A stretch of DNA of 64,000 bases, from NCBI GenBank assembly GCA_945952465.1, contig CAMFIB010000001.1, forward strand, positions 1,550,001-1,614,000, in the 5' to 3' direction. This DNA is from an uncultured Pseudomonadota bacterium. Its GTDB lineage: Bacteria; Pseudomonadota; Gammaproteobacteria; Burkholderiales; Burkholderiaceae_C. Each line of letters begins with the position of its first letter. The stretch's first letter is position 1. Below are positions 1 through 64,000 of this stretch, piece by piece. The notes below the pieces were generated by a model. That model was not told the DNA's origin. It was given only the letters and a program-made list of their open reading frames with translations, and did not search any database. The position numbers were made by a program, and so were the translations under genes.

Positions 1-477
1 GACTGCCTCATTTCCACCGGCTTCCCCTTCCGCAAGGGCGACAACTTCCGCCAGTACCTGTCCATCATGGCCGACCTGATGCCGCGCACCGCCGGCCTGC
101 GCCGCCCCGGCGCCGCCGCGCTCGACCTCGCCTACGTGGCGGCCGGCTTCAGCGACGGCTTCTTCGAAACCGGCCTGTCGCCCTGGGACGCCGCCGCCGG
201 CTCGCTGCTGGTGCAGGAGGCGGGCGGCCTGGTCGGCAACTTCACCGGCGAGGCCGACTTCCTCGACCACAAGGAATGCCTGGCCGCCAACCCGCGCGTC
301 TATGCCCAGCTGGTGTCGCTGCTGTCGCGCTACAGCAAGTTCGCCGGCGCCGGCGAGAAGGCCACCGCCCGCCAGGCCATCCAGACCCTCACGCAGGGCA
401 TCGCCGCCGAAGGACCGGCTGACGCACCGGCCGACGCGCCGAGCCCCGCGCCGGACAACGCACCCGACGCCGCCTGA
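1..477 (+). CDS. suhB: Inositol-1-monophosphatase, C-terminal part
   Basis: This is the 3' part of a gene that begins before the window; 158 codons are visible and frame 1 is open to the TGA at 475-477. The visible protein holds the second half of the inositol monophosphatase fold: GAAALDLAYVAAG, then the WDAAAGSLLVQEAGG block. The Asp of WD is the third metal-ligand Asp of the family. The family hydrolyses myo-inositol-1-phosphate with Mg2+, and bacterial SuhB also takes part in rRNA antitermination. The last 40 or so residues are an Ala/Pro/Asp-rich tail (APADAPSPAPDNAPDAA) beyond the usual family end. Family assignment is firm; use of the symbol suhB is by homology only. Confidence 0.9.
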   Translation, partial: DCLISTGFPFRKGDNFRQYLSIMADLMPRTAGLRRPGAAALDLAYVAAGFSDGFFETGLSPWDAAAGSLLVQEAGGLVGNFTGEADFLDHKECLAANPRVYAQLVSLLSRYSKFAGAGEKATARQAIQTLTQGIAAEGPADAPADAPSPAPDNAPDAA

Positions 478-480
478 CCA

Positions 481-498
481 GCGTGATTTTGCTCACGC
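481..498. promoter_or_regulatory. CRP/FNR-type inverted repeat GTGA-N6-TCAC
   Basis: GCGTGA, six bases, TCACGC: a perfect 6-bp inverted repeat with the GTGA-N6-TCAC core that CRP-family regulators bind. It lies just after suhB and about 135 bases before the lipoprotein gene at 634. Only the sequence match supports it. Two similar sites occur at 10112-10127 and 29837-29850. Confidence 0.35.
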
Positions 499-587
499 AA
501 ACCCCGCAGCTAGGGGCGCGAACCTAGGCGGCATCAGTAGTTACCCCCAAGGGGCCGGGAAGGGTGTGGCGGTACGATTTGGTACCG

Positions 588-611
588 AAAAAAGAACGGG
601 CGTTCTTTTTT
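588..611 (+). terminator. Rho-independent terminator after suhB
   Basis: A perfect 10-bp stem (AAAAAAGAAC / GTTCTTTTTT) closes on a GGGC loop and ends in six T residues. The A-tract on the left arm makes it usable in both directions. It separates suhB from the lipoprotein gene at 634. Confidence 0.7.
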
Positions 612-633
612 GATCCACCCTCTTCCTAGGCCC

Positions 634-1926
634 ATGAACTACCGCATTTTTTCCTGCATTGCACTGGCCGGTTCGGCCCTGCTCAGCGCCTGTGGCGGCG
701 CCGGTGACCCCGCCGGCGTGAGAACCGAAACCAAGGCGCTGCGGGTGGCCGGCGACGACCAGGGCGACAGTGGCGCCTTCGGCTTCAAGTTCACGGTCCA
801 GGACTCCACCAATCCCAAGGGCTACCCGATCTTCACCGAGCTGGTCGCGGCCAGCCTGAACGCGCCGGCCATCTGCAACTACTACAGCGGCGTGAACGGC
901 AGCGTGATGTTCACCACCAACGCCGGCTGCACCAGCCTGGCCATCACCGGCAGCCGCATCAACTTCCAGCCCACGCTGGCCAACAACCTGCGCGAACTGC
1001 CCGTTGTCGGCAGCGTGGTGGGCGGGGTCGCGCCGCCGGGAAGCCCGGCCGACCAGGTGCTGTCGCTGCTGCCGGGCCTGGGCAGCGTGCTGGCCAACAT
1101 CCCGTCGCTGCCTCTGGTCGGCGGGGTGGTGTCGGGCGTTCTGCAGCAGGTGGCCGACCAGATTCCGGGCGCCACCGCCGCCAACACGCCGCTGCTGATC
1201 GACAACCAGTTCAAGGCCATGGCCGCGCAGGGCCTCTCCTCGAGCGACGTGGTTGTCGTCATTGCCGGCAGCAACGACGCCGCCGACGTCGCCACCGCCT
1301 ACCTGCAGGCCGGCACCGACCAGGGCATCGCCTTCACCACGCTGATGGGTTCGATGGGCGTGAGCAACAGCGACCGCCGCGCCGCCGGCAACGACTACAT
1401 GACCAAGCTGGCCGACAAGCTCTACGCCGGCATCCAGACCAACCTGCTCGACAAGGGCGCCACCAAGGTCGCCCTGCTGAACATTCCCAACATCACGCAG
1501 ACGCCCCGGCTGGGCCAGGCCCGCACCACCATCGCCGGCGGCGAGGCCGCCGTGCCCATCTTTGTGGAGTGGGTCGAGACCTACAACAAGCGGCTGGCCG
1601 CCAACATCGGCAGCGAGAAACGCATCGTGGCGGTGGACTACCGCAAGCTCGTCAACGACGCCATCACCGACAAGAACCTGCTGGTGTCCAACGTCGACAC
1701 GCCGGCCTGCCCGTCCAACGGTACCGGCGTGCTCGACCGGCTGCCCACCTACGACCTGAAGTCCTGCACCTCCGGTTCGCTCAGCGCCAACCCGCCGGCC
1801 GGGCAGACCGGCAGCGACTGGTGGGTGCACTATTTCTGGGCCGACAGCGTGCACCCCACCCCCTATCTGCACAACCTGCTGGCGCGCGGCGTGAACCTGG
1901 AACTGGTGCGCGCCGGCATCCTGTGA
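634..1926 (+). CDS. Lipoprotein of the SGNH/GDSL esterase type with altered block I
   Basis: The chosen start is ATG at 634, which gives a lipoprotein signal (MNYRIFSCIALAGSALLSAC) with lipobox LSAC and acylated Cys20; an upstream TTG at 610 would spoil it. The 430-residue mature-type protein keeps SGNH block III as GSND (Asn214) and block V as DSVHPT (Asp404, His407). In block I the expected nucleophile motif GDS reads G40-D41-D42-Q, so the usual Ser position is Asp. A second GDS at 44-46 follows directly and could serve instead. The likely role is an outer-membrane or periplasmic esterase/lipase, or a non-catalytic relative. It is a single gene followed 43 bases later by an OmpW-like porin. 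Confidence 0.65.
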   Translation: MNYRIFSCIALAGSALLSACGGAGDPAGVRTETKALRVAGDDQGDSGAFGFKFTVQDSTNPKGYPIFTELVAASLNAPAICNYYSGVNGSVMFTTNAGCTSLAITGSRINFQPTLANNLRELPVVGSVVGGVAPPGSPADQVLSLLPGLGSVLANIPSLPLVGGVVSGVLQQVADQIPGATAANTPLLIDNQFKAMAAQGLSSSDVVVVIAGSNDAADVATAYLQAGTDQGIAFTTLMGSMGVSNSDRRAAGNDYMTKLADKLYAGIQTNLLDKGATKVALLNIPNITQTPRLGQARTTIAGGEAAVPIFVEWVETYNKRLAANIGSEKRIVAVDYRKLVNDAITDKNLLVSNVDTPACPSNGTGVLDRLPTYDLKSCTSGSLSANPPAGQTGSDWWVHYFWADSVHPTPYLHNLLARGVNLELVRAGIL

Positions 1927-1969
1927 CGCTAAGAACCCAGAACAACGATTCCGACGGAGACGACAACCC

Positions 1970-2647
1970 ATGACGACCCGATTCACGCTTGCCGCCCCGG
2001 CGCTCGCCCTGGCCGCCACCTTTGGCGCCGGCAATGCGCTCGCCCAGTACGAGGGCACGTTCATGATTCGCGGCGGCGCGATGCAGATCAAGCCCAAGGT
2101 GCAGAGCGGAGACCTGTCGGGCCCGGCCCCCACCGGCTCCAAGATCGACAACGGCCCCAGCACCAAGGTGGGCGGCGGCATCACCTTGATGCTGACCGAT
2201 CACATCTCGGTCGATCTGCCCCTGGCCCCCGCCTTCAAGTTCCCCATCACCGGCACGGGCGCCATCCAGGGCGTCGGCAAGCTGGGCGACGTGAAGGCCC
2301 TGCCCGCCACGCAGTTCGTGCAGTACCGCATGTTCTCGCCGGAGTCGGCGTTCCGGCCCTATGTGGGCCTGGGCATCACCTACGCCTATTTCTTCCATCC
2401 GCGCAGCAGCGCACAGCTCACCTCGCTCACCAACCCGGGTGGCCCGACCACCACCTTCAAGGTCAAGTCCAAGTTCGCGCCCACCATCCAGGTCGGCGCC
2501 ACCTACATGATCAGCGACCCGTACTACATCGACGTGTGGTACGGCAAGACCTTCCTGAAGACCGTCACCACGCTGTCCACCGGGCAGACCCAGGACGTCA
2601 CGCTCAACCCCCGGACGCTGCAGATCAGCCTCGGCATGGCGCTCTGA
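1970..2647 (+). CDS. OmpW-family outer-membrane protein
   Basis: The 225-residue protein has a Sec signal peptide cleaved after NALAQ, then a domain of alternating beta strands typical of the eight-stranded OmpW barrel: [10 protein letters not shown] near the N terminus, [18 protein letters not shown], and the [14 protein letters not shown] strand shared by the family. OmpW proteins form narrow hydrophobic channels in the outer membrane. The C terminus is SLGMAL; the usual terminal aromatic residue recognised by the Bam complex is missing, which is a small oddity. The gene ends at a strong terminator (2680-2719), so it forms at most a two-gene unit with the lipoprotein. Confidence 0.85.
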
Positions 2648-2679
2648 CGCCCACCCGGGCCCGCATCTTTCGCAACGCC

Positions 2680-2719
2680 GCAGAGCCGGCCGGGGCATCC
2701 CGGGCCGGCTCTGCTTTTT
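2680..2719 (+). terminator. Rho-independent terminator after the OmpW gene
   Basis: A perfect 12-bp stem (GCAGAGCCGGCC at 2680-2691, GGCCGGCTCTGC at 2703-2714) is followed by TTTTT. Confidence 0.9.
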
Positions 2720-2774
2720 GGGGCGGGGCACCGCGTGGCTACACTGGCGTTTTCCCCGTGCAGCCTCTTTCTCC

Positions 2775-5429
2775 GTGACCGGCCAACCCCCTTCCGTCTC
2801 CGCGCCCGGCGTGCGCTCGCCCGAGGGCCACACGCCGATGATGCAGCAGTACCTCGGCCTCAAGGCCGGGCATCCGGCCACGCTGCTGTTCTACCGGATG
2901 GGCGACTTCTACGAGCTGTTCTGGGAAGACGCCGAGAAGGCCTCGCGGCTGCTCGACATCACGCTCACCCGGCGCGGCCAGTCGGCCGGCGAGCCTGTGA
3001 CGATGTGCGGCGTGCCCTTCCATGCGCTGGAGAGCTACCTCGGCAAGCTCATCCGGCTGGGTGAATCGGTGGCGATCTGCGAGCAGGTCGGCGAGGTGGG
3101 CGGCAAGGGGCCCGTGGAGCGCAAGGTGGTGCGGGTGGTGACGCCCGGCACCGTGACCGACAGCGAATTGCTGGCCGACAAGGCCGAGGCGGTGTTGCTG
3201 GCCGTGCACCAGGGGCCGCGCGCGGCGCGGGCCGACGGCTGCGGCCTGGCCTGGTTCAGCCTGACCCAGGGCGTGGTGCACCTGGCCGAATGCGCGGCCG
3301 ACGACGTGGCGGCGTGGGTGTCCCGCATCGGCCCCAGCGAACTGCTGTACAGCGCGGGCGGCACCGATGCCTTCGAGGCGCTGCTGAAAGGCCTGCGCGG
3401 CGCCACCGGCCCCACCCTCACACCGCGCCCCGCCTGGCAGTTCGACGCCACGCTGGGCCAGCGCAAGCTGACCGAATCGCTGGGCGCGGCCAGCCTGGCC
3501 GGCTGGGGCGCCGACACGCTGGCACAGGCCCACGCCGCAGCCAGCGCGCTGGTGGCCTTTGCCGAGCACACGCAGGGCCGCGCGCTGACGCATGTGGCGG
3601 GCATCCGCGTGGTGCGGCCGAATGAGCTGATCGACCTGCCGCTGACCACCCGGCGCAATCTGGAGCTGGTGCAGACGCTGCGCGGCGAGGCATCGCCGAC
3701 GGTGCTCTCCCTGCTCGACACCTGCATGACCGGCATGGGCAGCCGCGCGCTGCGCCAGTGGCTGCTGAGCCCCAAACGCGAGCGGCTGGAGGCGGTGCAG
3801 CGGCTGGAAGCCATCGACGCGCTGCGCGGCGGCGACGGCCACGGCCCCTGGCGCGCCCTGCGCGAACGGCTCAAGGGCTGCGGTGACGTGGAGCGCATCA
3901 CGGCCCGCGTGGCGCTGCGCCAGGTGCGGCCGCGCGAACTCGTCGCGCTCGGCTTGACGCTACACAAATGTGAGCAACTTATCGAGCATTCACACCGACT
4001 TCCGGCACTTTTGACTCAGATTTCAGCCGATCTGGCACCACCACCCGGCGTGGCGGCGCTGCTGGCCCGCGCGCTGCTGGAAGAACCGGCGGCGCTGGTG
4101 CGCGACGGCGGTGTGATCGCCACCGGCTTCGACGCCGAACTGGACGAGCTGCGTGGCATTGCCGAGAACTGCGACGCCTTTCTGCTGGCGCTGGAAACAC
4201 GCGAGAAGGCGCGCACCGGCATCGCCAACCTGCGGGTGCAGTTCAACCGGGTGCACGGCTTCTTCATCGAAGTCACCACCGGCCAGCTCGACAAGGTGCC
4301 CGACGACTACCGCCGCCGCCAGACGATGAAGAACGCCGAGCGTTTCATCACGCCGGAACTGAAGGCCTTCGAAGACAAGGCGCTGTCGGCGCAAGACCGC
4401 GCGCTGGCGCGGGAAAAGTGGCTGTACGAGCAGTTGCTCGACGCGCTGCAGCCCTTCGTGCCGCCGCTGGCCCGGCTGGCCGCCGCGCTGGCCTCGCTCG
4501 ACGCGCTGGCCGCGCTGGCCGAGCGTTCGCTCACGCTCGATTGGTGCGCGCCGCAGTTCGTGCGCGAGCCCTGCATCGAGATCGAGCGGGGCCGCCACCC
4601 GGTGGTGGAAGCCCGGCTGGCCGAGACCGGCGGCGGCGCGTTCATTGCCAACGACACGCGGCTCGGTCCCCGGCAGCGCATGCAGGTCATCACCGGCCCC
4701 AACATGGGCGGCAAATCGACCTACATGCGGCAGGTGGCACTGATCGTGCTTCTGGCCAGCATGGGCTCTTATGTACCCGCCTCGGCCTGCCGGCTCGGCC
4801 CGGTCGACGCCATCCACACCCGCATCGGCGCCGCCGACGACCTGGCCAACGCGCAGTCGACCTTCATGCTGGAAATGACCGAGGCCGCGCAGATCCTGCA
4901 CGGCGCCACATCGCAGTCGCTCGTGCTGATGGACGAAATCGGCCGCGGCACCTCCACCTTCGACGGCCTGGCGCTGGCCAGCGGCATCGCCGCGCAGTTG
5001 CACGACAAGGCCCAGGCCTTCACGCTGTTCGCCACCCACTATTTCGAGCTGACCGAATTCCCGGCGCGCCACCATGCGGCGGTGAACGTGCACGTGAGCG
5101 CCACCGAAGCGGGGCACGACATCGTGTTCCTGCACGAGATCCAGCCCGGGCCGGCAAACCGCAGCTACGGCATACAGGTGGCGCGGCTGGCCGGCATGCC
5201 GGCGGCGGTGGTCAACCATGCGCGCCACACGCTGGCCGCGCTGGAAGGCCAGCAGGCCGCCGCAAGCGCGCAGGTCGACCTGTTCGCCGCACCGGCCGAC
5301 ACCGCGGCGCCCGAGCCCCACGCCCTAGAATCGGCGCTGGCCCGCATTCAGCCCGACAGCCTGACGCCGCGCGACGCGCTGGACGCGCTGTATGCGCTGA
5401 AGAAAATCGCCGCCCAACACCAGCACTGA
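2775..5429 (+). CDS. mutS: DNA mismatch repair ATPase MutS
   Basis: MutS recognises mispairs and starts methyl-directed repair with MutL. GTG at 2775 is chosen because it gives 884 residues and the family N terminus ending in HTPMMQQYL; an ATG at 2838 would cut into that block. The mismatch-probing Phe-x-Glu motif is F45-Y-E47. The connector and clamp follow, with the clamp signature [12 protein letters not shown] near 495-506. The ATPase has Walker A GPNMGGKS at 641-648 and Walker [17 protein letters not shown] near 715-730. Residues 395-417, a variable stretch, are encoded by a copy of the R1 repeat (3959-4024) with AT-rich codons. The next gene starts 35 bases downstream on the same strand, so co-transcription is likely. 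Confidence 0.98.
3959..4024 (+). repeat. R1 repeat copy inside mutS
   Basis: AT-rich island beginning GCTACACAAAT and holding the core ACCGACTTCCGGC, then TTTTGACTCAGATTT. It aligns over its whole length with the intergenic copy at 25393-25459 and is translated in frame as residues 395-417 of MutS. Confidence 0.6.
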
Positions 5430-5464
5430 CCCGCGGCGCCCCGCCGCCCTCACCGCGCCCCACC

Positions 5465-6298
5465 ATGACCTACTGCGTCGCCATCAAACTCAACGCCGGC
5501 CTGGTGTTCCTGTCGGACTCGCGCACCAACGCGGGGCTGGACAACATCAGCACCTTCCGCAAGATGATCGTCTACGAAAAGGCCGACGACCGCTTCATGG
5601 TGCTGCTGTCGGCCGGCAACCTCAGCATCTCGCAATCGGTGCGCGAAATCCTGCAGATCGAGCAGTTGAAGGAGCGCGAGGACGACGGCGAGGAAGCCAT
5701 CACGATCTGGAACGCCAAGAGCATGTTCGACGCCGCCCGCGTGCTCGGGAATGCGGTGCGCCATGTGTACGACCGCGACGCCGCCGCGCTGAGCAACGCC
5801 GGTGTGGAGTTCAATGTGTCGCTGATCTTCGGCGGGCAGATCAAGGGCGAGAAGATGCGGCTCTTCCAGGTGTATTCGGCCGGCAACTTCATCGAAGCCA
5901 CGCCCGAAACGCCGTATTTCCAGGTCGGCGAGTCCAAGTACGGCAAGCCGGTGCTCGACCGCGTCATCACGCCCGACACCCCGCTCGACGAAGCCGCCAA
6001 ATGCGCGCTGGTGTCGATGGACTCCACCATGAAATCCAACCTGTCGGTCGGCCTGCCGCTCGACCTGGTGGTCTACGAAGCCAACAGCTTCGCCACAGAC
6101 CGCATCGCCTGCATCGACCAGGACAACCCCTACTTCCAGATGCTGCACAGCACCTGGGGCCAGAAGCTGCGCGCGGTGTTCGACGAGCTGGAAGACCCGG
6201 TCTGGGACGGCAGCCGCACCGACACCCCGCTCAAGCTCACCGCCTCCCGGCACAAGGCGCTGAAGAAAATTTCAGACCCCGGCGAAAAGCTGATCTGA
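5465..6298 (+). CDS. Anbu-type proteasome-like peptidase
   Basis: The 277-residue protein begins Met-Thr-Tyr-Cys-Val-Ala, so removal of Met exposes Thr1, the Ntn-hydrolase nucleophile. The stretch LVFLSDSRTNAG follows, as in proteasome beta, HslV and Anbu subunits. The long C-terminal part (SVGLPLDLVVYEANSF, then DNPYFQMLHSTWGQ) is what marks Anbu (ancestral beta subunit) rather than HslV. Anbu proteins assemble into helical or ring-like complexes; their substrates are poorly known. In many genomes Anbu lies with alpha-E, transglutaminase-like and ATP-grasp genes. None of those is beside it here: mutS is 35 bases upstream and a LexA-box operon follows. Family call is firm, function is open. 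Confidence 0.88.
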   Translation: MTYCVAIKLNAGLVFLSDSRTNAGLDNISTFRKMIVYEKADDRFMVLLSAGNLSISQSVREILQIEQLKEREDDGEEAITIWNAKSMFDAARVLGNAVRHVYDRDAAALSNAGVEFNVSLIFGGQIKGEKMRLFQVYSAGNFIEATPETPYFQVGESKYGKPVLDRVITPDTPLDEAAKCALVSMDSTMKSNLSVGLPLDLVVYEANSFATDRIACIDQDNPYFQMLHSTWGQKLRAVFDELEDPVWDGSRTDTPLKLTASRHKALKKISDPGEKLI

Positions 6299-6334
6299 GC
6301 GGTGGGGCGCGCCACGCGCCGTTACACAAAACCG

Positions 6335-6364
6335 CTGGCGACCGTTGCGCATTAACTGTATATT
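6335..6364 (+). promoter_or_regulatory. Possible sigma-70 promoter of the radical SAM-UdgX operon
   Basis: A TATATT hexamer at 6359-6364 resembles a -10 box; a weak -35 (CTGGCG, 6335-6340) lies 18 bases upstream. Transcription would start near 6371, the first base of the GTG start codon, giving a leaderless mRNA. The -10 sits inside the LexA box, as expected for LexA repression. Inferred from position only. Confidence 0.4.
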
Positions 6365-6371
6365 TGTACAG
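6356..6371. promoter_or_regulatory. LexA (SOS) box
   Basis: CTGTATATTTGTACAG is an exact match to the CTG-T-N8-ACAG consensus bound by LexA in beta- and gammaproteobacteria. Its last G is the first base of the GTG start codon of the radical SAM gene. No other copy of this 16-base pattern was noticed in the window. Confidence 0.8.
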
Positions 6372-7633
6372 TGAATGTTCAGCGCAAACTCGCCATCCTC
6401 GCCGACGCCGCCAAGTACGACGCCTCCTGCGCGTCCAGCGGCACCACGCAGCGCGACTCGCTCGGCGGCAGCGGCATCGGCTCGACCGAAGGCTCGGGCA
6501 TCTGCCACAGCTATGCGCCCGACGGCCGCTGCATCTCGCTGCTGAAAATCCTGCTGACCAACTTCTGCCAGTACGACTGTCTGTACTGCGTCAACCGCGC
6601 CAGCAGCAACGTGCCGCGCGCCCGCTTCACGGTGGAAGAAGTGGTCAACCTCACGCTCGATTTCTACCGGCGCAACTGCATCGAGGGGTTGTTCCTCTCC
6701 AGCGGCATTGTCAAAAGCCCCGACCACACGATGGAGCTGGTGGTCGAGGTGGCGCGCCGGCTGCGCGAGGTGCATGACTTCCGCGGCTACATCCACCTCA
6801 AGACCATCCCCGACGCATCACCCGAATTGCTGGCCCAGGCCGGCCGCTACGCCGACCGGCTCAGCATCAACATCGAGCTGCCCACGCTGCAGGCACTCGA
6901 CGAATTGGCGCCTGAAAAAGACGGCGCGGCCATCCGCCGCTCGATGGCACGGCTGAAGACGCACATCGACGACGCCAAAGGCGAGGCGCACGACGCTGCC
7001 GCCAAGCCCGTCACCTCGCTGCCGCAAGCCGGCCCCAAACGCGCCCGTCCGCCCCGCTTCGCGCCGGCCGGCCCGAGCACGCAGATGATCGTCGGCGCCG
7101 ACGCGAGCGACGACCACACCATCCTCGGCACCAGCGCCCGGCTGTACGGCAGCTACGGCCTGCGCCGGGTGTATTACTCGGCCTTCAGCCCCATTCCGGA
7201 TTCGGCCGCAGCGCTGCCCCTCAAGGCCCCGCCGCTGATGCGCGAGCACAGGCTGTACCAGGCCGACTGGCTCATCCGTTTCTACGGCTACGAGGCCGAC
7301 GAGATCGTGCCGCCTGAGCACAGCGGCATGCTGGCGCTCGACGTCGATCCCAAGCTGGCCTGGGCGCTGGCCCACCGCGAACGTTTTCCGGTCGACCTCA
7401 ACACCGCGCCGCGCGCGCTGCTGCTGCGGGTGCCGGGGCTGGGCACCACGGCAGTCGACCGGCTGCTGCGGTCGCGCGCGGTGCGCCGCATCCGCGGGGA
7501 AGATGTGAAGCGGCTGCGGGTGCCGCTGGCCAAGGTCATGCCCTTCGTGGTGGCCGACGGGCACCGGCCGCCACAGCAACCACGGGCGCTGGCGCCGCTG
7601 CGGCATCTGGCGGTGCAGGAGACGCTGTTTTGA
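6371..7633 (+). CDS. Putative DNA modification/repair radical SAM protein
   Basis: The 420-residue protein carries the radical SAM cluster motif C66-x3-C70-x2-C73 (CQYDCLYC) and the family N terminus KLAILADAAKYDASCASSG. It belongs to the radical SAM family that is regularly linked to a uracil-DNA-glycosylase-like gene, as here. The C-terminal region has helix-hairpin-helix-like sequence (NTAPRALLLRVPGLG), suggesting DNA contact. GTG at 6371 is the only start that preserves the family N terminus, and there is no Shine-Dalgarno sequence before it. The LexA box abuts it. The stop overlaps the next start by four bases (TTGA), so the two are translationally coupled. The chemical reaction is not known to me. 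Confidence 0.88.
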   Translation: MNVQRKLAILADAAKYDASCASSGTTQRDSLGGSGIGSTEGSGICHSYAPDGRCISLLKILLTNFCQYDCLYCVNRASSNVPRARFTVEEVVNLTLDFYRRNCIEGLFLSSGIVKSPDHTMELVVEVARRLREVHDFRGYIHLKTIPDASPELLAQAGRYADRLSINIELPTLQALDELAPEKDGAAIRRSMARLKTHIDDAKGEAHDAAAKPVTSLPQAGPKRARPPRFAPAGPSTQMIVGADASDDHTILGTSARLYGSYGLRRVYYSAFSPIPDSAAALPLKAPPLMREHRLYQADWLIRFYGYEADEIVPPEHSGMLALDVDPKLAWALAHRERFPVDLNTAPRALLLRVPGLGTTAVDRLLRSRAVRRIRGEDVKRLRVPLAKVMPFVVADGHRPPQQPRALAPLRHLAVQETLF

Positions 7634-9120
7634 GCGCGTCGCTGGCGCGGCGGGAGCCGGTCAGCGTGGTGCTGGCCGACGAAACCGACTTTGCGGGTTT
7701 CCGCCGCGCCGCCCGCGCGCTGGCCGCGCAGGGCGTGCCGCCTGAAGCGGTGATGTGGTTCACCGCCACCGACGCATGCAATGCGCTGTTCGCCACGCAG
7801 GCCTCCGTGTTCGCTGAGCCGGGCAAGACCGCCGCCGTCGCCGTGCCCGCCACTTTCGTCGCCCTGTGCGAAACCGTGGTGCAGCACGACGACCCGCAAC
7901 GCTTCGCGCTGCTGTACCGGCTGCTGTGGCGGCTGCAGCATGAGCCGTCGCTGCGCCACGACCCGCTCGACGCCGACGTGCTGCTGGCCCGCCAGATGGC
8001 CCGCGCGGTGCGGCGCGACCAGCACAAGACCACCGCCTTCGTGCGTTTCCGCCCGCTGAACGACGGCAGCGCCGGGCCGCTGCATGTGGCCTGGTTCGAA
8101 CCTTCGCACCACACGGTGGAGGCGGTCGCGCCCTTTTTCATGCGGCGCTTCGCCAACATCCGCTGGGCCATCCTCACGCCGCGCCGCAGCGTGCGTTGGG
8201 AGCCGGCCTCGGCGGCGCTGCCCGAAGGCCGGCTGGTGTTCGGCCCCGGCGCGCGCAAGGAAGACACGCCGTTGGCCGATGCCGGTGAGGCCCTCTGGCT
8301 CACCTACTACGCGAACATCTTCAACCCCGCGCGGCTCAAGCTGCGCATGATGGAAAAGGAGATGCCGCGCAAATACTGGCGCAACCTGCCCGAGGCCGAA
8401 CTGATCGCGCCGCTGGCGGCGGCCGCCACCGAACGCAGCGGCCGCATGGTGGCTGAAGCGCCGACCACGCCACGCCGCAAGGTCGTCACCCTCGCCCGCG
8501 CCCCAACGCCCAACGGGCCGGCGCAGACGCTGGAAGCGCTCAACGCCATGGCGCAACGCTGCCGCGAATGCCCGATCGGCGAGCACGCCACGCAGGCGGT
8601 GGTGGGCCAAGGGCCGCGCGAGCCGCTGCTGATGTTCGTCGGCGAACAACCGGGCGACCAGGAAGACCTGCGCGGCCAGCCTTTCGTCGGCCCCGCCGGC
8701 CAGTTGTTCGACCGCGCGCTGGCTGAACTGGGCGTGGCCCGCGACACGGTGTACGTGGCCAACGCGGTCAAGCACTTCAAATACGAGATGCGAGGCAAAC
8801 GCCGCATCCACAAGACCCCCGCCCAGCGCGAAGCCGCCGCCTGCGCCCACTGGCTGGAAGACGAGATCCGGCTCGTCAATCCCGCCGCATTGGTGGCGCT
8901 GGGCGCCACCGCCGCCCGCTCGCTGATGGGCGAGGCGGTGGCCGTGACCCGCGAGCGCGGCCAGTGGCAGCGGCGGGCCGACGGCCGGCCGGTGCTGGTC
9001 ACGCTGCACCCGTCGGCCCTGCTGCGCGCTGACCCTGCCGGTCATCAGCAGGCCTGGGCCGATTGGCTGGCCGATCTGCGCTGCGCGCTCGACCCGCCGA
9101 AGCTGTTGGTCCGCTCCTAA
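7630..9120 (+). CDS. DUF4130 domain fused to UdgX-type uracil-DNA glycosylase
   Basis: This 496-residue protein joins two parts. Residues about 1-275 form the DUF4130 region. Residues about 300-496 form a family-4-like uracil-DNA glycosylase with iron-sulfur Cys residues (C311-x2-C314 among them), motif A GEQPGDQEDL near 338 and HPSALLR near 460. The loop KRRIH (390-394) is the hallmark of UdgX, where the His (here His394) bonds covalently to the abasic site left after uracil removal and traps the enzyme on DNA. The start is TTG at 7630, overlapping the radical SAM stop. The role inferred is SOS-induced handling of uracil or a modified base with its partner. Confidence 0.9.
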   Translation: MSASLARREPVSVVLADETDFAGFRRAARALAAQGVPPEAVMWFTATDACNALFATQASVFAEPGKTAAVAVPATFVALCETVVQHDDPQRFALLYRLLWRLQHEPSLRHDPLDADVLLARQMARAVRRDQHKTTAFVRFRPLNDGSAGPLHVAWFEPSHHTVEAVAPFFMRRFANIRWAILTPRRSVRWEPASAALPEGRLVFGPGARKEDTPLADAGEALWLTYYANIFNPARLKLRMMEKEMPRKYWRNLPEAELIAPLAAAATERSGRMVAEAPTTPRRKVVTLARAPTPNGPAQTLEALNAMAQRCRECPIGEHATQAVVGQGPREPLLMFVGEQPGDQEDLRGQPFVGPAGQLFDRALAELGVARDTVYVANAVKHFKYEMRGKRRIHKTPAQREAAACAHWLEDEIRLVNPAALVALGATAARSLMGEAVAVTRERGQWQRRADGRPVLVTLHPSALLRADPAGHQQAWADWLADLRCALDPPKLLVRS

Positions 9121-9127
9121 AAACGAA

Positions 9128-9171
9128 GCTACAGCGCCTTATTGCACGCTGACTTCAAGCCCATTTCATCC
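9128..9171 (+). repeat. R1 repeat copy, intergenic
   Basis: GCTACAGCGCC, then GCACGCTGACTTCAAGCCCA and TTTCATCC: the shorter form of R1, just after the UdgX stop codon and before the convergent uppP gene. Confidence 0.6.
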
Positions 9172-9194
9172 ACGACCATCCCATGGACCCGGGC

Positions 9195-10019
9195 TCAAGC
9201 CGCCCAAACCACCACCCCGCTCCACGCCGTCGCCAGCACCACGATGCCGAAGGCGATGCGGTACCAGGCGAAGGGCACGAAGCTGTGGGTGCTGATGTAG
9301 CGCAGCAGCCAGCGCACGCAGAACCAGGCGCTCACGAAGGAGAACAGCAGGCCGACGCCGAACAGCGGCAGGTCGGCGGCCGACAGCAGCGCGCGTTCCT
9401 TGTAGAGGCTGTACACACCGGCGCCGATCAGCGTGGGAATGGCGAGGTAGAACGAAAAATCGGTGGCGGCCTTGCGGCTCAGGCCGAGCAGCATGCCGCC
9501 GATGATGGTGGCGCCGCTGCGGCTGGTGCCGGGGACCATCGCCAGGCACTGCACCAAACCCACCTTGAGCGCGTCGAGCGGGCCCATCTGGTCCACCTCA
9601 TGGATGCGCGCGGCGGCCTGCGGTCGTTTCTCGGCCCAGAGAATGATGAGGCCGCCAATGATGAAGGTGCTGGCCACCACCACGGGCGTGAACAGGTGCG
9701 CCTTGATGGCCTTGCCGAACAGCAGCCCCAGCACCACGGCCGGAATGAAGGCGATGAGCACGTTGAGCGCGAAGCGCTGGGCCTGCCGCTCGGTGGGCAA
9801 CGCCACCAGCGTCTGCCGGATCTTCTGCCAGTACACGATGATGACGGCGAGGATGGCGCCGGTCTGGATGGCGATGTCGAAGACCTTGGCCTTGTCGTCG
9901 TCGAAACCGAGCAGCGCGCCGGCCAGAATCAGATGCCCGGTCGACGAGACCGGCAGGAACTCGGTCAGGCCCTCGACCACGCCCATGACGGCGGCTTTCA
10001 CCAGCAGCACAACGTCCAC
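9195..10019 (-). CDS. uppP: Undecaprenyl-diphosphate phosphatase
   Basis: UppP (BacA) is an integral membrane enzyme that removes a phosphate from undecaprenyl diphosphate so the carrier can be reused in peptidoglycan and LPS synthesis; high levels give bacitracin resistance. The 274-residue protein has about seven hydrophobic segments and both family signatures: the Glu-rich [17 protein letters not shown] near residues 13-29 and [13 protein letters not shown] in the middle. The start is GTG at 10019. It is a single gene, convergent with the UdgX operon and divergent from the protease gene. Confidence 0.96.
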
Positions 10020-10111
10020 AACAGCTCCCCGGATTTTTGCGACGCGGGATTATCGCCCCGCTCCGCTGACCGACCGCTTAAGTGGTTGCGCCGGGGTTAA
10101 TCCGGGGTTTT

Positions 10112-10127
10112 CGTGACATTCGTCACG
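10112..10127. promoter_or_regulatory. CRP/FNR-type inverted repeat upstream of the protease gene
   Basis: CGTGACATTCGTCACG is a perfect inverted repeat with a GTGA-N6-TCAC core, 66 bases before the protease start at 10193. Confidence 0.35.
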
Positions 10128-10192
10128 GCACTATCGCACAGCGTTTGGGTGACAATGGCGCAGTCAACGGCTGTAGGTCAAAGGTTCTCATC

Positions 10193-11518
10193 GTGCCACT
10201 CCGCTTCTCTTCTCCGGCCCTGGCGGCCGCGCTGGCCCTGGGCTTCTGTGGCGCCACCGCCCAGGCACAGACCACGGAGTACATCGTGCGTTTCACCGAC
10301 GCCTCCATGAAGGCCGCCGAGCGCAGCAGCAGCAAGCCCGTCACCGACGACCGCTACGCCACCGAGCCGCGCGCCTGGGGTTACCTCAAGCCCGCCGTGG
10401 TGGGCGAGGTGCAGCGGCTGGAAAAGCGCCACGCCTTCAGCGTGAAGCAGGCCTACAGCCACGCACTGAGCGGCTTCTCGGCCGACCTCACCGCCCAGCA
10501 GGCCGCCGCGCTGCGCCAGGAGTCCAACATCGACCTCGTGGAAGAAGTCAAGCCGACGCGCGTGGCCGCGCTCGATCTGCTCTCGGGGCTCACCAGCGGC
10601 CTGCTGGGCAACCTGCTGGGCGGCGGCCGCACCGCCGCCACGCCGGCCCCTGCCACGCCCACCACGCCGACCCCGGCGAACACCCAGACCGTGCCCTACG
10701 GCATCGCGCTGACCGGGGCCACCCGGAGCTGGTCGGTGTCGGGCGACGGCAGCGGCTCGGTCGATGGCCCCACCGTCTACGTGATCGACTCCGGCATCGC
10801 CGACAGCACCGACCTCAACCTCGTCTCGCACGTCAACTTCATCAGCGGCGGCAGCAACACCGACTGCAACGGCCACGGCACGCACGTTGCCGGCACCATC
10901 GGCGCGCGCGACAACACCGAAGGCGTGGTCGGCATCGCGCCCGGCGTCAAGCTGGTCGGCGTGAAGGCGCTCGGTTGCGACGGCAATGGCACCACCGCGG
11001 TCGCCATCAAGGCACTCGACTGGGTGACCGCCAACGCCATGCGCCCCGCCGTGGCCAACCTCAGCTTCACCGCCGCCAGCAGCCAGGCTTTCGACGACGC
11101 GCTGCGCCGCTCGGCCGCCGCCGGCATCGTCTACGCGGTGGCCGCCGGCAACAGCGGCAGCGACGCCTGCTACGTCTCGCCGGCGCGCGTGGGCGGCATC
11201 ACCCCGGGCGTGCTGGTCACCGGCGCCACCGACTCGGCCGATGCGCCCGCCAGCTTCAGCAATGTCGGCAACTGCGTGGACATCTGGGCGCCGGGCGTGG
11301 AGGTGGTCTCCACCGGCCTCACCGGCGGCACAGCCACACGCACCGGCACTTCGCAGGCCGCGCCCCACGTGGCCGGCGCGGCCGCGCTCATTCTGGGCCG
11401 CTACCCGCAGTCCACCGCCGACGCCGTCTGGCGCCAGTTGAAAGACGGCGCAGCCGACACAGGCCGCACCAGCCGCAGCGGCCAGGCCGTCAAGCGCGTG
11501 CGCGCCGACATCCAATAA
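10193..11518 (+). CDS. Secreted subtilisin-like serine protease (S8 family)
   Basis: The start GTG at 10193 gives a signal peptide ending GATAQAQ. An inhibitor I9-type propeptide follows (residues about 25-120, TEYIVRFTDASMKAA onward), then a low-complexity Thr/Pro/Ala linker near 145-165, then the S8 catalytic domain. The triad is visible: Asp199 in VIDSGI, His228 in GHGTHVAG and Ser387 in GTSQAAPHVAG. The 441-residue length fits a secreted proteinase-K/subtilisin-like enzyme that matures by self-cleavage. It stands alone, with a CRP-type palindrome upstream and a weak hairpin downstream. The physiological substrate cannot be read from sequence. Confidence 0.93.
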   Translation: MPLRFSSPALAAALALGFCGATAQAQTTEYIVRFTDASMKAAERSSSKPVTDDRYATEPRAWGYLKPAVVGEVQRLEKRHAFSVKQAYSHALSGFSADLTAQQAAALRQESNIDLVEEVKPTRVAALDLLSGLTSGLLGNLLGGGRTAATPAPATPTTPTPANTQTVPYGIALTGATRSWSVSGDGSGSVDGPTVYVIDSGIADSTDLNLVSHVNFISGGSNTDCNGHGTHVAGTIGARDNTEGVVGIAPGVKLVGVKALGCDGNGTTAVAIKALDWVTANAMRPAVANLSFTAASSQAFDDALRRSAAAGIVYAVAAGNSGSDACYVSPARVGGITPGVLVTGATDSADAPASFSNVGNCVDIWAPGVEVVSTGLTGGTATRTGTSQAAPHVAGAAALILGRYPQSTADAVWRQLKDGAADTGRTSRSGQAVKRVRADIQ

Positions 11519-11528
11519 CCACCGGAGC

Positions 11529-11556
11529 ACTCCCGGCGAAAGGCCGGCGGGGTTTT
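11529..11556 (+). terminator. Weak terminator after the protease gene
   Basis: Short stem CCGGC / GCCGG around a GAAAG loop followed by CGGGGTTTT. Confidence 0.4.
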
Positions 11557-11595
11557 GCGATACTTCAGGCACAAGCTTGTGCCCGAGGTTGAACC

Positions 11596-12162
11596 ATGAC
11601 GCAGAACAGGACCACCTTCCACCCGTCCGCCATCGCGGTGCCGTTGCTCACCGCCGCCGCGCTGCTCGCCGGTTGCGCCGGCCCCAGCTCGCGGCCCTTC
11701 GATCCCTCCACCGCGCCCGAGGCCATCCGGGTGCCGCCGGGCCACCGCATCGCCTACGAGGTGGTGGCGGTGGGCAAGATCGTCTATGAATGCCAGCAAG
11801 GCGTGGACGACCCCGACCAGTTCCGCTGGACGGTCATCGGGCCCGACGCCATCCTGAGCGACCGCAACGACCGCATCGTCGGCAAGTACTACGGCCCGCC
11901 CGCCACCTGGGACAACCTCGACAGCTCCCGCGTGACCGGCCAGCAGATCGCCACGGCGCCGGCCGGCGCGGGCAACATCCCGTTCCAGCTCGTCAAGGCC
12001 GACCCGTCGCGCGGCAAAGGCGCGTTTGAAGACACCGCCTACGTGCAGCGCGTCAACACGAAGAACGGCACCGCGCCCAAAGAGCCGTGCAACGAGTCCA
12101 CCTCCGGCACGCGGGCCGACGTGCGCTACGGCGCCGATTACGTTTTCTGGAAGGTGCGCTGA
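11596..12162 (+). CDS. DUF3455 lipoprotein
   Basis: The 188-residue protein starts with a long lipoprotein-type signal; the lipobox LLAGC puts the acylated Cys near position 28. The rest matches the DUF3455 family: VPPGHRIAYEVVAVGKIVYEC near 46-66, then WTVIGPDAILSDR and VGKYYGPPATW, and a C-terminal DYVFWKVR. Family function is unknown; members are exported and appear singly or beside other envelope proteins. The region downstream to 13.1 kb holds two more small exported proteins. Confidence 0.8.
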   Translation: MTQNRTTFHPSAIAVPLLTAAALLAGCAGPSSRPFDPSTAPEAIRVPPGHRIAYEVVAVGKIVYECQQGVDDPDQFRWTVIGPDAILSDRNDRIVGKYYGPPATWDNLDSSRVTGQQIATAPAGAGNIPFQLVKADPSRGKGAFEDTAYVQRVNTKNGTAPKEPCNESTSGTRADVRYGADYVFWKVR

Positions 12163-12211
12163 GCACCGAGCCCCCAAGGCGTCTCACATCGCCGGACAGC
12201 GAGGAGAACAC

Positions 12212-12673
12212 GTGAAACTCCAAACCATTGTTGTCGCCTCGCTTTGCCTCCTGGCAACCCTGGCCCAAGCGCGTGGCGGGCATGGCGGAGGCCATCACTC
12301 GGGTGGAAGCCATGCGAGCCACAGCAGCCACAGCGGCTCCCATCGCACTTCGAGCACGGGCAGCGTCAGCAAAAAGAACACTTCACCGCCTGCCGCAAAG
12401 CCGGTCGCCGCGAAAACGCCGCCCGTGACGACGAACAAGACGACCTATGTCGTGCAGGTCCGACCAACCACCGGCACGACCAAACCCGCGAGACGTGAGC
12501 CCACGTTGAGCGATACGGCTGCGAGCGTCGCGCCAACCGGAACCGCCCGTCCGACCCGAAACAATGGGGTGGCAGACCAAAACCCCAGCGAGCCCCCGTG
12601 CAATGGATCGGCGAGCGACAAGCTGGCATCGGCGGGAGAAGTCGTCGACGGCCCTGCACGCGCCTGCCGCTGA
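12212..12673 (+). CDS. Small exported His/Ser/Thr-rich protein
   Basis: GTG at 12212 is preceded by GAGGAG at a good distance and gives a signal peptide cleaved after LAQA. The 153-residue product has a Gly/His/Ser segment (GGHGGGHHSGGSH near 22-34) that could bind metal ions, a long Thr/Pro/Lys-rich linker, and two Cys near the end (CNGS and the penultimate ACR). I do not recognise a family. Codon use is less GC-rich than that of neighbours, which fits a fast-evolving or acquired gene. It ends at a terminator. Confidence 0.65.
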   Translation: MKLQTIVVASLCLLATLAQARGGHGGGHHSGGSHASHSSHSGSHRTSSTGSVSKKNTSPPAAKPVAAKTPPVTTNKTTYVVQVRPTTGTTKPARREPTLSDTAASVAPTGTARPTRNNGVADQNPSEPPCNGSASDKLASAGEVVDGPARACR

Positions 12674-12684
12674 CAAAAAAAACT

Positions 12685-12720
12685 CGGGCTGCCCGCTCCC
12701 GCAGACAGCCCGTTCGTTTT
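12685..12720 (+). terminator. Terminator after the His-rich protein gene
   Basis: Seven-bp stem CGGGCTG / CAGCCCG with a 14-base loop, followed by TTCGTTTT; an A-run precedes the left arm, so it could also serve the convergent gene at 12759. Confidence 0.6.
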
Positions 12721-12758
12721 GCCCCACCGGCGGCGCCGGACGGGCGCCGCCTGGAAGC

Positions 12759-13112
12759 TCAGCGGTAGTAGCCGCCGTGCGGGTAGTGGCGGTGGTAGTA
12801 GCCGGGGCCGCCGTAGTAGACCGGGCGCGGCGCGTAGTACACCGGGGCGGGGGCGTAGTACACCGGGGCCGGGCGGTAGACCGGCGGCGGCGCGTAGTAC
12901 ACCGGCTGGGGCGGGTAATAGACCGGCGCCGGCTGGACGTAGCCATAACCGCCGTAGCCGACATTGCCGACCGAGACACCCACGCCCGGGGCGCCGATGC
13001 CGATCGAGAAACCCACGTCGCTGCGCGCCTGCGCGGCGCTGGCGCCGAACAGGGCCGCGGTGGCCACGGCCGCAACGGCGGCGAAAGAGGCGATGGAACG
13101 GGACTTCAACAT
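12759..13112 (-). CDS. Small exported Tyr/Pro-repeat protein
   Basis: The 117-residue protein has a signal peptide (cleaved near AAQARSD), a short Gly/Val-rich segment (GFSIGIGAPGVGVSVG), then about six repeats of the form PVYYAP/PVYYPP/PVYRPA and a His/Tyr/Gly-rich end. Proteins of this look are common in Comamonadaceae and are thought to be surface or periplasmic; no function is established. It is convergent with the His-rich protein gene and divergent from glnS, from which 141 bases separate it. Confidence 0.75.
   Translation of the reverse strand: MLKSRSIASFAAVAAVATAALFGASAAQARSDVGFSIGIGAPGVGVSVGNVGYGGYGYVQPAPVYYPPQPVYYAPPPVYRPAPVYYAPAPVYYAPRPVYYGGPGYYHRHYPHGGYYR
12809..12935 (-). repeat. 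Short tandem repeats coding for the PVYYxP units
   Basis: About six imperfect units of roughly 18-21 bases built on GTAGTACACCGG (plus-strand sense). Such runs can vary in copy number by slippage. Confidence 0.65.
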
Positions 13113-13253
13113 GATGCTTGCTCCTGATGTGCAGGTGTTTTCTGACCTGATGATGCTATTAACGCACCAGCCCCCTGTTTAGATACCACACCCACGGTCA
13201 AAGTCGTAGCCAACCGTAACAGCGTGGGCGCTCTCGCTCCTAGAATCGGAACA

Positions 13254-15038
13254 ATGAGCGCCCCCGCAACCCCGACCACCCCCGCCCGCCCCAGCAATTT
13301 CCTGCGCCAGATCATCGAAAGCGACATCGCCCAGGGCACCTATGCCCAGCGCCACTGGGGCGGCGGCCCCGGCGACGCCGCGCAGCAGGCCGCAGGCCCG
13401 CTCGACCCCGCCGCCATCCGCACCCGCTTTCCGCCCGAACCCAACGGCTACCTGCATGTGGGCCACGCCAAGAGCATCTGCCTGAACTTTGGCCTCGCCC
13501 GCGACTACGGCGGCGTGTGCCACATGCGCTTCGACGACACCAACCCCGAAAAGGAAGACACCGAGTACGTCAACAGCATCCTGGACGCCGTGCAGTGGCT
13601 GGGCTTCGGCTGGGACGCCAACGGCACCAGCCACCTCTACCAGGCCAGCGACTATTTCGACTTCATGTACCGCGCCGCCGAGCACCTCATCGAGGCCGGT
13701 CATGCGTATGTCGACGAACAGACGCCCGAGCAGATGCGCGTGAACCGCGGCGACTTTTCCACGCCCGGCAAAGACAGCCCCTTCCGCGCCCGCACGCCCG
13801 CCGAAAACCTGACCCGCTTCAGGGAGATGCGCGACGGCGCCCTGCCCGACGGCGCCGCCGTGCTGCGCGCCAAGATCGACATGGCTAGCCCCAACATCAA
13901 CCTGCGCGACCCCGCCATCTACCGCATCCGCCGCGCCGAGCACCACCACACCGGCAACCGCTGGTGCATCTACCCCATGTACACCTTCGCGCACCCCATC
14001 GAGGACGCGCTGGAGAACATCACACACAGCATCTGCACGCTCGAGTTCGAAGACCAGCGCCCGTTCTACGACTGGCTGCTCGACCGGCTGCGTGAGGGCG
14101 GCCTCATCAACGCGCCGCAGCCGCGCCAGTACGAATTCGCCCGCCTCAACCTCACCTACGTGCTCACCAGCAAACGCAAGCTCAAGCAGCTCGTTGATGA
14201 AAAGCACGTGAGCGGCTGGGACGACCCCCGCATGCCCACCATCGTCGGCCTGCGCCGGCGCGGCTACACGCCCGAGGCCATCCAGCTCTTCGCCGAACGC
14301 ATCGGCGTCAGCAAGGCCGACTCCTGGATCGACTACAGCACTCTCGAAGGCTCCCTGCGCGACGACCTCGACCCCAAGGCCGCCCGCGCCATGGCCGTGC
14401 TGGACCCGGTGAAGCTCGTCATCGAGAACTGGGACGAGGTCATGGGCGCCGGCGCGCTCGATGCCTGCAGCGCACCCGTCCACCCCCACCAACCCGAACG
14501 CGGTCGCCGCGAGTTCAATTTCGGGCGCGAGTTATGGATCGAGCGCACCGACTACGAAGACGTGCCGCCCAAGGGCTACAACCGGCTCTACCCCGGCAAC
14601 AAGGTGCGGCTGAAATACGGCCATGTCGTCGAGTGCATCGGCGCTACAAAAAATGAAGCAGGAAACGTAGAAGCAGTGCTGGCCAGGCTCATACCCGACA
14701 CCAAAAGCGGCACCCCCGGCGCCGACAGCGTCAAGGTCAAGGGCGTCATCACCTGGGTCGGCGCCGCAGACGGCGTGCCCGCCGAAGTGCGCCTCTACGA
14801 CCGTTTGTTCACCGTGCCCCAACCCGGCAGCGGCGACCGCAACTTCCTCGACGAGATCAACCCCGACAGCCTGAAAACCGTCACCGCCATCGTCGAGCCC
14901 TCACTCGCCCAGGCCCAGCCCGACGACAAGTTCCAGTTCGAACGCCACGGCTACTTCGTCGCCGACCGCAAGGACCACGCGGCGGGCAAGCCGGTGTTCA
15001 ACCGGGTGACGGGGATGAAGGACAGCTGGGCGAAATAG
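13254..15038 (+). CDS. glnS: Glutaminyl-tRNA synthetase
   Basis: GlnRS charges tRNA-Gln. ATG at 13254 gives 594 residues, close to the 554 of E. coli plus small insertions. The class I HIGH-type motif is H68-V-G-H71 in PNGYLHVGHAKS, and the second signature is TSKRKL near 305, in place of KMSKS. The tRNA-acceptor and anticodon-binding beta-barrel domains follow (ERTDYEDVPPKGYNRL, LYDRLFTVPQPG). Residues about 464-482, in the distal barrel, are encoded by an R1 repeat copy and replace the segment found at this point in other GlnRS proteins. The gene is monocistronic in appearance. Confidence 0.97.
   Translation: MSAPATPTTPARPSNFLRQIIESDIAQGTYAQRHWGGGPGDAAQQAAGPLDPAAIRTRFPPEPNGYLHVGHAKSICLNFGLARDYGGVCHMRFDDTNPEKEDTEYVNSILDAVQWLGFGWDANGTSHLYQASDYFDFMYRAAEHLIEAGHAYVDEQTPEQMRVNRGDFSTPGKDSPFRARTPAENLTRFREMRDGALPDGAAVLRAKIDMASPNINLRDPAIYRIRRAEHHHTGNRWCIYPMYTFAHPIEDALENITHSICTLEFEDQRPFYDWLLDRLREGGLINAPQPRQYEFARLNLTYVLTSKRKLKQLVDEKHVSGWDDPRMPTIVGLRRRGYTPEAIQLFAERIGVSKADSWIDYSTLEGSLRDDLDPKAARAMAVLDPVKLVIENWDEVMGAGALDACSAPVHPHQPERGRREFNFGRELWIERTDYEDVPPKGYNRLYPGNKVRLKYGHVVECIGATKNEAGNVEAVLARLIPDTKSGTPGADSVKVKGVITWVGAADGVPAEVRLYDRLFTVPQPGSGDRNFLDEINPDSLKTVTAIVEPSLAQAQPDDKFQFERHGYFVADRKDHAAGKPVFNRVTGMKDSWAK
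14643..14694 (+). repeat. R1 repeat copy inside glnS
   Basis: GCTACAAAAAATGAAGCAGG, then GAAGCAGTGCTGGCCAGGCTC: a diverged copy sharing the GCTAC start, the A-rich left half and the GCTGGCCAGG form of the core. It is in frame. Confidence 0.45.
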
Positions 15039-15080
15039 CTGCGGTGAGTTGCGCGGCGTCGCTGGGGATTTCACGGCGGC

Positions 15081-15113
15081 GGGCGCTCAGCGCAGATGCG
15101 CCCTCACCTTTTT
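15081..15113 (+). terminator. Possible terminator after glnS
   Basis: Stem GGGCGC / GCGCCC with an 11-base loop; a T5 run follows after a few bases. Confidence 0.35.
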
Positions 15114-15135
15114 CTAAAGCCAGCGGCAAGCCGCA

Positions 15136-15426
15136 TCAGACGTAAAACGCCTCCACCTTGCCCTTCAGCGTGATCAGCAGCGGGCGGCCCTTGCGGTCGA
15201 GGGTTTTGCCGGCGGGGACTTTGATCCAGCCTTCGCTGAGGCAGTATTCCTCGACGTCCCAGCGGTCTTTGCCGTTGAAGCGGATGCCGATGTCGTGCTC
15301 GAAGACGAAGGCGTGGTGGTGCGGGCTGCGGGGATCGACGGCGAGGCGATCCGGCAGCGCGGGCTTGCCGGCGGCGGGGTCTGCTGCGGGGGGGGTGGTT
15401 TCCGGGTGGTTGTCGTTTTCGCTCAT
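15136..15426 (-). CDS. DUF3297 family protein
   Basis: The 96-residue cytosolic protein has a disordered Pro/Ala-rich N terminus (to about residue 24) and the compact DUF3297 domain: LAVDPRSPHHHAFVFEHDIGIRFNG, then KDRWDVEEYCLSEGWIKVPAGK and LLITLKGKVEAFY. The family is widespread in proteobacteria and has no assigned function. It lies convergent to glnS, upstream on the minus strand of an R1 repeat, and shares its strand with ylqF. Confidence 0.85.
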   Translation of the reverse strand: MSENDNHPETTPPAADPAAGKPALPDRLAVDPRSPHHHAFVFEHDIGIRFNGKDRWDVEEYCLSEGWIKVPAGKTLDRKGRPLLITLKGKVEAFYV

Positions 15427-15473
15427 GACGCGATTTTCCCTTTAATCGATGGCGCTTCGGCCACTGCCCGAAA

Positions 15474-15536
15474 GCTCCTGATTTGATAGCTAGAAAGCGC
15501 CATTCCGCGCTGACTTGCGGCCAGTTTCATGCCTTT
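15474..15536 (+). repeat. R1 repeat copy overlapping the ylqF stop codon
   Basis: GCTCCTGATTTGATAGCTAG, then CGCGCTGACTTGCGGCC and AGTTTCATGCC. The TCA at 15527-15529 within it is the TGA stop of ylqF on the minus strand. Confidence 0.65.
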
Positions 15537-16465
15537 TTTCCCTTGCGAAGGGCCTCGCGGGCGTCTTTGCGGGCCTGGCGTTCGGCGTCTTCGGCGGCGG
15601 CAGCAGCCACCCAGCCCGCAAATTCTTCGGGCGTTTCCAGCGTGATGCGGCCGAGCGTGGTGGTGCGGAATTCGGTGATGACGATTTCGGCGGCCTTCTG
15701 CAGATTGACGCGGCCTTTGCCGAGCAGCGCGCCGCGCTGGCGGCCGATGGTCTCCAGCACTTCCTCGTCGCGCATGGTGGGCACGGCAGCGGCGTCGAGC
15801 CGGTAGCGGGCGGCGAGCAAGCCGGGGTAGTGGCCGCGCAGCCGGGCCATCAGCTCCAGCGCCACGTCTTCCTCGTCATAAGCGTTGCGGCCGACCGCGC
15901 CGCTGGCGGCCAGGTTGTAGCCGCTCTGCGGCACCGAGATGCGCGGCCACAGCAGGCCGGGCGTGTCCCACAACAGAAAGTCGTCGGCCAGGGCGATGCG
16001 CTGCTCCAGCTTGGTCACGCCGGCCTCGTCGCCGGTCTTGGCGTGGCGCTTGTTGGTGAGCGCGTTGATGAGGGTGGATTTGCCGACGTTGGGCACCCCG
16101 CCGATCAGCACCCGCATCGGCTTGACCATGCCGCCGCGGCCGGGCGCCAGCGCATGGCAGGCGGCGATGACGGTGGCCTGCACGCCGGCGGTGGCGTTGG
16201 CCTGCAGCGCGATGGCCTGGGTGTCGGGCTTGGCGTTGTAGTGGGCCAGCCAGGCGGCGGTGCGCGCGGCATCGGCCATGTCTTCCTTGTTGAGGATCTT
16301 CAGCGTGGGCTTGTGGCCGGTGAGCTCGGCCACCAGCGGGTTGGCGCTGGAGCCGGGCAGCCGCGCGTCGAGCACCTCGATGACGACGTCGACTTCCTTC
16401 ACCCGCTCGGTCATCGCCTTGCGGGTGAGGTGCATGTGCCCGGGAAACCACTGGATGCTGGCCAT
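15527..16465 (-). CDS. ylqF: Ribosome biogenesis GTPase YlqF/RbgA-like
   Basis: The 312-residue protein is a circularly permuted GTPase: the G4 motif (NKED, near 60) comes before G1 (GGVPNVGKSTLINAL, near 120) and G3 (DTPG, near 167). It opens with the family block IQWFPGHM. RbgA of Bacillus helps mature the large ribosomal subunit; the same role is inferred here. A Lys/Ala-rich C terminus ends within an R1 repeat that supplies the stop codon. The ATG at 16465 is the natural start. Confidence 0.93.
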   Translation of the reverse strand: MASIQWFPGHMHLTRKAMTERVKEVDVVIEVLDARLPGSSANPLVAELTGHKPTLKILNKEDMADAARTAAWLAHYNAKPDTQAIALQANATAGVQATVIAACHALAPGRGGMVKPMRVLIGGVPNVGKSTLINALTNKRHAKTGDEAGVTKLEQRIALADDFLLWDTPGLLWPRISVPQSGYNLAASGAVGRNAYDEEDVALELMARLRGHYPGLLAARYRLDAAAVPTMRDEEVLETIGRQRGALLGKGRVNLQKAAEIVITEFRTTTLGRITLETPEEFAGWVAAAAAEDAERQARKDAREALRKGKKA

Positions 16466-16548
16466 CTTGTCGTTTTTGTTGTGAAGGTTGCGATGTTAGG
16501 GCCTCTGTCTTGCGTTAGGCTTCACGCCTCAACCAGCAGGAGAATCCC

Positions 16549-16688
16549 ATGCCCAAAGGCGAACAGAAGAGCAACAAGATGGCGAAGAAACCCAAGAAGG
16601 ACACCTCGCCGCCCAAGGACTCGCCGGTGTCGGACCGCCCGGTGCCGCCCATGACGACGGTGATGCCCAAGGGCAAGCTGAAGAACAA

Positions 16689-16692
<4 letters not shown>
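16549..16692 (+). CDS. Conserved 47-residue basic protein
   Basis: ATG at 16549 follows a clear CAGGAG Shine-Dalgarno sequence. The product is 47 residues, Lys/Pro-rich and without Cys or membrane segment (MPKGEQKSNKMAKKPKKD at the start, MPKGKLKNK at the end). Its TGA overlaps the GTG start of dbpA by four bases, so translation of the two is probably coupled. I have the impression that similar short proteins occur in other Burkholderiales, but cannot name a family. A highly charged, likely unfolded RNA-binding peptide would fit the helicase partner; that is inference. Confidence 0.75.
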
Positions 16693-18086
<1,394 letters not shown>

Positions 18087-18115
18087 ACGGCAAGTAACTT
18101 CAGGAAAACCCGTAC

Positions 18116-18144
18116 TTGACATTGATCAATGTCACAGTTAGATT
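18116..18144 (+). promoter_or_regulatory. Sigma-70 promoter with palindromic operator
   Basis: TTGACA (18116-18121), 17 bases, TAGATT (18139-18144): a good sigma-70 promoter. The perfect 18-base palindrome TGACATTGATCAATGTCA (18117-18134) covers the -35 and part of the spacer, as a repressor operator would. It also contains TTGAC-N4-ATCAA, one base off the FNR consensus. It drives the gene at 18220. Confidence 0.65.
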
Positions 18145-18219
18145 TGCTGCATTCGGTACTTCACGGTACCACCCGGTCCCGGCGGCCGTTTCGCCGGGCT
18201 TCCTTTTCTGGAGGGTTCC

Positions 18220-19098
18220 ATGCAGTCCCAAACGATCGATCACCCCATCGTCCCCCGCGAGAAGCTCGACTTCGGCCTCGACGGCGACATCCCCCGCTTC
18301 TGGCTCGAGAACGACCCGTTCAAGACGCGTTTCTTCGACGCCATGTCCACCTTCTTCCCCGAAGGCGAGCGCTTCTTCATCACCTGCGTCCGCGACTTCA
18401 AGGACCAGATCACCGACCCCAAGCTGCTCGCCGAGGTGAAGGACTTCACCCGCCAGGAAGGCCAGCACGGCATGGTGCACCGCCAGTTCAACGACCGGCT
18501 CACCGAGCAAGGCATCCGCGTGGATGCCATCGAGAAGACCACGGTGTGGATGCTGTTCAAGCTGGCCCGCGGCATCCTCTCGCGCAAGACCACGCTGTCC
18601 ATCACCGCCGCGTTCGAGCACATGACCGCGCTCATGGCCCACGGCTTCGAGGAAGCCAAGGTCATGGAAAAGGCCGACCCGCGCATCCGCGCCATGTACA
18701 CCTGGCACGCCATGGAAGAGGTGGAGCACAAGGCCGTGGCCTACGACGTGATGCAGAAGGTGGCCAAGGTGGGCTACTTCCAGCGCATCCTGGGCCTGCT
18801 GATCACCACCGTCAGCTTTCCGCTGGCGGTGATGATGGTGGTGAACCGCATGTTCAAGGCCGACGGCTTCGGCTTCTTCAAGCGTGCCGGCCTCATGATG
18901 GGCGGCATGTGGTGGCTGTACAAGCCGGGCGGCCTGTACATGCCCATCCTGGGCCATTTCCTGGCCTACCTGAAGCCCGGCTTCCACCCCTGGCAAACCG
19001 GCCAGATGGACGGCTACGCGGCCTGGCTCGAAACCTTCGACCGCACCCGCGACCCGATCGCCGCCGGCAACGCCGCGCTCATGAACCAGCGCGCCTGA
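18220..19098 (+). CDS. Putative metal-dependent hydrolase (PF10118 type)
   Basis: The 292-residue protein fits the family of predicted metal-dependent hydrolases with a ferritin-like helical core: FWLENDPFKTRFFDAMSTFFPEGE near the N terminus, then RQEGQHGMVHRQFN (about 82-95) and WHAMEEVEHKAVAYDV (about 165-180). The repeated E-x2-H elements would form a di-metal site. A hydrophobic segment lies near 185-205. The Shine-Dalgarno GGAGGG is seven bases upstream. It is a single gene under a promoter with a palindromic operator. The reaction is unknown. Confidence 0.85.
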   Translation: MQSQTIDHPIVPREKLDFGLDGDIPRFWLENDPFKTRFFDAMSTFFPEGERFFITCVRDFKDQITDPKLLAEVKDFTRQEGQHGMVHRQFNDRLTEQGIRVDAIEKTTVWMLFKLARGILSRKTTLSITAAFEHMTALMAHGFEEAKVMEKADPRIRAMYTWHAMEEVEHKAVAYDVMQKVAKVGYFQRILGLLITTVSFPLAVMMVVNRMFKADGFGFFKRAGLMMGGMWWLYKPGGLYMPILGHFLAYLKPGFHPWQTGQMDGYAAWLETFDRTRDPIAAGNAALMNQRA

Positions 19099-19120
19099 GC
19101 GGGCAAGCGGGGCTGCCGGC

Positions 19121-19881
19121 TCAGCTCTTGAGCCGGTAGCCGGTCTTGAAGATCCAGGCCACGCCGCCCAGGCACAGCGTCAGGAACACCATCGTCATCA
19201 GCAGGCTGATGCCGACGCTGACATCGGAGTGGCCGTAGAAGCTCCAGCGGAAGCCGCTCACCAGGTAGACCACCGGGTTGAACAGCGTCACCGTCTGCCA
19301 GAACGGCGGCAGCATGTCGATCGAATAGAAACTGCCGCCCAGGAAAGTGAGCGGCGTGATGATCAGCGTGGGAATGAACTGCAGCTTCTCGAAACCGTCG
19401 GCCCAGATGCCGATGATGAAGCCGAGCAGGCTGAAGGTCACCGCCGTCAGCACCAGGAACAGCAGCATCACGAACGGGTGCTGGATCTGCAGCGGCACGA
19501 ACAGCGCCGCCGTGGCCATGATGATCAGCCCCAGCGCGATCGACTTCGTGGCCGCCGCGCCCACGTAGGCCACCACGATCTCCAGCGTGGAGACCGGCGC
19601 CGACAGCAGCTCGTAGATGGTGCCCACGAACTTCGGGAAGTAGATGCCGAACGAGGCGTTGGTGATGCTCTGCGTGAGCAGCGACAGCATCACCAGCCCC
19701 GGCACGATGAAGGCGCCGTAGCTCACGCCCCCCACCTCGGGTATGCGCGAGCCGATCGCCGAACCGAACACCACGAAATACAGCGCCGTGGACACCACCG
19801 GCGACACGATGCTTTGCAGCAGCGTGCGCAGCGTGCGCGCCATCTCGAAGCGGTAGATCGCGCGGATGCCGTGCCAGTTCA

Positions 19882-19885
<4 letters not shown>
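19121..19885 (-). CDS. ABC-2 type transporter permease
   Basis: The 254-residue membrane protein has six hydrophobic segments and the ABC-2 signature ([15 protein letters not shown] near 57-71; [19 protein letters not shown] near 182-200). It resembles E. coli YadH. The start ATG at 19885 overlaps the stop of the ATPase gene by four bases, so the two form one exporter. The substrate cannot be read; relatives are implicated in export of lipids or polysaccharides. A hairpin (CCGGCTCA / TGAGCCGG, 19116-19136) spans its stop codon and may end transcription from both convergent genes. Confidence 0.9.
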
Positions 19886-20892
<1,007 letters not shown>

Positions 20893-20956
20893 GGAGCGCG
20901 GAGGTTAGCGGCTTTCCCGCCACCCTGCCCGCGCCGCCGCCAAGCCCCTTCAGCGC

Positions 20957-21550
20957 TCAGAACGGGTTGATGCGCTTCTGGCGGCTGTAGTTCAGGTAGC
21001 CAATGGAGGCACCGGCACGCAGGCCCACGCCGATGCGGATGGGCGCCAGCACCACCTTGCCGCGCTGCTGGTAGTTCACACCAACGCCGCCGACGAAGTA
21101 GTAGCTGCCGTCCACGCCGGGGTAGCGCTGGAACAGGCCGTCAACCGTGTTCAGGTTGTAGACCAGCGTGAACACCTTGGAGGCGTTGCCGCCGGCGTCG
21201 AAGCCGATCGACGGGCCTTGCCAGAACACCTGGCGCGGCGCGCCGCCCTTGAGCTGCAGCGTGCCTTCGCCGTAGCGCAGGCCCACGGTGAGGGCGCCGC
21301 TGGCTTCTTCGCCGCGGATGTAGCCGTTCGGGCGGCCCTTTTCCTTGAACACCTTCTCGATCACGTTGGCCAGGCCTTCGGTGCTGGCACCGAAGAAGTC
21401 GTTGGCCGCCTTCAGGATGGAGTCCTGGTCGTAGGTGCGGTCGCCGCCGCTCTGCGCGAGCACGGGCAGCCCCACGGCGCCCAGTGCGGTGCCCGCCAGC
21501 ACGGTTTTCAGGAAGCGGCGGCTCGAATGGTTGATGGCTTCGTTCGTCAA
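20957..21550 (-). CDS. DUF1134 (EipA-like) envelope protein, Tat-exported
   Basis: The start is TTG at 21550, chosen because AAAGGAG lies six bases before it and the next residues form a twin-arginine signal (SSRRFLKTVLAGTALG, cleaved after VLAQ). The 197-residue protein has the DUF1134 core: GLRYGEGTL, GPSIGFDAGGNASKVFTLVYNL and YYFVGGVGVNYQ, and the C-terminal PIRIGVGLRAGASIGYLNYS. EipA of Brucella, of this family, supports cell-envelope integrity. A periplasmic envelope role is inferred. Confidence 0.85.
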   Translation of the reverse strand: MTNEAINHSSRRFLKTVLAGTALGAVGLPVLAQSGGDRTYDQDSILKAANDFFGASTEGLANVIEKVFKEKGRPNGYIRGEEASGALTVGLRYGEGTLQLKGGAPRQVFWQGPSIGFDAGGNASKVFTLVYNLNTVDGLFQRYPGVDGSYYFVGGVGVNYQQRGKVVLAPIRIGVGLRAGASIGYLNYSRQKRINPF

Positions 21551-21748
21551 GGCAATCTCCTTTGCGGAAGTAGGTGTTGCGACGGATTCTGGCACGCGAT
21601 TCGGTTGCGTGCATGTCAGCCGACACGCCGTCGGGGTGACCGCCGCGCCGCAGGCCTGCCCGCCCGCAGGCCGATGCGGCGTTGGCTGACAGCGGTGCCC
21701 CCGCCGAATTGCTGAAATGGAGTGTGTCCCGGAACCAGGAGGTTTTAT

Positions 21749-21973
21749 ATGACAGAACAACATGCACTCGTGAAGGGCGACGTTGAATTTCGCGTCGGCG
21801 ACGGGCCGATGGAGCCGGTGCCGCCCGGTCCGGTGGAAATCCACCGGGAAACCGACAGCGTGGTGCTGGGCTGGACGGAGGAAGACGGCAGCGCCGGCGC
21901 CGCCGCCATTCCCATTCCCGACTTCGACCGCTATGTGAAGGAGGGCAAGATCCACCTCCAGCACGCCCGCTGA
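21749..21973 (+). CDS. Conserved 74-residue acidic protein
   Basis: ATG at 21749 follows CCAGGAGG with eight bases between. The 74-residue product is acidic and soluble (GDVEFRVGDGPMEPVPPGPVEI in the first half, SVVLGWTEEDGSAGAAAIP in the second). It has no signal peptide, Cys pair or known motif. It looks like a small beta-rich protein; I do not recognise the family. Confidence 0.75.
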   Translation: MTEQHALVKGDVEFRVGDGPMEPVPPGPVEIHRETDSVVLGWTEEDGSAGAAAIPIPDFDRYVKEGKIHLQHAR

Positions 21974-22089
21974 GCGCCGTGTGGATGCGGTTTGAAACCG
22001 TCTTTACAAAGCACCTGCCCCCGCTTCGCGCCGCCGACAAAGGCGGCCTGCATGATCAAGTCTCATCAACACTGAAAGGAGTGAGCACC

Positions 22090-22500
22090 ATGAAATCCAG
22101 CAAGGCCATCGTTTCTGCCGTTGCCGCGGCCATCGGGCTGGCGGCTGTCGCTCCCGCGTTCGCGCAGGGCTACGACCGCCGCGGGCCCGACCAGCGCTTC
22201 GAGCAGCGCGGACCCGACAACCGCCAGTTCGACCGCCGCGACGACCGCCGCGATTTCCGCGGCGACAACGACCGGCGCGACTTCCGCCGCGGCTACTACA
22301 ACGCCCGTGGCCCCGAGTTCCAGCGCGGCCACCGCATTCCGACCGAATTCCGCAACCGCCAGTACGTGGTGAACGACTGGCGCGCCCACCGCCTGTCTGC
22401 GCCGCCCCGTGGCCAGCAATGGGTGCAGGTCGGCAGCGACTACGCGCTGATCGCCATCGCCACCGGCGTCATCGCCAGCCTGGTGCTGAACAGCAACTGA
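22090..22500 (+). CDS. RcnB-family periplasmic protein
   Basis: The 136-residue protein has a signal peptide (cleaved after APAFAQ), an Arg/Asp-rich repeat zone (units like DRRD, residues about 27-65), and the RcnB-type C-terminal domain: GHRIPTEFRNRQYVVNDWRAHRLSAPPRGQQWVQVG, then DYALIAIATGVIASLVL. RcnB of E. coli is a periplasmic protein in nickel/cobalt homeostasis; most family members are of unknown role. A strong terminator follows. Confidence 0.85.
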   Translation: MKSSKAIVSAVAAAIGLAAVAPAFAQGYDRRGPDQRFEQRGPDNRQFDRRDDRRDFRGDNDRRDFRRGYYNARGPEFQRGHRIPTEFRNRQYVVNDWRAHRLSAPPRGQQWVQVGSDYALIAIATGVIASLVLNSN

Positions 22501-22522
22501 CGCACCGCGCCCCACAGCGCAC

Positions 22523-22557
22523 GCCCCGGGCCGCTTCGCGGTGGCCCGGGGCTTTTT
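22523..22557 (+). terminator. Rho-independent terminator after the RcnB-family gene
   Basis: Perfect 10-bp stem GCCCCGGGCC / GGCCCGGGGC (22523-22532, 22543-22552), then TTTTT. Confidence 0.92.
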
Positions 22558-22562
22558 CATTT

Positions 22563-22628
22563 GCTCCTGAAAACATAGCTGAAACGCCAGCAATGGCGCT
22601 GGCACTGGGCCTATTTCTTTCAGAATTT
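22563..22628 (+). repeat. R1 repeat copy, intergenic
   Basis: GCTCCTGAAAACATAGCTGA, then CAATGGCGCTGGCACTGGGCC and TTTCAGAATTT. Lies directly after the terminator of the RcnB-family gene. Confidence 0.65.
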
Positions 22629-22707
22629 CCGCCGCAGCGCCCCGTTTTACCTTCGCAGGCTATCATCGTGCCGCAGTCCCGCCTCTGCCTTTCCAGGAGC
22701 CCTTTCG

Positions 22708-23169
22708 ATGCACGCTTCCATCAAACCCGCGCTGGCCGGTCTGGCGCTCGCCGCCGCTGCCGCAACCGCCCCCGTCGCGCAGGCCAGTTCCACCGCGTCC
22801 TCGGCATCGCTCGACAGCCTCACCGCGTCGTCGGGCGGGCTGTCGGACTCGGTGCGCGGCTCCAGCAACTCTTCCTCGCGCGCCACCGGCGTGGCCGAGG
22901 GCGACTACAAGGTCATCGAAGTCGCCGCGGGCGACAAGCCCGCCACCGTGCGCATGAAGCTGCAGGCCGTGGCCGGCGACGGTGAATTCTTCCTCCGTGT
23001 GCCGCAGCAGGCCTTCGACCGCAGCGGCGTTGCACAGGGCGAACGCGTCGGCGTGAAGCAGCGCCCCTACGGCCTGGAATTCGCCAACGGCCAGACCCGC
23101 CAGCCTTTCTTCCTCGCGCTGAACGACGACGCGCTGCGCGAACTGCAGAACCACGCCGTCGCACTGTGA
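22708..23169 (+). CDS. Exported protein of unknown family, coupled to the DUF2145 gene
   Basis: The 153-residue protein has a signal peptide (cleaved after VAQA), a Ser/Ala/Thr-rich linker (about 25-65) and a small folded-looking C-terminal domain (GDYKVIEVAAGDKPATVRMKL, then RPYGLEFANGQTRQPFFLAL). I do not recognise the family. Its TGA overlaps the start of the next gene by four bases (GTGA), so it probably works with the DUF2145 protein in the periplasm. Confidence 0.75.
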   Translation: MHASIKPALAGLALAAAAATAPVAQASSTASSASLDSLTASSGGLSDSVRGSSNSSSRATGVAEGDYKVIEVAAGDKPATVRMKLQAVAGDGEFFLRVPQQAFDRSGVAQGERVGVKQRPYGLEFANGQTRQPFFLALNDDALRELQNHAVAL

Positions 23170-24089
23170 CGCGCCGCGCGCGGTGGCGGTGGCGCCCCGC
23201 CGCCGTGCTGCTGCTGGCGCTGGCCGCCTCTGCCGCACACGCAATCACCGCGCCGCTCTGCGACCGCGAGACCCCGCTCACCGCGCAACAGCAAGACCGG
23301 CTCATGCGCTTCGGCGCGCTGGTGAAAGAGGTGCTCGACACCTCCGGCCAGGCCGTTGCGCTGATCTCCCGTTCCGGCACCAACCTCGAACGCTTTGGCG
23401 TGCGCTACTCGCACACCGGCGTCTCGCTCAAGGCCAGCCCCAACACCCCGTGGTCGGTGCGCCAGCTCTACTACGCCTGCGAGGAAGCCCGGGCCAGGCT
23501 GTTCGACCAGGGCATGAGCGGCTTCGTGCTGGGTGCCAACAACCCGGGGCTGGGCTATGTCTCGCTGGTGCTGGTGCCCCCGCTGCATGCCGGCGCGCTG
23601 GAACAGGCCGCGCTCGACAAGCCGCTCGCGCTGCAACTGCTCGGCCAGCGCTACAGCGCCAACGCCTACCCCTTCAGCACCCGCTACCAGAACTGCAACC
23701 AGTGGGTGGCCGAATTGCTGGCCACCGCCTGGGGCGAACTGCCCCGCCTGCCCGGCGGCGAAGAAGCCCGCGCCGCCGCCCAGCGCTGGCTGGCCGAGCA
23801 GCACTACGCGCCCACCCTGTTCGAGGCGGCCGACCCGCTCACCTTCGCGCTGAGCGCCTTCGTGCCGCTGCTGCACCGCGACGACCACCCCGCCGAAGAC
23901 CTCTCGAACTGGCGCTACCAGATCAGCATGCCGCAAGCCATCGAGGCCTTCGTGCAGCGTGCCGTGCCCGACGCCCGGCGCATCGAGCTGTGCCACGCCA
24001 ACGGGCAGGTGGTGGTGCACGAAGGCTGGACGCCGGTGGCCGAAGGTTGCGTGCCCGCACCGGGCGACCGCGTCGTTTCGCTCGACTGA
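23166..24089 (+). CDS. DUF2145 family exported protein
   Basis: The 307-residue protein starts with GTG at 23166 and has a signal peptide cleaved after AAHA. The DUF2145 family features are present: ERFGVRYSHTGVSLK near 78-92, VRQLYYACEEARARLFDQG, and TRYQNCNQWVAELLATAWGE near 174-193. The conserved His of YSH and Cys of NCNQ recall the His/Cys layout of papain-like NlpC/P60 folds, so a peptidase- or amidase-like activity is possible, but this is inference. It is translationally coupled to the preceding gene. Confidence 0.82.
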   Translation: MTRRARWRWRPAAVLLLALAASAAHAITAPLCDRETPLTAQQQDRLMRFGALVKEVLDTSGQAVALISRSGTNLERFGVRYSHTGVSLKASPNTPWSVRQLYYACEEARARLFDQGMSGFVLGANNPGLGYVSLVLVPPLHAGALEQAALDKPLALQLLGQRYSANAYPFSTRYQNCNQWVAELLATAWGELPRLPGGEEARAAAQRWLAEQHYAPTLFEAADPLTFALSAFVPLLHRDDHPAEDLSNWRYQISMPQAIEAFVQRAVPDARRIELCHANGQVVVHEGWTPVAEGCVPAPGDRVVSLD

Positions 24090-24123
24090 CGCGGCGCGGA
24101 GAAGCCGCTCCAGGTCATTTGCC

Positions 24124-24161
24124 GCTGGATTCGCTAGACAGCCTGCTCTAGCGAATCCAGC
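24124..24161. repeat. Perfect 15-bp inverted repeat
   Basis: Arms at 24124-24138 and 24147-24161 (GCTGGATTCGCTAGA / TCTAGCGAATCCAGC) around an 8-base loop. There is no T-run after it. It lies between the DUF2145 gene and the phasin-like gene and could be a terminator-like hairpin or an operator. Confidence 0.6.
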
Positions 24162-24232
24162 CCCGTTAGGTCGCGCTCACTAGTGGGCCGGGACAGAATC
24201 GTTCCATTCCCACCAGACAAGGAAACCGAGCC

Positions 24233-24760
24233 ATGACCCAACCGCAACTCTCGTCCGTCACCGTCGACGTGATCGAGTCCTACGGCAACACCGCCAAGAA
24301 CGTGATCCAGGCCTACCGTGCAGGCGGCGAGCGCCTCGTGGGCTATTTCGGCAAGCGCTGGGAAAGCGCGCTGGACGAGTCGCGTCCGCAGCTCGAAAAG
24401 GACGTGGCCAAGAACGCCTCGGCCGCACAGAAGGTGCTGGGTGCCTACACGCTGAAGGGCGTGACCCTGACCGCCGACGGCGCCGACACCGTGGTCGACA
24501 GCGTTGTGCGCCTGGCCGGCAAGGGCGTGGCCCAGGTGGCCGCCAACGCCACGCTGTTCGAGGAAAAGACCGGCGTGACCGCGCTGAACACCCTGGCCCA
24601 GGCCGCCGTGCCCGCCGCCGTGACGGTGAGCAACCTGTTCGGCCAGATCGAGAAGAAGTCCGCCGCGCTGGCCAGCCGCGCTGCCGGCAAGCCGGTTCGC
24701 GCCAAGCGCGCCGCCACGGCCCGCAAGCCGCGCGCCCGCAAGACCGCCGCCGCAGCCTGA
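24233..24760 (+). CDS. Phasin-like helical protein with a histone-like tail
   Basis: The 175-residue protein is mostly amphipathic helix (VDVIESYGNTAKNVIQAYRAGG onward) and ends in a Lys/Arg/Ala tail (KPVRAKRAATARKPRARK). The helical part is similar in style to phasins, which coat polyhydroxyalkanoate granules, and the basic tail recalls PHA-granule proteins that also bind DNA. No single conserved motif proves this. It is monocistronic, with a strong terminator after it and a perfect inverted repeat before it. Confidence 0.55.
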   Translation: MTQPQLSSVTVDVIESYGNTAKNVIQAYRAGGERLVGYFGKRWESALDESRPQLEKDVAKNASAAQKVLGAYTLKGVTLTADGADTVVDSVVRLAGKGVAQVAANATLFEEKTGVTALNTLAQAAVPAAVTVSNLFGQIEKKSAALASRAAGKPVRAKRAATARKPRARKTAAAA

Positions 24761-24773
24761 ACCTGCCCTCTCG

Positions 24774-24802
24774 AAAACGGCCGCTTGCAGCGGCCGTTTT
24801 TT
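24774..24802 (+). terminator. Rho-independent terminator after the phasin-like gene
   Basis: Perfect 12-bp stem AAAACGGCCGCT / AGCGGCCGTTTT with a TGC loop and two further T residues. Confidence 0.95.
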
Positions 24803-24908
24803 CATGGCGCGGCGGCGACTGAAGCCGCTTCGCCACCGGCGCACCGGGTGGCACAATCCGCCGGACGCCACCCCTTCCATCATCAAGAACCAACACGGGA
24901 GACACGAC

Positions 24909-25379
24909 ATGGCCATCACCGTCAAGATCGATCTGGGTTATGAATTCAACGTCAAGGCCAAGGCCGCCGACGTGTTCAAGGTGCTGAGCGACGTGCCGGA
25001 GTCGGTGTCGCACTTCCCCAAGGTCGAGAGCCTTACCGACATGGGCGACGGCGTGTACAAATGGGAGATGGAAAAGGTCGGCACCGCGCAGGTCAACATC
25101 CAGACCATCTACGCCTCCAAGTACGTCAGCAACAAGGCCAAGGGCACCGTGGTCTGGACGCCGGTCAAGGGCGTTGGCAATGCGCTGGTCGGCGGGAGCT
25201 GGACCATCACCGACAACAAGACGTCCACCGGCCTGGTGCTGAAGATCGAAGGTTCGGTCGAGGTGCCGCTGCCGGCGCTGATGAAGATGGTGGTGGCGCC
25301 GGTGGTCGAGAGCGAGTTCGAGAAGCTGGTCGACAAATACGTCGACAACCTCGTCAAGACCTTTGGCGGCGAGGTGTGA
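24909..25379 (+). CDS. SRPBCC-fold (START-like) protein
   Basis: ATG at 24909 follows GGGAGA. The 156-residue protein has the helix-grip pattern of the SRPBCC superfamily: an N-terminal strand, KAADVFKVLSDVPESVSHFPKVESL (about 17-41), VYKWEMEKVG, and a long C-terminal helix (VVAPVVESEFEKLVDKYVDNLVK). Such proteins bind hydrophobic ligands in a deep cavity. No ligand can be named. It is a single gene, ending just before an R1 repeat. Confidence 0.8.
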   Translation: MAITVKIDLGYEFNVKAKAADVFKVLSDVPESVSHFPKVESLTDMGDGVYKWEMEKVGTAQVNIQTIYASKYVSNKAKGTVVWTPVKGVGNALVGGSWTITDNKTSTGLVLKIEGSVEVPLPALMKMVVAPVVESEFEKLVDKYVDNLVKTFGGEV

Positions 25380-25392
25380 TCGCACCGCGCTT

Positions 25393-25459
25393 GCTACTGA
25401 TTCAATAGCTAGAAATCCAGCATTGGCGCTGACTTCCGGCTGATTTCATTCTGAATTTG
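25393..25459 (+). repeat. R1 repeat copy, intergenic (best reference copy)
   Basis: GCTACTGATTCAATAGCTAG, then ATTGGCGCTGACTTCCGGC and TTTCATTCTGAATTT. It has all modules of the element and was used as the reference for the others. Confidence 0.7.
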
Positions 25460-25482
25460 GCCGTCCGGCGCATTTTTCCCGC

Positions 25483-26367
25483 GTGCACGACACCCTCACC
25501 GCCCCGCCCGTCGCCGCCGCGTCGGTGATCCTGTTGCGCGACGGCGCCGCCGGCCTTGAAGTCTTTCTCATGCGCCGGGCCGACAAGTCCGACGTGCTGG
25601 GCGGCAACCACGTTTTCCCCGGCGGCAAGATCGACGCCGCCGACGCCGAGCCCGCGTCTGCCGCCTTGCTCGGCGTGGCACCCGGCACCTTGCCCGCCGC
25701 GCTCAACGAAAACACCCTCGCCCCGCTGGAAGCCGCTGCACTGTTCGTCGGCGCCGCACGCGAGCTGTTCGAGGAGGCCGGCGTTCTGCTGGCCACGCAG
25801 CCCGGCGGTGCCGCCGCATCGGCCGAACAGCACCGCATCGCCACCGAGGCGCTGCGCGCCGGCACCGCTTTCACCGAGCTGCTGAGGCAACAGGGTTTGT
25901 CGCTGGACCGCGCCGCGCTGGCCGCCTGGTCGCGGTGGATCACGCCGCGCATGCCCTCGCACGCCATGACGCGCCGCTTCGACACGCGTTTCCTCATCGC
26001 CGCCCTGCCCGCCGGCCAGCACGCGCGGCACGACGATTTCGAGACCACCGACAGCGCCTGGCTGGCACCGCGCGAGGCGCTGCACGGCTACTGGGCCCGC
26101 ACGCTGCTCATGATGCCGCCGCAGATCATGACGCTGGCCCACCTGTCGCGCTTCGGCTCGGTCGCCGAGGTGTTCGCCGCCGCCGCCCGCCAGCCCGCGC
26201 CTACCATCGAGCCCGAGCCGTTCGACGAAGACGGCGTGCGCGTCGTCTGCTACCCCGGCGACGCACGGCATCCGCTCGCCACCCGCGCCATGCCCGGCCC
26301 CACCCGCCTGGTGCTGCGCGGCAAACGCTTCGAGCCCGAACGCGGCTTCGACGCCCTGTTCGACTGA
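25483..26367 (+). CDS. NUDIX hydrolase
   Basis: The 294-residue protein starts with GTG at 25483, 24 bases after an R1 repeat. It has FPGGKIDAAD near 45-54 and the helix AARELFEEAGVLL near 92-104, the REUxEE part of the Nudix box. The two parts are separated by an insertion of about 35 residues, as in the NUDT7/NUDT19-like branch that hydrolyses CoA derivatives. This substrate is inferred only from the branch. It is a single gene. Confidence 0.85.
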   Translation: MHDTLTAPPVAAASVILLRDGAAGLEVFLMRRADKSDVLGGNHVFPGGKIDAADAEPASAALLGVAPGTLPAALNENTLAPLEAAALFVGAARELFEEAGVLLATQPGGAAASAEQHRIATEALRAGTAFTELLRQQGLSLDRAALAAWSRWITPRMPSHAMTRRFDTRFLIAALPAGQHARHDDFETTDSAWLAPREALHGYWARTLLMMPPQIMTLAHLSRFGSVAEVFAAAARQPAPTIEPEPFDEDGVRVVCYPGDARHPLATRAMPGPTRLVLRGKRFEPERGFDALFD

Positions 26368-26521
26368 CCGCCGGCGGTCTTTCCGCCAACTATCCCCGCT
26401 TCGGGCAGGGTTCCGGCAGGCTCCCGCACCCCGGCACACCCATCTGCGGCACACTGGGTCTCATGCGGCCAACAGAAGGTCGTGGCCGCCCGACCACGGA
26501 AACCGGAAAGGAACGACAACG

Positions 26522-26878
26522 ATGCAGATCCAGGTCAACACCGGCAACGGTATCGAGAACAAGGAATCGCTGGAACGCTGGGCCGACACCGAACTGCGCA
26601 CACGGCTGCAGCACTTCAGCACCGACATCACGCGGGTCGAAATCCACCTCAACAACGGCAACGACGCCAAGAGCGGCAAGGCCGACAAACGCTGCACGAT
26701 GGAGGCCCGCCTGGTGCATCACCAGCCGGTGGCGGTCGCGCACCACGGCGCGACGCAAGACGAGGCCTTTCGGGGGGCGGCAGAGAAACTGCGGCATTCG
26801 CTCGACCATGCGCTGGGTCGGCAGAAGGATCACCGCGACCGCGACTCCATCCGCCGCGGGGCGGATGCGGCGCTCTAG
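26522..26878 (+). CDS. HPF/RaiA-like ribosome-associated protein
   Basis: The 118-residue protein follows the beta-alpha-beta-beta-beta-alpha pattern of hibernation-promoting factors: MQIQVNTGNGI, a first helix ending RLQHFSTDITRVEIHLNN, then CTMEARLVHHQPVAVAHHG and a second helix (DEAFRGAAEKLRHSLDHALG). HPF and RaiA bind the 30S decoding site and idle ribosomes in stationary phase. The protein is slightly more divergent than true HPF, so a related stress role is possible. Confidence 0.75.
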   Translation: MQIQVNTGNGIENKESLERWADTELRTRLQHFSTDITRVEIHLNNGNDAKSGKADKRCTMEARLVHHQPVAVAHHGATQDEAFRGAAEKLRHSLDHALGRQKDHRDRDSIRRGADAAL

Positions 26879-26913
26879 GGCGCCGGGCGGCTAAACACCA
26901 AAGGAGAGGCGCG

Positions 26914-27153
26914 TCAGAACGACGGGCCGCGGCCCGCGATGTGGCGGAACATGATGCGGGCCTTGGTCAGGTCGTAGGGCGACATCTCGACCGACACCTT
27001 GTCACCCGCGATCACGCGGATGTGGTTCTTGCGCAGCTTGCCGCCGCTGTAGGCGATCAGCTCGTGGCCGTTGTCCAGCTTCACGCGAAAGCGCGAGTCG
27101 GGCAGCACTTCGAGCACCTGCCCCTGCATTTCGATCAGTTCTTCCTTGGCCAT
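26914..27153 (-). CDS. infA: Translation initiation factor IF-1 (second-type paralogue)
   Basis: The 79-residue OB-fold protein has the IF-1 hallmark [24 protein letters not shown] (in part), [17 protein letters not shown] and [15 protein letters not shown]-1 binds the 30S A site during initiation. It carries seven extra residues (HIAGRGPSF region) beyond the usual 72-residue end, and it lies outside a ribosomal protein operon, as the second infA of many betaproteobacteria does. Whether another infA exists in this genome cannot be seen here. Confidence 0.93.
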
Positions 27154-27334
27154 CGGCCCAGCTCCATCTTGAAAATTCGTGCCCGCCCCGGCACGAGGCG
27201 GCTTGGTTGCACCCGCTCGAGGCAACCCGCCATTGTAGTGTCCAGGTGACACTGGCAGGGCCAAAAACACGGCTTTTGGCGACCGCCGGGGGCCAAACAG
27301 CCCGTTTTCAGCCTGTTTTCGCGCCGCCCGGCAC

Positions 27335-28900
27335 TCAAGCCGCTTGCGGCAGGCCCCGTGGCAAGCCGAGCCGGTCCGGAGACAAATACTGGCGCCGGTA
27401 CTGCTCGAACGGCAGGGTGTCGGCCGCTTCGATCTCGCGCTGCTCCGCCACCGAGCGCTGGGTGAGCGCCATGAAATGCGCCTGCTCGTCGGCCGTGAGC
27501 GGTTGCGCCAGCAGCGCGTCACGCGCCGCATGCGCCTGCGCCAGCCCGAAACCGATGAAGGAGCCTTGGTGCTGCTCTGCCACGGCGCGCAGCACCCGGG
27601 CCGACGGCAGCTCCGAGGGGTTGTCCAGCGCACGCCGCGCCGCCGCCACCGCATCAGCGTGCTGGCGGCCGCCCAACGATGCGTCCATCTGCGCCGCGAT
27701 CGGCGCGCAGCCGTCGAGAATCTGCTGGCCCCATTGCCGCAGGCCGATTTCGCGCCCACCCTTTTCCAGCATCAGGCCCGGTTCGCGGCCGCGCGCCGCC
27801 GTGCGGTGCTGGTTGCGCGCCAGCGCCGCGATCTCCTGCGGCGAATCGGGCGGGCTGTCGCTCAGCAGGCAGTGCAGCAAAAAAACGTCGAGGAAACGCA
27901 GCGTCTCCGCGCGGATGCCGGCCGGCACGAACGGGTCGAGGTCCATCAGCCGCACCTCGACGTACTCCACGCCACGCTCACGCAGCGCATGCAGCGGCCG
28001 CTCGCCGGGAAAGATCACCCGTTTGGGGCGGATCGTGCCGTAGAACTCGTTCTCGATCTGCAGCAGCGTGGTGGCAAGCTGGCGGTATTCGCCCCGCGCG
28101 TCGAGCACGCCGATCGCCTCGTAGGGCGGGTATGGCCGCGTCAGCGCGTCTTCCAGCGAACGGCCGTAGCCGTCGAGGCAGTTGTAGCTGACCGCCAGCG
28201 AGGCCTGCGCGTCGCTCTGGTAGCCCAGCCGGCCCATGCGCAGCGAGGTGGCATGCGGCAGGTGCAGGCCACCGTCGCCGAAAGGCTCCAAGCCATGCGG
28301 CTGGTCGGCCACGAAGGTGGAGCAGACCGCCGGCGAGGCGCCGAACAGCACCAGCAGCAGGAAAGCCTGGCGGCGGAAGTTGCGGATCAGGCCGAAATAA
28401 CCCGCGTTGCCAACGCCCGGCAGCGACCAGTTGTAGTGGATGCCCGAGATGGTTTGCATGCGCCGGCCGTAGCGGTGGCCCAAGCCCGCGCGGTACACGC
28501 TCTTGGCGCGGCCCACATTCGACGTGCCGTACTGGCCGATCGGAATTTCGTCGTCGGCCGGCAGCACGCAGGGCATGCTGGACGGCCACATCAGCTCGTC
28601 GCCCAGCGCGCCGTAGGTGAAGCGGTGGATGCGTTCCAGCTCGGCGATGCAGCCGTCCGCGCTGGCGTTGACGCCGGTGATCAGCTCAAGCTGGGCTTCG
28701 CTGAAGTCAGTGGTGATGTGTGCGTGGGTCAGTGCTGACCCCAGCGCGGCAGGGTGCGGCGTGGTGGCCAGCGCGCCGCCGGCAGCGACTCGCAGGCTTT
28801 CCTTTTCAAGCCCGCGCCGCATGCCGCGCAAGCGTTCCGGCGTCAGCGCCTCGAGGCGCTCGCGCGGGTCCGCTCCAGGGAGCGCTTGCAGACTGTTCAT
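27335..28900 (-). CDS. gshA: Glutamate-cysteine ligase
   Basis: GshA makes gamma-glutamylcysteine, the first step of glutathione synthesis, using ATP. ATG at 28900 gives 521 residues, matching the proteobacterial type I enzyme. Family blocks are visible: [10 protein letters not shown] near 27-36, [19 protein letters not shown]-type sequence near 55-72 (here [15 protein letters not shown]), GIHYNWSLP near 152 and [14 protein letters not shown] near 312. It lies alone on the minus strand, 180 bases upstream of infA. Confidence 0.95.
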
Positions 28901-29008
28901 GCGGAGAAGCCCCTGTTGCTTTAGCTGGGGCGGAAGGTAACACAGGCCGGACAAGCCTGCAGGCGGCCGGCCAAAGCCGGGCGAACACAGTCTGGGGCCT
29001 GCGGGCGG

Positions 29009-29683
29009 TCAGCGCGTGGCGATGGTCGCGCGCCGGGTGTCTGTGCCGGCGTTGAACAGGTCGCGTGCCGGCCGGGTTTCCGGCAGCACGTAGACCACGC
29101 CGCGGCCGCGGCCCAACGTGGGCCGCACCACGTTCTCGTAGAAAGCGACAGGCACCACCACGCAGCCGGCCGACACGCGCTTGTCGTCCGCCGAGGCAGA
29201 AGCCAAGCGTTGCAGCCGCTGCAGCTCGGTTTCGCCAGGGCGCACGCGGTGAATGGCGAGCTTGTTCTGGTAGTCGAACCAGACGATGTCTTCGCCGCTC
29301 AGGTTGTGGCCGGGCTCCGACGCGAAGCGGCCGGCCGGCGTGGTGCGCTGCGACTGGCGCAGCTCCGACGGCTGCAGCCGCGAAGGGTCGCCGACCACGG
29401 AATCGCCTGGCGTCAGGCCCAGCAGCACCGGGCTGGCGCCAACCAACTGGCCTTCGCCGCTGAAAACGAAGATGCGGGCATCGCGCTTGTCGACCACCGC
29501 GTAGGGCTGGCGGCGGTTGTCGCCGTTGTCCAGCGCCCACTGGGCCGCGTACTGCACGTCGGCCGACGCATAGGTGGCGCCGAACTCGGTGCGGCGCAGC
29601 GGCAGTTCCTGCGCGTGCAGGCAGGCACCAGCCGACACGGCCAGCATGACCACCCCCGCAAGCAATTGTTTGTAGTACCCCAT
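29009..29683 (-). CDS. L,D-transpeptidase (YkuD fold), paralogue 1
   Basis: ATG at 29683 gives a signal peptide (MGYYKQLLAGVVMLAVSAG) and 224 residues; a GTG at 29695 is an alternative. The catalytic region has AIHRV and SAGCVVVPVAFYENVV, in which the Ser-x-Gly-Cys holds the nucleophilic Cys and the His precedes it. Such enzymes make 3-3 cross-links in peptidoglycan or attach proteins to it. The middle (YAVVDKRDARIFVFSGEGQLVGASPVLLG) is shared with paralogue 2 directly upstream on the same strand, so the pair arose by duplication. Confidence 0.85.
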   Translation of the reverse strand: MGYYKQLLAGVVMLAVSAGACLHAQELPLRRTEFGATYASADVQYAAQWALDNGDNRRQPYAVVDKRDARIFVFSGEGQLVGASPVLLGLTPGDSVVGDPSRLQPSELRQSQRTTPAGRFASEPGHNLSGEDIVWFDYQNKLAIHRVRPGETELQRLQRLASASADDKRVSAGCVVVPVAFYENVVRPTLGRGRGVVYVLPETRPARDLFNAGTDTRRATIATR

Positions 29684-29717
29684 CCTGCCCACCACATGCC
29701 GCCAGACGGCACTTGTA

Positions 29718-29754
29718 AAAGAGCCGCCCTGAAAACAATTTCCGGAGGGCGGCT
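29718..29754 (-). terminator. Terminator between the two L,D-transpeptidase genes
   Basis: Nine-bp stem AGCCGCCCT / AGGGCGGCT (29722-29730, 29746-29754) with a 15-base loop. On the minus strand it is followed by CTTTTAC. It would end transcription from paralogue 2 before paralogue 1. Confidence 0.55.
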
Positions 29755-29836
29755 GCGACAGGGGGAATGCTAGCGTGACAGACCCGCTTGCAGAAGCAAA
29801 AACCCGTTACAAATCAAGCTTTACAACAGGCCGGTC

Positions 29837-29850
29837 GTGACATTTTTCAC
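29837..29850. promoter_or_regulatory. CRP/FNR-type site GTGA-N6-TCAC
   Basis: GTGACATTTTTCAC, in the gap between the two transpeptidase genes and about 155 bases upstream of paralogue 1 (minus strand). Same core as the sites at 481 and 10112. Confidence 0.35.
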
Positions 29851-29877
29851 ATCCCGGCGACTGTTACTTTTCGGCCT

Positions 29878-30681
29878 TCATTCAGCGCTGTTCTGGGCCG
29901 TTGCGAGGCGCTGGGCCGTCACCCGCGCAAGGGCATCGTAGGCCGGGAAAACCTCGGTCACAGGCCGGGACTCCGGCAGCACGTAGACGATGCCATAGGT
30001 CTTTTCAAAAGCGGGCGCGAGCACACTCTCGAAGAACGGCACCGGCACGTTCACGCAACCGGCCGAGATGCGGTTGTCGTCGGGAGTCGGGGTGTCCAGC
30101 CGTTCCTGGCGGCGCTCAGCCGGATTGCTCAGCAGCACCCGGTGCATGGACAGCGCATTTTTGTAATCGATCCACACCACGTTCTCGTGGTGGGCGTTGT
30201 GGCCAGGCTCGGCAACGAAGCGGCCGGCCGAGGTGGTGCGCTCATGTGACAGCAGTTCGGTGAGCTTCTTCTGCCCCACCCCTTCCACCGTTTCGTCGCC
30301 CGCTTCGGAGCCGAGCAGCACGGGCGACTCGCCGCGCAGGCGGCCGTCGGGATGAAACACATAAACCCGGGCGTCTTTTTTGTCGACGATGACAAAGGGC
30401 AGGTTCTTGTTGTCACGCGAATCGGTGACCCAATGGGCAATGTAGGCCACGTCAGGCCGGGCAGCCGCACCGCCGAAATCAGCCAGATGCACGGGGTGCT
30501 CCATCGCCGGCATGCGCACAGGCTGGCGGTTGATCGAAGCCACGCCCATCGGCGGCATGACCAGCGCCAGCACGGCGATGCCGATCAGCGCACCGCGCTG
30601 CAGGCCTTCGATGATTTCCGCACGATCGGAGTTGTTGGTTCGCTCGTTGACGGGAGATGCAGGATGTTCTGGTTTCGTCAT
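29878..30681 (-). CDS. L,D-transpeptidase (YkuD fold), paralogue 2
   Basis: The 267-residue protein has a cytoplasmic N-terminal stretch of about 30 residues and one hydrophobic segment (ALIGIAVLALVMPPMGVA), so it may be membrane-anchored rather than cleaved. The catalytic region has SMHRV and ISAGCVNVPVPFFESVL with the nucleophilic Cys, and the end reads YGIVYVLPESRPV, matching paralogue 1. Cross-linking or remodelling of peptidoglycan is inferred from the family. Confidence 0.85.
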   Translation of the reverse strand: MTKPEHPASPVNERTNNSDRAEIIEGLQRGALIGIAVLALVMPPMGVASINRQPVRMPAMEHPVHLADFGGAAARPDVAYIAHWVTDSRDNKNLPFVIVDKKDARVYVFHPDGRLRGESPVLLGSEAGDETVEGVGQKKLTELLSHERTTSAGRFVAEPGHNAHHENVVWIDYKNALSMHRVLLSNPAERRQERLDTPTPDDNRISAGCVNVPVPFFESVLAPAFEKTYGIVYVLPESRPVTEVFPAYDALARVTAQRLATAQNSAE

Positions 30682-30708
30682 GGGATCACCGTGTTGGGGT
30701 TGACCATG

Positions 30709-30736
30709 AAAAAGCCGGGCGCGAACGCCCGGCTTT
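30709..30736 (-). terminator. Rho-independent terminator for the gene at 30755
   Basis: Perfect 11-bp stem AAAGCCGGGCG / CGCCCGGCTTT with a CGAA loop. On the minus strand it runs into TTTTT. It separates the small exported protein gene from transpeptidase 2. Confidence 0.88.
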
Positions 30737-30754
30737 CATTGCGGGCCAATCACA

Positions 30755-31039
30755 TTAGCCGCGGTCGGCCTGGGCGGGCTGCTCGCTCTGGAACGAGCTG
30801 CTGCTGTCCACGCTGGACGAGCCGGCGGTCGGCGACGAATTGGCATTGTTCATTTGCTGCGCGTCACCGGACTGGCCTTGGTTGCCGGCCGGCGTCACCG
30901 TCGATTGGGCGTTCTGATCGCTCATGCCAGACGGCGTGGTGGTGGGCACACCGCCGCTTTGCGCGTACGCGATGCCCAAGGCACCCACGAGGGCGGCAGC
31001 AGTGGCGGTGGCGATCAGGGATTTGTTGAGCTTCTTCAT
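30755..31039 (-). CDS. Small exported Gln/Ser-rich protein
   Basis: The 94-residue protein has a clear signal peptide (MKKLNKSLIATATAAALVG, cleaved after AYAQ) and a low-complexity mature part rich in Ser, Gln, Asn, Thr and Gly, with no Cys and no predicted fold. I do not recognise a family. It has its own terminator and sits upstream of the transpeptidase pair, so an envelope link is possible but unproven. Confidence 0.7.
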   Translation of the reverse strand: MKKLNKSLIATATAAALVGALGIAYAQSGGVPTTTPSGMSDQNAQSTVTPAGNQGQSGDAQQMNNANSSPTAGSSSVDSSSSFQSEQPAQADRG

Positions 31040-31239
31040 GTGTCAGTTTCCTTCAGTTGGCCCCGGGGACGGGGCGGGTTGAGATGGATAGTCGACTTCG
31101 TTGCCAACTGAGATCAACTGTAGGCCCGGGCCCGGTGCAAGGCCGTCGGTTCAAAGCAGGCGAAACTGTAGGACGGCGGCCGTTACGCGATGTACGTTCT
31201 GTAAGGGGATCTGCGCCTCGGTTTCGGCGTTCATCCGCT

Positions 31240-32232
31240 TCAGACGCTGACCACCACGGCATCGCAACTGCCGTATTCGACCGGCTGAGTGGCCATCCAC
31301 CGGTCGATGTCGCGTGGATCGGTGAGTGTGCGAACCGCGTCGTAGGCCGCCTGTGCTTCTGGGAACCGGCGGCGCAACAGATTCAGCCACTGCTTGAGAC
31401 GGCCATGCTGATGGCGCGGCTCGATCGTGCGGCGCACGAGTTGCCAAAAGGCAGCCACCTGTGGGAACAGTTCCGGCCAATGCAAGCCCTGCGGGGCACG
31501 CGCCGGATCGGCATCGAAAGCGCGGATCGCCCCGGCCAGTCCAGGGTCTGCCACCATGCCGCGCCCAAGCATCAGGGCGCTGCAGCCCGACACCGCGCGG
31601 CAGCGCAATGCGTCGTCCAGCGTCCAGATCTCGCCATTGGCCACGACGGGCAGCCCGACCGCCGAGCGGATCTCTGCAATGCGCTCCCAATAGGCCGGCG
31701 GCCGGTAGCCGTCTGCTTTGGTCCGGGCGTGCACCACCAGTTCGCCTGCTCCGCCGGCCTCCAGCGCCAGCGCGCACTCCACCGCACGCCGGCCGTCGTT
31801 GAAACCCAGCCGCATCTTGGCCGACACCGGCATCGCGGCCGGTACCGCGCGCCGGACGGCCGACACGATGGCCAGCAGCACCTCGGGCTCATCCAGCAGA
31901 GCGGCACCGCCACCGTGGCGGTTCACCACCTTGGCGGGGCAGCCGAAATTCAGGTCGATGCCGGCAGGCCCCAGTTCCGCCAGGCGGCCGGCGTTGTCGG
32001 CAAGGCAAGCCGGATCGGAGCCCAGCAACTGGGCACGCACCGGCACGCCGGCGGGGGTGCGGCCGCCTGCATGCAACTCCGGCACGATGCGGTAGAACAC
32101 CCGGCTTGGCAGCAGACGGTCCGTGATGCGGATGAACTCCGACACGCACCGGTCCACGCCACCCACACGGGTCAGAATGTCGCGCAGCACGAAGTCGAGC
32201 AGGCCTTCCATGGGCGCGAGGATGATCGTCAT
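31240..32232 (-). CDS. dusC: tRNA-dihydrouridine(16) synthase DusC
   Basis: Dus enzymes use FMN and NADPH to reduce uridines in tRNA; DusC acts on U16. The 330-residue protein opens MTIILAPMEGLLDFVLRD, carries NFGCPAKVVNRHGGGAALL (about 92-110) with the catalytic Cys, and has the FMN-binding NGEIW and SALMLGRGMVADP elements. The opening APMEGLLD and the short C-terminal helical domain favour DusC over DusA or DusB. A single gene with 200 bases of gap after it that show no other feature. Confidence 0.93.
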   Translation of the reverse strand: MTIILAPMEGLLDFVLRDILTRVGGVDRCVSEFIRITDRLLPSRVFYRIVPELHAGGRTPAGVPVRAQLLGSDPACLADNAGRLAELGPAGIDLNFGCPAKVVNRHGGGAALLDEPEVLLAIVSAVRRAVPAAMPVSAKMRLGFNDGRRAVECALALEAGGAGELVVHARTKADGYRPPAYWERIAEIRSAVGLPVVANGEIWTLDDALRCRAVSGCSALMLGRGMVADPGLAGAIRAFDADPARAPQGLHWPELFPQVAAFWQLVRRTIEPRHQHGRLKQWLNLLRRRFPEAQAAYDAVRTLTDPRDIDRWMATQPVEYGSCDAVVVSV

Positions 32233-32321
32233 GCCGGAATGCTACCCAAGCGCGCCGTGGGGTCGTGCATGCCGGCCCCGGATGTAGCATGATGTTGCCA
32301 ACGTGTCCGCAGGAGAGATCG

Positions 32322-32753
32322 ATGGCGCATATGTGGAAAAAGTGGCTGGCGTGCACCGTGCTCGCGGCGCTGGCCTGGACGGCACACGCCGCACCCGTGC
32401 CGAAAGACGTGGAACGCCGCGTGCAGGCCATCGTCCAGGCCCAACTCGACGCCTTTGCCAGGGACGACGCGCCTCTGGCGTTTTCCTATGCATCACCCGA
32501 CATTAGGAAAGTGTTCGGAACACCGGAGCGTTTCATGGCGATGGTGCGCATGGGCTATCCCGTGGTCCACCGGCCGAGTTCCGTGACATTTCTGAAGCCC
32601 GATCTCGTGAAAGGACAGGTCATTCAGCCGGTCCAGATGACCGATGAAAGCGGCCAGACCTGGCTCGCCACCTACGTGATGAAAAGGCAGAAGGACAACA
32701 GCTGGCGCATCGGCGGCTGCTCGGTGGAGGAAGACGATCGGCTGTCCACCTGA
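32322..32753 (+). CDS. DUF4864 exported protein
   Basis: ATG at 32322 follows AGGAGAG. The 143-residue protein has a signal peptide cleaved after AHAAP and the DUF4864 pattern: VQAIVQAQLDAFARDDAPLAFSYASPDIRKVFG near 32-64 and a terminal WRIGGCSVEED. The family has a nuclear-transport-factor-2-like cone fold and no known role. The next gene is 85 bases downstream on the same strand. Confidence 0.8.
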   Translation: MAHMWKKWLACTVLAALAWTAHAAPVPKDVERRVQAIVQAQLDAFARDDAPLAFSYASPDIRKVFGTPERFMAMVRMGYPVVHRPSSVTFLKPDLVKGQVIQPVQMTDESGQTWLATYVMKRQKDNSWRIGGCSVEEDDRLST

Positions 32754-32838
32754 GGCAAACGCCTCATGCACCCTCGATGTGCCTTCGATCACGTCCAGCC
32801 CTATTTGGTATCGTTGGCTTTATTTTCCAAAAACACGC

Positions 32839-33369
32839 ATGAAGCATGTCATTGGCGTGACGGTCGCTGCGGCGATTTCCACCAGCGTCTCAGCGCAACC
32901 TCCACTTACCTTGGAATCGGCAAGCGATCAATTCAGACATATCGAGCAAGCCTGCACGGCCGCTTACGCCAAGTCTCCGCGCATCGTGCAGGCCGATACG
33001 GGGTTGTGGGTGAGACACCAGTATGTATCGCCTTCGTTGTCGATGGCGGTCAGAAAGAACGATTCCATTGACGCCCCGTACGTGGGCACCATTCAGGTGA
33101 AGTATGTTCTTCGCCCCGAGAGTGCGGCCACCAAAGACGCCGTGACCGCTCTGCCGGTCTCCGGCGATATACCCGTTGCCCTGATTTCCGAAACCCTGAA
33201 CTTCGTTTTCCAGAAGGGCAAATGGGTCGGCGTGGGAATTGACAAGACGGTGCGCTTGAAGATGAAGCCAGACGCCGAACCGGAACCCGCTCGGACAACC
33301 AGCCACCTTAAAGACGATCTCATCCGCTTCGCAACGCCCGCCGCAGACTGCTTGGGCGCGGCGGGATGA
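32839..33369 (+). CDS. Exported protein of unknown family
   Basis: ATG at 32839 gives a signal peptide (MKHVIGVTVAAAISTSVSAQ) and 176 residues; an ATG 60 bases upstream is less likely because it would bury the signal. The mature part looks beta-rich (VGTIQVKYVLRPES, ISETLNFVFQKGKWVGVGID) with one Cys near residue 38 and one near the end. No family recognised. Base composition is clearly less GC-rich than in the neighbours, a hint of recent acquisition or relaxed selection. Confidence 0.65.
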   Translation: MKHVIGVTVAAAISTSVSAQPPLTLESASDQFRHIEQACTAAYAKSPRIVQADTGLWVRHQYVSPSLSMAVRKNDSIDAPYVGTIQVKYVLRPESAATKDAVTALPVSGDIPVALISETLNFVFQKGKWVGVGIDKTVRLKMKPDAEPEPARTTSHLKDDLIRFATPAADCLGAAG

Positions 33370-33429
33370 CTCGCAAGCAACACCAGAAAACATAAGGGGC
33401 GGCCATGACAGCCGCCCTCTCGATGATTC

Positions 33430-33505
33430 TGGTAGGACGTGCAGGATTCGAACCTGCGACCAACGGATTAAAAGTCCGCTGCTCTACCAACTGAGCTAAC
33501 GTCCC
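33430..33505 (-). tRNA. tRNA-Lys (UUU)
   Basis: The minus strand folds as a 76-base tRNA with encoded CCA (complement of 33430-33432). D-loop AGTTGGTAGA, anticodon loop CTTTTAA (anticodon TTT, A37 after it) and T-loop TTCGAAT are all standard. The acceptor stem ends in a G-U pair at 1-72. A GC-rich hairpin at 33396-33417 downstream could help 3' end formation. The gene follows tcdA on the same strand. Confidence 0.97.
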
Positions 33506-33553
33506 GGACGATCAACGCCCAGTTTGAATGGGCGCCATCAGATCAGCCTTCGA

Positions 33554-34366
33554 TTATAGATTCTTTTCTCGTGGCGATCGGGTCGAGAGCCGGTCAAGAA
33601 CCCAGCCGGCGGCGCACTGGCCGAAGGTGGCGGTAACTGCAACCACAGAGCCATAACCCGCGCAGTTCAATGTGCCGTCGCCGCCGCCATCCATGGCACA
33701 AGATGCATCCGGCGGCCCGACGGCCTCGCGGCTGAACACGCAGTTGATGCCGATGCGCTTGCCCTCCCTGGGCGCACCGTGGGTCTTGCGCAACCGGTAT
33801 CGCAATTGAGCAAGCAAAGGGTCATGCGTGGTGCGAGACAAGTCGTCGATGTCGACCGCATGCGCGAGGCGTTTGCCGCCGGCGGCACCCACGCTGATGA
33901 ACAGCGGCCCACGTCTCTCTTGCTGCAGCGCCCATGCCGCCATGGCTGTTTTGGCGTGGACCTGATCGCAGGCGTCTATCACCGCGTCGACAGGCCCGCC
34001 ACCGAGCAATTGGGGCCAGTTGCCGGTGCCCACAAAGTCTTCAACCAGCGAGACTTCGCAACCCGGATGAATGTCACGGATGCGGTCCCGCATCGCGACG
34101 ACCTTGGCCTGCCCGACGGTGCCGCTCAGCGCATGGATCTGGCGGTTGATGTTGGACTCGGCGATGTGATCCAGGTCAACCAGCGTGAGGCGGCCCACCC
34201 CACTGCGGGCCAATGCTTCTGCCGCCCAGGAGCCGACACCTCCGATGCCCACAACAACCACGTGTGCGCCGCGAATGCTCTCGGCCCCGGCCACACCGTA
34301 GAGACGTGCAAGACCGCCAAAGCGGCGTTGCAGATCGGCTTCCACCGCGTCTACCCGATCATTCAC
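33554..34366 (-). CDS. tcdA: tRNA threonylcarbamoyladenosine dehydratase TcdA
   Basis: TcdA (CsdL) is an E1-like enzyme that uses ATP to dehydrate t6A37 to cyclic t6A in tRNAs that read ANN codons. GTG at 34366 gives 270 residues. The ThiF-type nucleotide site VVVGIGGVGSWAAEALARSG is near 38-57, with VDLDHIAESNINRQIHA after it and the CDQVHAK element near 132. GTG overlaps the stop of the transporter gene by four bases. tRNA-Lys(UUU), a known type of ct6A substrate, is encoded 48 bases downstream. Confidence 0.95.
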   Translation of the reverse strand: MNDRVDAVEADLQRRFGGLARLYGVAGAESIRGAHVVVVGIGGVGSWAAEALARSGVGRLTLVDLDHIAESNINRQIHALSGTVGQAKVVAMRDRIRDIHPGCEVSLVEDFVGTGNWPQLLGGGPVDAVIDACDQVHAKTAMAAWALQQERRGPLFISVGAAGGKRLAHAVDIDDLSRTTHDPLLAQLRYRLRKTHGAPREGKRIGINCVFSREAVGPPDASCAMDGGGDGTLNCAGYGSVVAVTATFGQCAAGWVLDRLSTRSPREKNL

Positions 34367-35481
34367 GCCGACCGCTCCACACGCCAGGCTTGCCAGCGCA
34401 ATGCCCCGAGTGCACCGACTGCGATGGCGGCGATGGCGACGAAGCTCATGAGGCTCAGAGTGGAGAGGCCGCTCAATCCCTGGCCGATGGTGCAGCCCAT
34501 CGCAGTGACGCCACCCACACCCATCAGCGTGCCGCCGACGAGGTGGTTGGCGAGGTCTTCCGTCCCACCAAAACCTTCCCAGCGAAACCGACCGGTCAGC
34601 AGCGCGACGACGAAGGAGCCAAGCACCACGCCGAACACCGAGACGACTCCGACGGAAAGCACCTTGGCGCGGTCGCTGAAAAATAGCATCCAGTCGAGGG
34701 TGTGGGCGACCGGCGCGACAAAGCTGAAAGCTTCGGCACGGCCCGACTGTGTGGCCAACATGGCAGGTTCCAGGGTTTCGGGATGCTCGGCCACATGAGC
34801 CAGCGAGCCCGTCACCCACCACATTGCAACGATGATGAGCCCGATGCCGACGCCACCCAAGAGATTGTCGGCACGGCGGAAATCGCGACTGCGCAAAGCC
34901 CATGTGCCAAGCGCAAGGCTGAACGCGGCGGCGAGCCACGGTGCCACCGACGAACGCGCAAGGCCGGTCATGACGGCGAGCCCACCCGGGAGGTCCGCGG
35001 GTGGTGGCATCGCGGGACCCACGGGGTCCAGCCAATGCGTGCGCAACACGCCAGTTATCCCCTTCAATGTGGCGAAGGCCGCGATACCCATGACAAGCAG
35101 CGCGACCAGCGATTTCAAGTTGCCTGCTCCGGCACGCACCAGCAGCTTGCTGCCGCACCCGGAAGCCAGCACCATGCCGAATCCGAACAGGACCCCACCG
35201 ACCAACGCGGACAGCCAACGCAATCTGGCCGCGGCGTACAGCGTGCGTTGCGGATCGACGGCACCACTGCTCGCCAGCAACGCGAAGCCACCGACAGCAA
35301 CGGCCAGCGCGAGCGCCCACATGCGCAGCCGGTTCCAGTCACCCATGGTGACGGCATCGCTGATCGCCCCCATCGTGCAGAACCGCGTGCGCTGGACGAT
35401 GGCACCGAAGAGCACCGCCAAGCCAAAGGCGCATGACAGCACCCTTGCCGCAAGCACCTCAATGCCAGCGGCATCCATCAT
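34363..35481 (-). CDS. tsuA: YeeE/YedE-type thiosulfate transporter
   Basis: The 372-residue membrane protein has about nine to ten hydrophobic segments and the three Cys motifs of the YeeE/TsuA fold: QRTRFCTMGA near 30-39, ASGCGSK near 105-111 and AMGCTIGQG near 320-328. In TsuA these Cys residues pass thiosulfate across the inner membrane. The gene lies 24 bases after cpoB and overlaps tcdA, so it is in the tol-pal transcription unit or between the two. The TsuA function is inferred from the motifs. Confidence 0.85.
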   Translation of the reverse strand: MMDAAGIEVLAARVLSCAFGLAVLFGAIVQRTRFCTMGAISDAVTMGDWNRLRMWALALAVAVGGFALLASSGAVDPQRTLYAAARLRWLSALVGGVLFGFGMVLASGCGSKLLVRAGAGNLKSLVALLVMGIAAFATLKGITGVLRTHWLDPVGPAMPPPADLPGGLAVMTGLARSSVAPWLAAAFSLALGTWALRSRDFRRADNLLGGVGIGLIIVAMWWVTGSLAHVAEHPETLEPAMLATQSGRAEAFSFVAPVAHTLDWMLFFSDRAKVLSVGVVSVFGVVLGSFVVALLTGRFRWEGFGGTEDLANHLVGGTLMGVGGVTAMGCTIGQGLSGLSTLSLMSFVAIAAIAVGALGALRWQAWRVERSA

Positions 35482-35505
35482 TGGAGAGGAGCGCTGAAAC
35501 CGCTC

Positions 35506-36303
35506 TTACTTCAGCTTGGAGAGGCGTTCGCGAGCCGATCCGGCAGCCTCGGACTGCGGGTACCGGCTGACAACCGTTTCGAAGCTGCGGCGAGCGCCGG
35601 CGTTGTCACCCAGCTCGATCAGGCTGTTGCCAATCGCCAGGTTGGCGTCGGCAATCCGGGGATGATCGGGAGCAGCGGCAGCCATCGCGCGCAGGCTGGC
35701 CACTGCACCCTTGTAGTCACGATTGGCGTACTGCGCGTTGCCCAGCCAGAACTGCGCAGACGGCATGAAGCCGCTGCTGGGATAACGGCGCGTGAAGTCG
35801 AGAAACACAGATTGTGCGGCCGCAAAATCACCGCTGCGGAAAGTGGCGAGAGCGGCCTCGTAGTCGCGCTTCTCATTGGCGTCGGCCAAGAACTCGCGGT
35901 TGTCGACCGTGACCTTGAACGGCTCGAGCTTGCGCAGGCGGTCTTCGTACGCGGTGAGGCCTTCACGCTGGCGCTTCTGCGCCTCAGCGAAGTCGCGCTG
36001 CACCTGGTCATTCTGGCCGCGCAGACGTGCGATGTCCGCACGCAGCGCTTCCAGTTGGCTCTGCATGTCGAGCACCGTGCCGCGCAACTGCGCAGACTCG
36101 TTGCTGCTGCGCTGCACCTCCTCGATCAACCTCGACTGCGCGGCCGTGGACTGGGCGCGTTCGGCGTCCATTCGCTGGCGCAGTTCGAGGATGGCCTTGC
36201 GGGCATCACGATCATCGAAGAACTGCGCGTGCGCGCCGAGGCTGGTCAGCGCCAGCAGCGTACCGGCAGCCACGAAGGAAAGGCGGGAGGAGAAGGTGGT
36301 CAT
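35506..36303 (-). CDS. cpoB: Cell division coordinator CpoB
   Basis: CpoB (YbgF) links the Tol-Pal system with peptidoglycan synthesis by PBP1B at the septum. The 265-residue protein has a signal peptide (cleaved after AHAQ), a coiled coil (about 30-115, RQRMDAERAQSTAAQSRL onward) that trimerises the protein, and C-terminal TPR repeats (YEAALATFRSGDFAAAQSVFLDFTRRYP near 147-174 and two more). It starts eight bases after pal. Confidence 0.95.
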   Translation of the reverse strand: MTTFSSRLSFVAAGTLLALTSLGAHAQFFDDRDARKAILELRQRMDAERAQSTAAQSRLIEEVQRSSNESAQLRGTVLDMQSQLEALRADIARLRGQNDQVQRDFAEAQKRQREGLTAYEDRLRKLEPFKVTVDNREFLADANEKRDYEAALATFRSGDFAAAQSVFLDFTRRYPSSGFMPSAQFWLGNAQYANRDYKGAVASLRAMAAAAPDHPRIADANLAIGNSLIELGDNAGARRSFETVVSRYPQSEAAGSARERLSKLK

Positions 36304-36311
36304 GTGAATGC

Positions 36312-36890
36312 TCAGGAGGCCGAATAATCGATGATGGCACGGCGGTTCTTGGCACGGGCGGCTTCATCAACGCCCGATACCGCCGGCTTTTCCTTGCCGT
36401 AGCTCACGGTTTCAATTTGCCCGCGGGTCGCACCAGCAGCCACGATGGCCGCGCGAACGGCGTCGGCACGGCGTTGGCCGAGGCCCACGTTGTACTCGGT
36501 GCCGCCGGTCTCGTCGGTGTGGCCTTCGATGCGCAGCTTGCGGCGCGAATCGGACTTCAGCTGCTTGGCGAAGGCATCGACCACGTTGGCGAATTCTGGC
36601 TTGATGGCGTCGCTGTCGTAATCGAAATAGATGATAGGTTCCACACCGGCCAGCAGCTTGTTGCGCTCGGCTGTCGAGTTGCTGTTGTCCAGGGTGACGC
36701 CCTGCACACCGTCGCGTCCGACCCGTCCGGCATCTGCCGCAGAACCACCCGCACCGCCGCTGGCGGCCCCTACTTTGCGGTCTTCAACCGGCACATCCTT
36801 CAAGCTGGTGTCTGAGGCGCAACCAGCAAGAAACGAGACAAGCAGACAGGCACAGAGCGCAGAGGCGCCACGGATACGGATTTTGGTCAT
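36312..36890 (-). CDS. pal: Peptidoglycan-associated lipoprotein Pal
   Basis: Pal anchors the outer membrane to peptidoglycan and binds TolB. ATG at 36890 gives a lipoprotein signal with lipobox LAGC (Cys24). The 192-residue protein ends in an OmpA-like domain: IIYFDYDSDAIKPEF, then RKLRIEGHTDETGGTEYNVGLGQRRADAV with the Asp and Arg that hold diaminopimelate, and RRAIIDYS at the end. It lies 26 bases after tolB. Confidence 0.96.
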   Translation of the reverse strand: MTKIRIRGASALCACLLVSFLAGCASDTSLKDVPVEDRKVGAASGGAGGSAADAGRVGRDGVQGVTLDNSNSTAERNKLLAGVEPIIYFDYDSDAIKPEFANVVDAFAKQLKSDSRRKLRIEGHTDETGGTEYNVGLGQRRADAVRAAIVAAGATRGQIETVSYGKEKPAVSGVDEAARAKNRRAIIDYSAS

Positions 36891-36916
36891 CGGTCCACGG
36901 TGGGTTGTTGAAAAAC

Positions 36917-38215
36917 TTATTTGAGGTACGGGCCCCATGCAGGTTCCCGCAAATCGCCAGGCGCACCTTGCAGACGCGATTTGACGCGGCCATCAAGCGT
37001 GGTGGTCATCAGCGAATCCCGGCCACCCGACACACTGGCGTAAATGATGAGGCGGCTGTTGGGCGCGAAGCTGGGGCTTTCGTCGGCGTTGGTGTCGGTC
37101 AGCGAGGTGACGTTGCCGGTGCCGAGGTCCATCAGCTTGAGGCGGTAGCCGCCACCTTCGCGCGACACGTAGGACATCCAGCGGCCATCCGGGCTCAGCG
37201 CGGGAGAGATGTTGTAGTTGCCCGAGAAAGTGACGCGAGCGATGCCACCACCACCAGCCGACATCTTGTAGATCTGCGGCTGGCCGCTGCGGTCGGACAC
37301 GAAATAGATGAATTGGCCGTCGGGCGAATAGGTCGCCTCGGTGTCGATGCTGGGCGACTGCACCATGCGGCGCGGCTCACCGCCGGCGGCGTCGATGCTG
37401 AACAACTGGGAGCCGCCGTCGCGGCTCAACGTCACGACCAACGATTTGCCGTCGGGTGCCCAGGTCGGTGCGCTGTTGGACCCGCGAAAGCTCGCCAGCA
37501 GGCGGCGCTTGCCACTGGCCACGTCGTGCACGTACACGATGGGCTTGCGGGTTTCGAAGGACACGTAGGCCAGCTGATCGCCCGCCGGCGACCAGGCCGG
37601 CGAGATGATGGGCTCGGAGCTCGACAGCGCGCTTTGAGCACCCTCGCCGTCGGCGTCGGCCACCCACAGGTTGTAGCGGGCGCCCGAACGGGTGACGTAG
37701 GCGATGCGCGTGGAAAACACGCCCTTCTCGCCGGTCAGTTTTTCGTAGATGTAGTCGGAGATGCGGTGGGCCGCCAGCCGCATGTCGATTTCGGCGACCG
37801 AGAAGCTCTGGCCACCCAGGTCGTTGCCGCGAACCGCGTCCCAAAGCCGGAAGCGCACGTCGTAGCGGCCATTGTTCAGCTTGCGCACACTGCCCGTGGC
37901 GAGCGAGTCGGCGCCCTTCTGGCGCCACACCGCCATGTCGGGGCGGGTCAGCTCATCCAGCACATTGCCGCTGGCGTCGATGCTGCGGAACTGGCCACTG
38001 CGCTCCAGGTCTGCCTGCACGATGGCGGCGATCTGCTGCGTTGCACCCTCGTTGCCCTTGAAAGGCGCGATGGCGATCGGCAATTGCGTCAGGCCCACGC
38101 CAGACACGTCCACCCGCACCTGCGCGAAACCGATCTGGGCCATCAGCAGGCCCGCGAGCAGGACAAGGCTCCGGAGCACGCTGCCGGAGGCTGCTTTGGA
38201 TGCAAACATATTCAT
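36917..38215 (-). CDS. tolB: Tol-Pal system protein TolB
   Basis: TolB is the periplasmic partner of Pal and TolA. The chosen ATG is at 38215 (ATG at 38209 is equally possible); it gives 432 residues with a signal peptide cleaved after GFAQ. The N-terminal domain is followed by a six-bladed beta propeller whose blades show the [29 protein letters not shown] and [13 protein letters not shown] repeats. tolQ, tolR and tolA are not upstream; instead a glycosyltransferase gene starts 13 bases away in the opposite direction. Confidence 0.95.
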
Positions 38216-38228
38216 GGAAAATAGTGGA

Positions 38229-38999
38229 ATGGAAGCTGCTACTTTAACAGTCATCATTGCGGCGCGAAACGAGGGCCATCAAATCCGGGCGTGCGTCGAA
38301 TCGGTAGCATTTGCCGACGAGATTCTAGTGCTCGACTCGCGCAGCACCGATGACACCGCCGAGCAGGCCCGCAGCGCCGGGGCGATTGTCCACCTGACCG
38401 ACTGGCCGGGATACGGGCCCCAACAGCAAAGGGGAATTTCGCTGGCCAGCAAAGACTGGGTGCTCTCTTTGGACGCCGACGAGCGCGTCAGCCCGGAACT
38501 GCGGGACGAGATCCTGGACGCCATCCGGCATCCGAGGGCCGACGGCTACCGGCTACCCCGCTTCTCCAGCCTCTGCGGCACCTTCATCCAGCACTCCGGC
38601 TGGCGGCCCGATTACACGATGCGGTTGGTCAAACGCCCGCTGGCCGGCTTCACCGACCATTTCCTGCATGCCCACATGACAGTGGCCGGCACCGAGGCCA
38701 AACTGAACGCCCCGATCATCCATTACAGCTACCGCGACCTGGACGACGTGCTGGAAAAACTCAACCGCTACTCGCGCGGCGCCGCGATCGACCTGCGCAC
38801 CCGCGGCAAGAACGGATCGCTGGGCAAGGCGCTGCTGAAAGGGGGCTGGGCCTTTCTTCGCACCTACGTGCTGCAGCAGGGTTTCCGCGACGGGCAGATG
38901 GGCCTGGTGCTCGCGATCTACAACGCGCAGACCACGTATTACAAATACCTGCGGCTGTGGATGCTGAACCGCACCGCCACCCCGGCCGCCCCGCTTTGA
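38229..38999 (+). CDS. Family 2 glycosyltransferase, LPS-core type
   Basis: The 256-residue cytosolic enzyme has the GT-A start [21 protein letters not shown] (in part), [11 protein letters not shown] near 31-41 and the metal-binding SLDADERVS near 80-88. It resembles the WaaE/KdtX group that adds glucose to LPS core heptose. ATG at 38229 is only 13 bases from the divergent tolB start. The stop overlaps the TTG start of the flippase gene by four bases, in line with a shared role in LPS assembly. Confidence 0.85.
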
Positions 39000-40825
39000 G
39001 CGCCACCGAACCGACACCCGGCCGCGACGAGCCGCCGCAGCCCTCGCGGGCCCGCGAATCGTTGCGTGGGCTGAAACGCCTGCTGCCTTATTTCGGCCAT
39101 GCCCGCTGGGCCTGGGGCGTTGCGGTGCTGGCCACCATCGTCGGCTCGGCGACGGAACCGATGATCCCGGCCCTGCTGCAACCCCTGCTGGACCATGGCT
39201 TTCAGCAGCGCGACTTCTCGCTGTGGGTGGTGCCGGCCGCGCTGCTGGGCCTGTTCGGCATTCGCGGTTTTTCCGGCTTTCTCGCGCAGATCGCACTGGC
39301 CAAGGTCGCCAACGACGGCATGCTGCGGCTGCGCCAGGCGCTGTTCTCGCGGCTGCTCGATGCCGACATGGCGCTGTTCGGCCGGCAATCCGCCAGCGCG
39401 CTGTCGAACACGGTGGTCTATGAGGTGCAGAACGGCTCGTCGCTGCTGGTGGCCTCGTTGCTCAGCCTGGCGCGGGACGCGCTGACGCTGACTGCCCTGC
39501 TCGGCTATCTGCTGTACTTGAACTGGAAACTCACGCTGATCGTGGCGCTGCTGTTCCCGGCAGTGGCCTGGGTCATGCGCACGCTGTCGCGCCGCCTGTA
39601 CCGCATCACCAAGGCCACGCAGACCGCCACCGACAACCTCGCCTACGTGGTCGAGGAAAATGTGCTGGCCCACCGCATGGTGCGGCTGCATGCGGCGCAG
39701 GCGGGCCAAGGCGAGCGTTTCCACGGCCTCAGCCAGACCATGCGGCGGCTGGCGATGAAATCGACCGTGGCCTCTTCCGCGATGACGCCGATCACGCAGA
39801 TGCTGGCCGCCGCCGCGCTGTCGGCGGTGATCGCCGTCGCGCTGTGGCAGAGCAACGCCACGGCGGTCACGGTCGGCAGTTTCGTCGCTTTCGTCACCGC
39901 GATGCTGATGCTGGTCGCGCCGATCAAGCATCTGTCGGAAGTGGCCAGCCCCATCACCCGCGGCCTTGCGGCACTGGAGCGCGGCATGGACCTGATCGAC
40001 CAGACCGCACCTGAAAGCGGCGGCACGTTCTCGCTGCCGCGCGCCGAAGGCCGCATCGCGTTCGATGCGGTGGAGGTGCGGTACGGCGCCGGCCACGAGC
40101 CGGCGCTGCGCGGGGTGACGCTGGACATCGAGCCCGGCGAAGTGGTGGCCTTGGTCGGGCCTTCGGGCTCGGGCAAGACCACGTTGGCAAACCTGCTGCC
40201 GCGCTTCGTGCTGCCCAGTGGCGGCGCGGTGCGGCTCGACGGCCACAACGTGGCCGACTGGCAGCTCGCCGCGCTGCGCGACCAGTTCGCGCTGGTGAGC
40301 CAGGACGTGGTGATGCTGAACGACACGCTGGCCGGCAATGTGGCGCTGGGCCGCGCGATAGACCGCACCCGCGTGCAGCAGTGCCTGAAAGCGGCCAACC
40401 TCGGCGAGTTCGTCGTCGGTTTGCCGCACGGCATGGACACCCTGGTGGGCCACAACGCCTCGCACCTGTCGGGCGGCCAGCGGCAGCGGCTGGCGATCGC
40501 GCGGGCGCTCTACAAGGACGCGCCGGTGCTGATCCTCGACGAAGCCACCAGCGCGCTGGACACCGAATCGGAACGGCTGGTGCAGGACGCCCTGCAGCGG
40601 CTGATGGCCGACCGCACCACGCTGGTCATCGCGCACCGACTCTCCACCATCGAACACGCCGACCGGGTGGTGGTGATGGAGAACGGCGCCATCGTCGAAC
40701 AGGGCAGCCACGCCGACCTGCTGGCGCTGGGCGGCGTCTACGCCCGCCTGCAGGCGCAGACCTCGCGGGCCGCGACGGCTCAGGCCGTGGTGGCGCAGGC
40801 AGCGGCTGATCCGGCCGCCGGCTGA
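38996..40825 (+). CDS. msbA: Lipid A export ABC transporter, MsbA-like
   Basis: The 609-residue protein fuses a six-helix exporter membrane domain (about 40-330) with an ATPase. Walker A is GPSGSGKTT near 387-395, the signature LSGGQRQRLAIARALY near 489, Walker B VLILDEATSALD near 510 and the H-loop AHRLS near 545. MsbA flips lipid A-core across the inner membrane. The start is TTG at 38996, overlapping the glycosyltransferase stop. Its last 46 bases overlap the end of a convergent glycosyltransferase gene. Lipid A as substrate rests on the neighbours and family. Confidence 0.88.
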   Translation: MSATEPTPGRDEPPQPSRARESLRGLKRLLPYFGHARWAWGVAVLATIVGSATEPMIPALLQPLLDHGFQQRDFSLWVVPAALLGLFGIRGFSGFLAQIALAKVANDGMLRLRQALFSRLLDADMALFGRQSASALSNTVVYEVQNGSSLLVASLLSLARDALTLTALLGYLLYLNWKLTLIVALLFPAVAWVMRTLSRRLYRITKATQTATDNLAYVVEENVLAHRMVRLHAAQAGQGERFHGLSQTMRRLAMKSTVASSAMTPITQMLAAAALSAVIAVALWQSNATAVTVGSFVAFVTAMLMLVAPIKHLSEVASPITRGLAALERGMDLIDQTAPESGGTFSLPRAEGRIAFDAVEVRYGAGHEPALRGVTLDIEPGEVVALVGPSGSGKTTLANLLPRFVLPSGGAVRLDGHNVADWQLAALRDQFALVSQDVVMLNDTLAGNVALGRAIDRTRVQQCLKAANLGEFVVGLPHGMDTLVGHNASHLSGGQRQRLAIARALYKDAPVLILDEATSALDTESERLVQDALQRLMADRTTLVIAHRLSTIEHADRVVVMENGAIVEQGSHADLLALGGVYARLQAQTSRAATAQAVVAQAAADPAAG

Positions 40826-41886
40826 GCAGCCAGCACCGCGTCCACCACCGCGATCACCTGCTCGGGCGGCAGCTCGTCCAGGCAGCGGCTCGCGCTCTGC
40901 TGATGACGCTCGCAGCCTTCCAACTGGCACGGCACACACGGCAGCGATTCATTCTGCAGCAGCCAGACGTTGCCGCGCCGCTGCACCGCGCCCACCGCGT
41001 CGAACGGTTGCGTGGCCTGCGGCTCGCCGGCGACGACACGGCTGATGGGCCCCCAGATGCGCGGGTCGGTCGGGCCGAACAACGTCACGGTGGGCACGCC
41101 GCAACTGGCGGCCAAATGGGTGGTGAAGGTGTCGGGGCCGATGAACAGCCGCGCACCACCGATCAGCGTGGCCGATTCGGCGAAACCCACACCAGCATCG
41201 GTGACCAGAATACCGTCCAGCCCGCCGAAGGTCTCGGCCACATAGGCCTTCTCGGGCGCCGAATGGCCACCGCTCAGCACCACCTGCAGGCCCCGCGCCT
41301 GCAACGCCCGCACCAGCGTGTGCCAGGCCGCGCGCGGCCAGCGCTTGTAGGGCCAGCGCGGGCACGGGTTCATCACCACGTAGGGCTGGCCGGCGGCGCA
41401 CAGTGCCTCGCCGGCAGCCCAGGGCGTGACGGCCTGCGGTGGCCGCACGCGGACCGGACCGGCGATGCCGGCCTGCGCGGCGATGCGCGCGCACAGGTCG
41501 GAAATCGGCGCGTGTTCCCGCTCCTGCACGCTGAGCGGCGCGGTGCGTTTTTTCCACCAGCCGTGCTTGCGCCGCATCGGCAGCGCGCCGACGCGCACTG
41601 GCGCAGCGGCCCACATCACCAGGTGCGGGTAGTCGCCGGAATGGGAGGTGAGCGCGAGGTCGTAGCGGCGCCAGATGTCGCGCAGCAGGCCCAGGCGCTT
41701 CTTGGGGTGCGAGCCGACGGGCAGCGTCAACACGCCGTCGACGCAGCCGTTGTTCGCCAGCACGCCCTGCATGCCTTCGTACACCAGGTAATCGACCCGC
41801 GCGCCGGGCCAGCGCTGCTTCACGCCGTCGGCCATCAGCGTGCTGATCAGCAGGTCGCCCATGAAGCGCAGCGACACGATCAGCAC
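40780..41886 (-). CDS. Family 9 glycosyltransferase (heptosyltransferase-like)
   Basis: The protein starts RVLIVSLRFMGDLLIST, the GT9 N-terminal strand-loop that contacts the acceptor, and has RLFIGPDTFTTHLAASCGVPTVTLFGPTDPRIWGP (about 261-295), the ADP-heptose-binding block. The C terminus has a CVPCQLEGCERH Cys cluster as in heptosyltransferases of the WaaQ/WaaF kind. Start is uncertain: GTG at 41886 (368 residues) is given; TTG at 41925 would overlap rng. The last 46 bases overlap msbA, which runs the other way. LPS core assembly is inferred. Confidence 0.8.
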   Translation of the reverse strand: MLIVSLRFMGDLLISTLMADGVKQRWPGARVDYLVYEGMQGVLANNGCVDGVLTLPVGSHPKKRLGLLRDIWRRYDLALTSHSGDYPHLVMWAAAPVRVGALPMRRKHGWWKKRTAPLSVQEREHAPISDLCARIAAQAGIAGPVRVRPPQAVTPWAAGEALCAAGQPYVVMNPCPRWPYKRWPRAAWHTLVRALQARGLQVVLSGGHSAPEKAYVAETFGGLDGILVTDAGVGFAESATLIGGARLFIGPDTFTTHLAASCGVPTVTLFGPTDPRIWGPISRVVAGEPQATQPFDAVGAVQRRGNVWLLQNESLPCVPCQLEGCERHQQSASRCLDELPPEQVIAVVDAVLAAQPAAGSAAACATTA

Positions 41887-41911
41887 GCGCCGCGGCGGCG
41901 CGGCGCCGAAG

Positions 41912-43441
41912 TCAGAGCAGGACAATGTCGTACTGCTCCTGGCCCATCGAGCTTTCGGACTGCAGCGAGATGGGCTTGCCGATGAAGTCGCTGAGGCCGG
42001 CAAGATGCTGGCTTTCCTCGTCGAGCAGCAGCTCGATGACCTGGGGCGCGGCGACCACGCGGAACTCTCTCGGGCTGAACTGCCTTGCCTCGCGCAAGAT
42101 TTCGCGCAGGATGTCGTAGGCCACGCTGCGCGGCGTGCGCACGATGCCCTTGCCCTCGCAGGCCGGGCACGGCTCGCACAGCATGTGGGCCAGCGACTCG
42201 CGGGTGCGCTTGCGGGTCAGTTCCACCAGGCCCAGCGGCGAGAACACGCCGGCCGAAGTCTTCACCCGGTCGCGCACCAGTTGCTTGCGCAGTTCGGCCA
42301 GCACCGCGTCGCGGTGGTCCTCGCGCGTCATGTCGATGAAGTCGACGATGATGATGCCGCCCAGGTTGCGCAGCCGCAGTTGCCGCGCAATGGCCAGCGC
42401 CGCCTCCAGATTGGTCTTGAAGATGGTGTCGTCGAAATTCCGCGCGCCCACAAAGCCACCGGTGTTGACGTCGATGGTGGTCAGCGCCTCGGTCTGGTCG
42501 ACGATGAGGTAGCCGCCCGACTTCAGCACCACCTTGCGGCCCAGCGCCTTGGCGATCTCCTCGTCGATGGCGAACAGATCGAAGATCGGCCGCTCGCCGC
42601 GGTACAGCTGCACCTTCTCGACGATGTCGGGCATGAACTCGCGGCCGAAGGCCTGCAGCACCTCGAACTGCTCGCGCGAGTCGATGCGGATGGTCTGGGT
42701 GTGTTCGCCGGTGAGGTCGCGCATCACGCGCTGCAGCAGGCTCAGGTCCTGGTGCAGCAGCGTGCGCGGCGGCTGGCGCACGGCAGCGTCCTTGATGCGC
42801 GCCCAGGTCTTGCGGAGGTAGGCGATGTCCTGAGCCAGTTCGGCGTCGGTCGCGTCCTCGCCATTGGTGCGCAGAATGAAGCCGCCACCTCGGCCGTTGG
42901 CACGGTCGTCGAGCAGCGCCAGCAGGCGTTCGCGCAGCGCGAGCCGCTGCGCCATCGGGATCTTTTGCGAGACGCCCACATGGTCGTCCTGCGGCAGGAA
43001 CACCAGCAGCCGGCCGGCGATGCTGATTTGTGTGGAAAGCCGGGCACCCTTGGTGCCGATCGGGTCCTTGATGACCTGCACCATCAGCGCCTGGCCCTCG
43101 AAGACCTGCCGCTCGATGGGCACCGGCGGCACGATCTGCGCCGGTTTGTCTGCGTTCCTTTCCACCGCCTCGCCGCTGCGCTGGTGCGCCGCGTTGCTGC
43201 TGCCGAACAGATCGGCCACATGCAGGAAGGCGGCGCGGTCCAGGCCGATGTCGATGAAGGCCGACTGCATGCCGGGCAGCACGCGCGCCACCTTGCCGAG
43301 GTAGATGTTGCCCACCAGCCCACGCTCCAGCGTGCGCTCGACGTGCAGTTCCTGCACCGCGCCGTGCTCGACCAGCGCCACGCGGGTCTCCTGCGGCGAC
43401 CAGTTGATCAGGATGTCTTGCTGGGGTAAGGCGGCGTTCAT
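41912..43441 (-). CDS. rng: Ribonuclease G
   Basis: RNase G cuts AU-rich RNA and matures the 5' end of 16S rRNA. The 509-residue protein has an S1 domain (GNIYLGKVARVLPGMQSAFIDIG near 44-66), the 5'-sensor and DNase I-like catalytic part (TTIDVNTGGFVGARN near 318-332 and IIIVDFIDM near 361 with the metal Asp residues), and the zinc-link Cys of CEPCPAC near 418. It overlaps maf by four bases (ATGA). Confidence 0.96.
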   Translation of the reverse strand: MNAALPQQDILINWSPQETRVALVEHGAVQELHVERTLERGLVGNIYLGKVARVLPGMQSAFIDIGLDRAAFLHVADLFGSSNAAHQRSGEAVERNADKPAQIVPPVPIERQVFEGQALMVQVIKDPIGTKGARLSTQISIAGRLLVFLPQDDHVGVSQKIPMAQRLALRERLLALLDDRANGRGGGFILRTNGEDATDAELAQDIAYLRKTWARIKDAAVRQPPRTLLHQDLSLLQRVMRDLTGEHTQTIRIDSREQFEVLQAFGREFMPDIVEKVQLYRGERPIFDLFAIDEEIAKALGRKVVLKSGGYLIVDQTEALTTIDVNTGGFVGARNFDDTIFKTNLEAALAIARQLRLRNLGGIIIVDFIDMTREDHRDAVLAELRKQLVRDRVKTSAGVFSPLGLVELTRKRTRESLAHMLCEPCPACEGKGIVRTPRSVAYDILREILREARQFSPREFRVVAAPQVIELLLDEESQHLAGLSDFIGKPISLQSESSMGQEQYDIVLL

Positions 43442-44034
43442 CGGGGCAGGATGCCGAAGGCTTTGAGCAATTGTGCCGTTTCGTGCATGGGCAGACCCAT
43501 GATGCCGGAATAACTGCCCGCCAGCCGGGTGATGAATGCCGCGGCCCTGCCCTGCACCGCATAGGCGCCGGCCTTGCCCATCGGCTCGCCGGTCGCCACA
43601 TAGGCGCGGACCTCACGCAGCGACAGCGGCGCGAACGTCACCTGCGAGGTGCTCAACACCAGCCGGCGCTTGCGGCCGCGCTGCACCGCCACCGCGGTGA
43701 GCACGCGGTGGGTGCGGCCCGACAGCTCGCGCAACATGCGCACCGCGTCGTCGGCGTCGCCGGGTTTGCCGTAGATGGCGCGGCCCAGCGCCACCGTGGT
43801 GTCGGAACACAGCACCGGCGCGTCGGGCAGGCCGCGCGCCTTCAGGCGGGCAACGGCGGCGTCGAGCTTGAGGCCGGTGACGCGCTGCACGTAGGTGGCC
43901 GGCGCCTCGCGGCCCACCACGGCCTCGATGCTTTCTGCGTCTTCGCCGGGTTCGGGCAGCAGCAGCTCATGCGCCACGCCGAGCTGCTCCAGCAACTGGC
44001 GGCGGCGCGGGCTCTGGCTGGCGAGGTAGATCAT
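43438..44034 (-). CDS. maf: Maf-family nucleoside triphosphate pyrophosphatase
   Basis: Maf proteins hydrolyse non-canonical or canonical nucleotides such as dTTP and UTP. The 198-residue protein opens with IYLASQSPRRRQLLEQLG, the signature S-x-S-P-R-R, and has LCSDTTVAL near 76-84 and KAGAYAVQGRAAAFI near 154-168. The start lies directly after an R2 repeat that fills the gap to rlmH. Confidence 0.95.
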   Translation of the reverse strand: MIYLASQSPRRRQLLEQLGVAHELLLPEPGEDAESIEAVVGREAPATYVQRVTGLKLDAAVARLKARGLPDAPVLCSDTTVALGRAIYGKPGDADDAVRMLRELSGRTHRVLTAVAVQRGRKRRLVLSTSQVTFAPLSLREVRAYVATGEPMGKAGAYAVQGRAAAFITRLAGSYSGIMGLPMHETAQLLKAFGILPR

Positions 44035-44116
44035 TGCCGCAGCGCCGGGCCGCCCCCAGCGAGGCAGCCCCCTCGGGGGGCAGTGAGCGACACGCAGTGC
44101 GCGAACGTGGGGGTCA
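44035..44116 (-). repeat. R2 repeat copy between rlmH and maf
   Basis: Minus strand: TGACCCCCACGTTCGCG, then CTGCCCCCCGAGGGGGCTG and GCGGCCCGGCG. The opening TGA is the rlmH stop codon. The centre forms a GCCCCC / GGGGGC hairpin. The other copy is at 48172-48262. Confidence 0.75.
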
Positions 44117-44581
44117 TTCTCTGTGGTACGGATGGTTGGCGTTGATGGACCAGGCGCGGTACAGCTGCTCGATCAGCAGCACCCGCACCATCGCGTGCGG
44201 CAGCGTCAGGTCCGACAGGCGGATGCGTTCGTGCGCGGCCTCGCGAAAGGCCGGCTCCAGGCCATCGGGCCCGCCGATGACCAGCGCCACGTCGTCACCG
44301 CCCAGTTGCCACTGCTTCAACCGCTGCGACAGCGCGACGGTGGTCAGGTGGCTGCCCCGCTCGTCGAGCGCGACGATGCGGGTGCCGCGCGGGATGGCGG
44401 CTGCGATGCGTTCGCGCTCGGCCGCCAGCAAGGTGTCCAGCGCCTTGGAGGCGCGCGGCTCGGTCTTGACGGCCTTCAGCTCCACCTTCAGCTCCGGCGG
44501 AAAACGCTTGGCGTAGTCGTCGTAGGCGGTCTGTGCCCAGTCGGGCACGCGCTGGCCGACGGCCACGATCAGCAGCTTCAT
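44114..44581 (-). CDS. rlmH: 23S rRNA (pseudouridine1915-N3)-methyltransferase RlmH
   Basis: RlmH is a SPOUT methyltransferase acting on the assembled 70S ribosome. The 155-residue protein matches the family length and shows [21 protein letters not shown] near 7-27, [11 protein letters not shown] near 74-84, the knot loop FVIGGPDG-type sequence (here [15 protein letters not shown] near 100-114) and [25 protein letters not shown]. It lies 19 bases after rsfS. Its stop codon belongs to an R2 repeat. Confidence 0.97.
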
Positions 44582-44600
44582 GCGAGGGAACGGAAGAGGT

Positions 44601-45329
44601 TCAGCCTTTGCGCGGCGCGGCGGCCTTCTTGGCGGCCAGCTTGGCCGCGGCCTTTGCGGCGGGTTTCGCCGGGGTCTTGGCCGTCGCCTTCACCGGCGCC
44701 TTCGTCGGCGGCTTGGCCGGTGCCTTGGCTGGAACCTTGGCGGCCGCGCGCTTTGCCGGCGCTGCAACGGCCGACTTCTTGGCCGCCGGCTTGCGCTTGG
44801 GGGGTGCGGTTTCGGCCTTGGCGGCGCGCTCGGCGGCTTTGATCGCGCTCTTGGCGGCGCTGCTGCGGCGCAGCGACGGGCTGGCCGGCTCTGCCGCCTT
44901 CTTCACCGGCGCCTTGACCGGCAGCGCCGGCTTGGCGGCACCGAGCTTGAGGCGCACCGGCGTTTCGCCCCACAACTCTTCCAGGTGGTAATACTGGCGG
45001 ATCGCCGGCTGCATGATGTGGACCACGGCGGGGCCGCAGTCGACGATGATCCATTCGCCGTTGTCTTCGCCCTCGATGCGCGGCTTGTTGAAGCCCGCCT
45101 CCTTCACCGCGTCGCGCACGCTGGCGGCCAGCGCGCGGGTCTGCCGGTTGGAGGTGCCGGACGCCACGACGACGCGTTCGAACAGCGGCGACAGCTTCTC
45201 GGTGTTGAAGATCTGGATGTCGTGCGCCTTCACGTCCTCGAGTCCGTCGACGATGGCGCGCTGCAGTTTCTGGGTGTTCTTCTTCGCGGCCGCTTCGGTG
45301 GTGGTCGTCGTGTCGGGGGTTGTCGTCAT
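44601..45329 (-). CDS. rsfS: Ribosome silencing factor RsfS with a histone-like tail
   Basis: RsfS binds L14 and blocks subunit joining in starvation. The core domain (about residues 18-132) has [34 protein letters not shown] and [30 protein letters not shown], all family hallmarks. The usual length is 105-130 residues. Here a further 110 residues rich in Lys, Ala and Pro follow (units such as PAKAPAKP and KPAAKKSA), resembling histone H1-like tails. It overlaps nadD by one base (TGATG). Confidence 0.95.
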
Positions 45330-45952
45330 CAGGCGTTCAGGTAGAGGTGGTGTTGGTCAATATAGCGTGCAACGGCGGGCGGGACCAGCGCGTCGACGGG
45401 CTGGCCGGCCGCGACGCGGCGGCGGATGTCGGTGGCGCTCAGGGCCGTGGGTGCCACCGGCAGGCGGGAAAACCGCCCTCCAGCCGCAATTTCAGCATCA
45501 AATGTGCCGCCAGTCAGCGTGGAATCTGGTCTTTCAGCTATCACAATAGTAGCAATACCGAGAATCTGGCGCCAGCCGTGCCAGTTGGTCAATTGGCGCC
45601 CCTGGTCTTCGCCCAGCACCAGCCACAGCAGGGTGTCGGGTTGCTCGGCCTGCAGCTCGTGCAGCGTGTCCAGCGTGTAGCTGGGGCCGCTGCGGCGCAG
45701 CTCGCGCGGGTCGACCTCGGTGCGCGGCAGCTCGCCGAAAGCCAGGCGGGTCATGGCCAGCCGGTCTTCGGCGGGGCTCAGGCTGCGGGTCTTGTGCCAG
45801 GCCGCGCCGGTCGGCACCACGCGCAGTTCGTCGAGCGCGAGCGCGTCAACTGCCACCCGGGCCAGCGCCACATGGGCATTGTGCGGGGGGTCGAAGGCGC
45901 CGCCGAACACGCCGGTGCGGCGGCCAGCCGGGGCGGCGGAACTCAGACCCAT
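45329..45952 (-). CDS. nadD: Nicotinate-nucleotide adenylyltransferase NadD
   Basis: NadD makes deamido-NAD from nicotinate mononucleotide and ATP. ATG at 45952 gives 207 residues. The nucleotidyltransferase motifs are [18 protein letters not shown] near 14-31 and the C-terminal [22 protein letters not shown] with the ISST-like element. Residues about 134-155 are encoded by an R1 repeat copy with rarer, AT-rich codons. It overlaps hemF by 10 bases and rsfS by one. Confidence 0.95.
45488..45553 (-). repeat. R1 repeat copy inside nadD
   Basis: Minus strand: GCTACTATTGTGATAGCTGA, then TTCCACGCTGACTGGCGGC and GCTGAAATT. It matches the intergenic reference copy module by module, and it is translated in frame. 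Confidence 0.65.
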
Positions 45953-46851
45953 GCGCGCGGCACCAGGAAATGCGAGGTCAGCCGGGCCTCGGGCGAATCG
46001 GGCGGGTCCTGCCGGTCGTAAGACCAGGCGACCAGCGGCGGCATCGACATCAAGATGGATTCGGTGCGGCCGCCCGACTGCAGGCCGAAGTGCGTGCCGC
46101 GGTCCCAGACCAGGTTGAACTCGGCGTAGCGGCCGCGCCGGTACAGCTGAAAGGCGCGTTCGCGCTCGCCGTAGGGCGTGTCCTTGCGGCGCTGGGCGAT
46201 CGGCAGGTAGGCCGCCAGCAGCGACGAGCCGACCGACTGCATCATGGCCAGCGCATTGCCGAAGCCGCCCTCGGCAAAGTCGTCGAAGAAGATGCCGCCC
46301 ACGCCGCGCGGCTCTTGCCGGTGCTTCAGGTAGAAGTATTCGTCGCACCAGGCCTTGAAGCGCGGGTATTTGTCGTCGCCGAAAGGCGCGAGCGCCTGCT
46401 GGCAGGTGCGGTGAAAGTGTTGCGCGTCTTCGTCGAAGCCGTAGTACGGCGTCAGGTCCATGCCGCCGCCGAACCAGCACACCGGCTCGCGGCCGGCCGG
46501 CGTGGCGGCAATCATGCGGACGTTCATGTGCACGGTGGGCACATAGGGGTTGCGCGGGTGGAACACGAGGGAAACGCCCATCGCCTCGAACGGCGCGCCG
46601 CCCAGTTCCGGCCGGTGCTGCGTGGCCGACGGCGGCAGCCTGGGCCCGCGCACATGCGAGAAGCCGCAACCGGCCCGCTCGAAAACGTGGCCGCCTTCGA
46701 GGATGCAGGTGATTCCCCGGCCCTGCAGCGGCTCGCCCGGCGCCTTTTCCCAGGCGTCGGTTGCAAATGCTTTTCCGTCGAGCGCGCCGACAGCGTCGGT
46801 GATTTGCCGCTGCAGGCCCTCCAACCAGCCGCGGACCCCGGCGATGTCCAT
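45943..46851 (-). CDS. hemF: Oxygen-dependent coproporphyrinogen III oxidase
   Basis: HemF oxidatively decarboxylates coproporphyrinogen III to protoporphyrinogen IX using O2. The 302-residue protein shows the family blocks [13 protein letters not shown] near 99-111, [22 protein letters not shown] near 122-143, [11 protein letters not shown] near 182 and [29 protein letters not shown] near 236. It overlaps purD by one base (TGATG) and nadD by ten. Confidence 0.97.
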
Positions 46852-48143
46852 CACTTGACGGCGCGGTGGCCGATGTCGTGGCGGTACTGCGCGCCGTCGA
46901 AATGGATGCCGCGGGCAATGTCGTTGGCCTGCTGCTGCGCGGCCTTGACCGATTCGGCCAGCACCGTCACACACAGCACACGGCCACCCGAGGTGGCGAC
47001 ACCGCCGCCCTCGGTGGGCACCGTGCCGGCGTGGAACACCACGGCCTGTTCGGTGTTCTTCGGCAGGCCGGTGATGGCGTCGCCCTTGCGCGGGCTCATC
47101 GGGTAGCCGTGCGCGGCCATGACGACGCCCAGCGCGACGTGGCGGTCCCACTCCAGCTCGAAGTCGTCGAGGCGGCCGTGCGGGCCGGTTTCGGTGGCGG
47201 CCCACAGCAGGTCGACCAGATCGGACTTCATCCGCATCATGATGGGCTGCGTCTCGGGGTCGCCCATGCGGCAGTTGAACTCCAGCGTCTTGGGGTGGCC
47301 CTGCGCGTCGATCATCAGCCCCGCATACAGGAAGCCGGTGAAGGGAATGCCGTCTTTCTCCATGCCCTTGATGGTGGGCAAAATGATCTCGCGCATGGCG
47401 CGGGCGTGCACCTCGGGCGTGACCACCGGCGCCGGCGAATAGGCGCCCATGCCACCGGTGTTGGGGCCCTGGTCGCCGTCGAGCAGGCGCTTGTGGTCCT
47501 GGCTGGTGGCCAGCGCGGCCACGTTCTTGCCGTCGCACAGCACGATGAAGCTGGCTTCCTCGCCCTGCAGGAATTCCTCGATCACCACCCGCGCCCCACC
47601 CTCGTTGTGCGCCACGCCGAGCTTGTTGTCGAGCAGCATGAAGTCGATGGCCTCGTGGGCCTCGGCGAGGCTCATCGCCACCACCACGCCCTTGCCCGCC
47701 GCCAGGCCGTCGGCTTTGACCACGATGGGCGCGCCCTTCCTGTCCACGTAGGCGTGGGCCATCGCGGCGTCGGTGAAGGTCTCGTATTCGGCGGTGGGGA
47801 TGCCGTGGCGCTGCATGAAGGCCTTGGAGAAGGCCTTGGAGCTTTCCAGCTGCGCGGCGGCCTTGGTGGGGCCGAAGATGCGCAGGCCGTGGTTGCGGAA
47901 CTCGTCCACCACGCCGGCGGCCAGCGGCTGCTCGGGGCCGACCACCGTGAGCGCGATCTTGTTGTCCTGCGCCCAGACGCGCAGCGCCGTCACGTCGGTC
48001 AGCGCGATGTTCTCCAGCCGCGCGTCCTGCGCCGTGCCGCCATTGCCCGGCGCCACATAGACCGCCTGCACCTTCGGGCTCTGGCCGAGCTTCCACGCCA
48101 GCGCATGCTCGCGGCCACCGCCGCCGATCACCAATACTTTCAT
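46851..48143 (-). CDS. purD: Phosphoribosylamine-glycine ligase
   Basis: PurD (GARS) joins glycine to phosphoribosylamine in purine synthesis. The 430-residue ATP-grasp protein starts [19 protein letters not shown] and has the signature [38 protein letters not shown] (about 200-237) and [10 protein letters not shown] near 287. It is the second gene of a long minus-strand operon that runs on through hemF, nadD, rsfS, rlmH, maf and rng. Confidence 0.97.
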
Positions 48144-48171
48144 TCTTCCGTTCTCAGTTGTTCTTCACTCG

Positions 48172-48262
48172 AACCCGCCCCGGCCTGCCGCCGGGCCGCC
48201 CGCAAGGCAGGCCAGCACCCTCGGGGGGCAGCGACCACACGCGGTGGGGAGCGTGGGGGTCA
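48172..48262 (-). repeat. R2 repeat copy between yebC and purD
   Basis: Minus strand: TGACCCCCACGCTCCCC, then CTGCCCCCCGAGGGTGCTG and GCGGCCCGGCGG. The opening TGA is the yebC stop codon. Aligns along about 80 bases with the copy at 44035-44116. Confidence 0.75.
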
Positions 48263-48982
48263 CTGGATCGCCGCGTTGTGGAAGACGTTCTGCACGTCGT
48301 CCAGCTCTTCGATCACGTCCAGCAGTTTCTGCATCCGGGCGCCGTCGTCGCCGCTCAGTTCGATCTCGTTCTCGGCGCGCATCGTCACCTCGGCCACCTC
48401 CGGCGTGAGGCCGGCGGCTTCCAGCGCGTTCTTCACCGCCTCGAATTCCGAAGGCGGCGTCAGCACCTCGATGGCGCCGTCTTCCCCGCTCACCACGTCG
48501 TCGGCGCCCGACTCCAGCGCGATCTCCATCACCTTGTCCTCGTCCGTGCCCGGCGCGAAGACCAGTTGGCCGCAGTGCTTGAACTGGAACACGACGGAAC
48601 CGTTGGTGCCCATGCTGCCGCCGTATTTGCTGAAGGCGTGGCGCACCTCGGCCACGGTGCGCACGTGGTTGTCGGTCATCGTGTCGACGATGATGGCCGC
48701 CCCGCCGATGCCGTAGCCTTCGTAGCGGATTTCCTCGTAGTGCACGCCCTCGGCGTTGCCGGTGGCCTTGTCGATGTTGTACTTGACGCGTTCGGCCGGC
48801 AGGTTGGCGGCCTTGGCCTTGTCGACCGCCAGCCGCAGCCGGGGGTTGGCGCTCAGGTCACCGCCGCCGGCACGGGCCGCCACCGTGATCTCGCGCACGA
48901 TGCGGGTCCAGATCTTGCCCCGCTTCTCGTCCTGGCGACCCTTGCGGTGCTGAATATTCGCCCATTTGCTGTGTCCGGCCAC
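48260..48982 (-). CDS. yebC: YebC/PmpR-family translational or transcriptional factor
   Basis: The 240-residue protein begins [22 protein letters not shown] (shown in part: [12 protein letters not shown]), the family hallmark, followed by the acidic middle domain and the terminal [16 protein letters not shown]. YebC proteins were first described as regulators; recent work ties members to rescue of ribosomes at proline-rich stretches. It heads the long housekeeping operon. A second, more distant family member lies at 52043. Confidence 0.95.
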
Positions 48983-49086
48983 GGAAACGTTCCTCGGTTT
49001 GTTTGACGGCTTGAGGGGGCGATTTTACGTGCCGCATGCCGCCGTCCCGGGCCGGGCGGGTGGCCGGCCCGGCCAACCGCCGCAAT

Positions 49087-49785
49087 TCAACGCCCCGTCT
49101 GGCCGACCAGCACCGGTTTGTCGCGGTAGACCTCGGGCATCAACGCCTTCAGGTTGGCGATCTTCGGCAGGTCGAAGGTCGCGATGTAGGGCGAATCCGG
49201 GTGCAGCGTGGCGTAGTCCTGGTGATAGGCCTCGGCCGGGTAGAACGCGGCCAGCGGCGCGAGCTGGGTGACGATCTTGCCGCGGAACAGCTTCATCTGG
49301 TCCAGTTGCCGCACGTAGTCCTGCGCCACCTGCTTCTGGTGGTCGTTCGTGAAGAAGAGCGCCGAGCGGTACTGGGTGCCGTGGTCGGGGCCCTGGCGGT
49401 TCAGCGTGGTCGGGTCGTGAGCCACCGAAAAGTAGATTTGCAGCAGCTTGCCGTAGGAGATCTGCTTCGGGTCGTAGGTGACCTGCACCGACTCGGCATG
49501 GCCGGTGCGGCCCGAGCCGATCTGGTCGTAGGTGGCCGTGGCCTTGTCGCCGCCAGCGTAACCCGAGACGGCGTTCAGCACGCCCTTGGTGTGCTGGAAC
49601 ACCGCCTGCACGCCCCAGAAACAGCCGCCCGCGAACACGGCGGTGTCGGTGGACGACGCGGCGGTGGCGGCCTCCCTGTCGGGCGGTGGCAGTTTCACGG
49701 CCTCCTCCGCCATGCCGGTGCCCCACACGCCCCAAACCCCCAGCACCACGGCAACTGTGCCGGCGACGATCAACCACGGGTTCAT
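49087..49785 (-). CDS. msrA: Exported peptide methionine sulfoxide reductase MsrA
   Basis: MsrA reduces the S form of methionine sulfoxide. The catalytic motif is GGC55FWG. GYAGGDKATATYDQIGSGRTGHAESV and DPTTLNRQGPDHGTQYRS follow as in the family. Before the domain is an N-terminal hydrophobic segment (IVAGTVAVVLGVWGVWGTGMA), a signal peptide or membrane anchor, so it should act in the periplasm. It lies 12 bases after msrB. A single resolving Cys is not obvious in the C terminus, so thioredoxin-like recycling may differ. Confidence 0.94.
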   Translation of the reverse strand: MNPWLIVAGTVAVVLGVWGVWGTGMAEEAVKLPPPDREAATAASSTDTAVFAGGCFWGVQAVFQHTKGVLNAVSGYAGGDKATATYDQIGSGRTGHAESVQVTYDPKQISYGKLLQIYFSVAHDPTTLNRQGPDHGTQYRSALFFTNDHQKQVAQDYVRQLDQMKLFRGKIVTQLAPLAAFYPAEAYHQDYATLHPDSPYIATFDLPKIANLKALMPEVYRDKPVLVGQTGR

Positions 49786-49797
49786 GAGAAGTCCTCC

Positions 49798-50289
49798 TCA
49801 AGCGGCCGTGAAGGCCAGGGCCACGCCGTTCATGCAGTAACGCAGCCCGGTCGGCCGGGGGCCGTCGTCGAACACGTGGCCCAGGTGGCCGCCGCAGCGG
49901 TGGCACAGCACTTCGGTGCGGCGCATGCCCAGCGTGGTGTCGGTTTCTTCGTCCACCGCGGTTTTGGCGATCGGTTCGTAGAAGCTCGGCCAGCCGGTTC
50001 CGCTCTCGAATTTGGTTTTCGACGAGAAAAGCGGCAGCCCACAGCCCGCGCAGGCAAAGGTACCCACGCGCTTTTCAGCGTTCAGCGGGCTGCTGAAAGG
50101 CCGCTCGGTTCCGGCCCTTCGCAGCACCTCGTATTGGGCCGGGCTCAGCTTCTTGCGCCATTCGGCGTCGGCCAGCGTGACCTCGTGAACCCGTGCCGGC
50201 CGCGGTTCGGCGGCCAGCAGGCGATTCAGCCCCGCGCAGGCGGCTCCCGCGGCACCCAGCCCGATCAAGGTGTTTCTGCGACTCAGCAT
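49798..50289 (-). CDS. msrB: Tat-exported methionine sulfoxide reductase MsrB
   Basis: MsrB reduces the R form of methionine sulfoxide. The 163-residue protein opens with a twin-arginine signal (MLSRRNTLIGLGAAGAACAGL). Two CxxC pairs (CAGC near 76-79 and CHRC near 125-128) bind zinc. The catalytic Cys is C152 in RYCMNG. Tat export fits a zinc protein that folds before transport. Together with MsrA it forms a periplasmic pair that repairs both stereoisomers. Confidence 0.94.
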   Translation of the reverse strand: MLSRRNTLIGLGAAGAACAGLNRLLAAEPRPARVHEVTLADAEWRKKLSPAQYEVLRRAGTERPFSSPLNAEKRVGTFACAGCGLPLFSSKTKFESGTGWPSFYEPIAKTAVDEETDTTLGMRRTEVLCHRCGGHLGHVFDDGPRPTGLRYCMNGVALAFTAA

Positions 50290-50476
50290 CAGACATTCTC
50301 CTTATTGGCGATTGAAGACACCGCCAGTAGGTGTGTCGGCTCGGCACCTTGGTTCCTTACAACCCGGGTTCAGCCCCGGCCGGCACATGGGTGCGCGGCC
50401 AACGCCGCAAACCGCCACCGGATTGCATTAACCTTGGGACCCGACACACCCGCTTCTTCTTCGAGGACACCTGCCC

Positions 50477-52000
<1,524 letters not shown>

Positions 52001-52042
52001 CAATCACGGGTTGCACAACGAACAGACGAAGGTCAGGACATC

Positions 52043-52756
52043 ATGGGAGCACAGTGGAAAGCCAAGGGCAAGGCACAGGCCGCGGACGCGCGGGGCAAGC
52101 TGTTCGGCCGCCTGGCGAAAGACATCATGGTCGCCGCGCGGTCGGGCGCCGACCCCGCCAGCAACTCCAAGCTGCGGCTGGTGGTGGAGCAGGCCCGCAA
52201 GGTCTCGATGCCCAAGGACACGTTGGACCGGGCAATCAAGAAAGGCGCTGGCCTGACCGGTGAAGCGGTGAACTTCGAACACGTCATCTACGAAGGCTTC
52301 GCGCCGCACCGCGTGCCGCTGATGGTGGAGTGCCTGACCGACAACGTGAACCGTACCGCGCCGGAAATGCGGGTGCTGTTTCGCAAAGGCCAGCTCGGCA
52401 CGTCGGGCTCGGTGGCCTGGGACTTCGACCACGTCGGCATGATCGAGGCCGAACCGGCCGCCGCGGGCGCAGACCCCGAGATGGCCGCCATCGAAGCCGG
52501 CGCACAAGACCTGGAAGCCGGCGAAGACGAAGGCACCACCCTCTTCCTCACCGACCCGACCGACCTCGACCTGGTCAGCAAGGCGCTGCCGGCGCAGGGC
52601 TTCACGGTGCTGTCGGCCAAGCTGGGCTACAAGGCCAAGAACCCGGTCAGCGCGGCCAGCCTCAGCGCCGAGCACCTGGAGGAAGTGGAAGCCTTCCTCG
52701 CCGCCATAGACGGCAACGACGACGTGCAGAACGTGTTCGTCGGGCTGGCGGCCTGA
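52043..52756 (+). CDS. Second YebC-family protein (YeeN-like)
   Basis: The 237-residue protein belongs to the YebC family but starts [32 protein letters not shown] (in part), as the YeeN branch does, and lacks the HSKWANI block of the protein at 48260. The end [14 protein letters not shown] is shared by both. It follows the HerA-like ATPase. Family members bind ribosomes or DNA; the task of this branch is not settled. Confidence 0.9.
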
Positions 52757-52799
52757 GCGCTACGGGGCGCTCAGTTCAGGTGAGCCGCATCCAGCACGC

Positions 52800-54878
<2,079 letters not shown>

Positions 54879-56033
54879 CTACGAGAACAAGCGGCGCGCC
54901 AGCGGCGAGCCGGCCGACAGCTCGCGGCTGTCGAGCGCGTCGTAGAGCATTTCAAGGTCGGTGCCGATGCCGTCCAGCGCCTCGGGCTGGATGGGGTGGC
55001 CGTCGTCGTCGGTCATCGCACCGTCCATCGCAGCGGCAAGGCCGGCGGCGGCCTCGCGCATGCGGGCGAACGGCGCCTCGTTGCGGTCGACGTGCGGCAC
55101 GTCCAGCGTCAGCGAGACCTGGCGGATCGCCGACTGCGACGGGTCGTCGGACAGTGCGGCCTGGGTGTCGAAGGTCAGCGCCAGCACGGCCGGCGTGCCA
55201 GGGCCAGCCGCGCCCAGCACCATGCGGCCCGGGATGGCCCCTGCCACGAAGCCGAGCCGCGCCGCATGCTGCTGCACGTAGCCGGGGCTCCAGGCGGCGT
55301 GGCGGGCGCGCAGCGTGAAACTGAGCTGTGCATCGTGCGCGCTGGCAAACTGGTCGAGCTCGCGGCCGCTGGCCACCGCTTCCAGCATGTCGGGAAAATT
55401 CGGCATGGCGTTCAGCGCGTCGCAAAAGGCCTGGATCTTGGCGACGAATTCTGAAAACTCGATCTCGTTCAGCGGGCCCGTGCGGTTGGCCAGTTGCACA
55501 CCGACCTGCAGGGCGGCGTAGCGCTGGCCGGCGGTGGGCGGCTCCCACTGGCGGCTGCGCTCGTTCTGCCCTTCGATGGCGAACGGCTTGGTGCCGGCGC
55601 GGCGGGTGGCGGGCAGCGCCGCCAGAATGGCTTCGCCGGAAATCGGCGCTTCGAGCTGCAATGGCGTGATGCAGTCGATCAGTGCGTCCAGGCCGGGGCG
55701 CTGCTGCGAATACGCGGGCGCTGCGGCACCCACCGCGGCGCGTGGCATCGGCGCGGCCACGTTGGCGGCGGCAGGAGGCTCCGGCGCGCCGCCCTCCACC
55801 GACAGCAGCGGATCGGCCAGCATCTCTTCGGCCGACAACGGCTCGACCGCCGCGCCGTCGAGCGTGGGCTCGATCTGCGGCATCTCTGGCGGCGCATCGT
55901 TGCGCGGCGGCGCCTCGGATTCGGGCTGCGCCACGCGCGGTGCGTTGCGGCGGGACGTCCAGGTGCTGTGCGCAATGACGGCCACCAGCAGCAGGCCGCC
56001 GAGGATGGCCAACCCCACGGTAAAACCACTCAT
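54879..56033 (-). CDS. zipA: Cell division protein ZipA-like
   Basis: ZipA ties FtsZ to the inner membrane. The 384-residue protein has an N-terminal membrane anchor (VGLAILGGLLLVAVIAHS, about 6-23), a long Pro/Ala/Glu-rich linker (about 35-115) and a C-terminal domain of ZipA type (about 235-375, with LSFTLRARHAAW and VSLTLDVPHVDRNEAPFARM). The gene order ligA-zipA-smc supports the call. Its ATG overlaps the smc stop by four bases. Confidence 0.88.
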   Translation of the reverse strand: MSGFTVGLAILGGLLLVAVIAHSTWTSRRNAPRVAQPESEAPPRNDAPPEMPQIEPTLDGAAVEPLSAEEMLADPLLSVEGGAPEPPAAANVAAPMPRAAVGAAAPAYSQQRPGLDALIDCITPLQLEAPISGEAILAALPATRRAGTKPFAIEGQNERSRQWEPPTAGQRYAALQVGVQLANRTGPLNEIEFSEFVAKIQAFCDALNAMPNFPDMLEAVASGRELDQFASAHDAQLSFTLRARHAAWSPGYVQQHAARLGFVAGAIPGRMVLGAAGPGTPAVLALTFDTQAALSDDPSQSAIRQVSLTLDVPHVDRNEAPFARMREAAAGLAAAMDGAMTDDDGHPIQPEALDGIGTDLEMLYDALDSRELSAGSPLARRLFS

Positions 56034-59000
56034 GCCACCTCCGCCATGCCGACCGCCGACTCCATGTCAACGGCGACGATGCGGGACACGCCCTGCTCCT
56101 GCATGGTCACGCCGATCAGCTGTTCGGCCATTTCCATCGCGATCTTGTTGTGGCTGATGAAGAGGAACTGGGTTTCGGTGCTCATGCTGCGGACGAGGCG
56201 CGCGTAGCGCTCGGTGTTGGCGTCGTCGAGCGGCGCGTCCACCTCGTCCAGCAGGCAGAACGGCGCCGGGTTGAGCTGGAAGATGGCGAACACGAGGGCG
56301 ATGGCGGTCAACGCCTTTTCGCCGCCCGACAGCAGGTGGATGGTCTGGTTCTTCTTGCCGGGCGGCTGCGCCATGACCTGCACGCCCGAGTCGAGGATTT
56401 CGTCGCCGGTCATCATCAGCTTGGCGTTGCCGCCGCCGAACAGCTCAGGGAACATGCGGCCGAAATGGTCGTTGACCGCGTTGAAGGTGCCCGACAGCAG
56501 CTCGCGCGTCTCGGCGTCGATCTTGCGGATCGCGTCTTCCAGCGTGTTCATGGCGTCGGTCAGGTCGGCCGACTGCGCGTCGAGGAACTGCTTGCGTTCG
56601 CGCGCGCTGGTGAGTTCGTCGAGCGCGGCGAGGTTGACCGCGCCGAGCGCGGCGATCTCGCGGCCCAGCCGGTCAATCTCGCCCTGCAGGCCCTGCAGCC
56701 GCACCTTGCCTTCGGCCACCGTCAGGCGCAGCGCCTCGACATCGACCTGCGCGTCGGCCAGCAGCTGCACGTATTGCTCGAAGCCGAGGCGCGCGGCCTG
56801 CTCCTTCAGCTGCAGTTCGTTGATGCGCTGGCGCAGCGGGTCGAGCGCGCGCTCCAGCGTGAGGCGGCGCTCGTCGCTGGCGCGCAAGCGGCTGATGAGG
56901 TCGTCGTATTCGCTGCGGCGGGCGCCCAGCGTGGTTTCGCGCTCCAGCTTCAGGGCCAGCGCGTTCTGCAGGCCGGCCTGGGCGGCGGCGTCGGTCAGGC
57001 GGCCCAGTTCCTCGCGGTTGTGCGCTTCGTCGGCGGCGATGGCCGTGAGCTGCTGCTCGGCCACCTGCAGCTCGCGCGCCAGCCCGGCGCGGCGTTCCTG
57101 CAGGCTGCGCTGCGCGTAGCCGGCTTCCTGCGCCTCGCGCTCCAGGCGGCGCTGCTGCTCGCGGGCGTCGGCCAGCTTGCGCTCGGCGGCCATCACCTGT
57201 TCGTCGAGCTGGGCGTGGCGCTCCTGGCTGTCGGCGAGCTGCATGTCCAGCTCTTCGAAGCGGGCCTCGGCAGCCACACGCTTTTCCTGCAGGTCTTCGA
57301 GCTGGGCGTCGAGTTCGGCGAGGTCGCCGTCGAGCTGCTGGCTGCGGGCGCGGGCCTGTTCGGCCGCCTGCACCAGCCGCAGCGTTTCCACCTGCAGCGC
57401 ATGGGCGCGGGCCTGCGAGGCGCTGGCCTCGCGGCGGGCGCCGACCAGCCGCTGCGACACGTCGGCCAGCGCGGCCTCGGCGCGCACCAGCGCGGTCCGC
57501 GATTCTTCGGTGATCAGCGCATGGGCCTTGAGCTGCTTTTCGAGGTTCTCGATCTCCTGCGCGCGGGCCAGCAGGCCGGCCTGCTCGGAGTCGGGCGCGT
57601 AGAAGCTCACGCCGTGCGCGGTGACCGCATGGCCCGACGGCAGGAAGATGGCTTCGCCGGCGGTCAGTTGCGTGCGGGCGGCGAAGGCGGCCTCGAAACC
57701 GTCTGAGGTGTAGCAGCCGTGCAGCCAGTCGGCCAGCAGGCCACGCTGGGCGGCGTCGCCCAGGCGCAGCCAGTCGGCGAGCGGCTTCAAACCGTGGGCC
57801 GCGGCGGGCGGTGCAGCGGGCGCTTCGGGCGGGCTGAAGAAGGCGAGCTTGGCGGGCGGCGCGTCGTTGGCGAAGGCGCGCAGCATGTCGAGCCGGCTCA
57901 CCTCCAGCGCGCCCATGCGTTCGCGCAGCGCGGCTTCCAGCGCGTTCTCCCAGCCGGGCTCCACATGGATGCGGCTCCACAGCGCGGGCAGGCCGTCCAG
58001 CCCGTGTTTGGCCAGCCAGGGCTTGAGCTTGCCGTCGGTGCGGACCTTGTCCTGCAGCACCCGCAGCGCCTCGAGCCGGGCCGCCAGTTCGGCGTGCACC
58101 CGGGCCTCGTCGTTGGCGGTTTGCTGGCGCTGGCGGCGGTCGTCCTCGAGCTGCGGCAGCGCGTCCTGCAGCTCGTGCTGGCGGGCGTCGGTGGCGGCGG
58201 CCTCTTCCTGGGCGGCGGCGAGATCGGCCTGCATGCCGCTCAGACGCAGCTCATCGGGCATGGCCAGCGTCTGGCGGTCGCCCGCGAGGCGTTCGCGGCG
58301 GCTGCTGGCCTGGCGGGTCTGGTCGTCGAGGTTGCGCTGGTCGGCGGCCAGCACCTGGATCTGCTGCTGCACCTGCGCAACCGCGCTGCGCTGGGTGTTG
58401 GCCTTGCCCTGGGCGGTGCGCAGCGCCTCCTCCACGTCGGGCAGTTGCATGGCCTGTTCCTCGGCCTGCGCGGCCAGCAGCGCGGAGCGCTCGGCGGCGG
58501 TTTCGTCTTGCTCGGCCAGCGTGCCGGACTCGGCCAGCGCGTGTTCGCGGCGGCTCGTCCAGTCGGTGGTCTGTTCCTTCAGAATGGCCAGCCGTTGCTC
58601 GGCGCGCTGCCGCCCCTCGACGACGAAGCGGATCTCCGACTCCAGCCGGCCGACTTCGGCGCTGGCCTCGTACAGCAGGCCCTGGGCCTGGTTGACCTGG
58701 TCGCCAGCGGCGTAGTGCGACTGGCGGATGGTCTCGATCTCGGCTTCCACATGCCGCAGGTCGGCGGTGCGCGATTCGAGGTCGACAGCGGCCTTGTCGG
58801 CGTCGGCCTTGACGCGCTGCTGCTCGGCCTCGGCCTCGTTGCCCTTCAGCAGCCACAGCTGGTGCTGGCGCAGCGTGGCGTCGGCCTGCAGCGTGCGATA
58901 GGTCTGCGCGACCTCGGCCTGCTTCTCCAGCTTCTCGAGGTTGGCGTTCAGCTCGCGCAGGATGTCCTCGACCCGGGTCAGGTTCTCGCGGGTGTCGGAC

Positions 59001-59551
59001 AGCCGGTTTTCGGTCTCGCGGCGGCGCTCCTTGTACTTGGAGACGCCGGCGGCCTCTTCCAGGAACAGCCGCAGCTCCTCGGGCTTGGATTCGATGATGC
59101 GGCTGATGGTGCCCTGGCCGATGATGGCGTAGGCGCGCGGCCCCAGGCCGGTGCCGAGGAACACGTCCTGCACGTCGCGGCGGCGCACCGGCTGGTTGTT
59201 GATGTAGTAGCTGCTGGTGCCGTCGCGCGTGAGCACGCGCTTGACGGCGATTTCGGCGAACTGCGCCCACTGGCCGCCGGCCCGGTGGCTGGCGTTGTCG
59301 AACACCAGCTCCACGCTGGCCCGGCTGGCCGGCTTGCGCAAATTGGTGCCGTTGAAGATGACGTCCTGCATGGACTCGCCGCGCAGCTCGCTGGCGCGCG
59401 ACTCGCCCAGCACCCAGCGCACCGCGTCCATGATGTTGGACTTGCCGCAGCCGTTCGGCCCGACCACCCCAACCAGCTGGCCGGGCAGCAGGAAGTTGGT
59501 CGGTTCGACGAAGGACTTGAAACCGGAAAGTTTGATCGAATTCAGGCGCAC
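56030..59551 (-). CDS. smc: Chromosome segregation protein SMC
   Basis: SMC is the core of condensin. GTG at 59551 gives 1173 residues and the family start VRLNSIKLSGFKSF. Walker A is GPNGCGKSN near 32-40, with the Q-loop region after it. Two long coiled coils flank a hinge (about 500-660, GLKPLADWLRLGDAAQRG and nearby). The signature HLLSGGEKALTAIALVFAIF and Walker B PFCLLDEVDAPLDD are in the last 120 residues. It heads smc-zipA-ligA. The 102 bases between it and dapC must hold two divergent promoters. Confidence 0.96.
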   Translation of the reverse strand: MRLNSIKLSGFKSFVEPTNFLLPGQLVGVVGPNGCGKSNIMDAVRWVLGESRASELRGESMQDVIFNGTNLRKPASRASVELVFDNASHRAGGQWAQFAEIAVKRVLTRDGTSSYYINNQPVRRRDVQDVFLGTGLGPRAYAIIGQGTISRIIESKPEELRLFLEEAAGVSKYKERRRETENRLSDTRENLTRVEDILRELNANLEKLEKQAEVAQTYRTLQADATLRQHQLWLLKGNEAEAEQQRVKADADKAAVDLESRTADLRHVEAEIETIRQSHYAAGDQVNQAQGLLYEASAEVGRLESEIRFVVEGRQRAEQRLAILKEQTTDWTSRREHALAESGTLAEQDETAAERSALLAAQAEEQAMQLPDVEEALRTAQGKANTQRSAVAQVQQQIQVLAADQRNLDDQTRQASSRRERLAGDRQTLAMPDELRLSGMQADLAAAQEEAAATDARQHELQDALPQLEDDRRQRQQTANDEARVHAELAARLEALRVLQDKVRTDGKLKPWLAKHGLDGLPALWSRIHVEPGWENALEAALRERMGALEVSRLDMLRAFANDAPPAKLAFFSPPEAPAAPPAAAHGLKPLADWLRLGDAAQRGLLADWLHGCYTSDGFEAAFAARTQLTAGEAIFLPSGHAVTAHGVSFYAPDSEQAGLLARAQEIENLEKQLKAHALITEESRTALVRAEAALADVSQRLVGARREASASQARAHALQVETLRLVQAAEQARARSQQLDGDLAELDAQLEDLQEKRVAAEARFEELDMQLADSQERHAQLDEQVMAAERKLADAREQQRRLEREAQEAGYAQRSLQERRAGLARELQVAEQQLTAIAADEAHNREELGRLTDAAAQAGLQNALALKLERETTLGARRSEYDDLISRLRASDERRLTLERALDPLRQRINELQLKEQAARLGFEQYVQLLADAQVDVEALRLTVAEGKVRLQGLQGEIDRLGREIAALGAVNLAALDELTSARERKQFLDAQSADLTDAMNTLEDAIRKIDAETRELLSGTFNAVNDHFGRMFPELFGGGNAKLMMTGDEILDSGVQVMAQPPGKKNQTIHLLSGGEKALTAIALVFAIFQLNPAPFCLLDEVDAPLDDANTERYARLVRSMSTETQFLFISHNKIAMEMAEQLIGVTMQEQGVSRIVAVDMESAVGMAEVA

Positions 59552-59653
59552 GGGCGGTACCCCGCAACGGGGTGGAAGGCAGGCCGCCGGCGACGGGGCC
59601 GGCGGCAATCGCGAGAATGATACCGTGGCCGCCTTCCGGGATAATCACGGCCC

Positions 59654-60874
59654 ATGAATCCCCTGCTCTCCTCGCTGCAGCCCTACCCTTTCGAGCGGCT
59701 GAAGCAGCTGTTCGGCAGCGTGGTGCCGTCGGCCGACCACCCGGCGATCAGCCTGGGCATTGGCGAACCCCGCCACGCCACCCCCGAATTCATCAAACAG
59801 GCGCTGACCAGCGGCCTGAACGGCCTGGCGAGCTACCCGACGACGATCGGCGACGCGGCGCTGCGCGAGGCCTTCACCGACTGGCTGGAGCGGCGCTATG
59901 CGCTGGACCTGAACCCGGCCACCCAGGTGCTGCCGGTCAATGGCTCCCGCGAAGCGCTGTTCGCCTTCGCGCAGACGGTGGTCGATGGCTCGAAGCCGGG
60001 CGCCACCGTGGTGTGTCCGAACCCGTTCTATCAAATCTATGAAGGCGCGGCGCTGCTGGCCGGGGCCGAAGTGGTCTATGCGCCCAGCGACCCGGCCCGC
60101 AACTTCGCGGTGGACTGGGACAGCGTGCCGGACGAGGTTTGGGCCCGCACCCAGTTGCTCTACGTCTGCTCGCCCGGCAACCCGACCGGCGCGGTGATGC
60201 CGCTGGACGAATGGCGCAAGCTGTTCGAGCTGAGCGACCGCCACGGCTTCGTCATCGCGTCGGACGAGTGCTACAGCGAGATCTATTTCCGCGCCGAGCC
60301 GCCGCTGGGCGGGCTGGAAGCCGCCGCCAAGCTGGGCCGGGGCGACTTCAAGAACCTGGTGGCGTTCACCAGCCTCTCCAAGCGCAGCAACGTCCCCGGC
60401 CTGCGCAGCGGCTTCGTGGCGGGCGACGCGACGCTGATCAAGGCCTTTCTGCTGTACCGCACCTACCACGGCAGCGCGATGGCGCCGGCGGTGCAGGTGG
60501 CCAGCCATGCGGCCTGGGGCGATGAGGCCCACGTCGAGGAAAACCGGGCCTTCTACAGAATGAAGTTCGAGCAGGTGCTGCCGGTGCTGCAGCCGGCGCT
60601 CGACGTGCAGTTGCCGGACGCCGCCTTCTACCTGTGGGCGCGCATCCCGGAGCACGTGGCCGGCGGCTCCGACACGGTGTTCGCCCGCATGCTGCTGGCT
60701 CAATACAATGTGACGGTGCTGCCGGGCAGCTACCTGGCGCGCGAAGCGGTGCCGGGCGACCCGACCTCCAGCCCCGGTTACGGCCGCGTCCGCATGGCGC
60801 TGGTGGCGGGCCTGCCGGAATGCCTGGAGGCCGCGCACCGCATCGTGGCCTTCACGAAGCAGTTCCCCGAGTGA
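59654..60874 (+). CDS. dapC: Succinyldiaminopimelate transaminase
   Basis: DapC transfers an amino group to N-succinyl-2-amino-6-ketopimelate in lysine/DAP synthesis. The 406-residue PLP enzyme of fold type I has [14 protein letters not shown] near 34, [13 protein letters not shown] near 95, [15 protein letters not shown] near 173, [10 protein letters not shown] and [15 protein letters not shown] near 240-254 with the PLP Lys. It is the first gene of dapC-dapD-pilU-like-dapE; dapD starts 40 bases later after a pyrimidine-rich spacer. Confidence 0.95.
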
Positions 60875-60914
60875 GCCTCTTTTCCTTTTCGCTTTCTTCC
60901 CCTTCTCTTCACCC

Positions 60915-61739
60915 ATGACCCAACAACTCCAGCAGATCATCGACACCGCGTGGGACGACCGCGCCAACCTCTCGCCCAAGGCCGCGCCCAAGGAAGTGAC
61001 GGAGGCGGTGGACCACATCATCAGTGAACTCAACGCGGGCCGCCTGCGCGTGGCCACCCGCGAGGCGGTGGGCCAATGGACCACCCACCAGTGGATCAAG
61101 AAGGCCGTGCTGCTGAGCTTTCGCCTGAAGGACAACGCCGTCATCAAGGGCGGCGACCTCGGCTTCTACGACAAGGTGCCAACCAAGTTCGCCCACATGG
61201 ACGAGGCCGAACTGAAGGAGTCCGGCGTGCGCGTGGTGCCGCCGGCGGTGGCACGCCGCGGCAGCTTCATCGCCAAGGGCGCGATCCTGATGCCCAGCTA
61301 CGTGAACATCGGCGCCTACGTGGACGAAGGCACGATGGTCGACACCTGGGCCACCGTGGGCAGCTGCTGCCAGGTCGGCAAGAACGTGCACCTGTCTGGC
61401 GGCGTGGGCCTGGGCGGCGTGCTGGAGCCGCTGCAGGCCAACCCGACCATCATCGAGGACAACTGCTTCATCGGCGCGCGTTCGGAGGTGGTGGAAGGCG
61501 TGATCGTCGAGGAGAACTCGGTCATTTCGATGGGCGTGTACATCGGCCAGAGCACCAAGATCTACGACCGCGCGACCGGCACCGTGACCTACGGCCGCAT
61601 CCCGGCGGGTTCGGTGGTGGTGTCGGGCAACCTGCCCAGCGCCGACGGCAAGTACAGCCTGTACTGCGCGGTGATCGTCAAGCGGGTGGACGCGCAGACG
61701 CGCGCCAAGACCAGCCTGAACGACCTGCTGCGCGACTGA
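60915..61739 (+). CDS. dapD: Tetrahydrodipicolinate N-succinyltransferase
   Basis: DapD adds a succinyl group from succinyl-CoA to tetrahydrodipicolinate. The 274-residue protein matches the family length. It has a left-handed beta helix of hexapeptide repeats ([18 protein letters not shown], then [38 protein letters not shown]) and the N-terminal helical domain. It lies between dapC and the pilus ATPase gene. Confidence 0.97.
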
Positions 61740-61769
61740 TCTTCAACCCCCGACGACACCAGGAAGACC

Positions 61770-62921
61770 GTGAGCACCGTGGGCACGATGGAGCGCATCC
61801 TGCGGCTGATGGCCGAGCAGCGCGCGTCCGACGTTTTCCTGTCGGCCAACGCGCCGGCCACCATCAAGATCAAGGGCCGGCACGTCGCGCTCAACCCGCA
61901 GATCCTGCCGCCAGACGCACCCCGCGCGCTGCTGGCGGAAATCCTGTCGCCCGTGCAGATGGCGGAGCTGGAGTCGACGGGCGAACTCAACGTGGGCCAC
62001 GGCCTGCCGGGCGTGGGGCGCTTTCGCATCAGCGCCATGCACCAGCGCGGCACCTGCGCGGCGGTGGTCCGCCTGGTCAGCCCGCACATCCCGCGGCTTG
62101 AAGACCTGCAGTTGCCGGAGGTGCTGCGGCAACTCGTCATGCGCAAGCGCGGGCTGATTCTGCTGATCGGCGCAAGCGGCGCCGGCAAGAGCACCACGCT
62201 GGCCGCCATGCTCGACCACCGGAACGAGCACGCCGCCGGGCACATGCTCACGCTGGAAGACCCGATCGAATACACCTTCGAGAACAAGCGGTCCATCATC
62301 AACCAGCGCGAAATCGGCACCGACACCGCGTCGCTGGCGGTCGGCCTGAAGAACGCGTTGCGGCAGGCGCCCGACGTCATCATGATCGGCGAGATCCGCG
62401 ACCGCGAAACCATGTCGGCCGCCATTGCCTACGCGCAGTCGGGCCACCTGTGTCTGGCCACGCTGCACGCCAACAACAGCTACCAGGCGCTGAACCGCAC
62501 GCTGTCGTTCTACCCGGTAGAGGTGCGGCCCACCCTGCTGGGCGACCTGAGCACGGCGCTGCAGGCCATCGTGTCGCAGCGGCTGCTGCGCACGCTGGAC
62601 GGCGGCCTGACGCCGGCGGCCGAAGTGATGCTGAACACGCAATTGGTGTCTGAACTCATCGAGAAGGGCGATTTCTCCGGGGTGAAGGAAGCCATGGAAA
62701 AGTCGCTGGCCGAAGGCTCCCAGACCTTCGAGGAAGACATTGCGCGCCTGATCGGGCAGGGCAAGGTCACCCGCGAGGAGGGCCTGCTGCACGCCGATTC
62801 GCCGACCAACCTGATGTGGAAGCTGGAAAACGGCTTCAAAGCCGGGCAGCCGGCACCGGCGGTGGTGCGCGAGGAAGAGCCGCGCTTCTCCGATTTCACG
62901 CTGGACGTGACCCCGCGATGA
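61770..62921 (+). CDS. PilT/PilU-family type IV pilus ATPase
   Basis: The 383-residue protein starts with GTG at 61770. It has the PilT-like N-terminal domain ([26 protein letters not shown]), Walker [11 protein letters not shown] near 135-144, the Asp box, Walker [12 protein letters not shown] near 207-217 and [16 protein letters not shown] near 222-237. The long C-terminal part ([27 protein letters not shown]) is typical of PilU. PilU-type ATPases power pilus retraction with PilT. It sits 30 bases after dapD and overlaps dapE by four bases, an unusual place for a motility gene. Confidence 0.92.
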
Positions 62922-64000
62922 CGGCCACCCTGCATTTGGCTGAGGCGCTGATCGCCCGCGACTCGGTCACGCCGGCCGACGGCGGCTGCCAAGACCTCAT
63001 CGCCGAACGGCTGAAGCCGCTGGGCTTCGTGTGCGAAGACCTCTCCAGCGGACCCGACAGCTTCCGCGTGCGCAACCTGTGGGCCATTTTGAAACAAAAT
63101 CGGCCGCAAGTCAGCGCCAGTGCTGAATATGTTGCTCCTGAAACCATAGTGTTCGCGGGCCACACCGACGTCGTGCCCACCGGCCCGGTCGATCAATGGA
63201 CGAGCGACCCCTTCGTGCCCACGCACCGCGGCGGCAAGCTGTACGGCCGAGGCGCGTCGGACATGAAGACCTCGCTGGCGGCCATGGTGGTGGCGGTCGA
63301 GGAATTCCTCGCGGCCACGCCGCAGCCGGCCATCAACATCGCCTTCCTGCTGACCAGCGACGAGGAAGGCCCGGCCCACGACGGCACCGTGAAGGTCTGC
63401 GAGGCGCTGCAGGCGCGCGGCGAGAAATTGAGCTGGACCATCGTCGGCGAGCCGACCTCGGTGGAGCGCACCGGCGACATGATCAAGAACGGCCGCCGCG
63501 GCACCATGAGCGGCAAGCTCACGGTGAAGGGCGTGCAGGGCCACATCGCCTACCCGCAGCTCGCGAAGAACCCCATCCACCTGGTGTCTCCCGCGCTGGC
63601 CGAACTGGTGGGTGTGGAATGGGACCGCGGCAACGCCTTTTTCCCGCCCACCACCTGGCAGGTCAGCAACATCCACGGCGGCACCGGCGCCAGCAACGTG
63701 ATTCCCGGCACGGTGGTGATCGACTTCAACTTCCGTTTCTCCACCGAATCCACGCCCGAGGGCCTGCAGCAGCGCCTGGCCGCCGTGCTGGACCGCCACG
63801 GGCTGGACTACGACCTCGCCTGGACCATCGGCGGCCGCCCCTTCATCACGCCGCCCGGCACGCTGGTAACGGCGGTGCAACAGGCCATCTTGGCGGAGAC
63901 CGGCATCACCACCGAACTCTCCACCACCGGCGGCACCAGCGACGGCCGCTTCATCGCGCAGGTCTGCCCGCAGGTGATCGAACTGGGCCCGCCCAACGCC
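62918..64000 (+). CDS. dapE: Succinyl-diaminopimelate desuccinylase, 5' part
   Basis: DapE is a di-zinc M20 peptidase-like enzyme that frees LL-DAP. The gene starts at ATG 62918 (ATGA overlap with the pilus ATPase) and runs off the window after 361 codons; about 20-40 codons are missing. Metal ligands are visible in [12 protein letters not shown] and [10 protein letters not shown], with Glu-Glu in [11 protein letters not shown], as in the family. Residues about 57-77, just before the first metal motif, are encoded by an R1 copy and are not found in other DapE proteins I know. Confidence 0.96.
63086..63149 (-). repeat. R1 repeat copy inside dapE, with inverted left module
   Basis: Minus strand: CAGCACTGGCGCTGACTTGC, then GGCCGATTTTGTTTC. 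The left module GCTCCTGAAACCATAG is present but lies on the plus strand, inverted relative to the other copies. In frame with dapE. Confidence 0.6.

Follow-up and report, generated by a model that had tools for sequence, protein, structure and literature searches.

REP-associated tyrosine transposases (RAYTs) are enzymes of the HUH type. The REP and REPIN sequences that accompany them form hundreds of dispersed copies near gene ends, some of them in replication and repair genes (PMC3733652), and REPINs have been described together with single-copy, vertically inherited RAYTs (PMC8049555). A second group comprises the uptake sequences of Neisseriaceae (DUS) and Pasteurellaceae (USS), which overlie coding sequence, form lineage dialects and reside in genome-maintenance genes; dialects are described for DUS (PMC3630211) and AT-rich flanks for USS (PMC12616744). 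The palindromic elements of Rickettsia (RPEs) are inserts that lie in frame within conserved genes and favour one reading frame. BRE, a beta-proteobacterial repeat of about 90 bp and 69% G+C that is often tandem, also occurs in Polaromonas, Acidovorax, and Delftia, sometimes in coding sequence (PMC3110155). Finally, Table 7 of PMC5217627 (2017) gives GCTTAT(N)5AAGCG from Acidovorax ebreus and ATAGCT(N)22CAAAAG from Polaromonas naphthalenivorans, with 114 and 125 mostly intergenic copies, as possibly new motifs without an assigned role.

The window analysed here, a stretch of 64,000 nucleotides, contains eight gapless copies of a 66-bp pattern (G+C 0.43–0.55). They score 33.9–71.3 bits with a profile to whose training set they belong, while the next best place in the window scores 6.3. 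With a matrix built from 28 outside-window copies only, the eight reach 31–103 bits and everything else at most 6; 30 pairs of Markov-shuffled windows, scanned on one strand with the same matrix, have a maximum of −4.9 bits. A chance origin of the pattern is ruled out by the profile gap together with the held-out matrix and the shuffles. The core GCGCTGACTT alone, with up to one mismatch, occurs 7 times in the window versus 7.5 expected, i.e., at chance level, so that significance rests on the full 66 columns, which align without gaps and carry 0.85 bits each.

The initial annotation had proposed nine copies, four intergenic and five within genes. All four intergenic copies were recovered. The first, given there as 9128, really begins at 9113 (9113..9178, +, 36.0 bits), its first bases overlapping the terminal part, stop codon included, of ORF 7666-9120, which lies upstream. 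The second (15474..15539, +, 52.2 bits) overlaps ORF 15527-16465 of the minus strand at the 3' end of that ORF, and the others are located at 22563..22628 (+, 44.5 bits) and 25393..25458 (+, 71.3 bits, the best match of the genome). Four of the five genic copies stood as well. Two have the same sense as their host genes: one in mutS (3959..4024, +, 33.9 bits; gene at 2838..5429, +, from ORF call and comparison with E. coli MutS), and one in nadD, a nucleotidyltransferase gene (45488..45553, −, 50.1 bits; nadD-like cytidylyltransferase gene at 45329..45952, −, from ORF call and Pfam), which is also recovered by a profile built without it. Antisense to their hosts are the copy in ligA, over a conserved 12-residue stretch (53315..53380, +, 38.7 bits; gene at 52800..54872, −, from ORF call, orthologues and Pfam), and the copy in a variable-length loop of dapE (63085..63150, −, 52.8 bits; dapE-like M20 peptidase gene at 62816..64000, +, running past the window end, from ORF call and Pfam). 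The copy claimed for glnS is unsupported, since nothing above 6.3 bits is found in its Pfam-confirmed ORF 13254-15035. The description as an interspersed element that lies in frame within conserved genes in either orientation holds.

A whole-genome profile search of G000, the genome to which the window belongs, raised the number of copies to at least 150, the lowest among the matches listed scoring 38.5 bits; the initial annotation had staked its claim on such a search, and the claim survived it. For further study, 105 of these listed copies were combined with three weaker copies from the window. According to a rough codon-usage ORF caller, the resulting 108 are divided into 56 intergenic, 28 inside ORFs, and 24 partial. 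Among the 28, 19 host ORFs are confirmed by Pfam and MutS by the E. coli comparison, while some of the remaining eight look spurious. The intergenic copies (n = 56) have a median distance of 10 bp to a gene end, and six of the 20 identified host genes function in replication or repair.

Copies are nearly all-or-none: 10 score at least 30 bits and two 10–30 bits in 368 kb of G000; for G001, which represents another species of this genus, the corresponding counts are 20 and four in 228 kb. The profiles behind these counts were trained partly on the counted copies, the held-out check being the 28-copy matrix on the window. Half-decayed copies are nearly absent. The element is also nearly absent from plasmids and phages, chromosomal as far as searched, and is carried by 34 of 120 members of the family, which is taken to be Comamonadaceae from the relatives that bear a name. 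An RNA element was considered and rejected: Rfam matches only a tRNA, copies occur in either orientation relative to genes, and the common secondary structure that had been suggested for testing amounts in this genome to a consensus fold of three pairs lacking covariation. Covariation was also looked for in the left palindrome, and none was found.

With respect to BRE, the element is likewise betaproteobacterial and sometimes found in coding sequence, but it is 66 bp long, has 43–55% G+C in the window copies, and is non-tandem on the largest contig. Identity with BRE was rejected on size, composition, and arrangement as these are described for BRE. The spacing of both motifs from PMC5217627 appears to fit columns of the element; the description of the motifs in the relevant part of that paper, however, contains neither the full element nor dialects, overlay, or conserved placement. 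Our literature search found no description of element, dialects, or overlay. The earlier statement that no description is known is nearly correct, fragments being already on record.

The sequence of the element is specific to the species. R1 denotes the model of G000 and R2 that of G001. In G001, R2 finds at least 150 copies (best 69.5 bits) and R1 only 58 weak matches (best 36.5 bits); conversely, R2 finds only 60 matches in G000. All of 15 G000/G001 copy pairs, including two sites whose G001 loci were chosen for holding an element, prefer the matrix of their own genome, by 16–58 bits for G000 copies and by 25–47 bits for G001 copies. Leaving these two sites out, 17 coding sites could be tested, of which 13 are common to both genomes and four are not; copies at the same sites in relatives, which the initial annotation had proposed to look for, thus exist. 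The G001 scores are in-sample for eight of the 13 shared sites; the five outside the training set reach 36–90 bits, and the four absent sites −41 to −56. The position offset is 0 in ten shared sites and 9–18 nt in DnaX, a DUF349 protein, and RecG, beside local length differences. With a profile trained on named genomes only, 11 of 13 loci have a copy in G012, a member of another genus, and eight of 12 in G016. The DnaX copy of G012 is displaced by 213 nt and lies in a linker whose length differs. Sites in G002, of the same genus as G000, are weak (best 25 bits). These alignments and matrices show species-specific dialects and shared sites; the sites were probably inherited in place by the different genera.

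For the window itself, G001 carries copies at identical residues in mutS (in its own dialect), nadD, and dapE, and two own-dialect copies lie between the same flanking gene pair as the 25393 copy. Counterparts of the 9113, 22563, and ligA copies were looked for at the corresponding places of G001 and none was found. Where the element is absent from a named locus, the absence covers at most 22 kb. The G001 place matching the 15474 copy falls at a contig break.

The initial annotation had likened the genic copies to Rickettsia palindromic elements inserted into ORFs. The element indeed resembles RPEs in lying in frame within conserved genes and in preferring one reading frame, namely the antisense frame reading ENRPQVSA. 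However, RPEs are inserts, and the best-tested sites of our element are not. The LigA stretch is gap-free against 80 of 80 orthologues. The MutS stretch has no gap against G001, G002, G012, and G016, and E. coli MutS is just one residue longer there. Where an orthologue without the element served for comparison (n = 13), lengths differ by 0–13 residues, by 0 in five cases, and never by the 22 residues expected from insertion of a complete copy. The element is carried by codon choice, as all 28 copies inside ORFs beat 4000 recodings each. At ligA and mutS, the pattern overlies existing sequence rather than representing inserted DNA, and RPE-like insertion as the sole explanation is ruled out by LigA, MutS, and the absence of 22-residue differences.

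The explanation we tentatively prefer, though it falls short of an even chance, is an old set of REP-like sites tied to a single-copy RAYT beside gltB and now fixed as recognition sites. The copies would be fixed DNA recognition sites of about 57–66 bp, kept at the same places across genera, maintained as DNA sequence over whatever the place encodes, and changing in concert to a genome-specific dialect. They may once have spread as REP-like elements and may now be retained since the RAYT, or a process using it, acts on them. Of 22 carriers searched with PF01797, 20 have a RAYT match, the search covering carriers only, and all 20 have gltB as a common neighbour. NCBIfam REP_Tyr_transpos matches with 78.5 bits. 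The missing insertion in LigA and MutS, the codon choice, the dialects, the shared sites, and the near absence of half-decayed copies likewise speak for this explanation. The median of 10 bp to a gene end and the six replication or repair genes among 20 hosts count for the REP reading, as both features are reported for REPs (PMC3733652), and the single-copy RAYT resembles that of REPINs (PMC8049555). A further likeness is given by the paired hairpins of the Acidovorax dialect; Acidovorax temperans copies (n = 6) show a clear hairpin with a mean fold z of −2.45.

In other respects the element differs from REPs. It has a fixed spacing of 57–66 bp, overlies mutS and ligA, occupies many sites common across genera, and forms concerted dialects; REP-type mobility or insertion was seen neither at mutS and ligA nor in the 13 element-free comparisons. 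Copies of G000 and G001 lack a clear hairpin and, for the most part, the GTAG tag: columns 13–16 of the 108 G000 copies read GTAG in 19, ATAG in 59, and GGAG in 19. TnpA-REP proteins need a hairpin. Against the REP/RAYT reading stands the want of a clear hairpin in G000, G001, and G012 (mean fold z −0.8 to −1.3) and in Polaromonas (−0.2), together with GTAG in only 19 of 108 copies. Also against it, the RAYT search extended to carriers only, which leaves the link between RAYT and element putative; G022 and G112 gave no RAYT match; and the NCBIfam REP_Tyr_transpos score of 78.5 bits narrowly misses the cut-off of 80. An element lies within about 700 bp at only seven of 20 RAYT loci, which we judge to be only a little above background. 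The four of 17 coding sites not common to G001 and the weak sites of G002 weigh on the same side, as do the REPs in genes that are described as inserts, at mostly differing sites between species (PMC3733652). That the RAYT recognises the sites and thereby maintains them, and that the host gains from this, is what we infer.

The main rival is a system like the DNA uptake sequences, in which the sites would label DNA as self during natural transformation, uptake bias and recombination would drive and keep them, and dialects would follow the receptor. We regard it as unlikely, although overlay on coding sequence and lineage dialects are features of DUS and USS and both are found here, along with shared positions and a genome-maintenance role in six of 20 host genes. 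The near absence of half-decayed copies and of the element from plasmids and phages fits equally, and so does the random orientation (41 versus 41 copies, 42 runs versus 42 expected). However, with 57–66 bp the element is much longer than DUS, which reach about 13 nt, or USS, which reach about 32 nt (PMC12616744), and it is probably sparser. An uptake role is hypothetical, and no receptor candidate emerged; comEC does not discriminate carriers (present in 113 of 120 family members; among the 34 carriers, none in G060 and three pieces in G005), and its co-occurrence is uninformative. An 11-bp AT periodicity, present in G000 (p 0.001) and not reproduced in G001 (p 0.11), is rejected as a general trait and speaks against uptake as well.

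Rather improbable is a chromosome-architecture site, bound by a nucleoid protein, condensin, or topoisomerase and kept by selection. Shared positions and the restriction to chromosomal DNA, as far as searched, would suit such a site, as would the spread along the largest contig, where the smallest spacing of 80 copies is 1.6 kb and none is below 1.5 kb versus 5.3 expected. FtsK, MatP, and ParB sites show polarity or clustering, but the element has neither; orientation and spread on contig C1 argue against any polar or clustered chromosome site. Moreover, 34 carriers among 120 genomes are odd for a core function, and no candidate protein was identified.

Decaying relics of old small mobile element insertions (MITE, REP, or RPE type) are very unlikely and, as the sole explanation, already hard to hold: the RAYT of 20 carriers, the element-free YjeF, RlmJ, and PGI orthologues, 6–13 residues shorter in 2/2, 2/3, and 2/2 comparisons, and dapE, 4–17 residues longer in element-bearing Polaromonas and Rhodoferax than in non-carriers, speak for them, but unchanged ligA and mutS lengths, differences never of 22 residues, shared sites in different dialects, and the rarity of half-decayed copies speak against.

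It is conceivable, if somewhat doubtful, that the element represents a third, independent genome-wide recognition-site system. Selection, or a drive biased by recognition, would superimpose fixed sites of about 60 bp on coding sequence, with one dialect per genome co-evolving with a single recogniser; this would be an HUH transposase that has become domesticated, or else a receptor for DNA uptake. The case also cautions against taking every repeat within a gene for inserted DNA. If the findings are read correctly, each genome retains at least 150 dispersed sites for a function powerful enough to determine codons of mutS, ligA, and dapE, and these sites switch their sequence jointly between species. 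The uptake reading, if true, would extend uptake-like self-marking beyond Neisseriaceae and Pasteurellaceae; the RAYT reading would provide a concrete system for asking how hosts profit from RAYTs that are single-copy and vertically inherited.

A profile search of the window for the 66-bp gapless pattern recovers eight copies; the initial annotation had claimed nine, and its copy in glnS finds no counterpart, no element copy lying within that gene. A matrix whose training set excludes the window's own copies gives them 31–103 bits and everything else 6 bits or less; under the same matrix, 30 pairs of shuffled windows reach a maximum of −4.9. The source genome (G000; 3.29 Mb, 23 contigs) contains at least 150 copies according to a genome-wide profile search. 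A rough ORF caller places 56 of 108 copies in intergenic regions, 28 inside ORFs and 24 across an ORF end. Intergenic copies lie a median of 10 bp from a gene end, flanked by co-oriented (32), convergent (14) or divergent (10) genes, and orientation along the largest contig is random. Many antisense in-ORF copies (e.g., L005, L020, L003, L207) share a common reading frame with ENRPQVSA-like peptides. Separately, the ORF at 12786–13124 carries several degenerate GTAGTACACCGGGG-like repeats (direct repeat family D1).

Insertion into reading frames, as first proposed by analogy with the palindromic elements of Rickettsia, is not borne out at the best-tested sites, LigA and MutS, where the alignments indicate that the element is not an insert. 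The LigA copy of the window runs antisense to the gene over a conserved stretch of 12 residues, which aligns gap-free with 80 of 80 orthologues, including locus L107 with its 28-residue insert just ahead of this stretch. The MutS stretch shows no gaps against the congeners G001 and G002, G012 from another genus and the further relative G016, and differs from E. coli MutS by one residue. In 13 comparisons with element-free orthologues, the length excess of the G000 proteins ranges from 0 to 13 residues: there is none in five comparisons (LigA, CnoX, two of Gph and one of RlmJ), 2 residues in two (both SrkA), 6 in three (two of PGI, one of YjeF) and 12–13 in three (two of RlmJ, one of YjeF). In Polaromonas and Rhodoferax, dapE with the element encodes 4–17 more residues than non-carrier dapE. 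Judging from these lengths, site gain can therefore bring extra loop residues, never a whole 22-codon insert. Since the real DNA outscores all 4000 synonymous recodings, drawn with genomic codon usage, for each of the 28 in-ORF copies (z 4.6–7.6), the encoded protein by itself does not explain the pattern.

Similarity at the protein or DNA level, blind to the element, was used to find the orthologues of the coding sites. A G001-dialect copy is present at 13 of the 17 testable sites (GluQRS, YjeF, DnaX, UvrD-type helicase, DapE, LpdA, MutL, NadD, DUF349 protein, CnoX, RlmJ, RecG and MutS) and absent from Gph, PGI, SrkA and LigA; YgjP and HrpA are also shared and stay uncounted, as their G001 loci were fetched because of an element. 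Within the window, the sites at 3959, 45488 and 63085 are common to G001 at the same residues, that at 25393 has a G001 copy in the same intergenic region, and those at 9113, 22563 and 53315 have no shared copy in G001; the one at 15474 corresponds to a contig break in G001. With a profile from named genomes only, the element is found at 11 of 13 loci in G012 and at 8 of 12 in G016. The Gph, PGI and SrkA sites, missing from G001, are present in G012 and would therefore be old or recurrent.

A second LigA site, around LKxWGFPVxxxVxxAxGATELIA at about residue 275, is carried by Polaromonas (L091), two Rhodoferax bins (L104, L105) and L107 (24–32 bits), without length change against 71 non-carrier loci. 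The ligA region of G001 has a 24.7-bit match in that genome's own dialect, probably at the same place to judge by distance. L277:1356–1398 was grouped with these four loci.

G000 and G001 each carry the element in a dialect of their own. The G000-derived model R1 yields 58 weak matches in G001, while a model built from G001 copies yields no fewer than 150 there, with scores of up to 69.5 bits; in G000 the latter model finds 60 and in G002 41. The two consensus sequences differ at columns 23, 33, 34, 36, 37, 38, 40 and 57, counted where support exceeds 60% in both, and the own-genome dialect is followed in 15 of 15 G000/G001 pairs, YgjP and HrpA included. In G002, sites are weak: with the G001 profile, 7 of 13 loci reach E values of 0.1 or lower and the best scores 25 bits, which may point to a decaying system or to another dialect. 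Half-decayed copies are almost absent, whereas neutral relics should form a continuum: in 368 kb of G000, 10 copies reach 30 bits and 2 score 10–30 bits, and in 228 kb of G001 the figures are 20 and 4, counts that are partly in-sample; in the held-out check with the outside-trained matrix, nothing but the eight window copies exceeds 6 bits.

Within the GTDB family, a general model gives 17 or more matches in 34 of 120 members, 1–4 in 20 and none in 66; in other families, 7 of 78 genomes have one marginal match each (E 0.002–0.009, rough values). Among named loci, 9 of 80 bear 29 copies (Acidovorax, Polaromonas, Ottowia, Rhodoferax and unnamed betaproteobacteria). The element is nearly absent from plasmids and phages: a G000 copy gave chance-level matches only, an Acidovorax copy matched no phage and, among 72,556 plasmid records, just 3 (the best, at E 5e-7, lying within cobN), and a G012 copy matched one plasmid record (E 2e-5).

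A REP-associated tyrosine transposase (RAYT), an HUH enzyme, might recognise and maintain these sites, a mechanism we favour tentatively, at slightly less than even confidence; RAYT presence was surveyed among carriers. A PF01797 protein of about 230–290 residues occurs in 20 of 22 carriers tested, mostly in one copy (two in G060; additional IS200 copies in G017); G022 and G112 gave no PF01797 match. The few G022 copies seen have a common GCCGGC inverted repeat in the middle. Because the gene adjoins gltB at 20 of 20 loci (L297–L316), with a mean pairwise identity of 64%, it is vertically inherited; single-copy RAYTs of this kind are called domesticated in PMC8049555. The element lies within about 700 bp at 7 of the 20 loci, and the NCBIfam model REP_Tyr_transpos scores 78.5 bits, below its cut-off of 80. 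Six of 20 identified host genes (MutS, MutL, LigA, RecG, UvrD-type helicase, DnaX) recall the in-gene REPs that, according to PMC3733652, often lie in genes for DNA synthesis and repair. Unlike a plain REP, the element shows no clear hairpin and mostly no tag in its G000 and G001 copies, and it is overlaid on existing sequence. An uptake-sequence-like system would account equally well for overlay, dialects and drive, but the element is far longer than the known uptake motifs (PMC12616744), and comEC is uninformative, being present in 113 of 120 family members. Among carriers, comEC gave no match in G060 and three pieces in G005.

In our literature search, neither the element nor its dialects nor its overlay turned up. 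PMC5217627 lists two potential novel motifs, with 114 copies of GCTTAT(N)5AAGCG in A. ebreus and 125 of ATAGCT(N)22CAAAAG in P. naphthalenivorans; both would fit the element by spacing. BRE, as described in PMC3110155, differs in size, composition and arrangement. The element is a real and unusual feature, and its sites are, with good confidence, positionally conserved and concertedly evolving rather than simple inserts.

Follow-up and report, generated by a model that had tools for sequence, protein, structure and literature searches.

A LexA box, a radical SAM gene and a gene coding for DUF4130 fused to UdgX follow one another in a 64,000-nucleotide stretch, called here the window, of a Burkholderiales genome. 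The arrangement raises the question of which of these parts is controlled by the SOS response, and whether the pathway that they form is built on uracil, as was suggested when the locus was read from its letters alone. The features of the operon are collected in Table 1. The true start of the feature is the box, at 6356, and the start given earlier, 6335, was arbitrary. The TGA of the first gene and the TTG start of the second overlap by 4 bases, an arrangement that bears out, at the level of sequence, the translational coupling proposed in the sequence-only reading. Upstream of the operon, the window has an ORF at 5465-6298 that we take to be a lookalike of a bacterial proteasome-type (Anbu-like) protease, and a mutS-like ORF at 2718-5429, recognized from its translation and probably a coincidental neighbour.

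Table 1. Features of the operon in window coordinates.
Feature	Position	Strand	Basis
LexA box CTGTATATTTGTACAG	6356..6371	+	exact CTGT-N8-ACAG match
Last G of the LexA box CTGTATATTTGTACAG, first base of the GTG start codon of the radical SAM gene	6371		
Radical SAM protein, 420 aa, TIGR03916 rSAM_link_UDG	6371..7633	+	NCBIfam
Fusion gene DUF4130-UdgX, 496 codons, TTG start	7630-9120	+	
DUF4130/TIGR03915 domain, residues 1-257 of the second protein	7630..8400	+	NCBIfam, Pfam
UdgX domain, residues 258-496 of the second protein	8401..9120	+	TIGR03914

The predicted LexA operator and its conservation

The exact CTGT-N8-ACAG that the sequence-only reading placed ahead of the radical SAM gene was found there as CTGTATATTTGTACAG. 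The bare pattern occurs at 12 sites in the genome versus nine for a reversed control pattern and, since it is not rare, exact half-sites alone are weak proof. The whole 3.29-Mb genome was also searched with the full consensus CTGTATATATATACAG. Three sites were within 3 mismatches, CTGTATATTTGTACAG among them, versus none for the control. On the 20-base consensus CTGTATATTTGTACAG scored 16/20; the runner-up in the window reached 12, and 20 locally shuffled windows gave 14 at best. The other two near-consensus sites precede a PA0069-family radical SAM gene and imuA (NF033429), at positions 1501-1516 of both L008 and L012 from the same genome. The PA0069 family would be a second radical SAM family inside the predicted LexA regulon of this genome, whose lexA gene is itself preceded by the box CTGTATTTTTAACCAG. 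A simple scan of the locus, which is uninformative in a GC-rich genome, gave no sigma-70-like promoter. If the hexamer TATATT is read from the box as the -10 element, the transcript start would fall on the G shared by the box and the start codon, so that the operon mRNA may be leaderless.

The LexA recognition sequence differs between bacterial classes, and class-specific motifs therefore offer a natural control for the conservation of the operator. The alphaproteobacterial box was defined as GTTC-N7-GTTC or GAAC-N7-GAAC lying no more than 150 bases ahead of the radical SAM gene. It was present at 52 of the 56 named alphaproteobacterial loci, where the remaining sequence of those loci predicted 0.15. 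The exact CTGT-N8-ACAG was present at 11 of the 18 named Burkholderiales loci, where 0.02 were expected, and five more had one mismatch, of the CCAG type found at the lexA gene of this genome. An even sample of Pseudomonadota gave the alphaproteobacterial box at all 49 loci outside the window's class (taken as Alphaproteobacteria) and the exact CTGT-N8-ACAG at 10 of 14 loci in the window's order, Burkholderiales; in other Gammaproteobacteria the count was 6/15, or 11/15 when one mismatch was allowed. In the cross-controls, the alphaproteobacterial box was found at none of the 29 loci in the window's class, and outside it the CTGT box was found at 0/49 (exact) and 2/49 (one mismatch). The placement of the box on the GTG codon recurs at seven further Burkholderiales loci, with a degenerate left half-site at L039. 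Among the loci where no LexA box was recognized are six Xanthomonadales-like operon loci (L059, L065, L066, L099, L151 and L152) and two very AT-rich loci. Outside Pseudomonadota the evidence comes from the literature and from a few isolated loci; upstream boxes of the Gram-positive type with one mismatch, AAACATATGTTC and AAACAAATGTTC, occur in Acetoanaerobium (L146) and in a faecal contig (L148) and are no more than suggestive as SOS operators. Taken as operators, the boxes indicate that SOS control is conserved and that its motif tracks the LexA of the host. The direct LexA control predicted from the box at the outset is supported by the rank of the site in the genome, by the genes that share such sites there (imuA and the PA0069-family gene), by the box at lexA and by conservation: a host-type operator lies at the presumed promoter, and relatives keep one in whichever LexA motif belongs to the host.

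Composition of the putative SOS-controlled unit

Protein families were counted over their cut-offs in 299 Pseudomonadota genomes, where the radical SAM family was present in 72, DUF4130 in 75 and UdgX in 70. DUF4130 accompanied the radical SAM family in 72/72 genomes (Fisher 3e-66), and the three extra DUF4130 genomes belong to one genus and include truncated copies. UdgX was present in 56 of the 72 (Fisher 1e-32), and in 14 genomes it occurred without the radical SAM family. DUF4130 adjoins the radical SAM gene at 162 of 165 loci, and of the three exceptions two have it about 3 kb away, with genes inserted between. About 3 kb separate the radical SAM gene from the DUF4130-UdgX gene at L202 and L203; the L202 insert, judged by eye, has genes for a repeat-rich periplasmic-looking protein and for cytochrome-like and hemerythrin-like proteins.

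When the UdgX fusion is mapped on a radical SAM tree with 111 loci, at least eight changes are needed, and well-supported branches force six of them. A LexA box with at most one mismatch is retained in 15 of the 16 genomes that have the radical SAM and DUF4130 families without UdgX. The separate UdgX genes examined had no box within 320 bases, the remnant at L206 excepted. In this broken operon, the radical SAM gene was not found, the DUF4130 remnant has an in-frame TGA and UdgX is open, and an alphaproteobacterial LexA box persists upstream of the broken DUF4130. Because UdgX-less operons carry the box and separate UdgX genes do not within 320 bases, SOS control appears to follow the radical SAM-DUF4130 pair. 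By this evidence from gene content and operators, the SOS-induced unit is the pair, and UdgX is an accessory that was lost or gained at least six times. The idea that DUF4130 is the key partner thus gained support, as no radical SAM genome lacks it. The uracil-built pathway that had been put forward together with it did not, given that UdgX is missing from 16 of the 72 genomes and DUF4130 from none.

Candidate activities and alternative explanations

The radical SAM protein matches TIGR03916, presumably the same family as COG4277, with 529.5 bits (curated cut-off, 343.5); in Pfam, Radical_SAM scored above its cut-off and HHH_3 below. The CX3CX2C motif at C66/C70/C73 is kept in 165/165 loci, and the cysteines C20/C45/C54, together with H46, in 164/165. 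The sole exception for these three cysteines is a Gemmatirosa protein (L147) that lacks all of them and also the neighbouring DUF4130. From this single exception, a second Fe-S cluster, suspected on C20/C45/C54, would be tied to the partnership; cluster and partner may have been lost together in L147. The AlphaFold model (pLDDT 86.9) is nearest to HydE, lipoyl synthase (LipA) and biotin synthase (BioB), with Z ~17, and has an HhH-like C-terminal segment near residues 341-369 with a weak likeness to segments of ComEA and RuvA. Spore photoproduct lyase (SPL) models gave no match among the NCBIfam and Pfam hits at E 0.01.

In the second protein, DUF4130 was recognized by TIGR03915 over residues 18-256 (203.6 bits, cut-off 112.25) and by PF13566 (E 6e-36, 124 versus 27 bits). 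Its model (pLDDT 89.6) matches the DHH superfamily over residues 5-216 with Z ~8: the values are 8.2 for PAP phosphatase, 8.1 for RecJ, 7.4 for archaeal RecJ-Cdc45 and 6 to 7 for Cdc45. With Z 8.2, the match to 8a8k has an rmsd of 4.6 over 185 aligned residues. The first 28 structure matches were all DHH or Cdc45 proteins, with no other family among them. The best Foldseek E was only 0.02, a profile comparison with RecJ gave nothing (hhalign probability <1%), and a search by sequence for solved structures gave a chance match only. With Z near 8, a DHH-like (RecJ/Cdc45) fold is a lead, not a result. The divergent members L143-L146, L148 and L183 have near the N-terminus a D-G-S-F-D-G-L-L-S-like stretch that recalls DHH motif I, which is also a lead. 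The UdgX domain matches TIGR03914 with 281.4 bits over residues 258-485 and has motif A (GEQPG, 338-342), the R-loop KRRIH (390-394, with His394) and motif B (HPSALLR, 460-466). All three motifs align with structures of Mycobacterium smegmatis UdgX (6ajo, E 1e-50), and KRRIH falls on the R-loop of the latter, as the sequence-only reading had it. These alignments support the identification as UdgX with the covalent-trap residues.

We lean slightly towards a LexA-repressed two-gene DNA-damage module in which the radical SAM protein and DUF4130 would repair a base lesion and UdgX would cap the AP site. The regulation and composition of this module are well supported by the comparisons described above, and its chemistry is a guess, with direct lesion repair as the best guess by analogy. 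After damage, RecA-stimulated self-cleavage of LexA would clear the operator, which shares a base with the start codon, and translational coupling would ensure that the radical SAM protein and DUF4130 are made together. Their strict co-occurrence and the HhH-like segment suggest an obligate pair acting on DNA, to which the HhH-like tail and DUF4130 would guide the enzyme, DUF4130 presenting or clamping the DNA. In the radical SAM protein, with a probable second Fe-S cluster on C20/C45/C54, the 5'-deoxyadenosyl radical would most likely reverse or rework a base lesion, by analogy with SPL. The fused UdgX would excise uracil and stay covalently on the AP site via His394, as a cap until later processing. 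Both the missing match to SPL models and the fold, nearest to HydE, BioB and LipA, count against direct repair, and the six Xanthomonadales-like operons with no recognized box count against the regulation. A bolder version, which we hold tentatively and consider doubtful, would make the module a new type of widespread SOS repair machine. It would combine a two-cluster radical SAM enzyme with a DNA-binding tail and a DNA-holding partner of RecJ/Cdc45 fold, UdgX being repeatedly added as a crosslinking cap, and would reverse a common base lesion.

It is unlikely that the radical SAM-DUF4130 pair adds base modifications to, or strips them from, intact or error-prone-copied DNA, with UdgX clearing mis-modified bases. 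Such a function agrees with the NCBI family name, 'DNA modification/repair', and is compatible with an optional glycosylase. It also agrees with PMC3765255, where DUF4130 is predicted to be a mutagenesis-related enzyme with links to UDGs and to radical SAM proteins like SplB, and possibly one that modifies thymines. However, widespread SOS control suits repair or tolerance better than constitutive modification. A modification for phage defence is further opposed by the finding that only two of 2.9 million viral contigs (IMG/VR) carry the module, and that PADLOC gave no match. A phage system was considered and rejected: besides these two IMG/VR contigs, the viral occurrences amounted to a handful of 'phage' records of faecal or plasmid-like character. 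The radical SAM gene is present in two records of 240 kb named Acinetobacter phage (CAKLQH020000003.1 and CAKLQF020000004.1); in both, the identity of the gene to the query equals that of an Acinetobacter plasmid, and they may be plasmids.

We also regard as improbable an excision system centred on uracil, in which UdgX would be the main actor on uracil or ribonucleotides that SOS polymerases incorporate, the task of the radical SAM protein being to resolve or release the UdgX-DNA crosslink. The intact UdgX residues fit this explanation, as does the co-occurrence of UdgX with the radical SAM gene in 56 of the 70 UdgX genomes, and a UDG-based excision system for SOS-polymerase misincorporation has been proposed (PMC8565304). 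It is weakened by the UdgX-less operons, 15 of 16 with their boxes, and by the separate UdgX genes that occur with neither the radical SAM gene nor a box within 320 bases. A constitutive operon with a box that is palindromic by chance is very improbable: the bare pattern is little commoner than its control and the scan gave no promoter, but relatives conserve the box in the same place and Alphaproteobacteria have the host-specific motif instead.

Comparison with known systems

For the LexA-repressed radical SAM-DUF4130 module, SOS control is not new, contrary to the sequence-only reading, since it is preceded by PMC3828012 and PMC8565304. The latter describes the COG1573-COG4277 operon of Bacteroidetes as SOS-regulated and as a putative UDG-based excision system, and cites (its references 7 and 65) SOS control of this operon in Verrucomicrobia and Alphaproteobacteria. 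The same two families are under LexA there and here, but the LexA motifs are others, and here the UDG is UdgX fused to DUF4130. The passages of PMC8565304 on the operon discuss neither UdgX chemistry nor DUF4130. CAC3343-CAC3344 of Clostridium acetobutylicum, for which LexA control was predicted (PMC3828012), likewise comprises a DNA modification/repair radical SAM gene and a gene with no assigned function; it differs in its Clostridial motif, and PMC3828012 does not identify the partner or mention UdgX. Desiccation raises the level of a radical SAM gene of the same annotation in Acinetobacter Tol 5 (PMC13130816).

The UdgX of M. smegmatis (6ajo, PMC10359453) shares the R-loop KRRIH, motif A GEQPG and motif B HPS..LR, but the crystallized protein is UdgX alone, whereas here the domain forms the C-terminal part of a fusion with DUF4130, encoded beside a radical SAM gene. 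PMC10359453 calls the cellular role of UdgX largely unknown, and neither its text nor that of PMC10776899 refers to SOS or operons. SPL and SplB-like proteins (COG1533) are also radical SAM proteins of SOS regulons with a CX3CX2C motif; the protein described here differs from them in three further invariant cysteines, an HhH-like C-terminus, an obligate DUF4130 partner and the lack of a match to SPL models. DUF4130 resembles RecJ, NrnA and Cdc45 of the DHH superfamily in its model (residues 5-216, Z ~8), but has no profile-profile support and a Foldseek E of 0.02.

As far as these sources show, three points drawn from the genome comparisons appear to be new: SOS control extends to Beta- and Gammaproteobacteria, where its motif changes; throughout the family, the UDG in the fusion is UdgX; and SOS control is dissociated from UdgX. 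The survey joins the UdgX and SOS literatures, and damage control goes in it with the radical SAM-DUF4130 pair, not with UdgX. The first place to look for the function is therefore the pair itself, in UdgX-less strains, and an old gap thereby becomes open to direct test.
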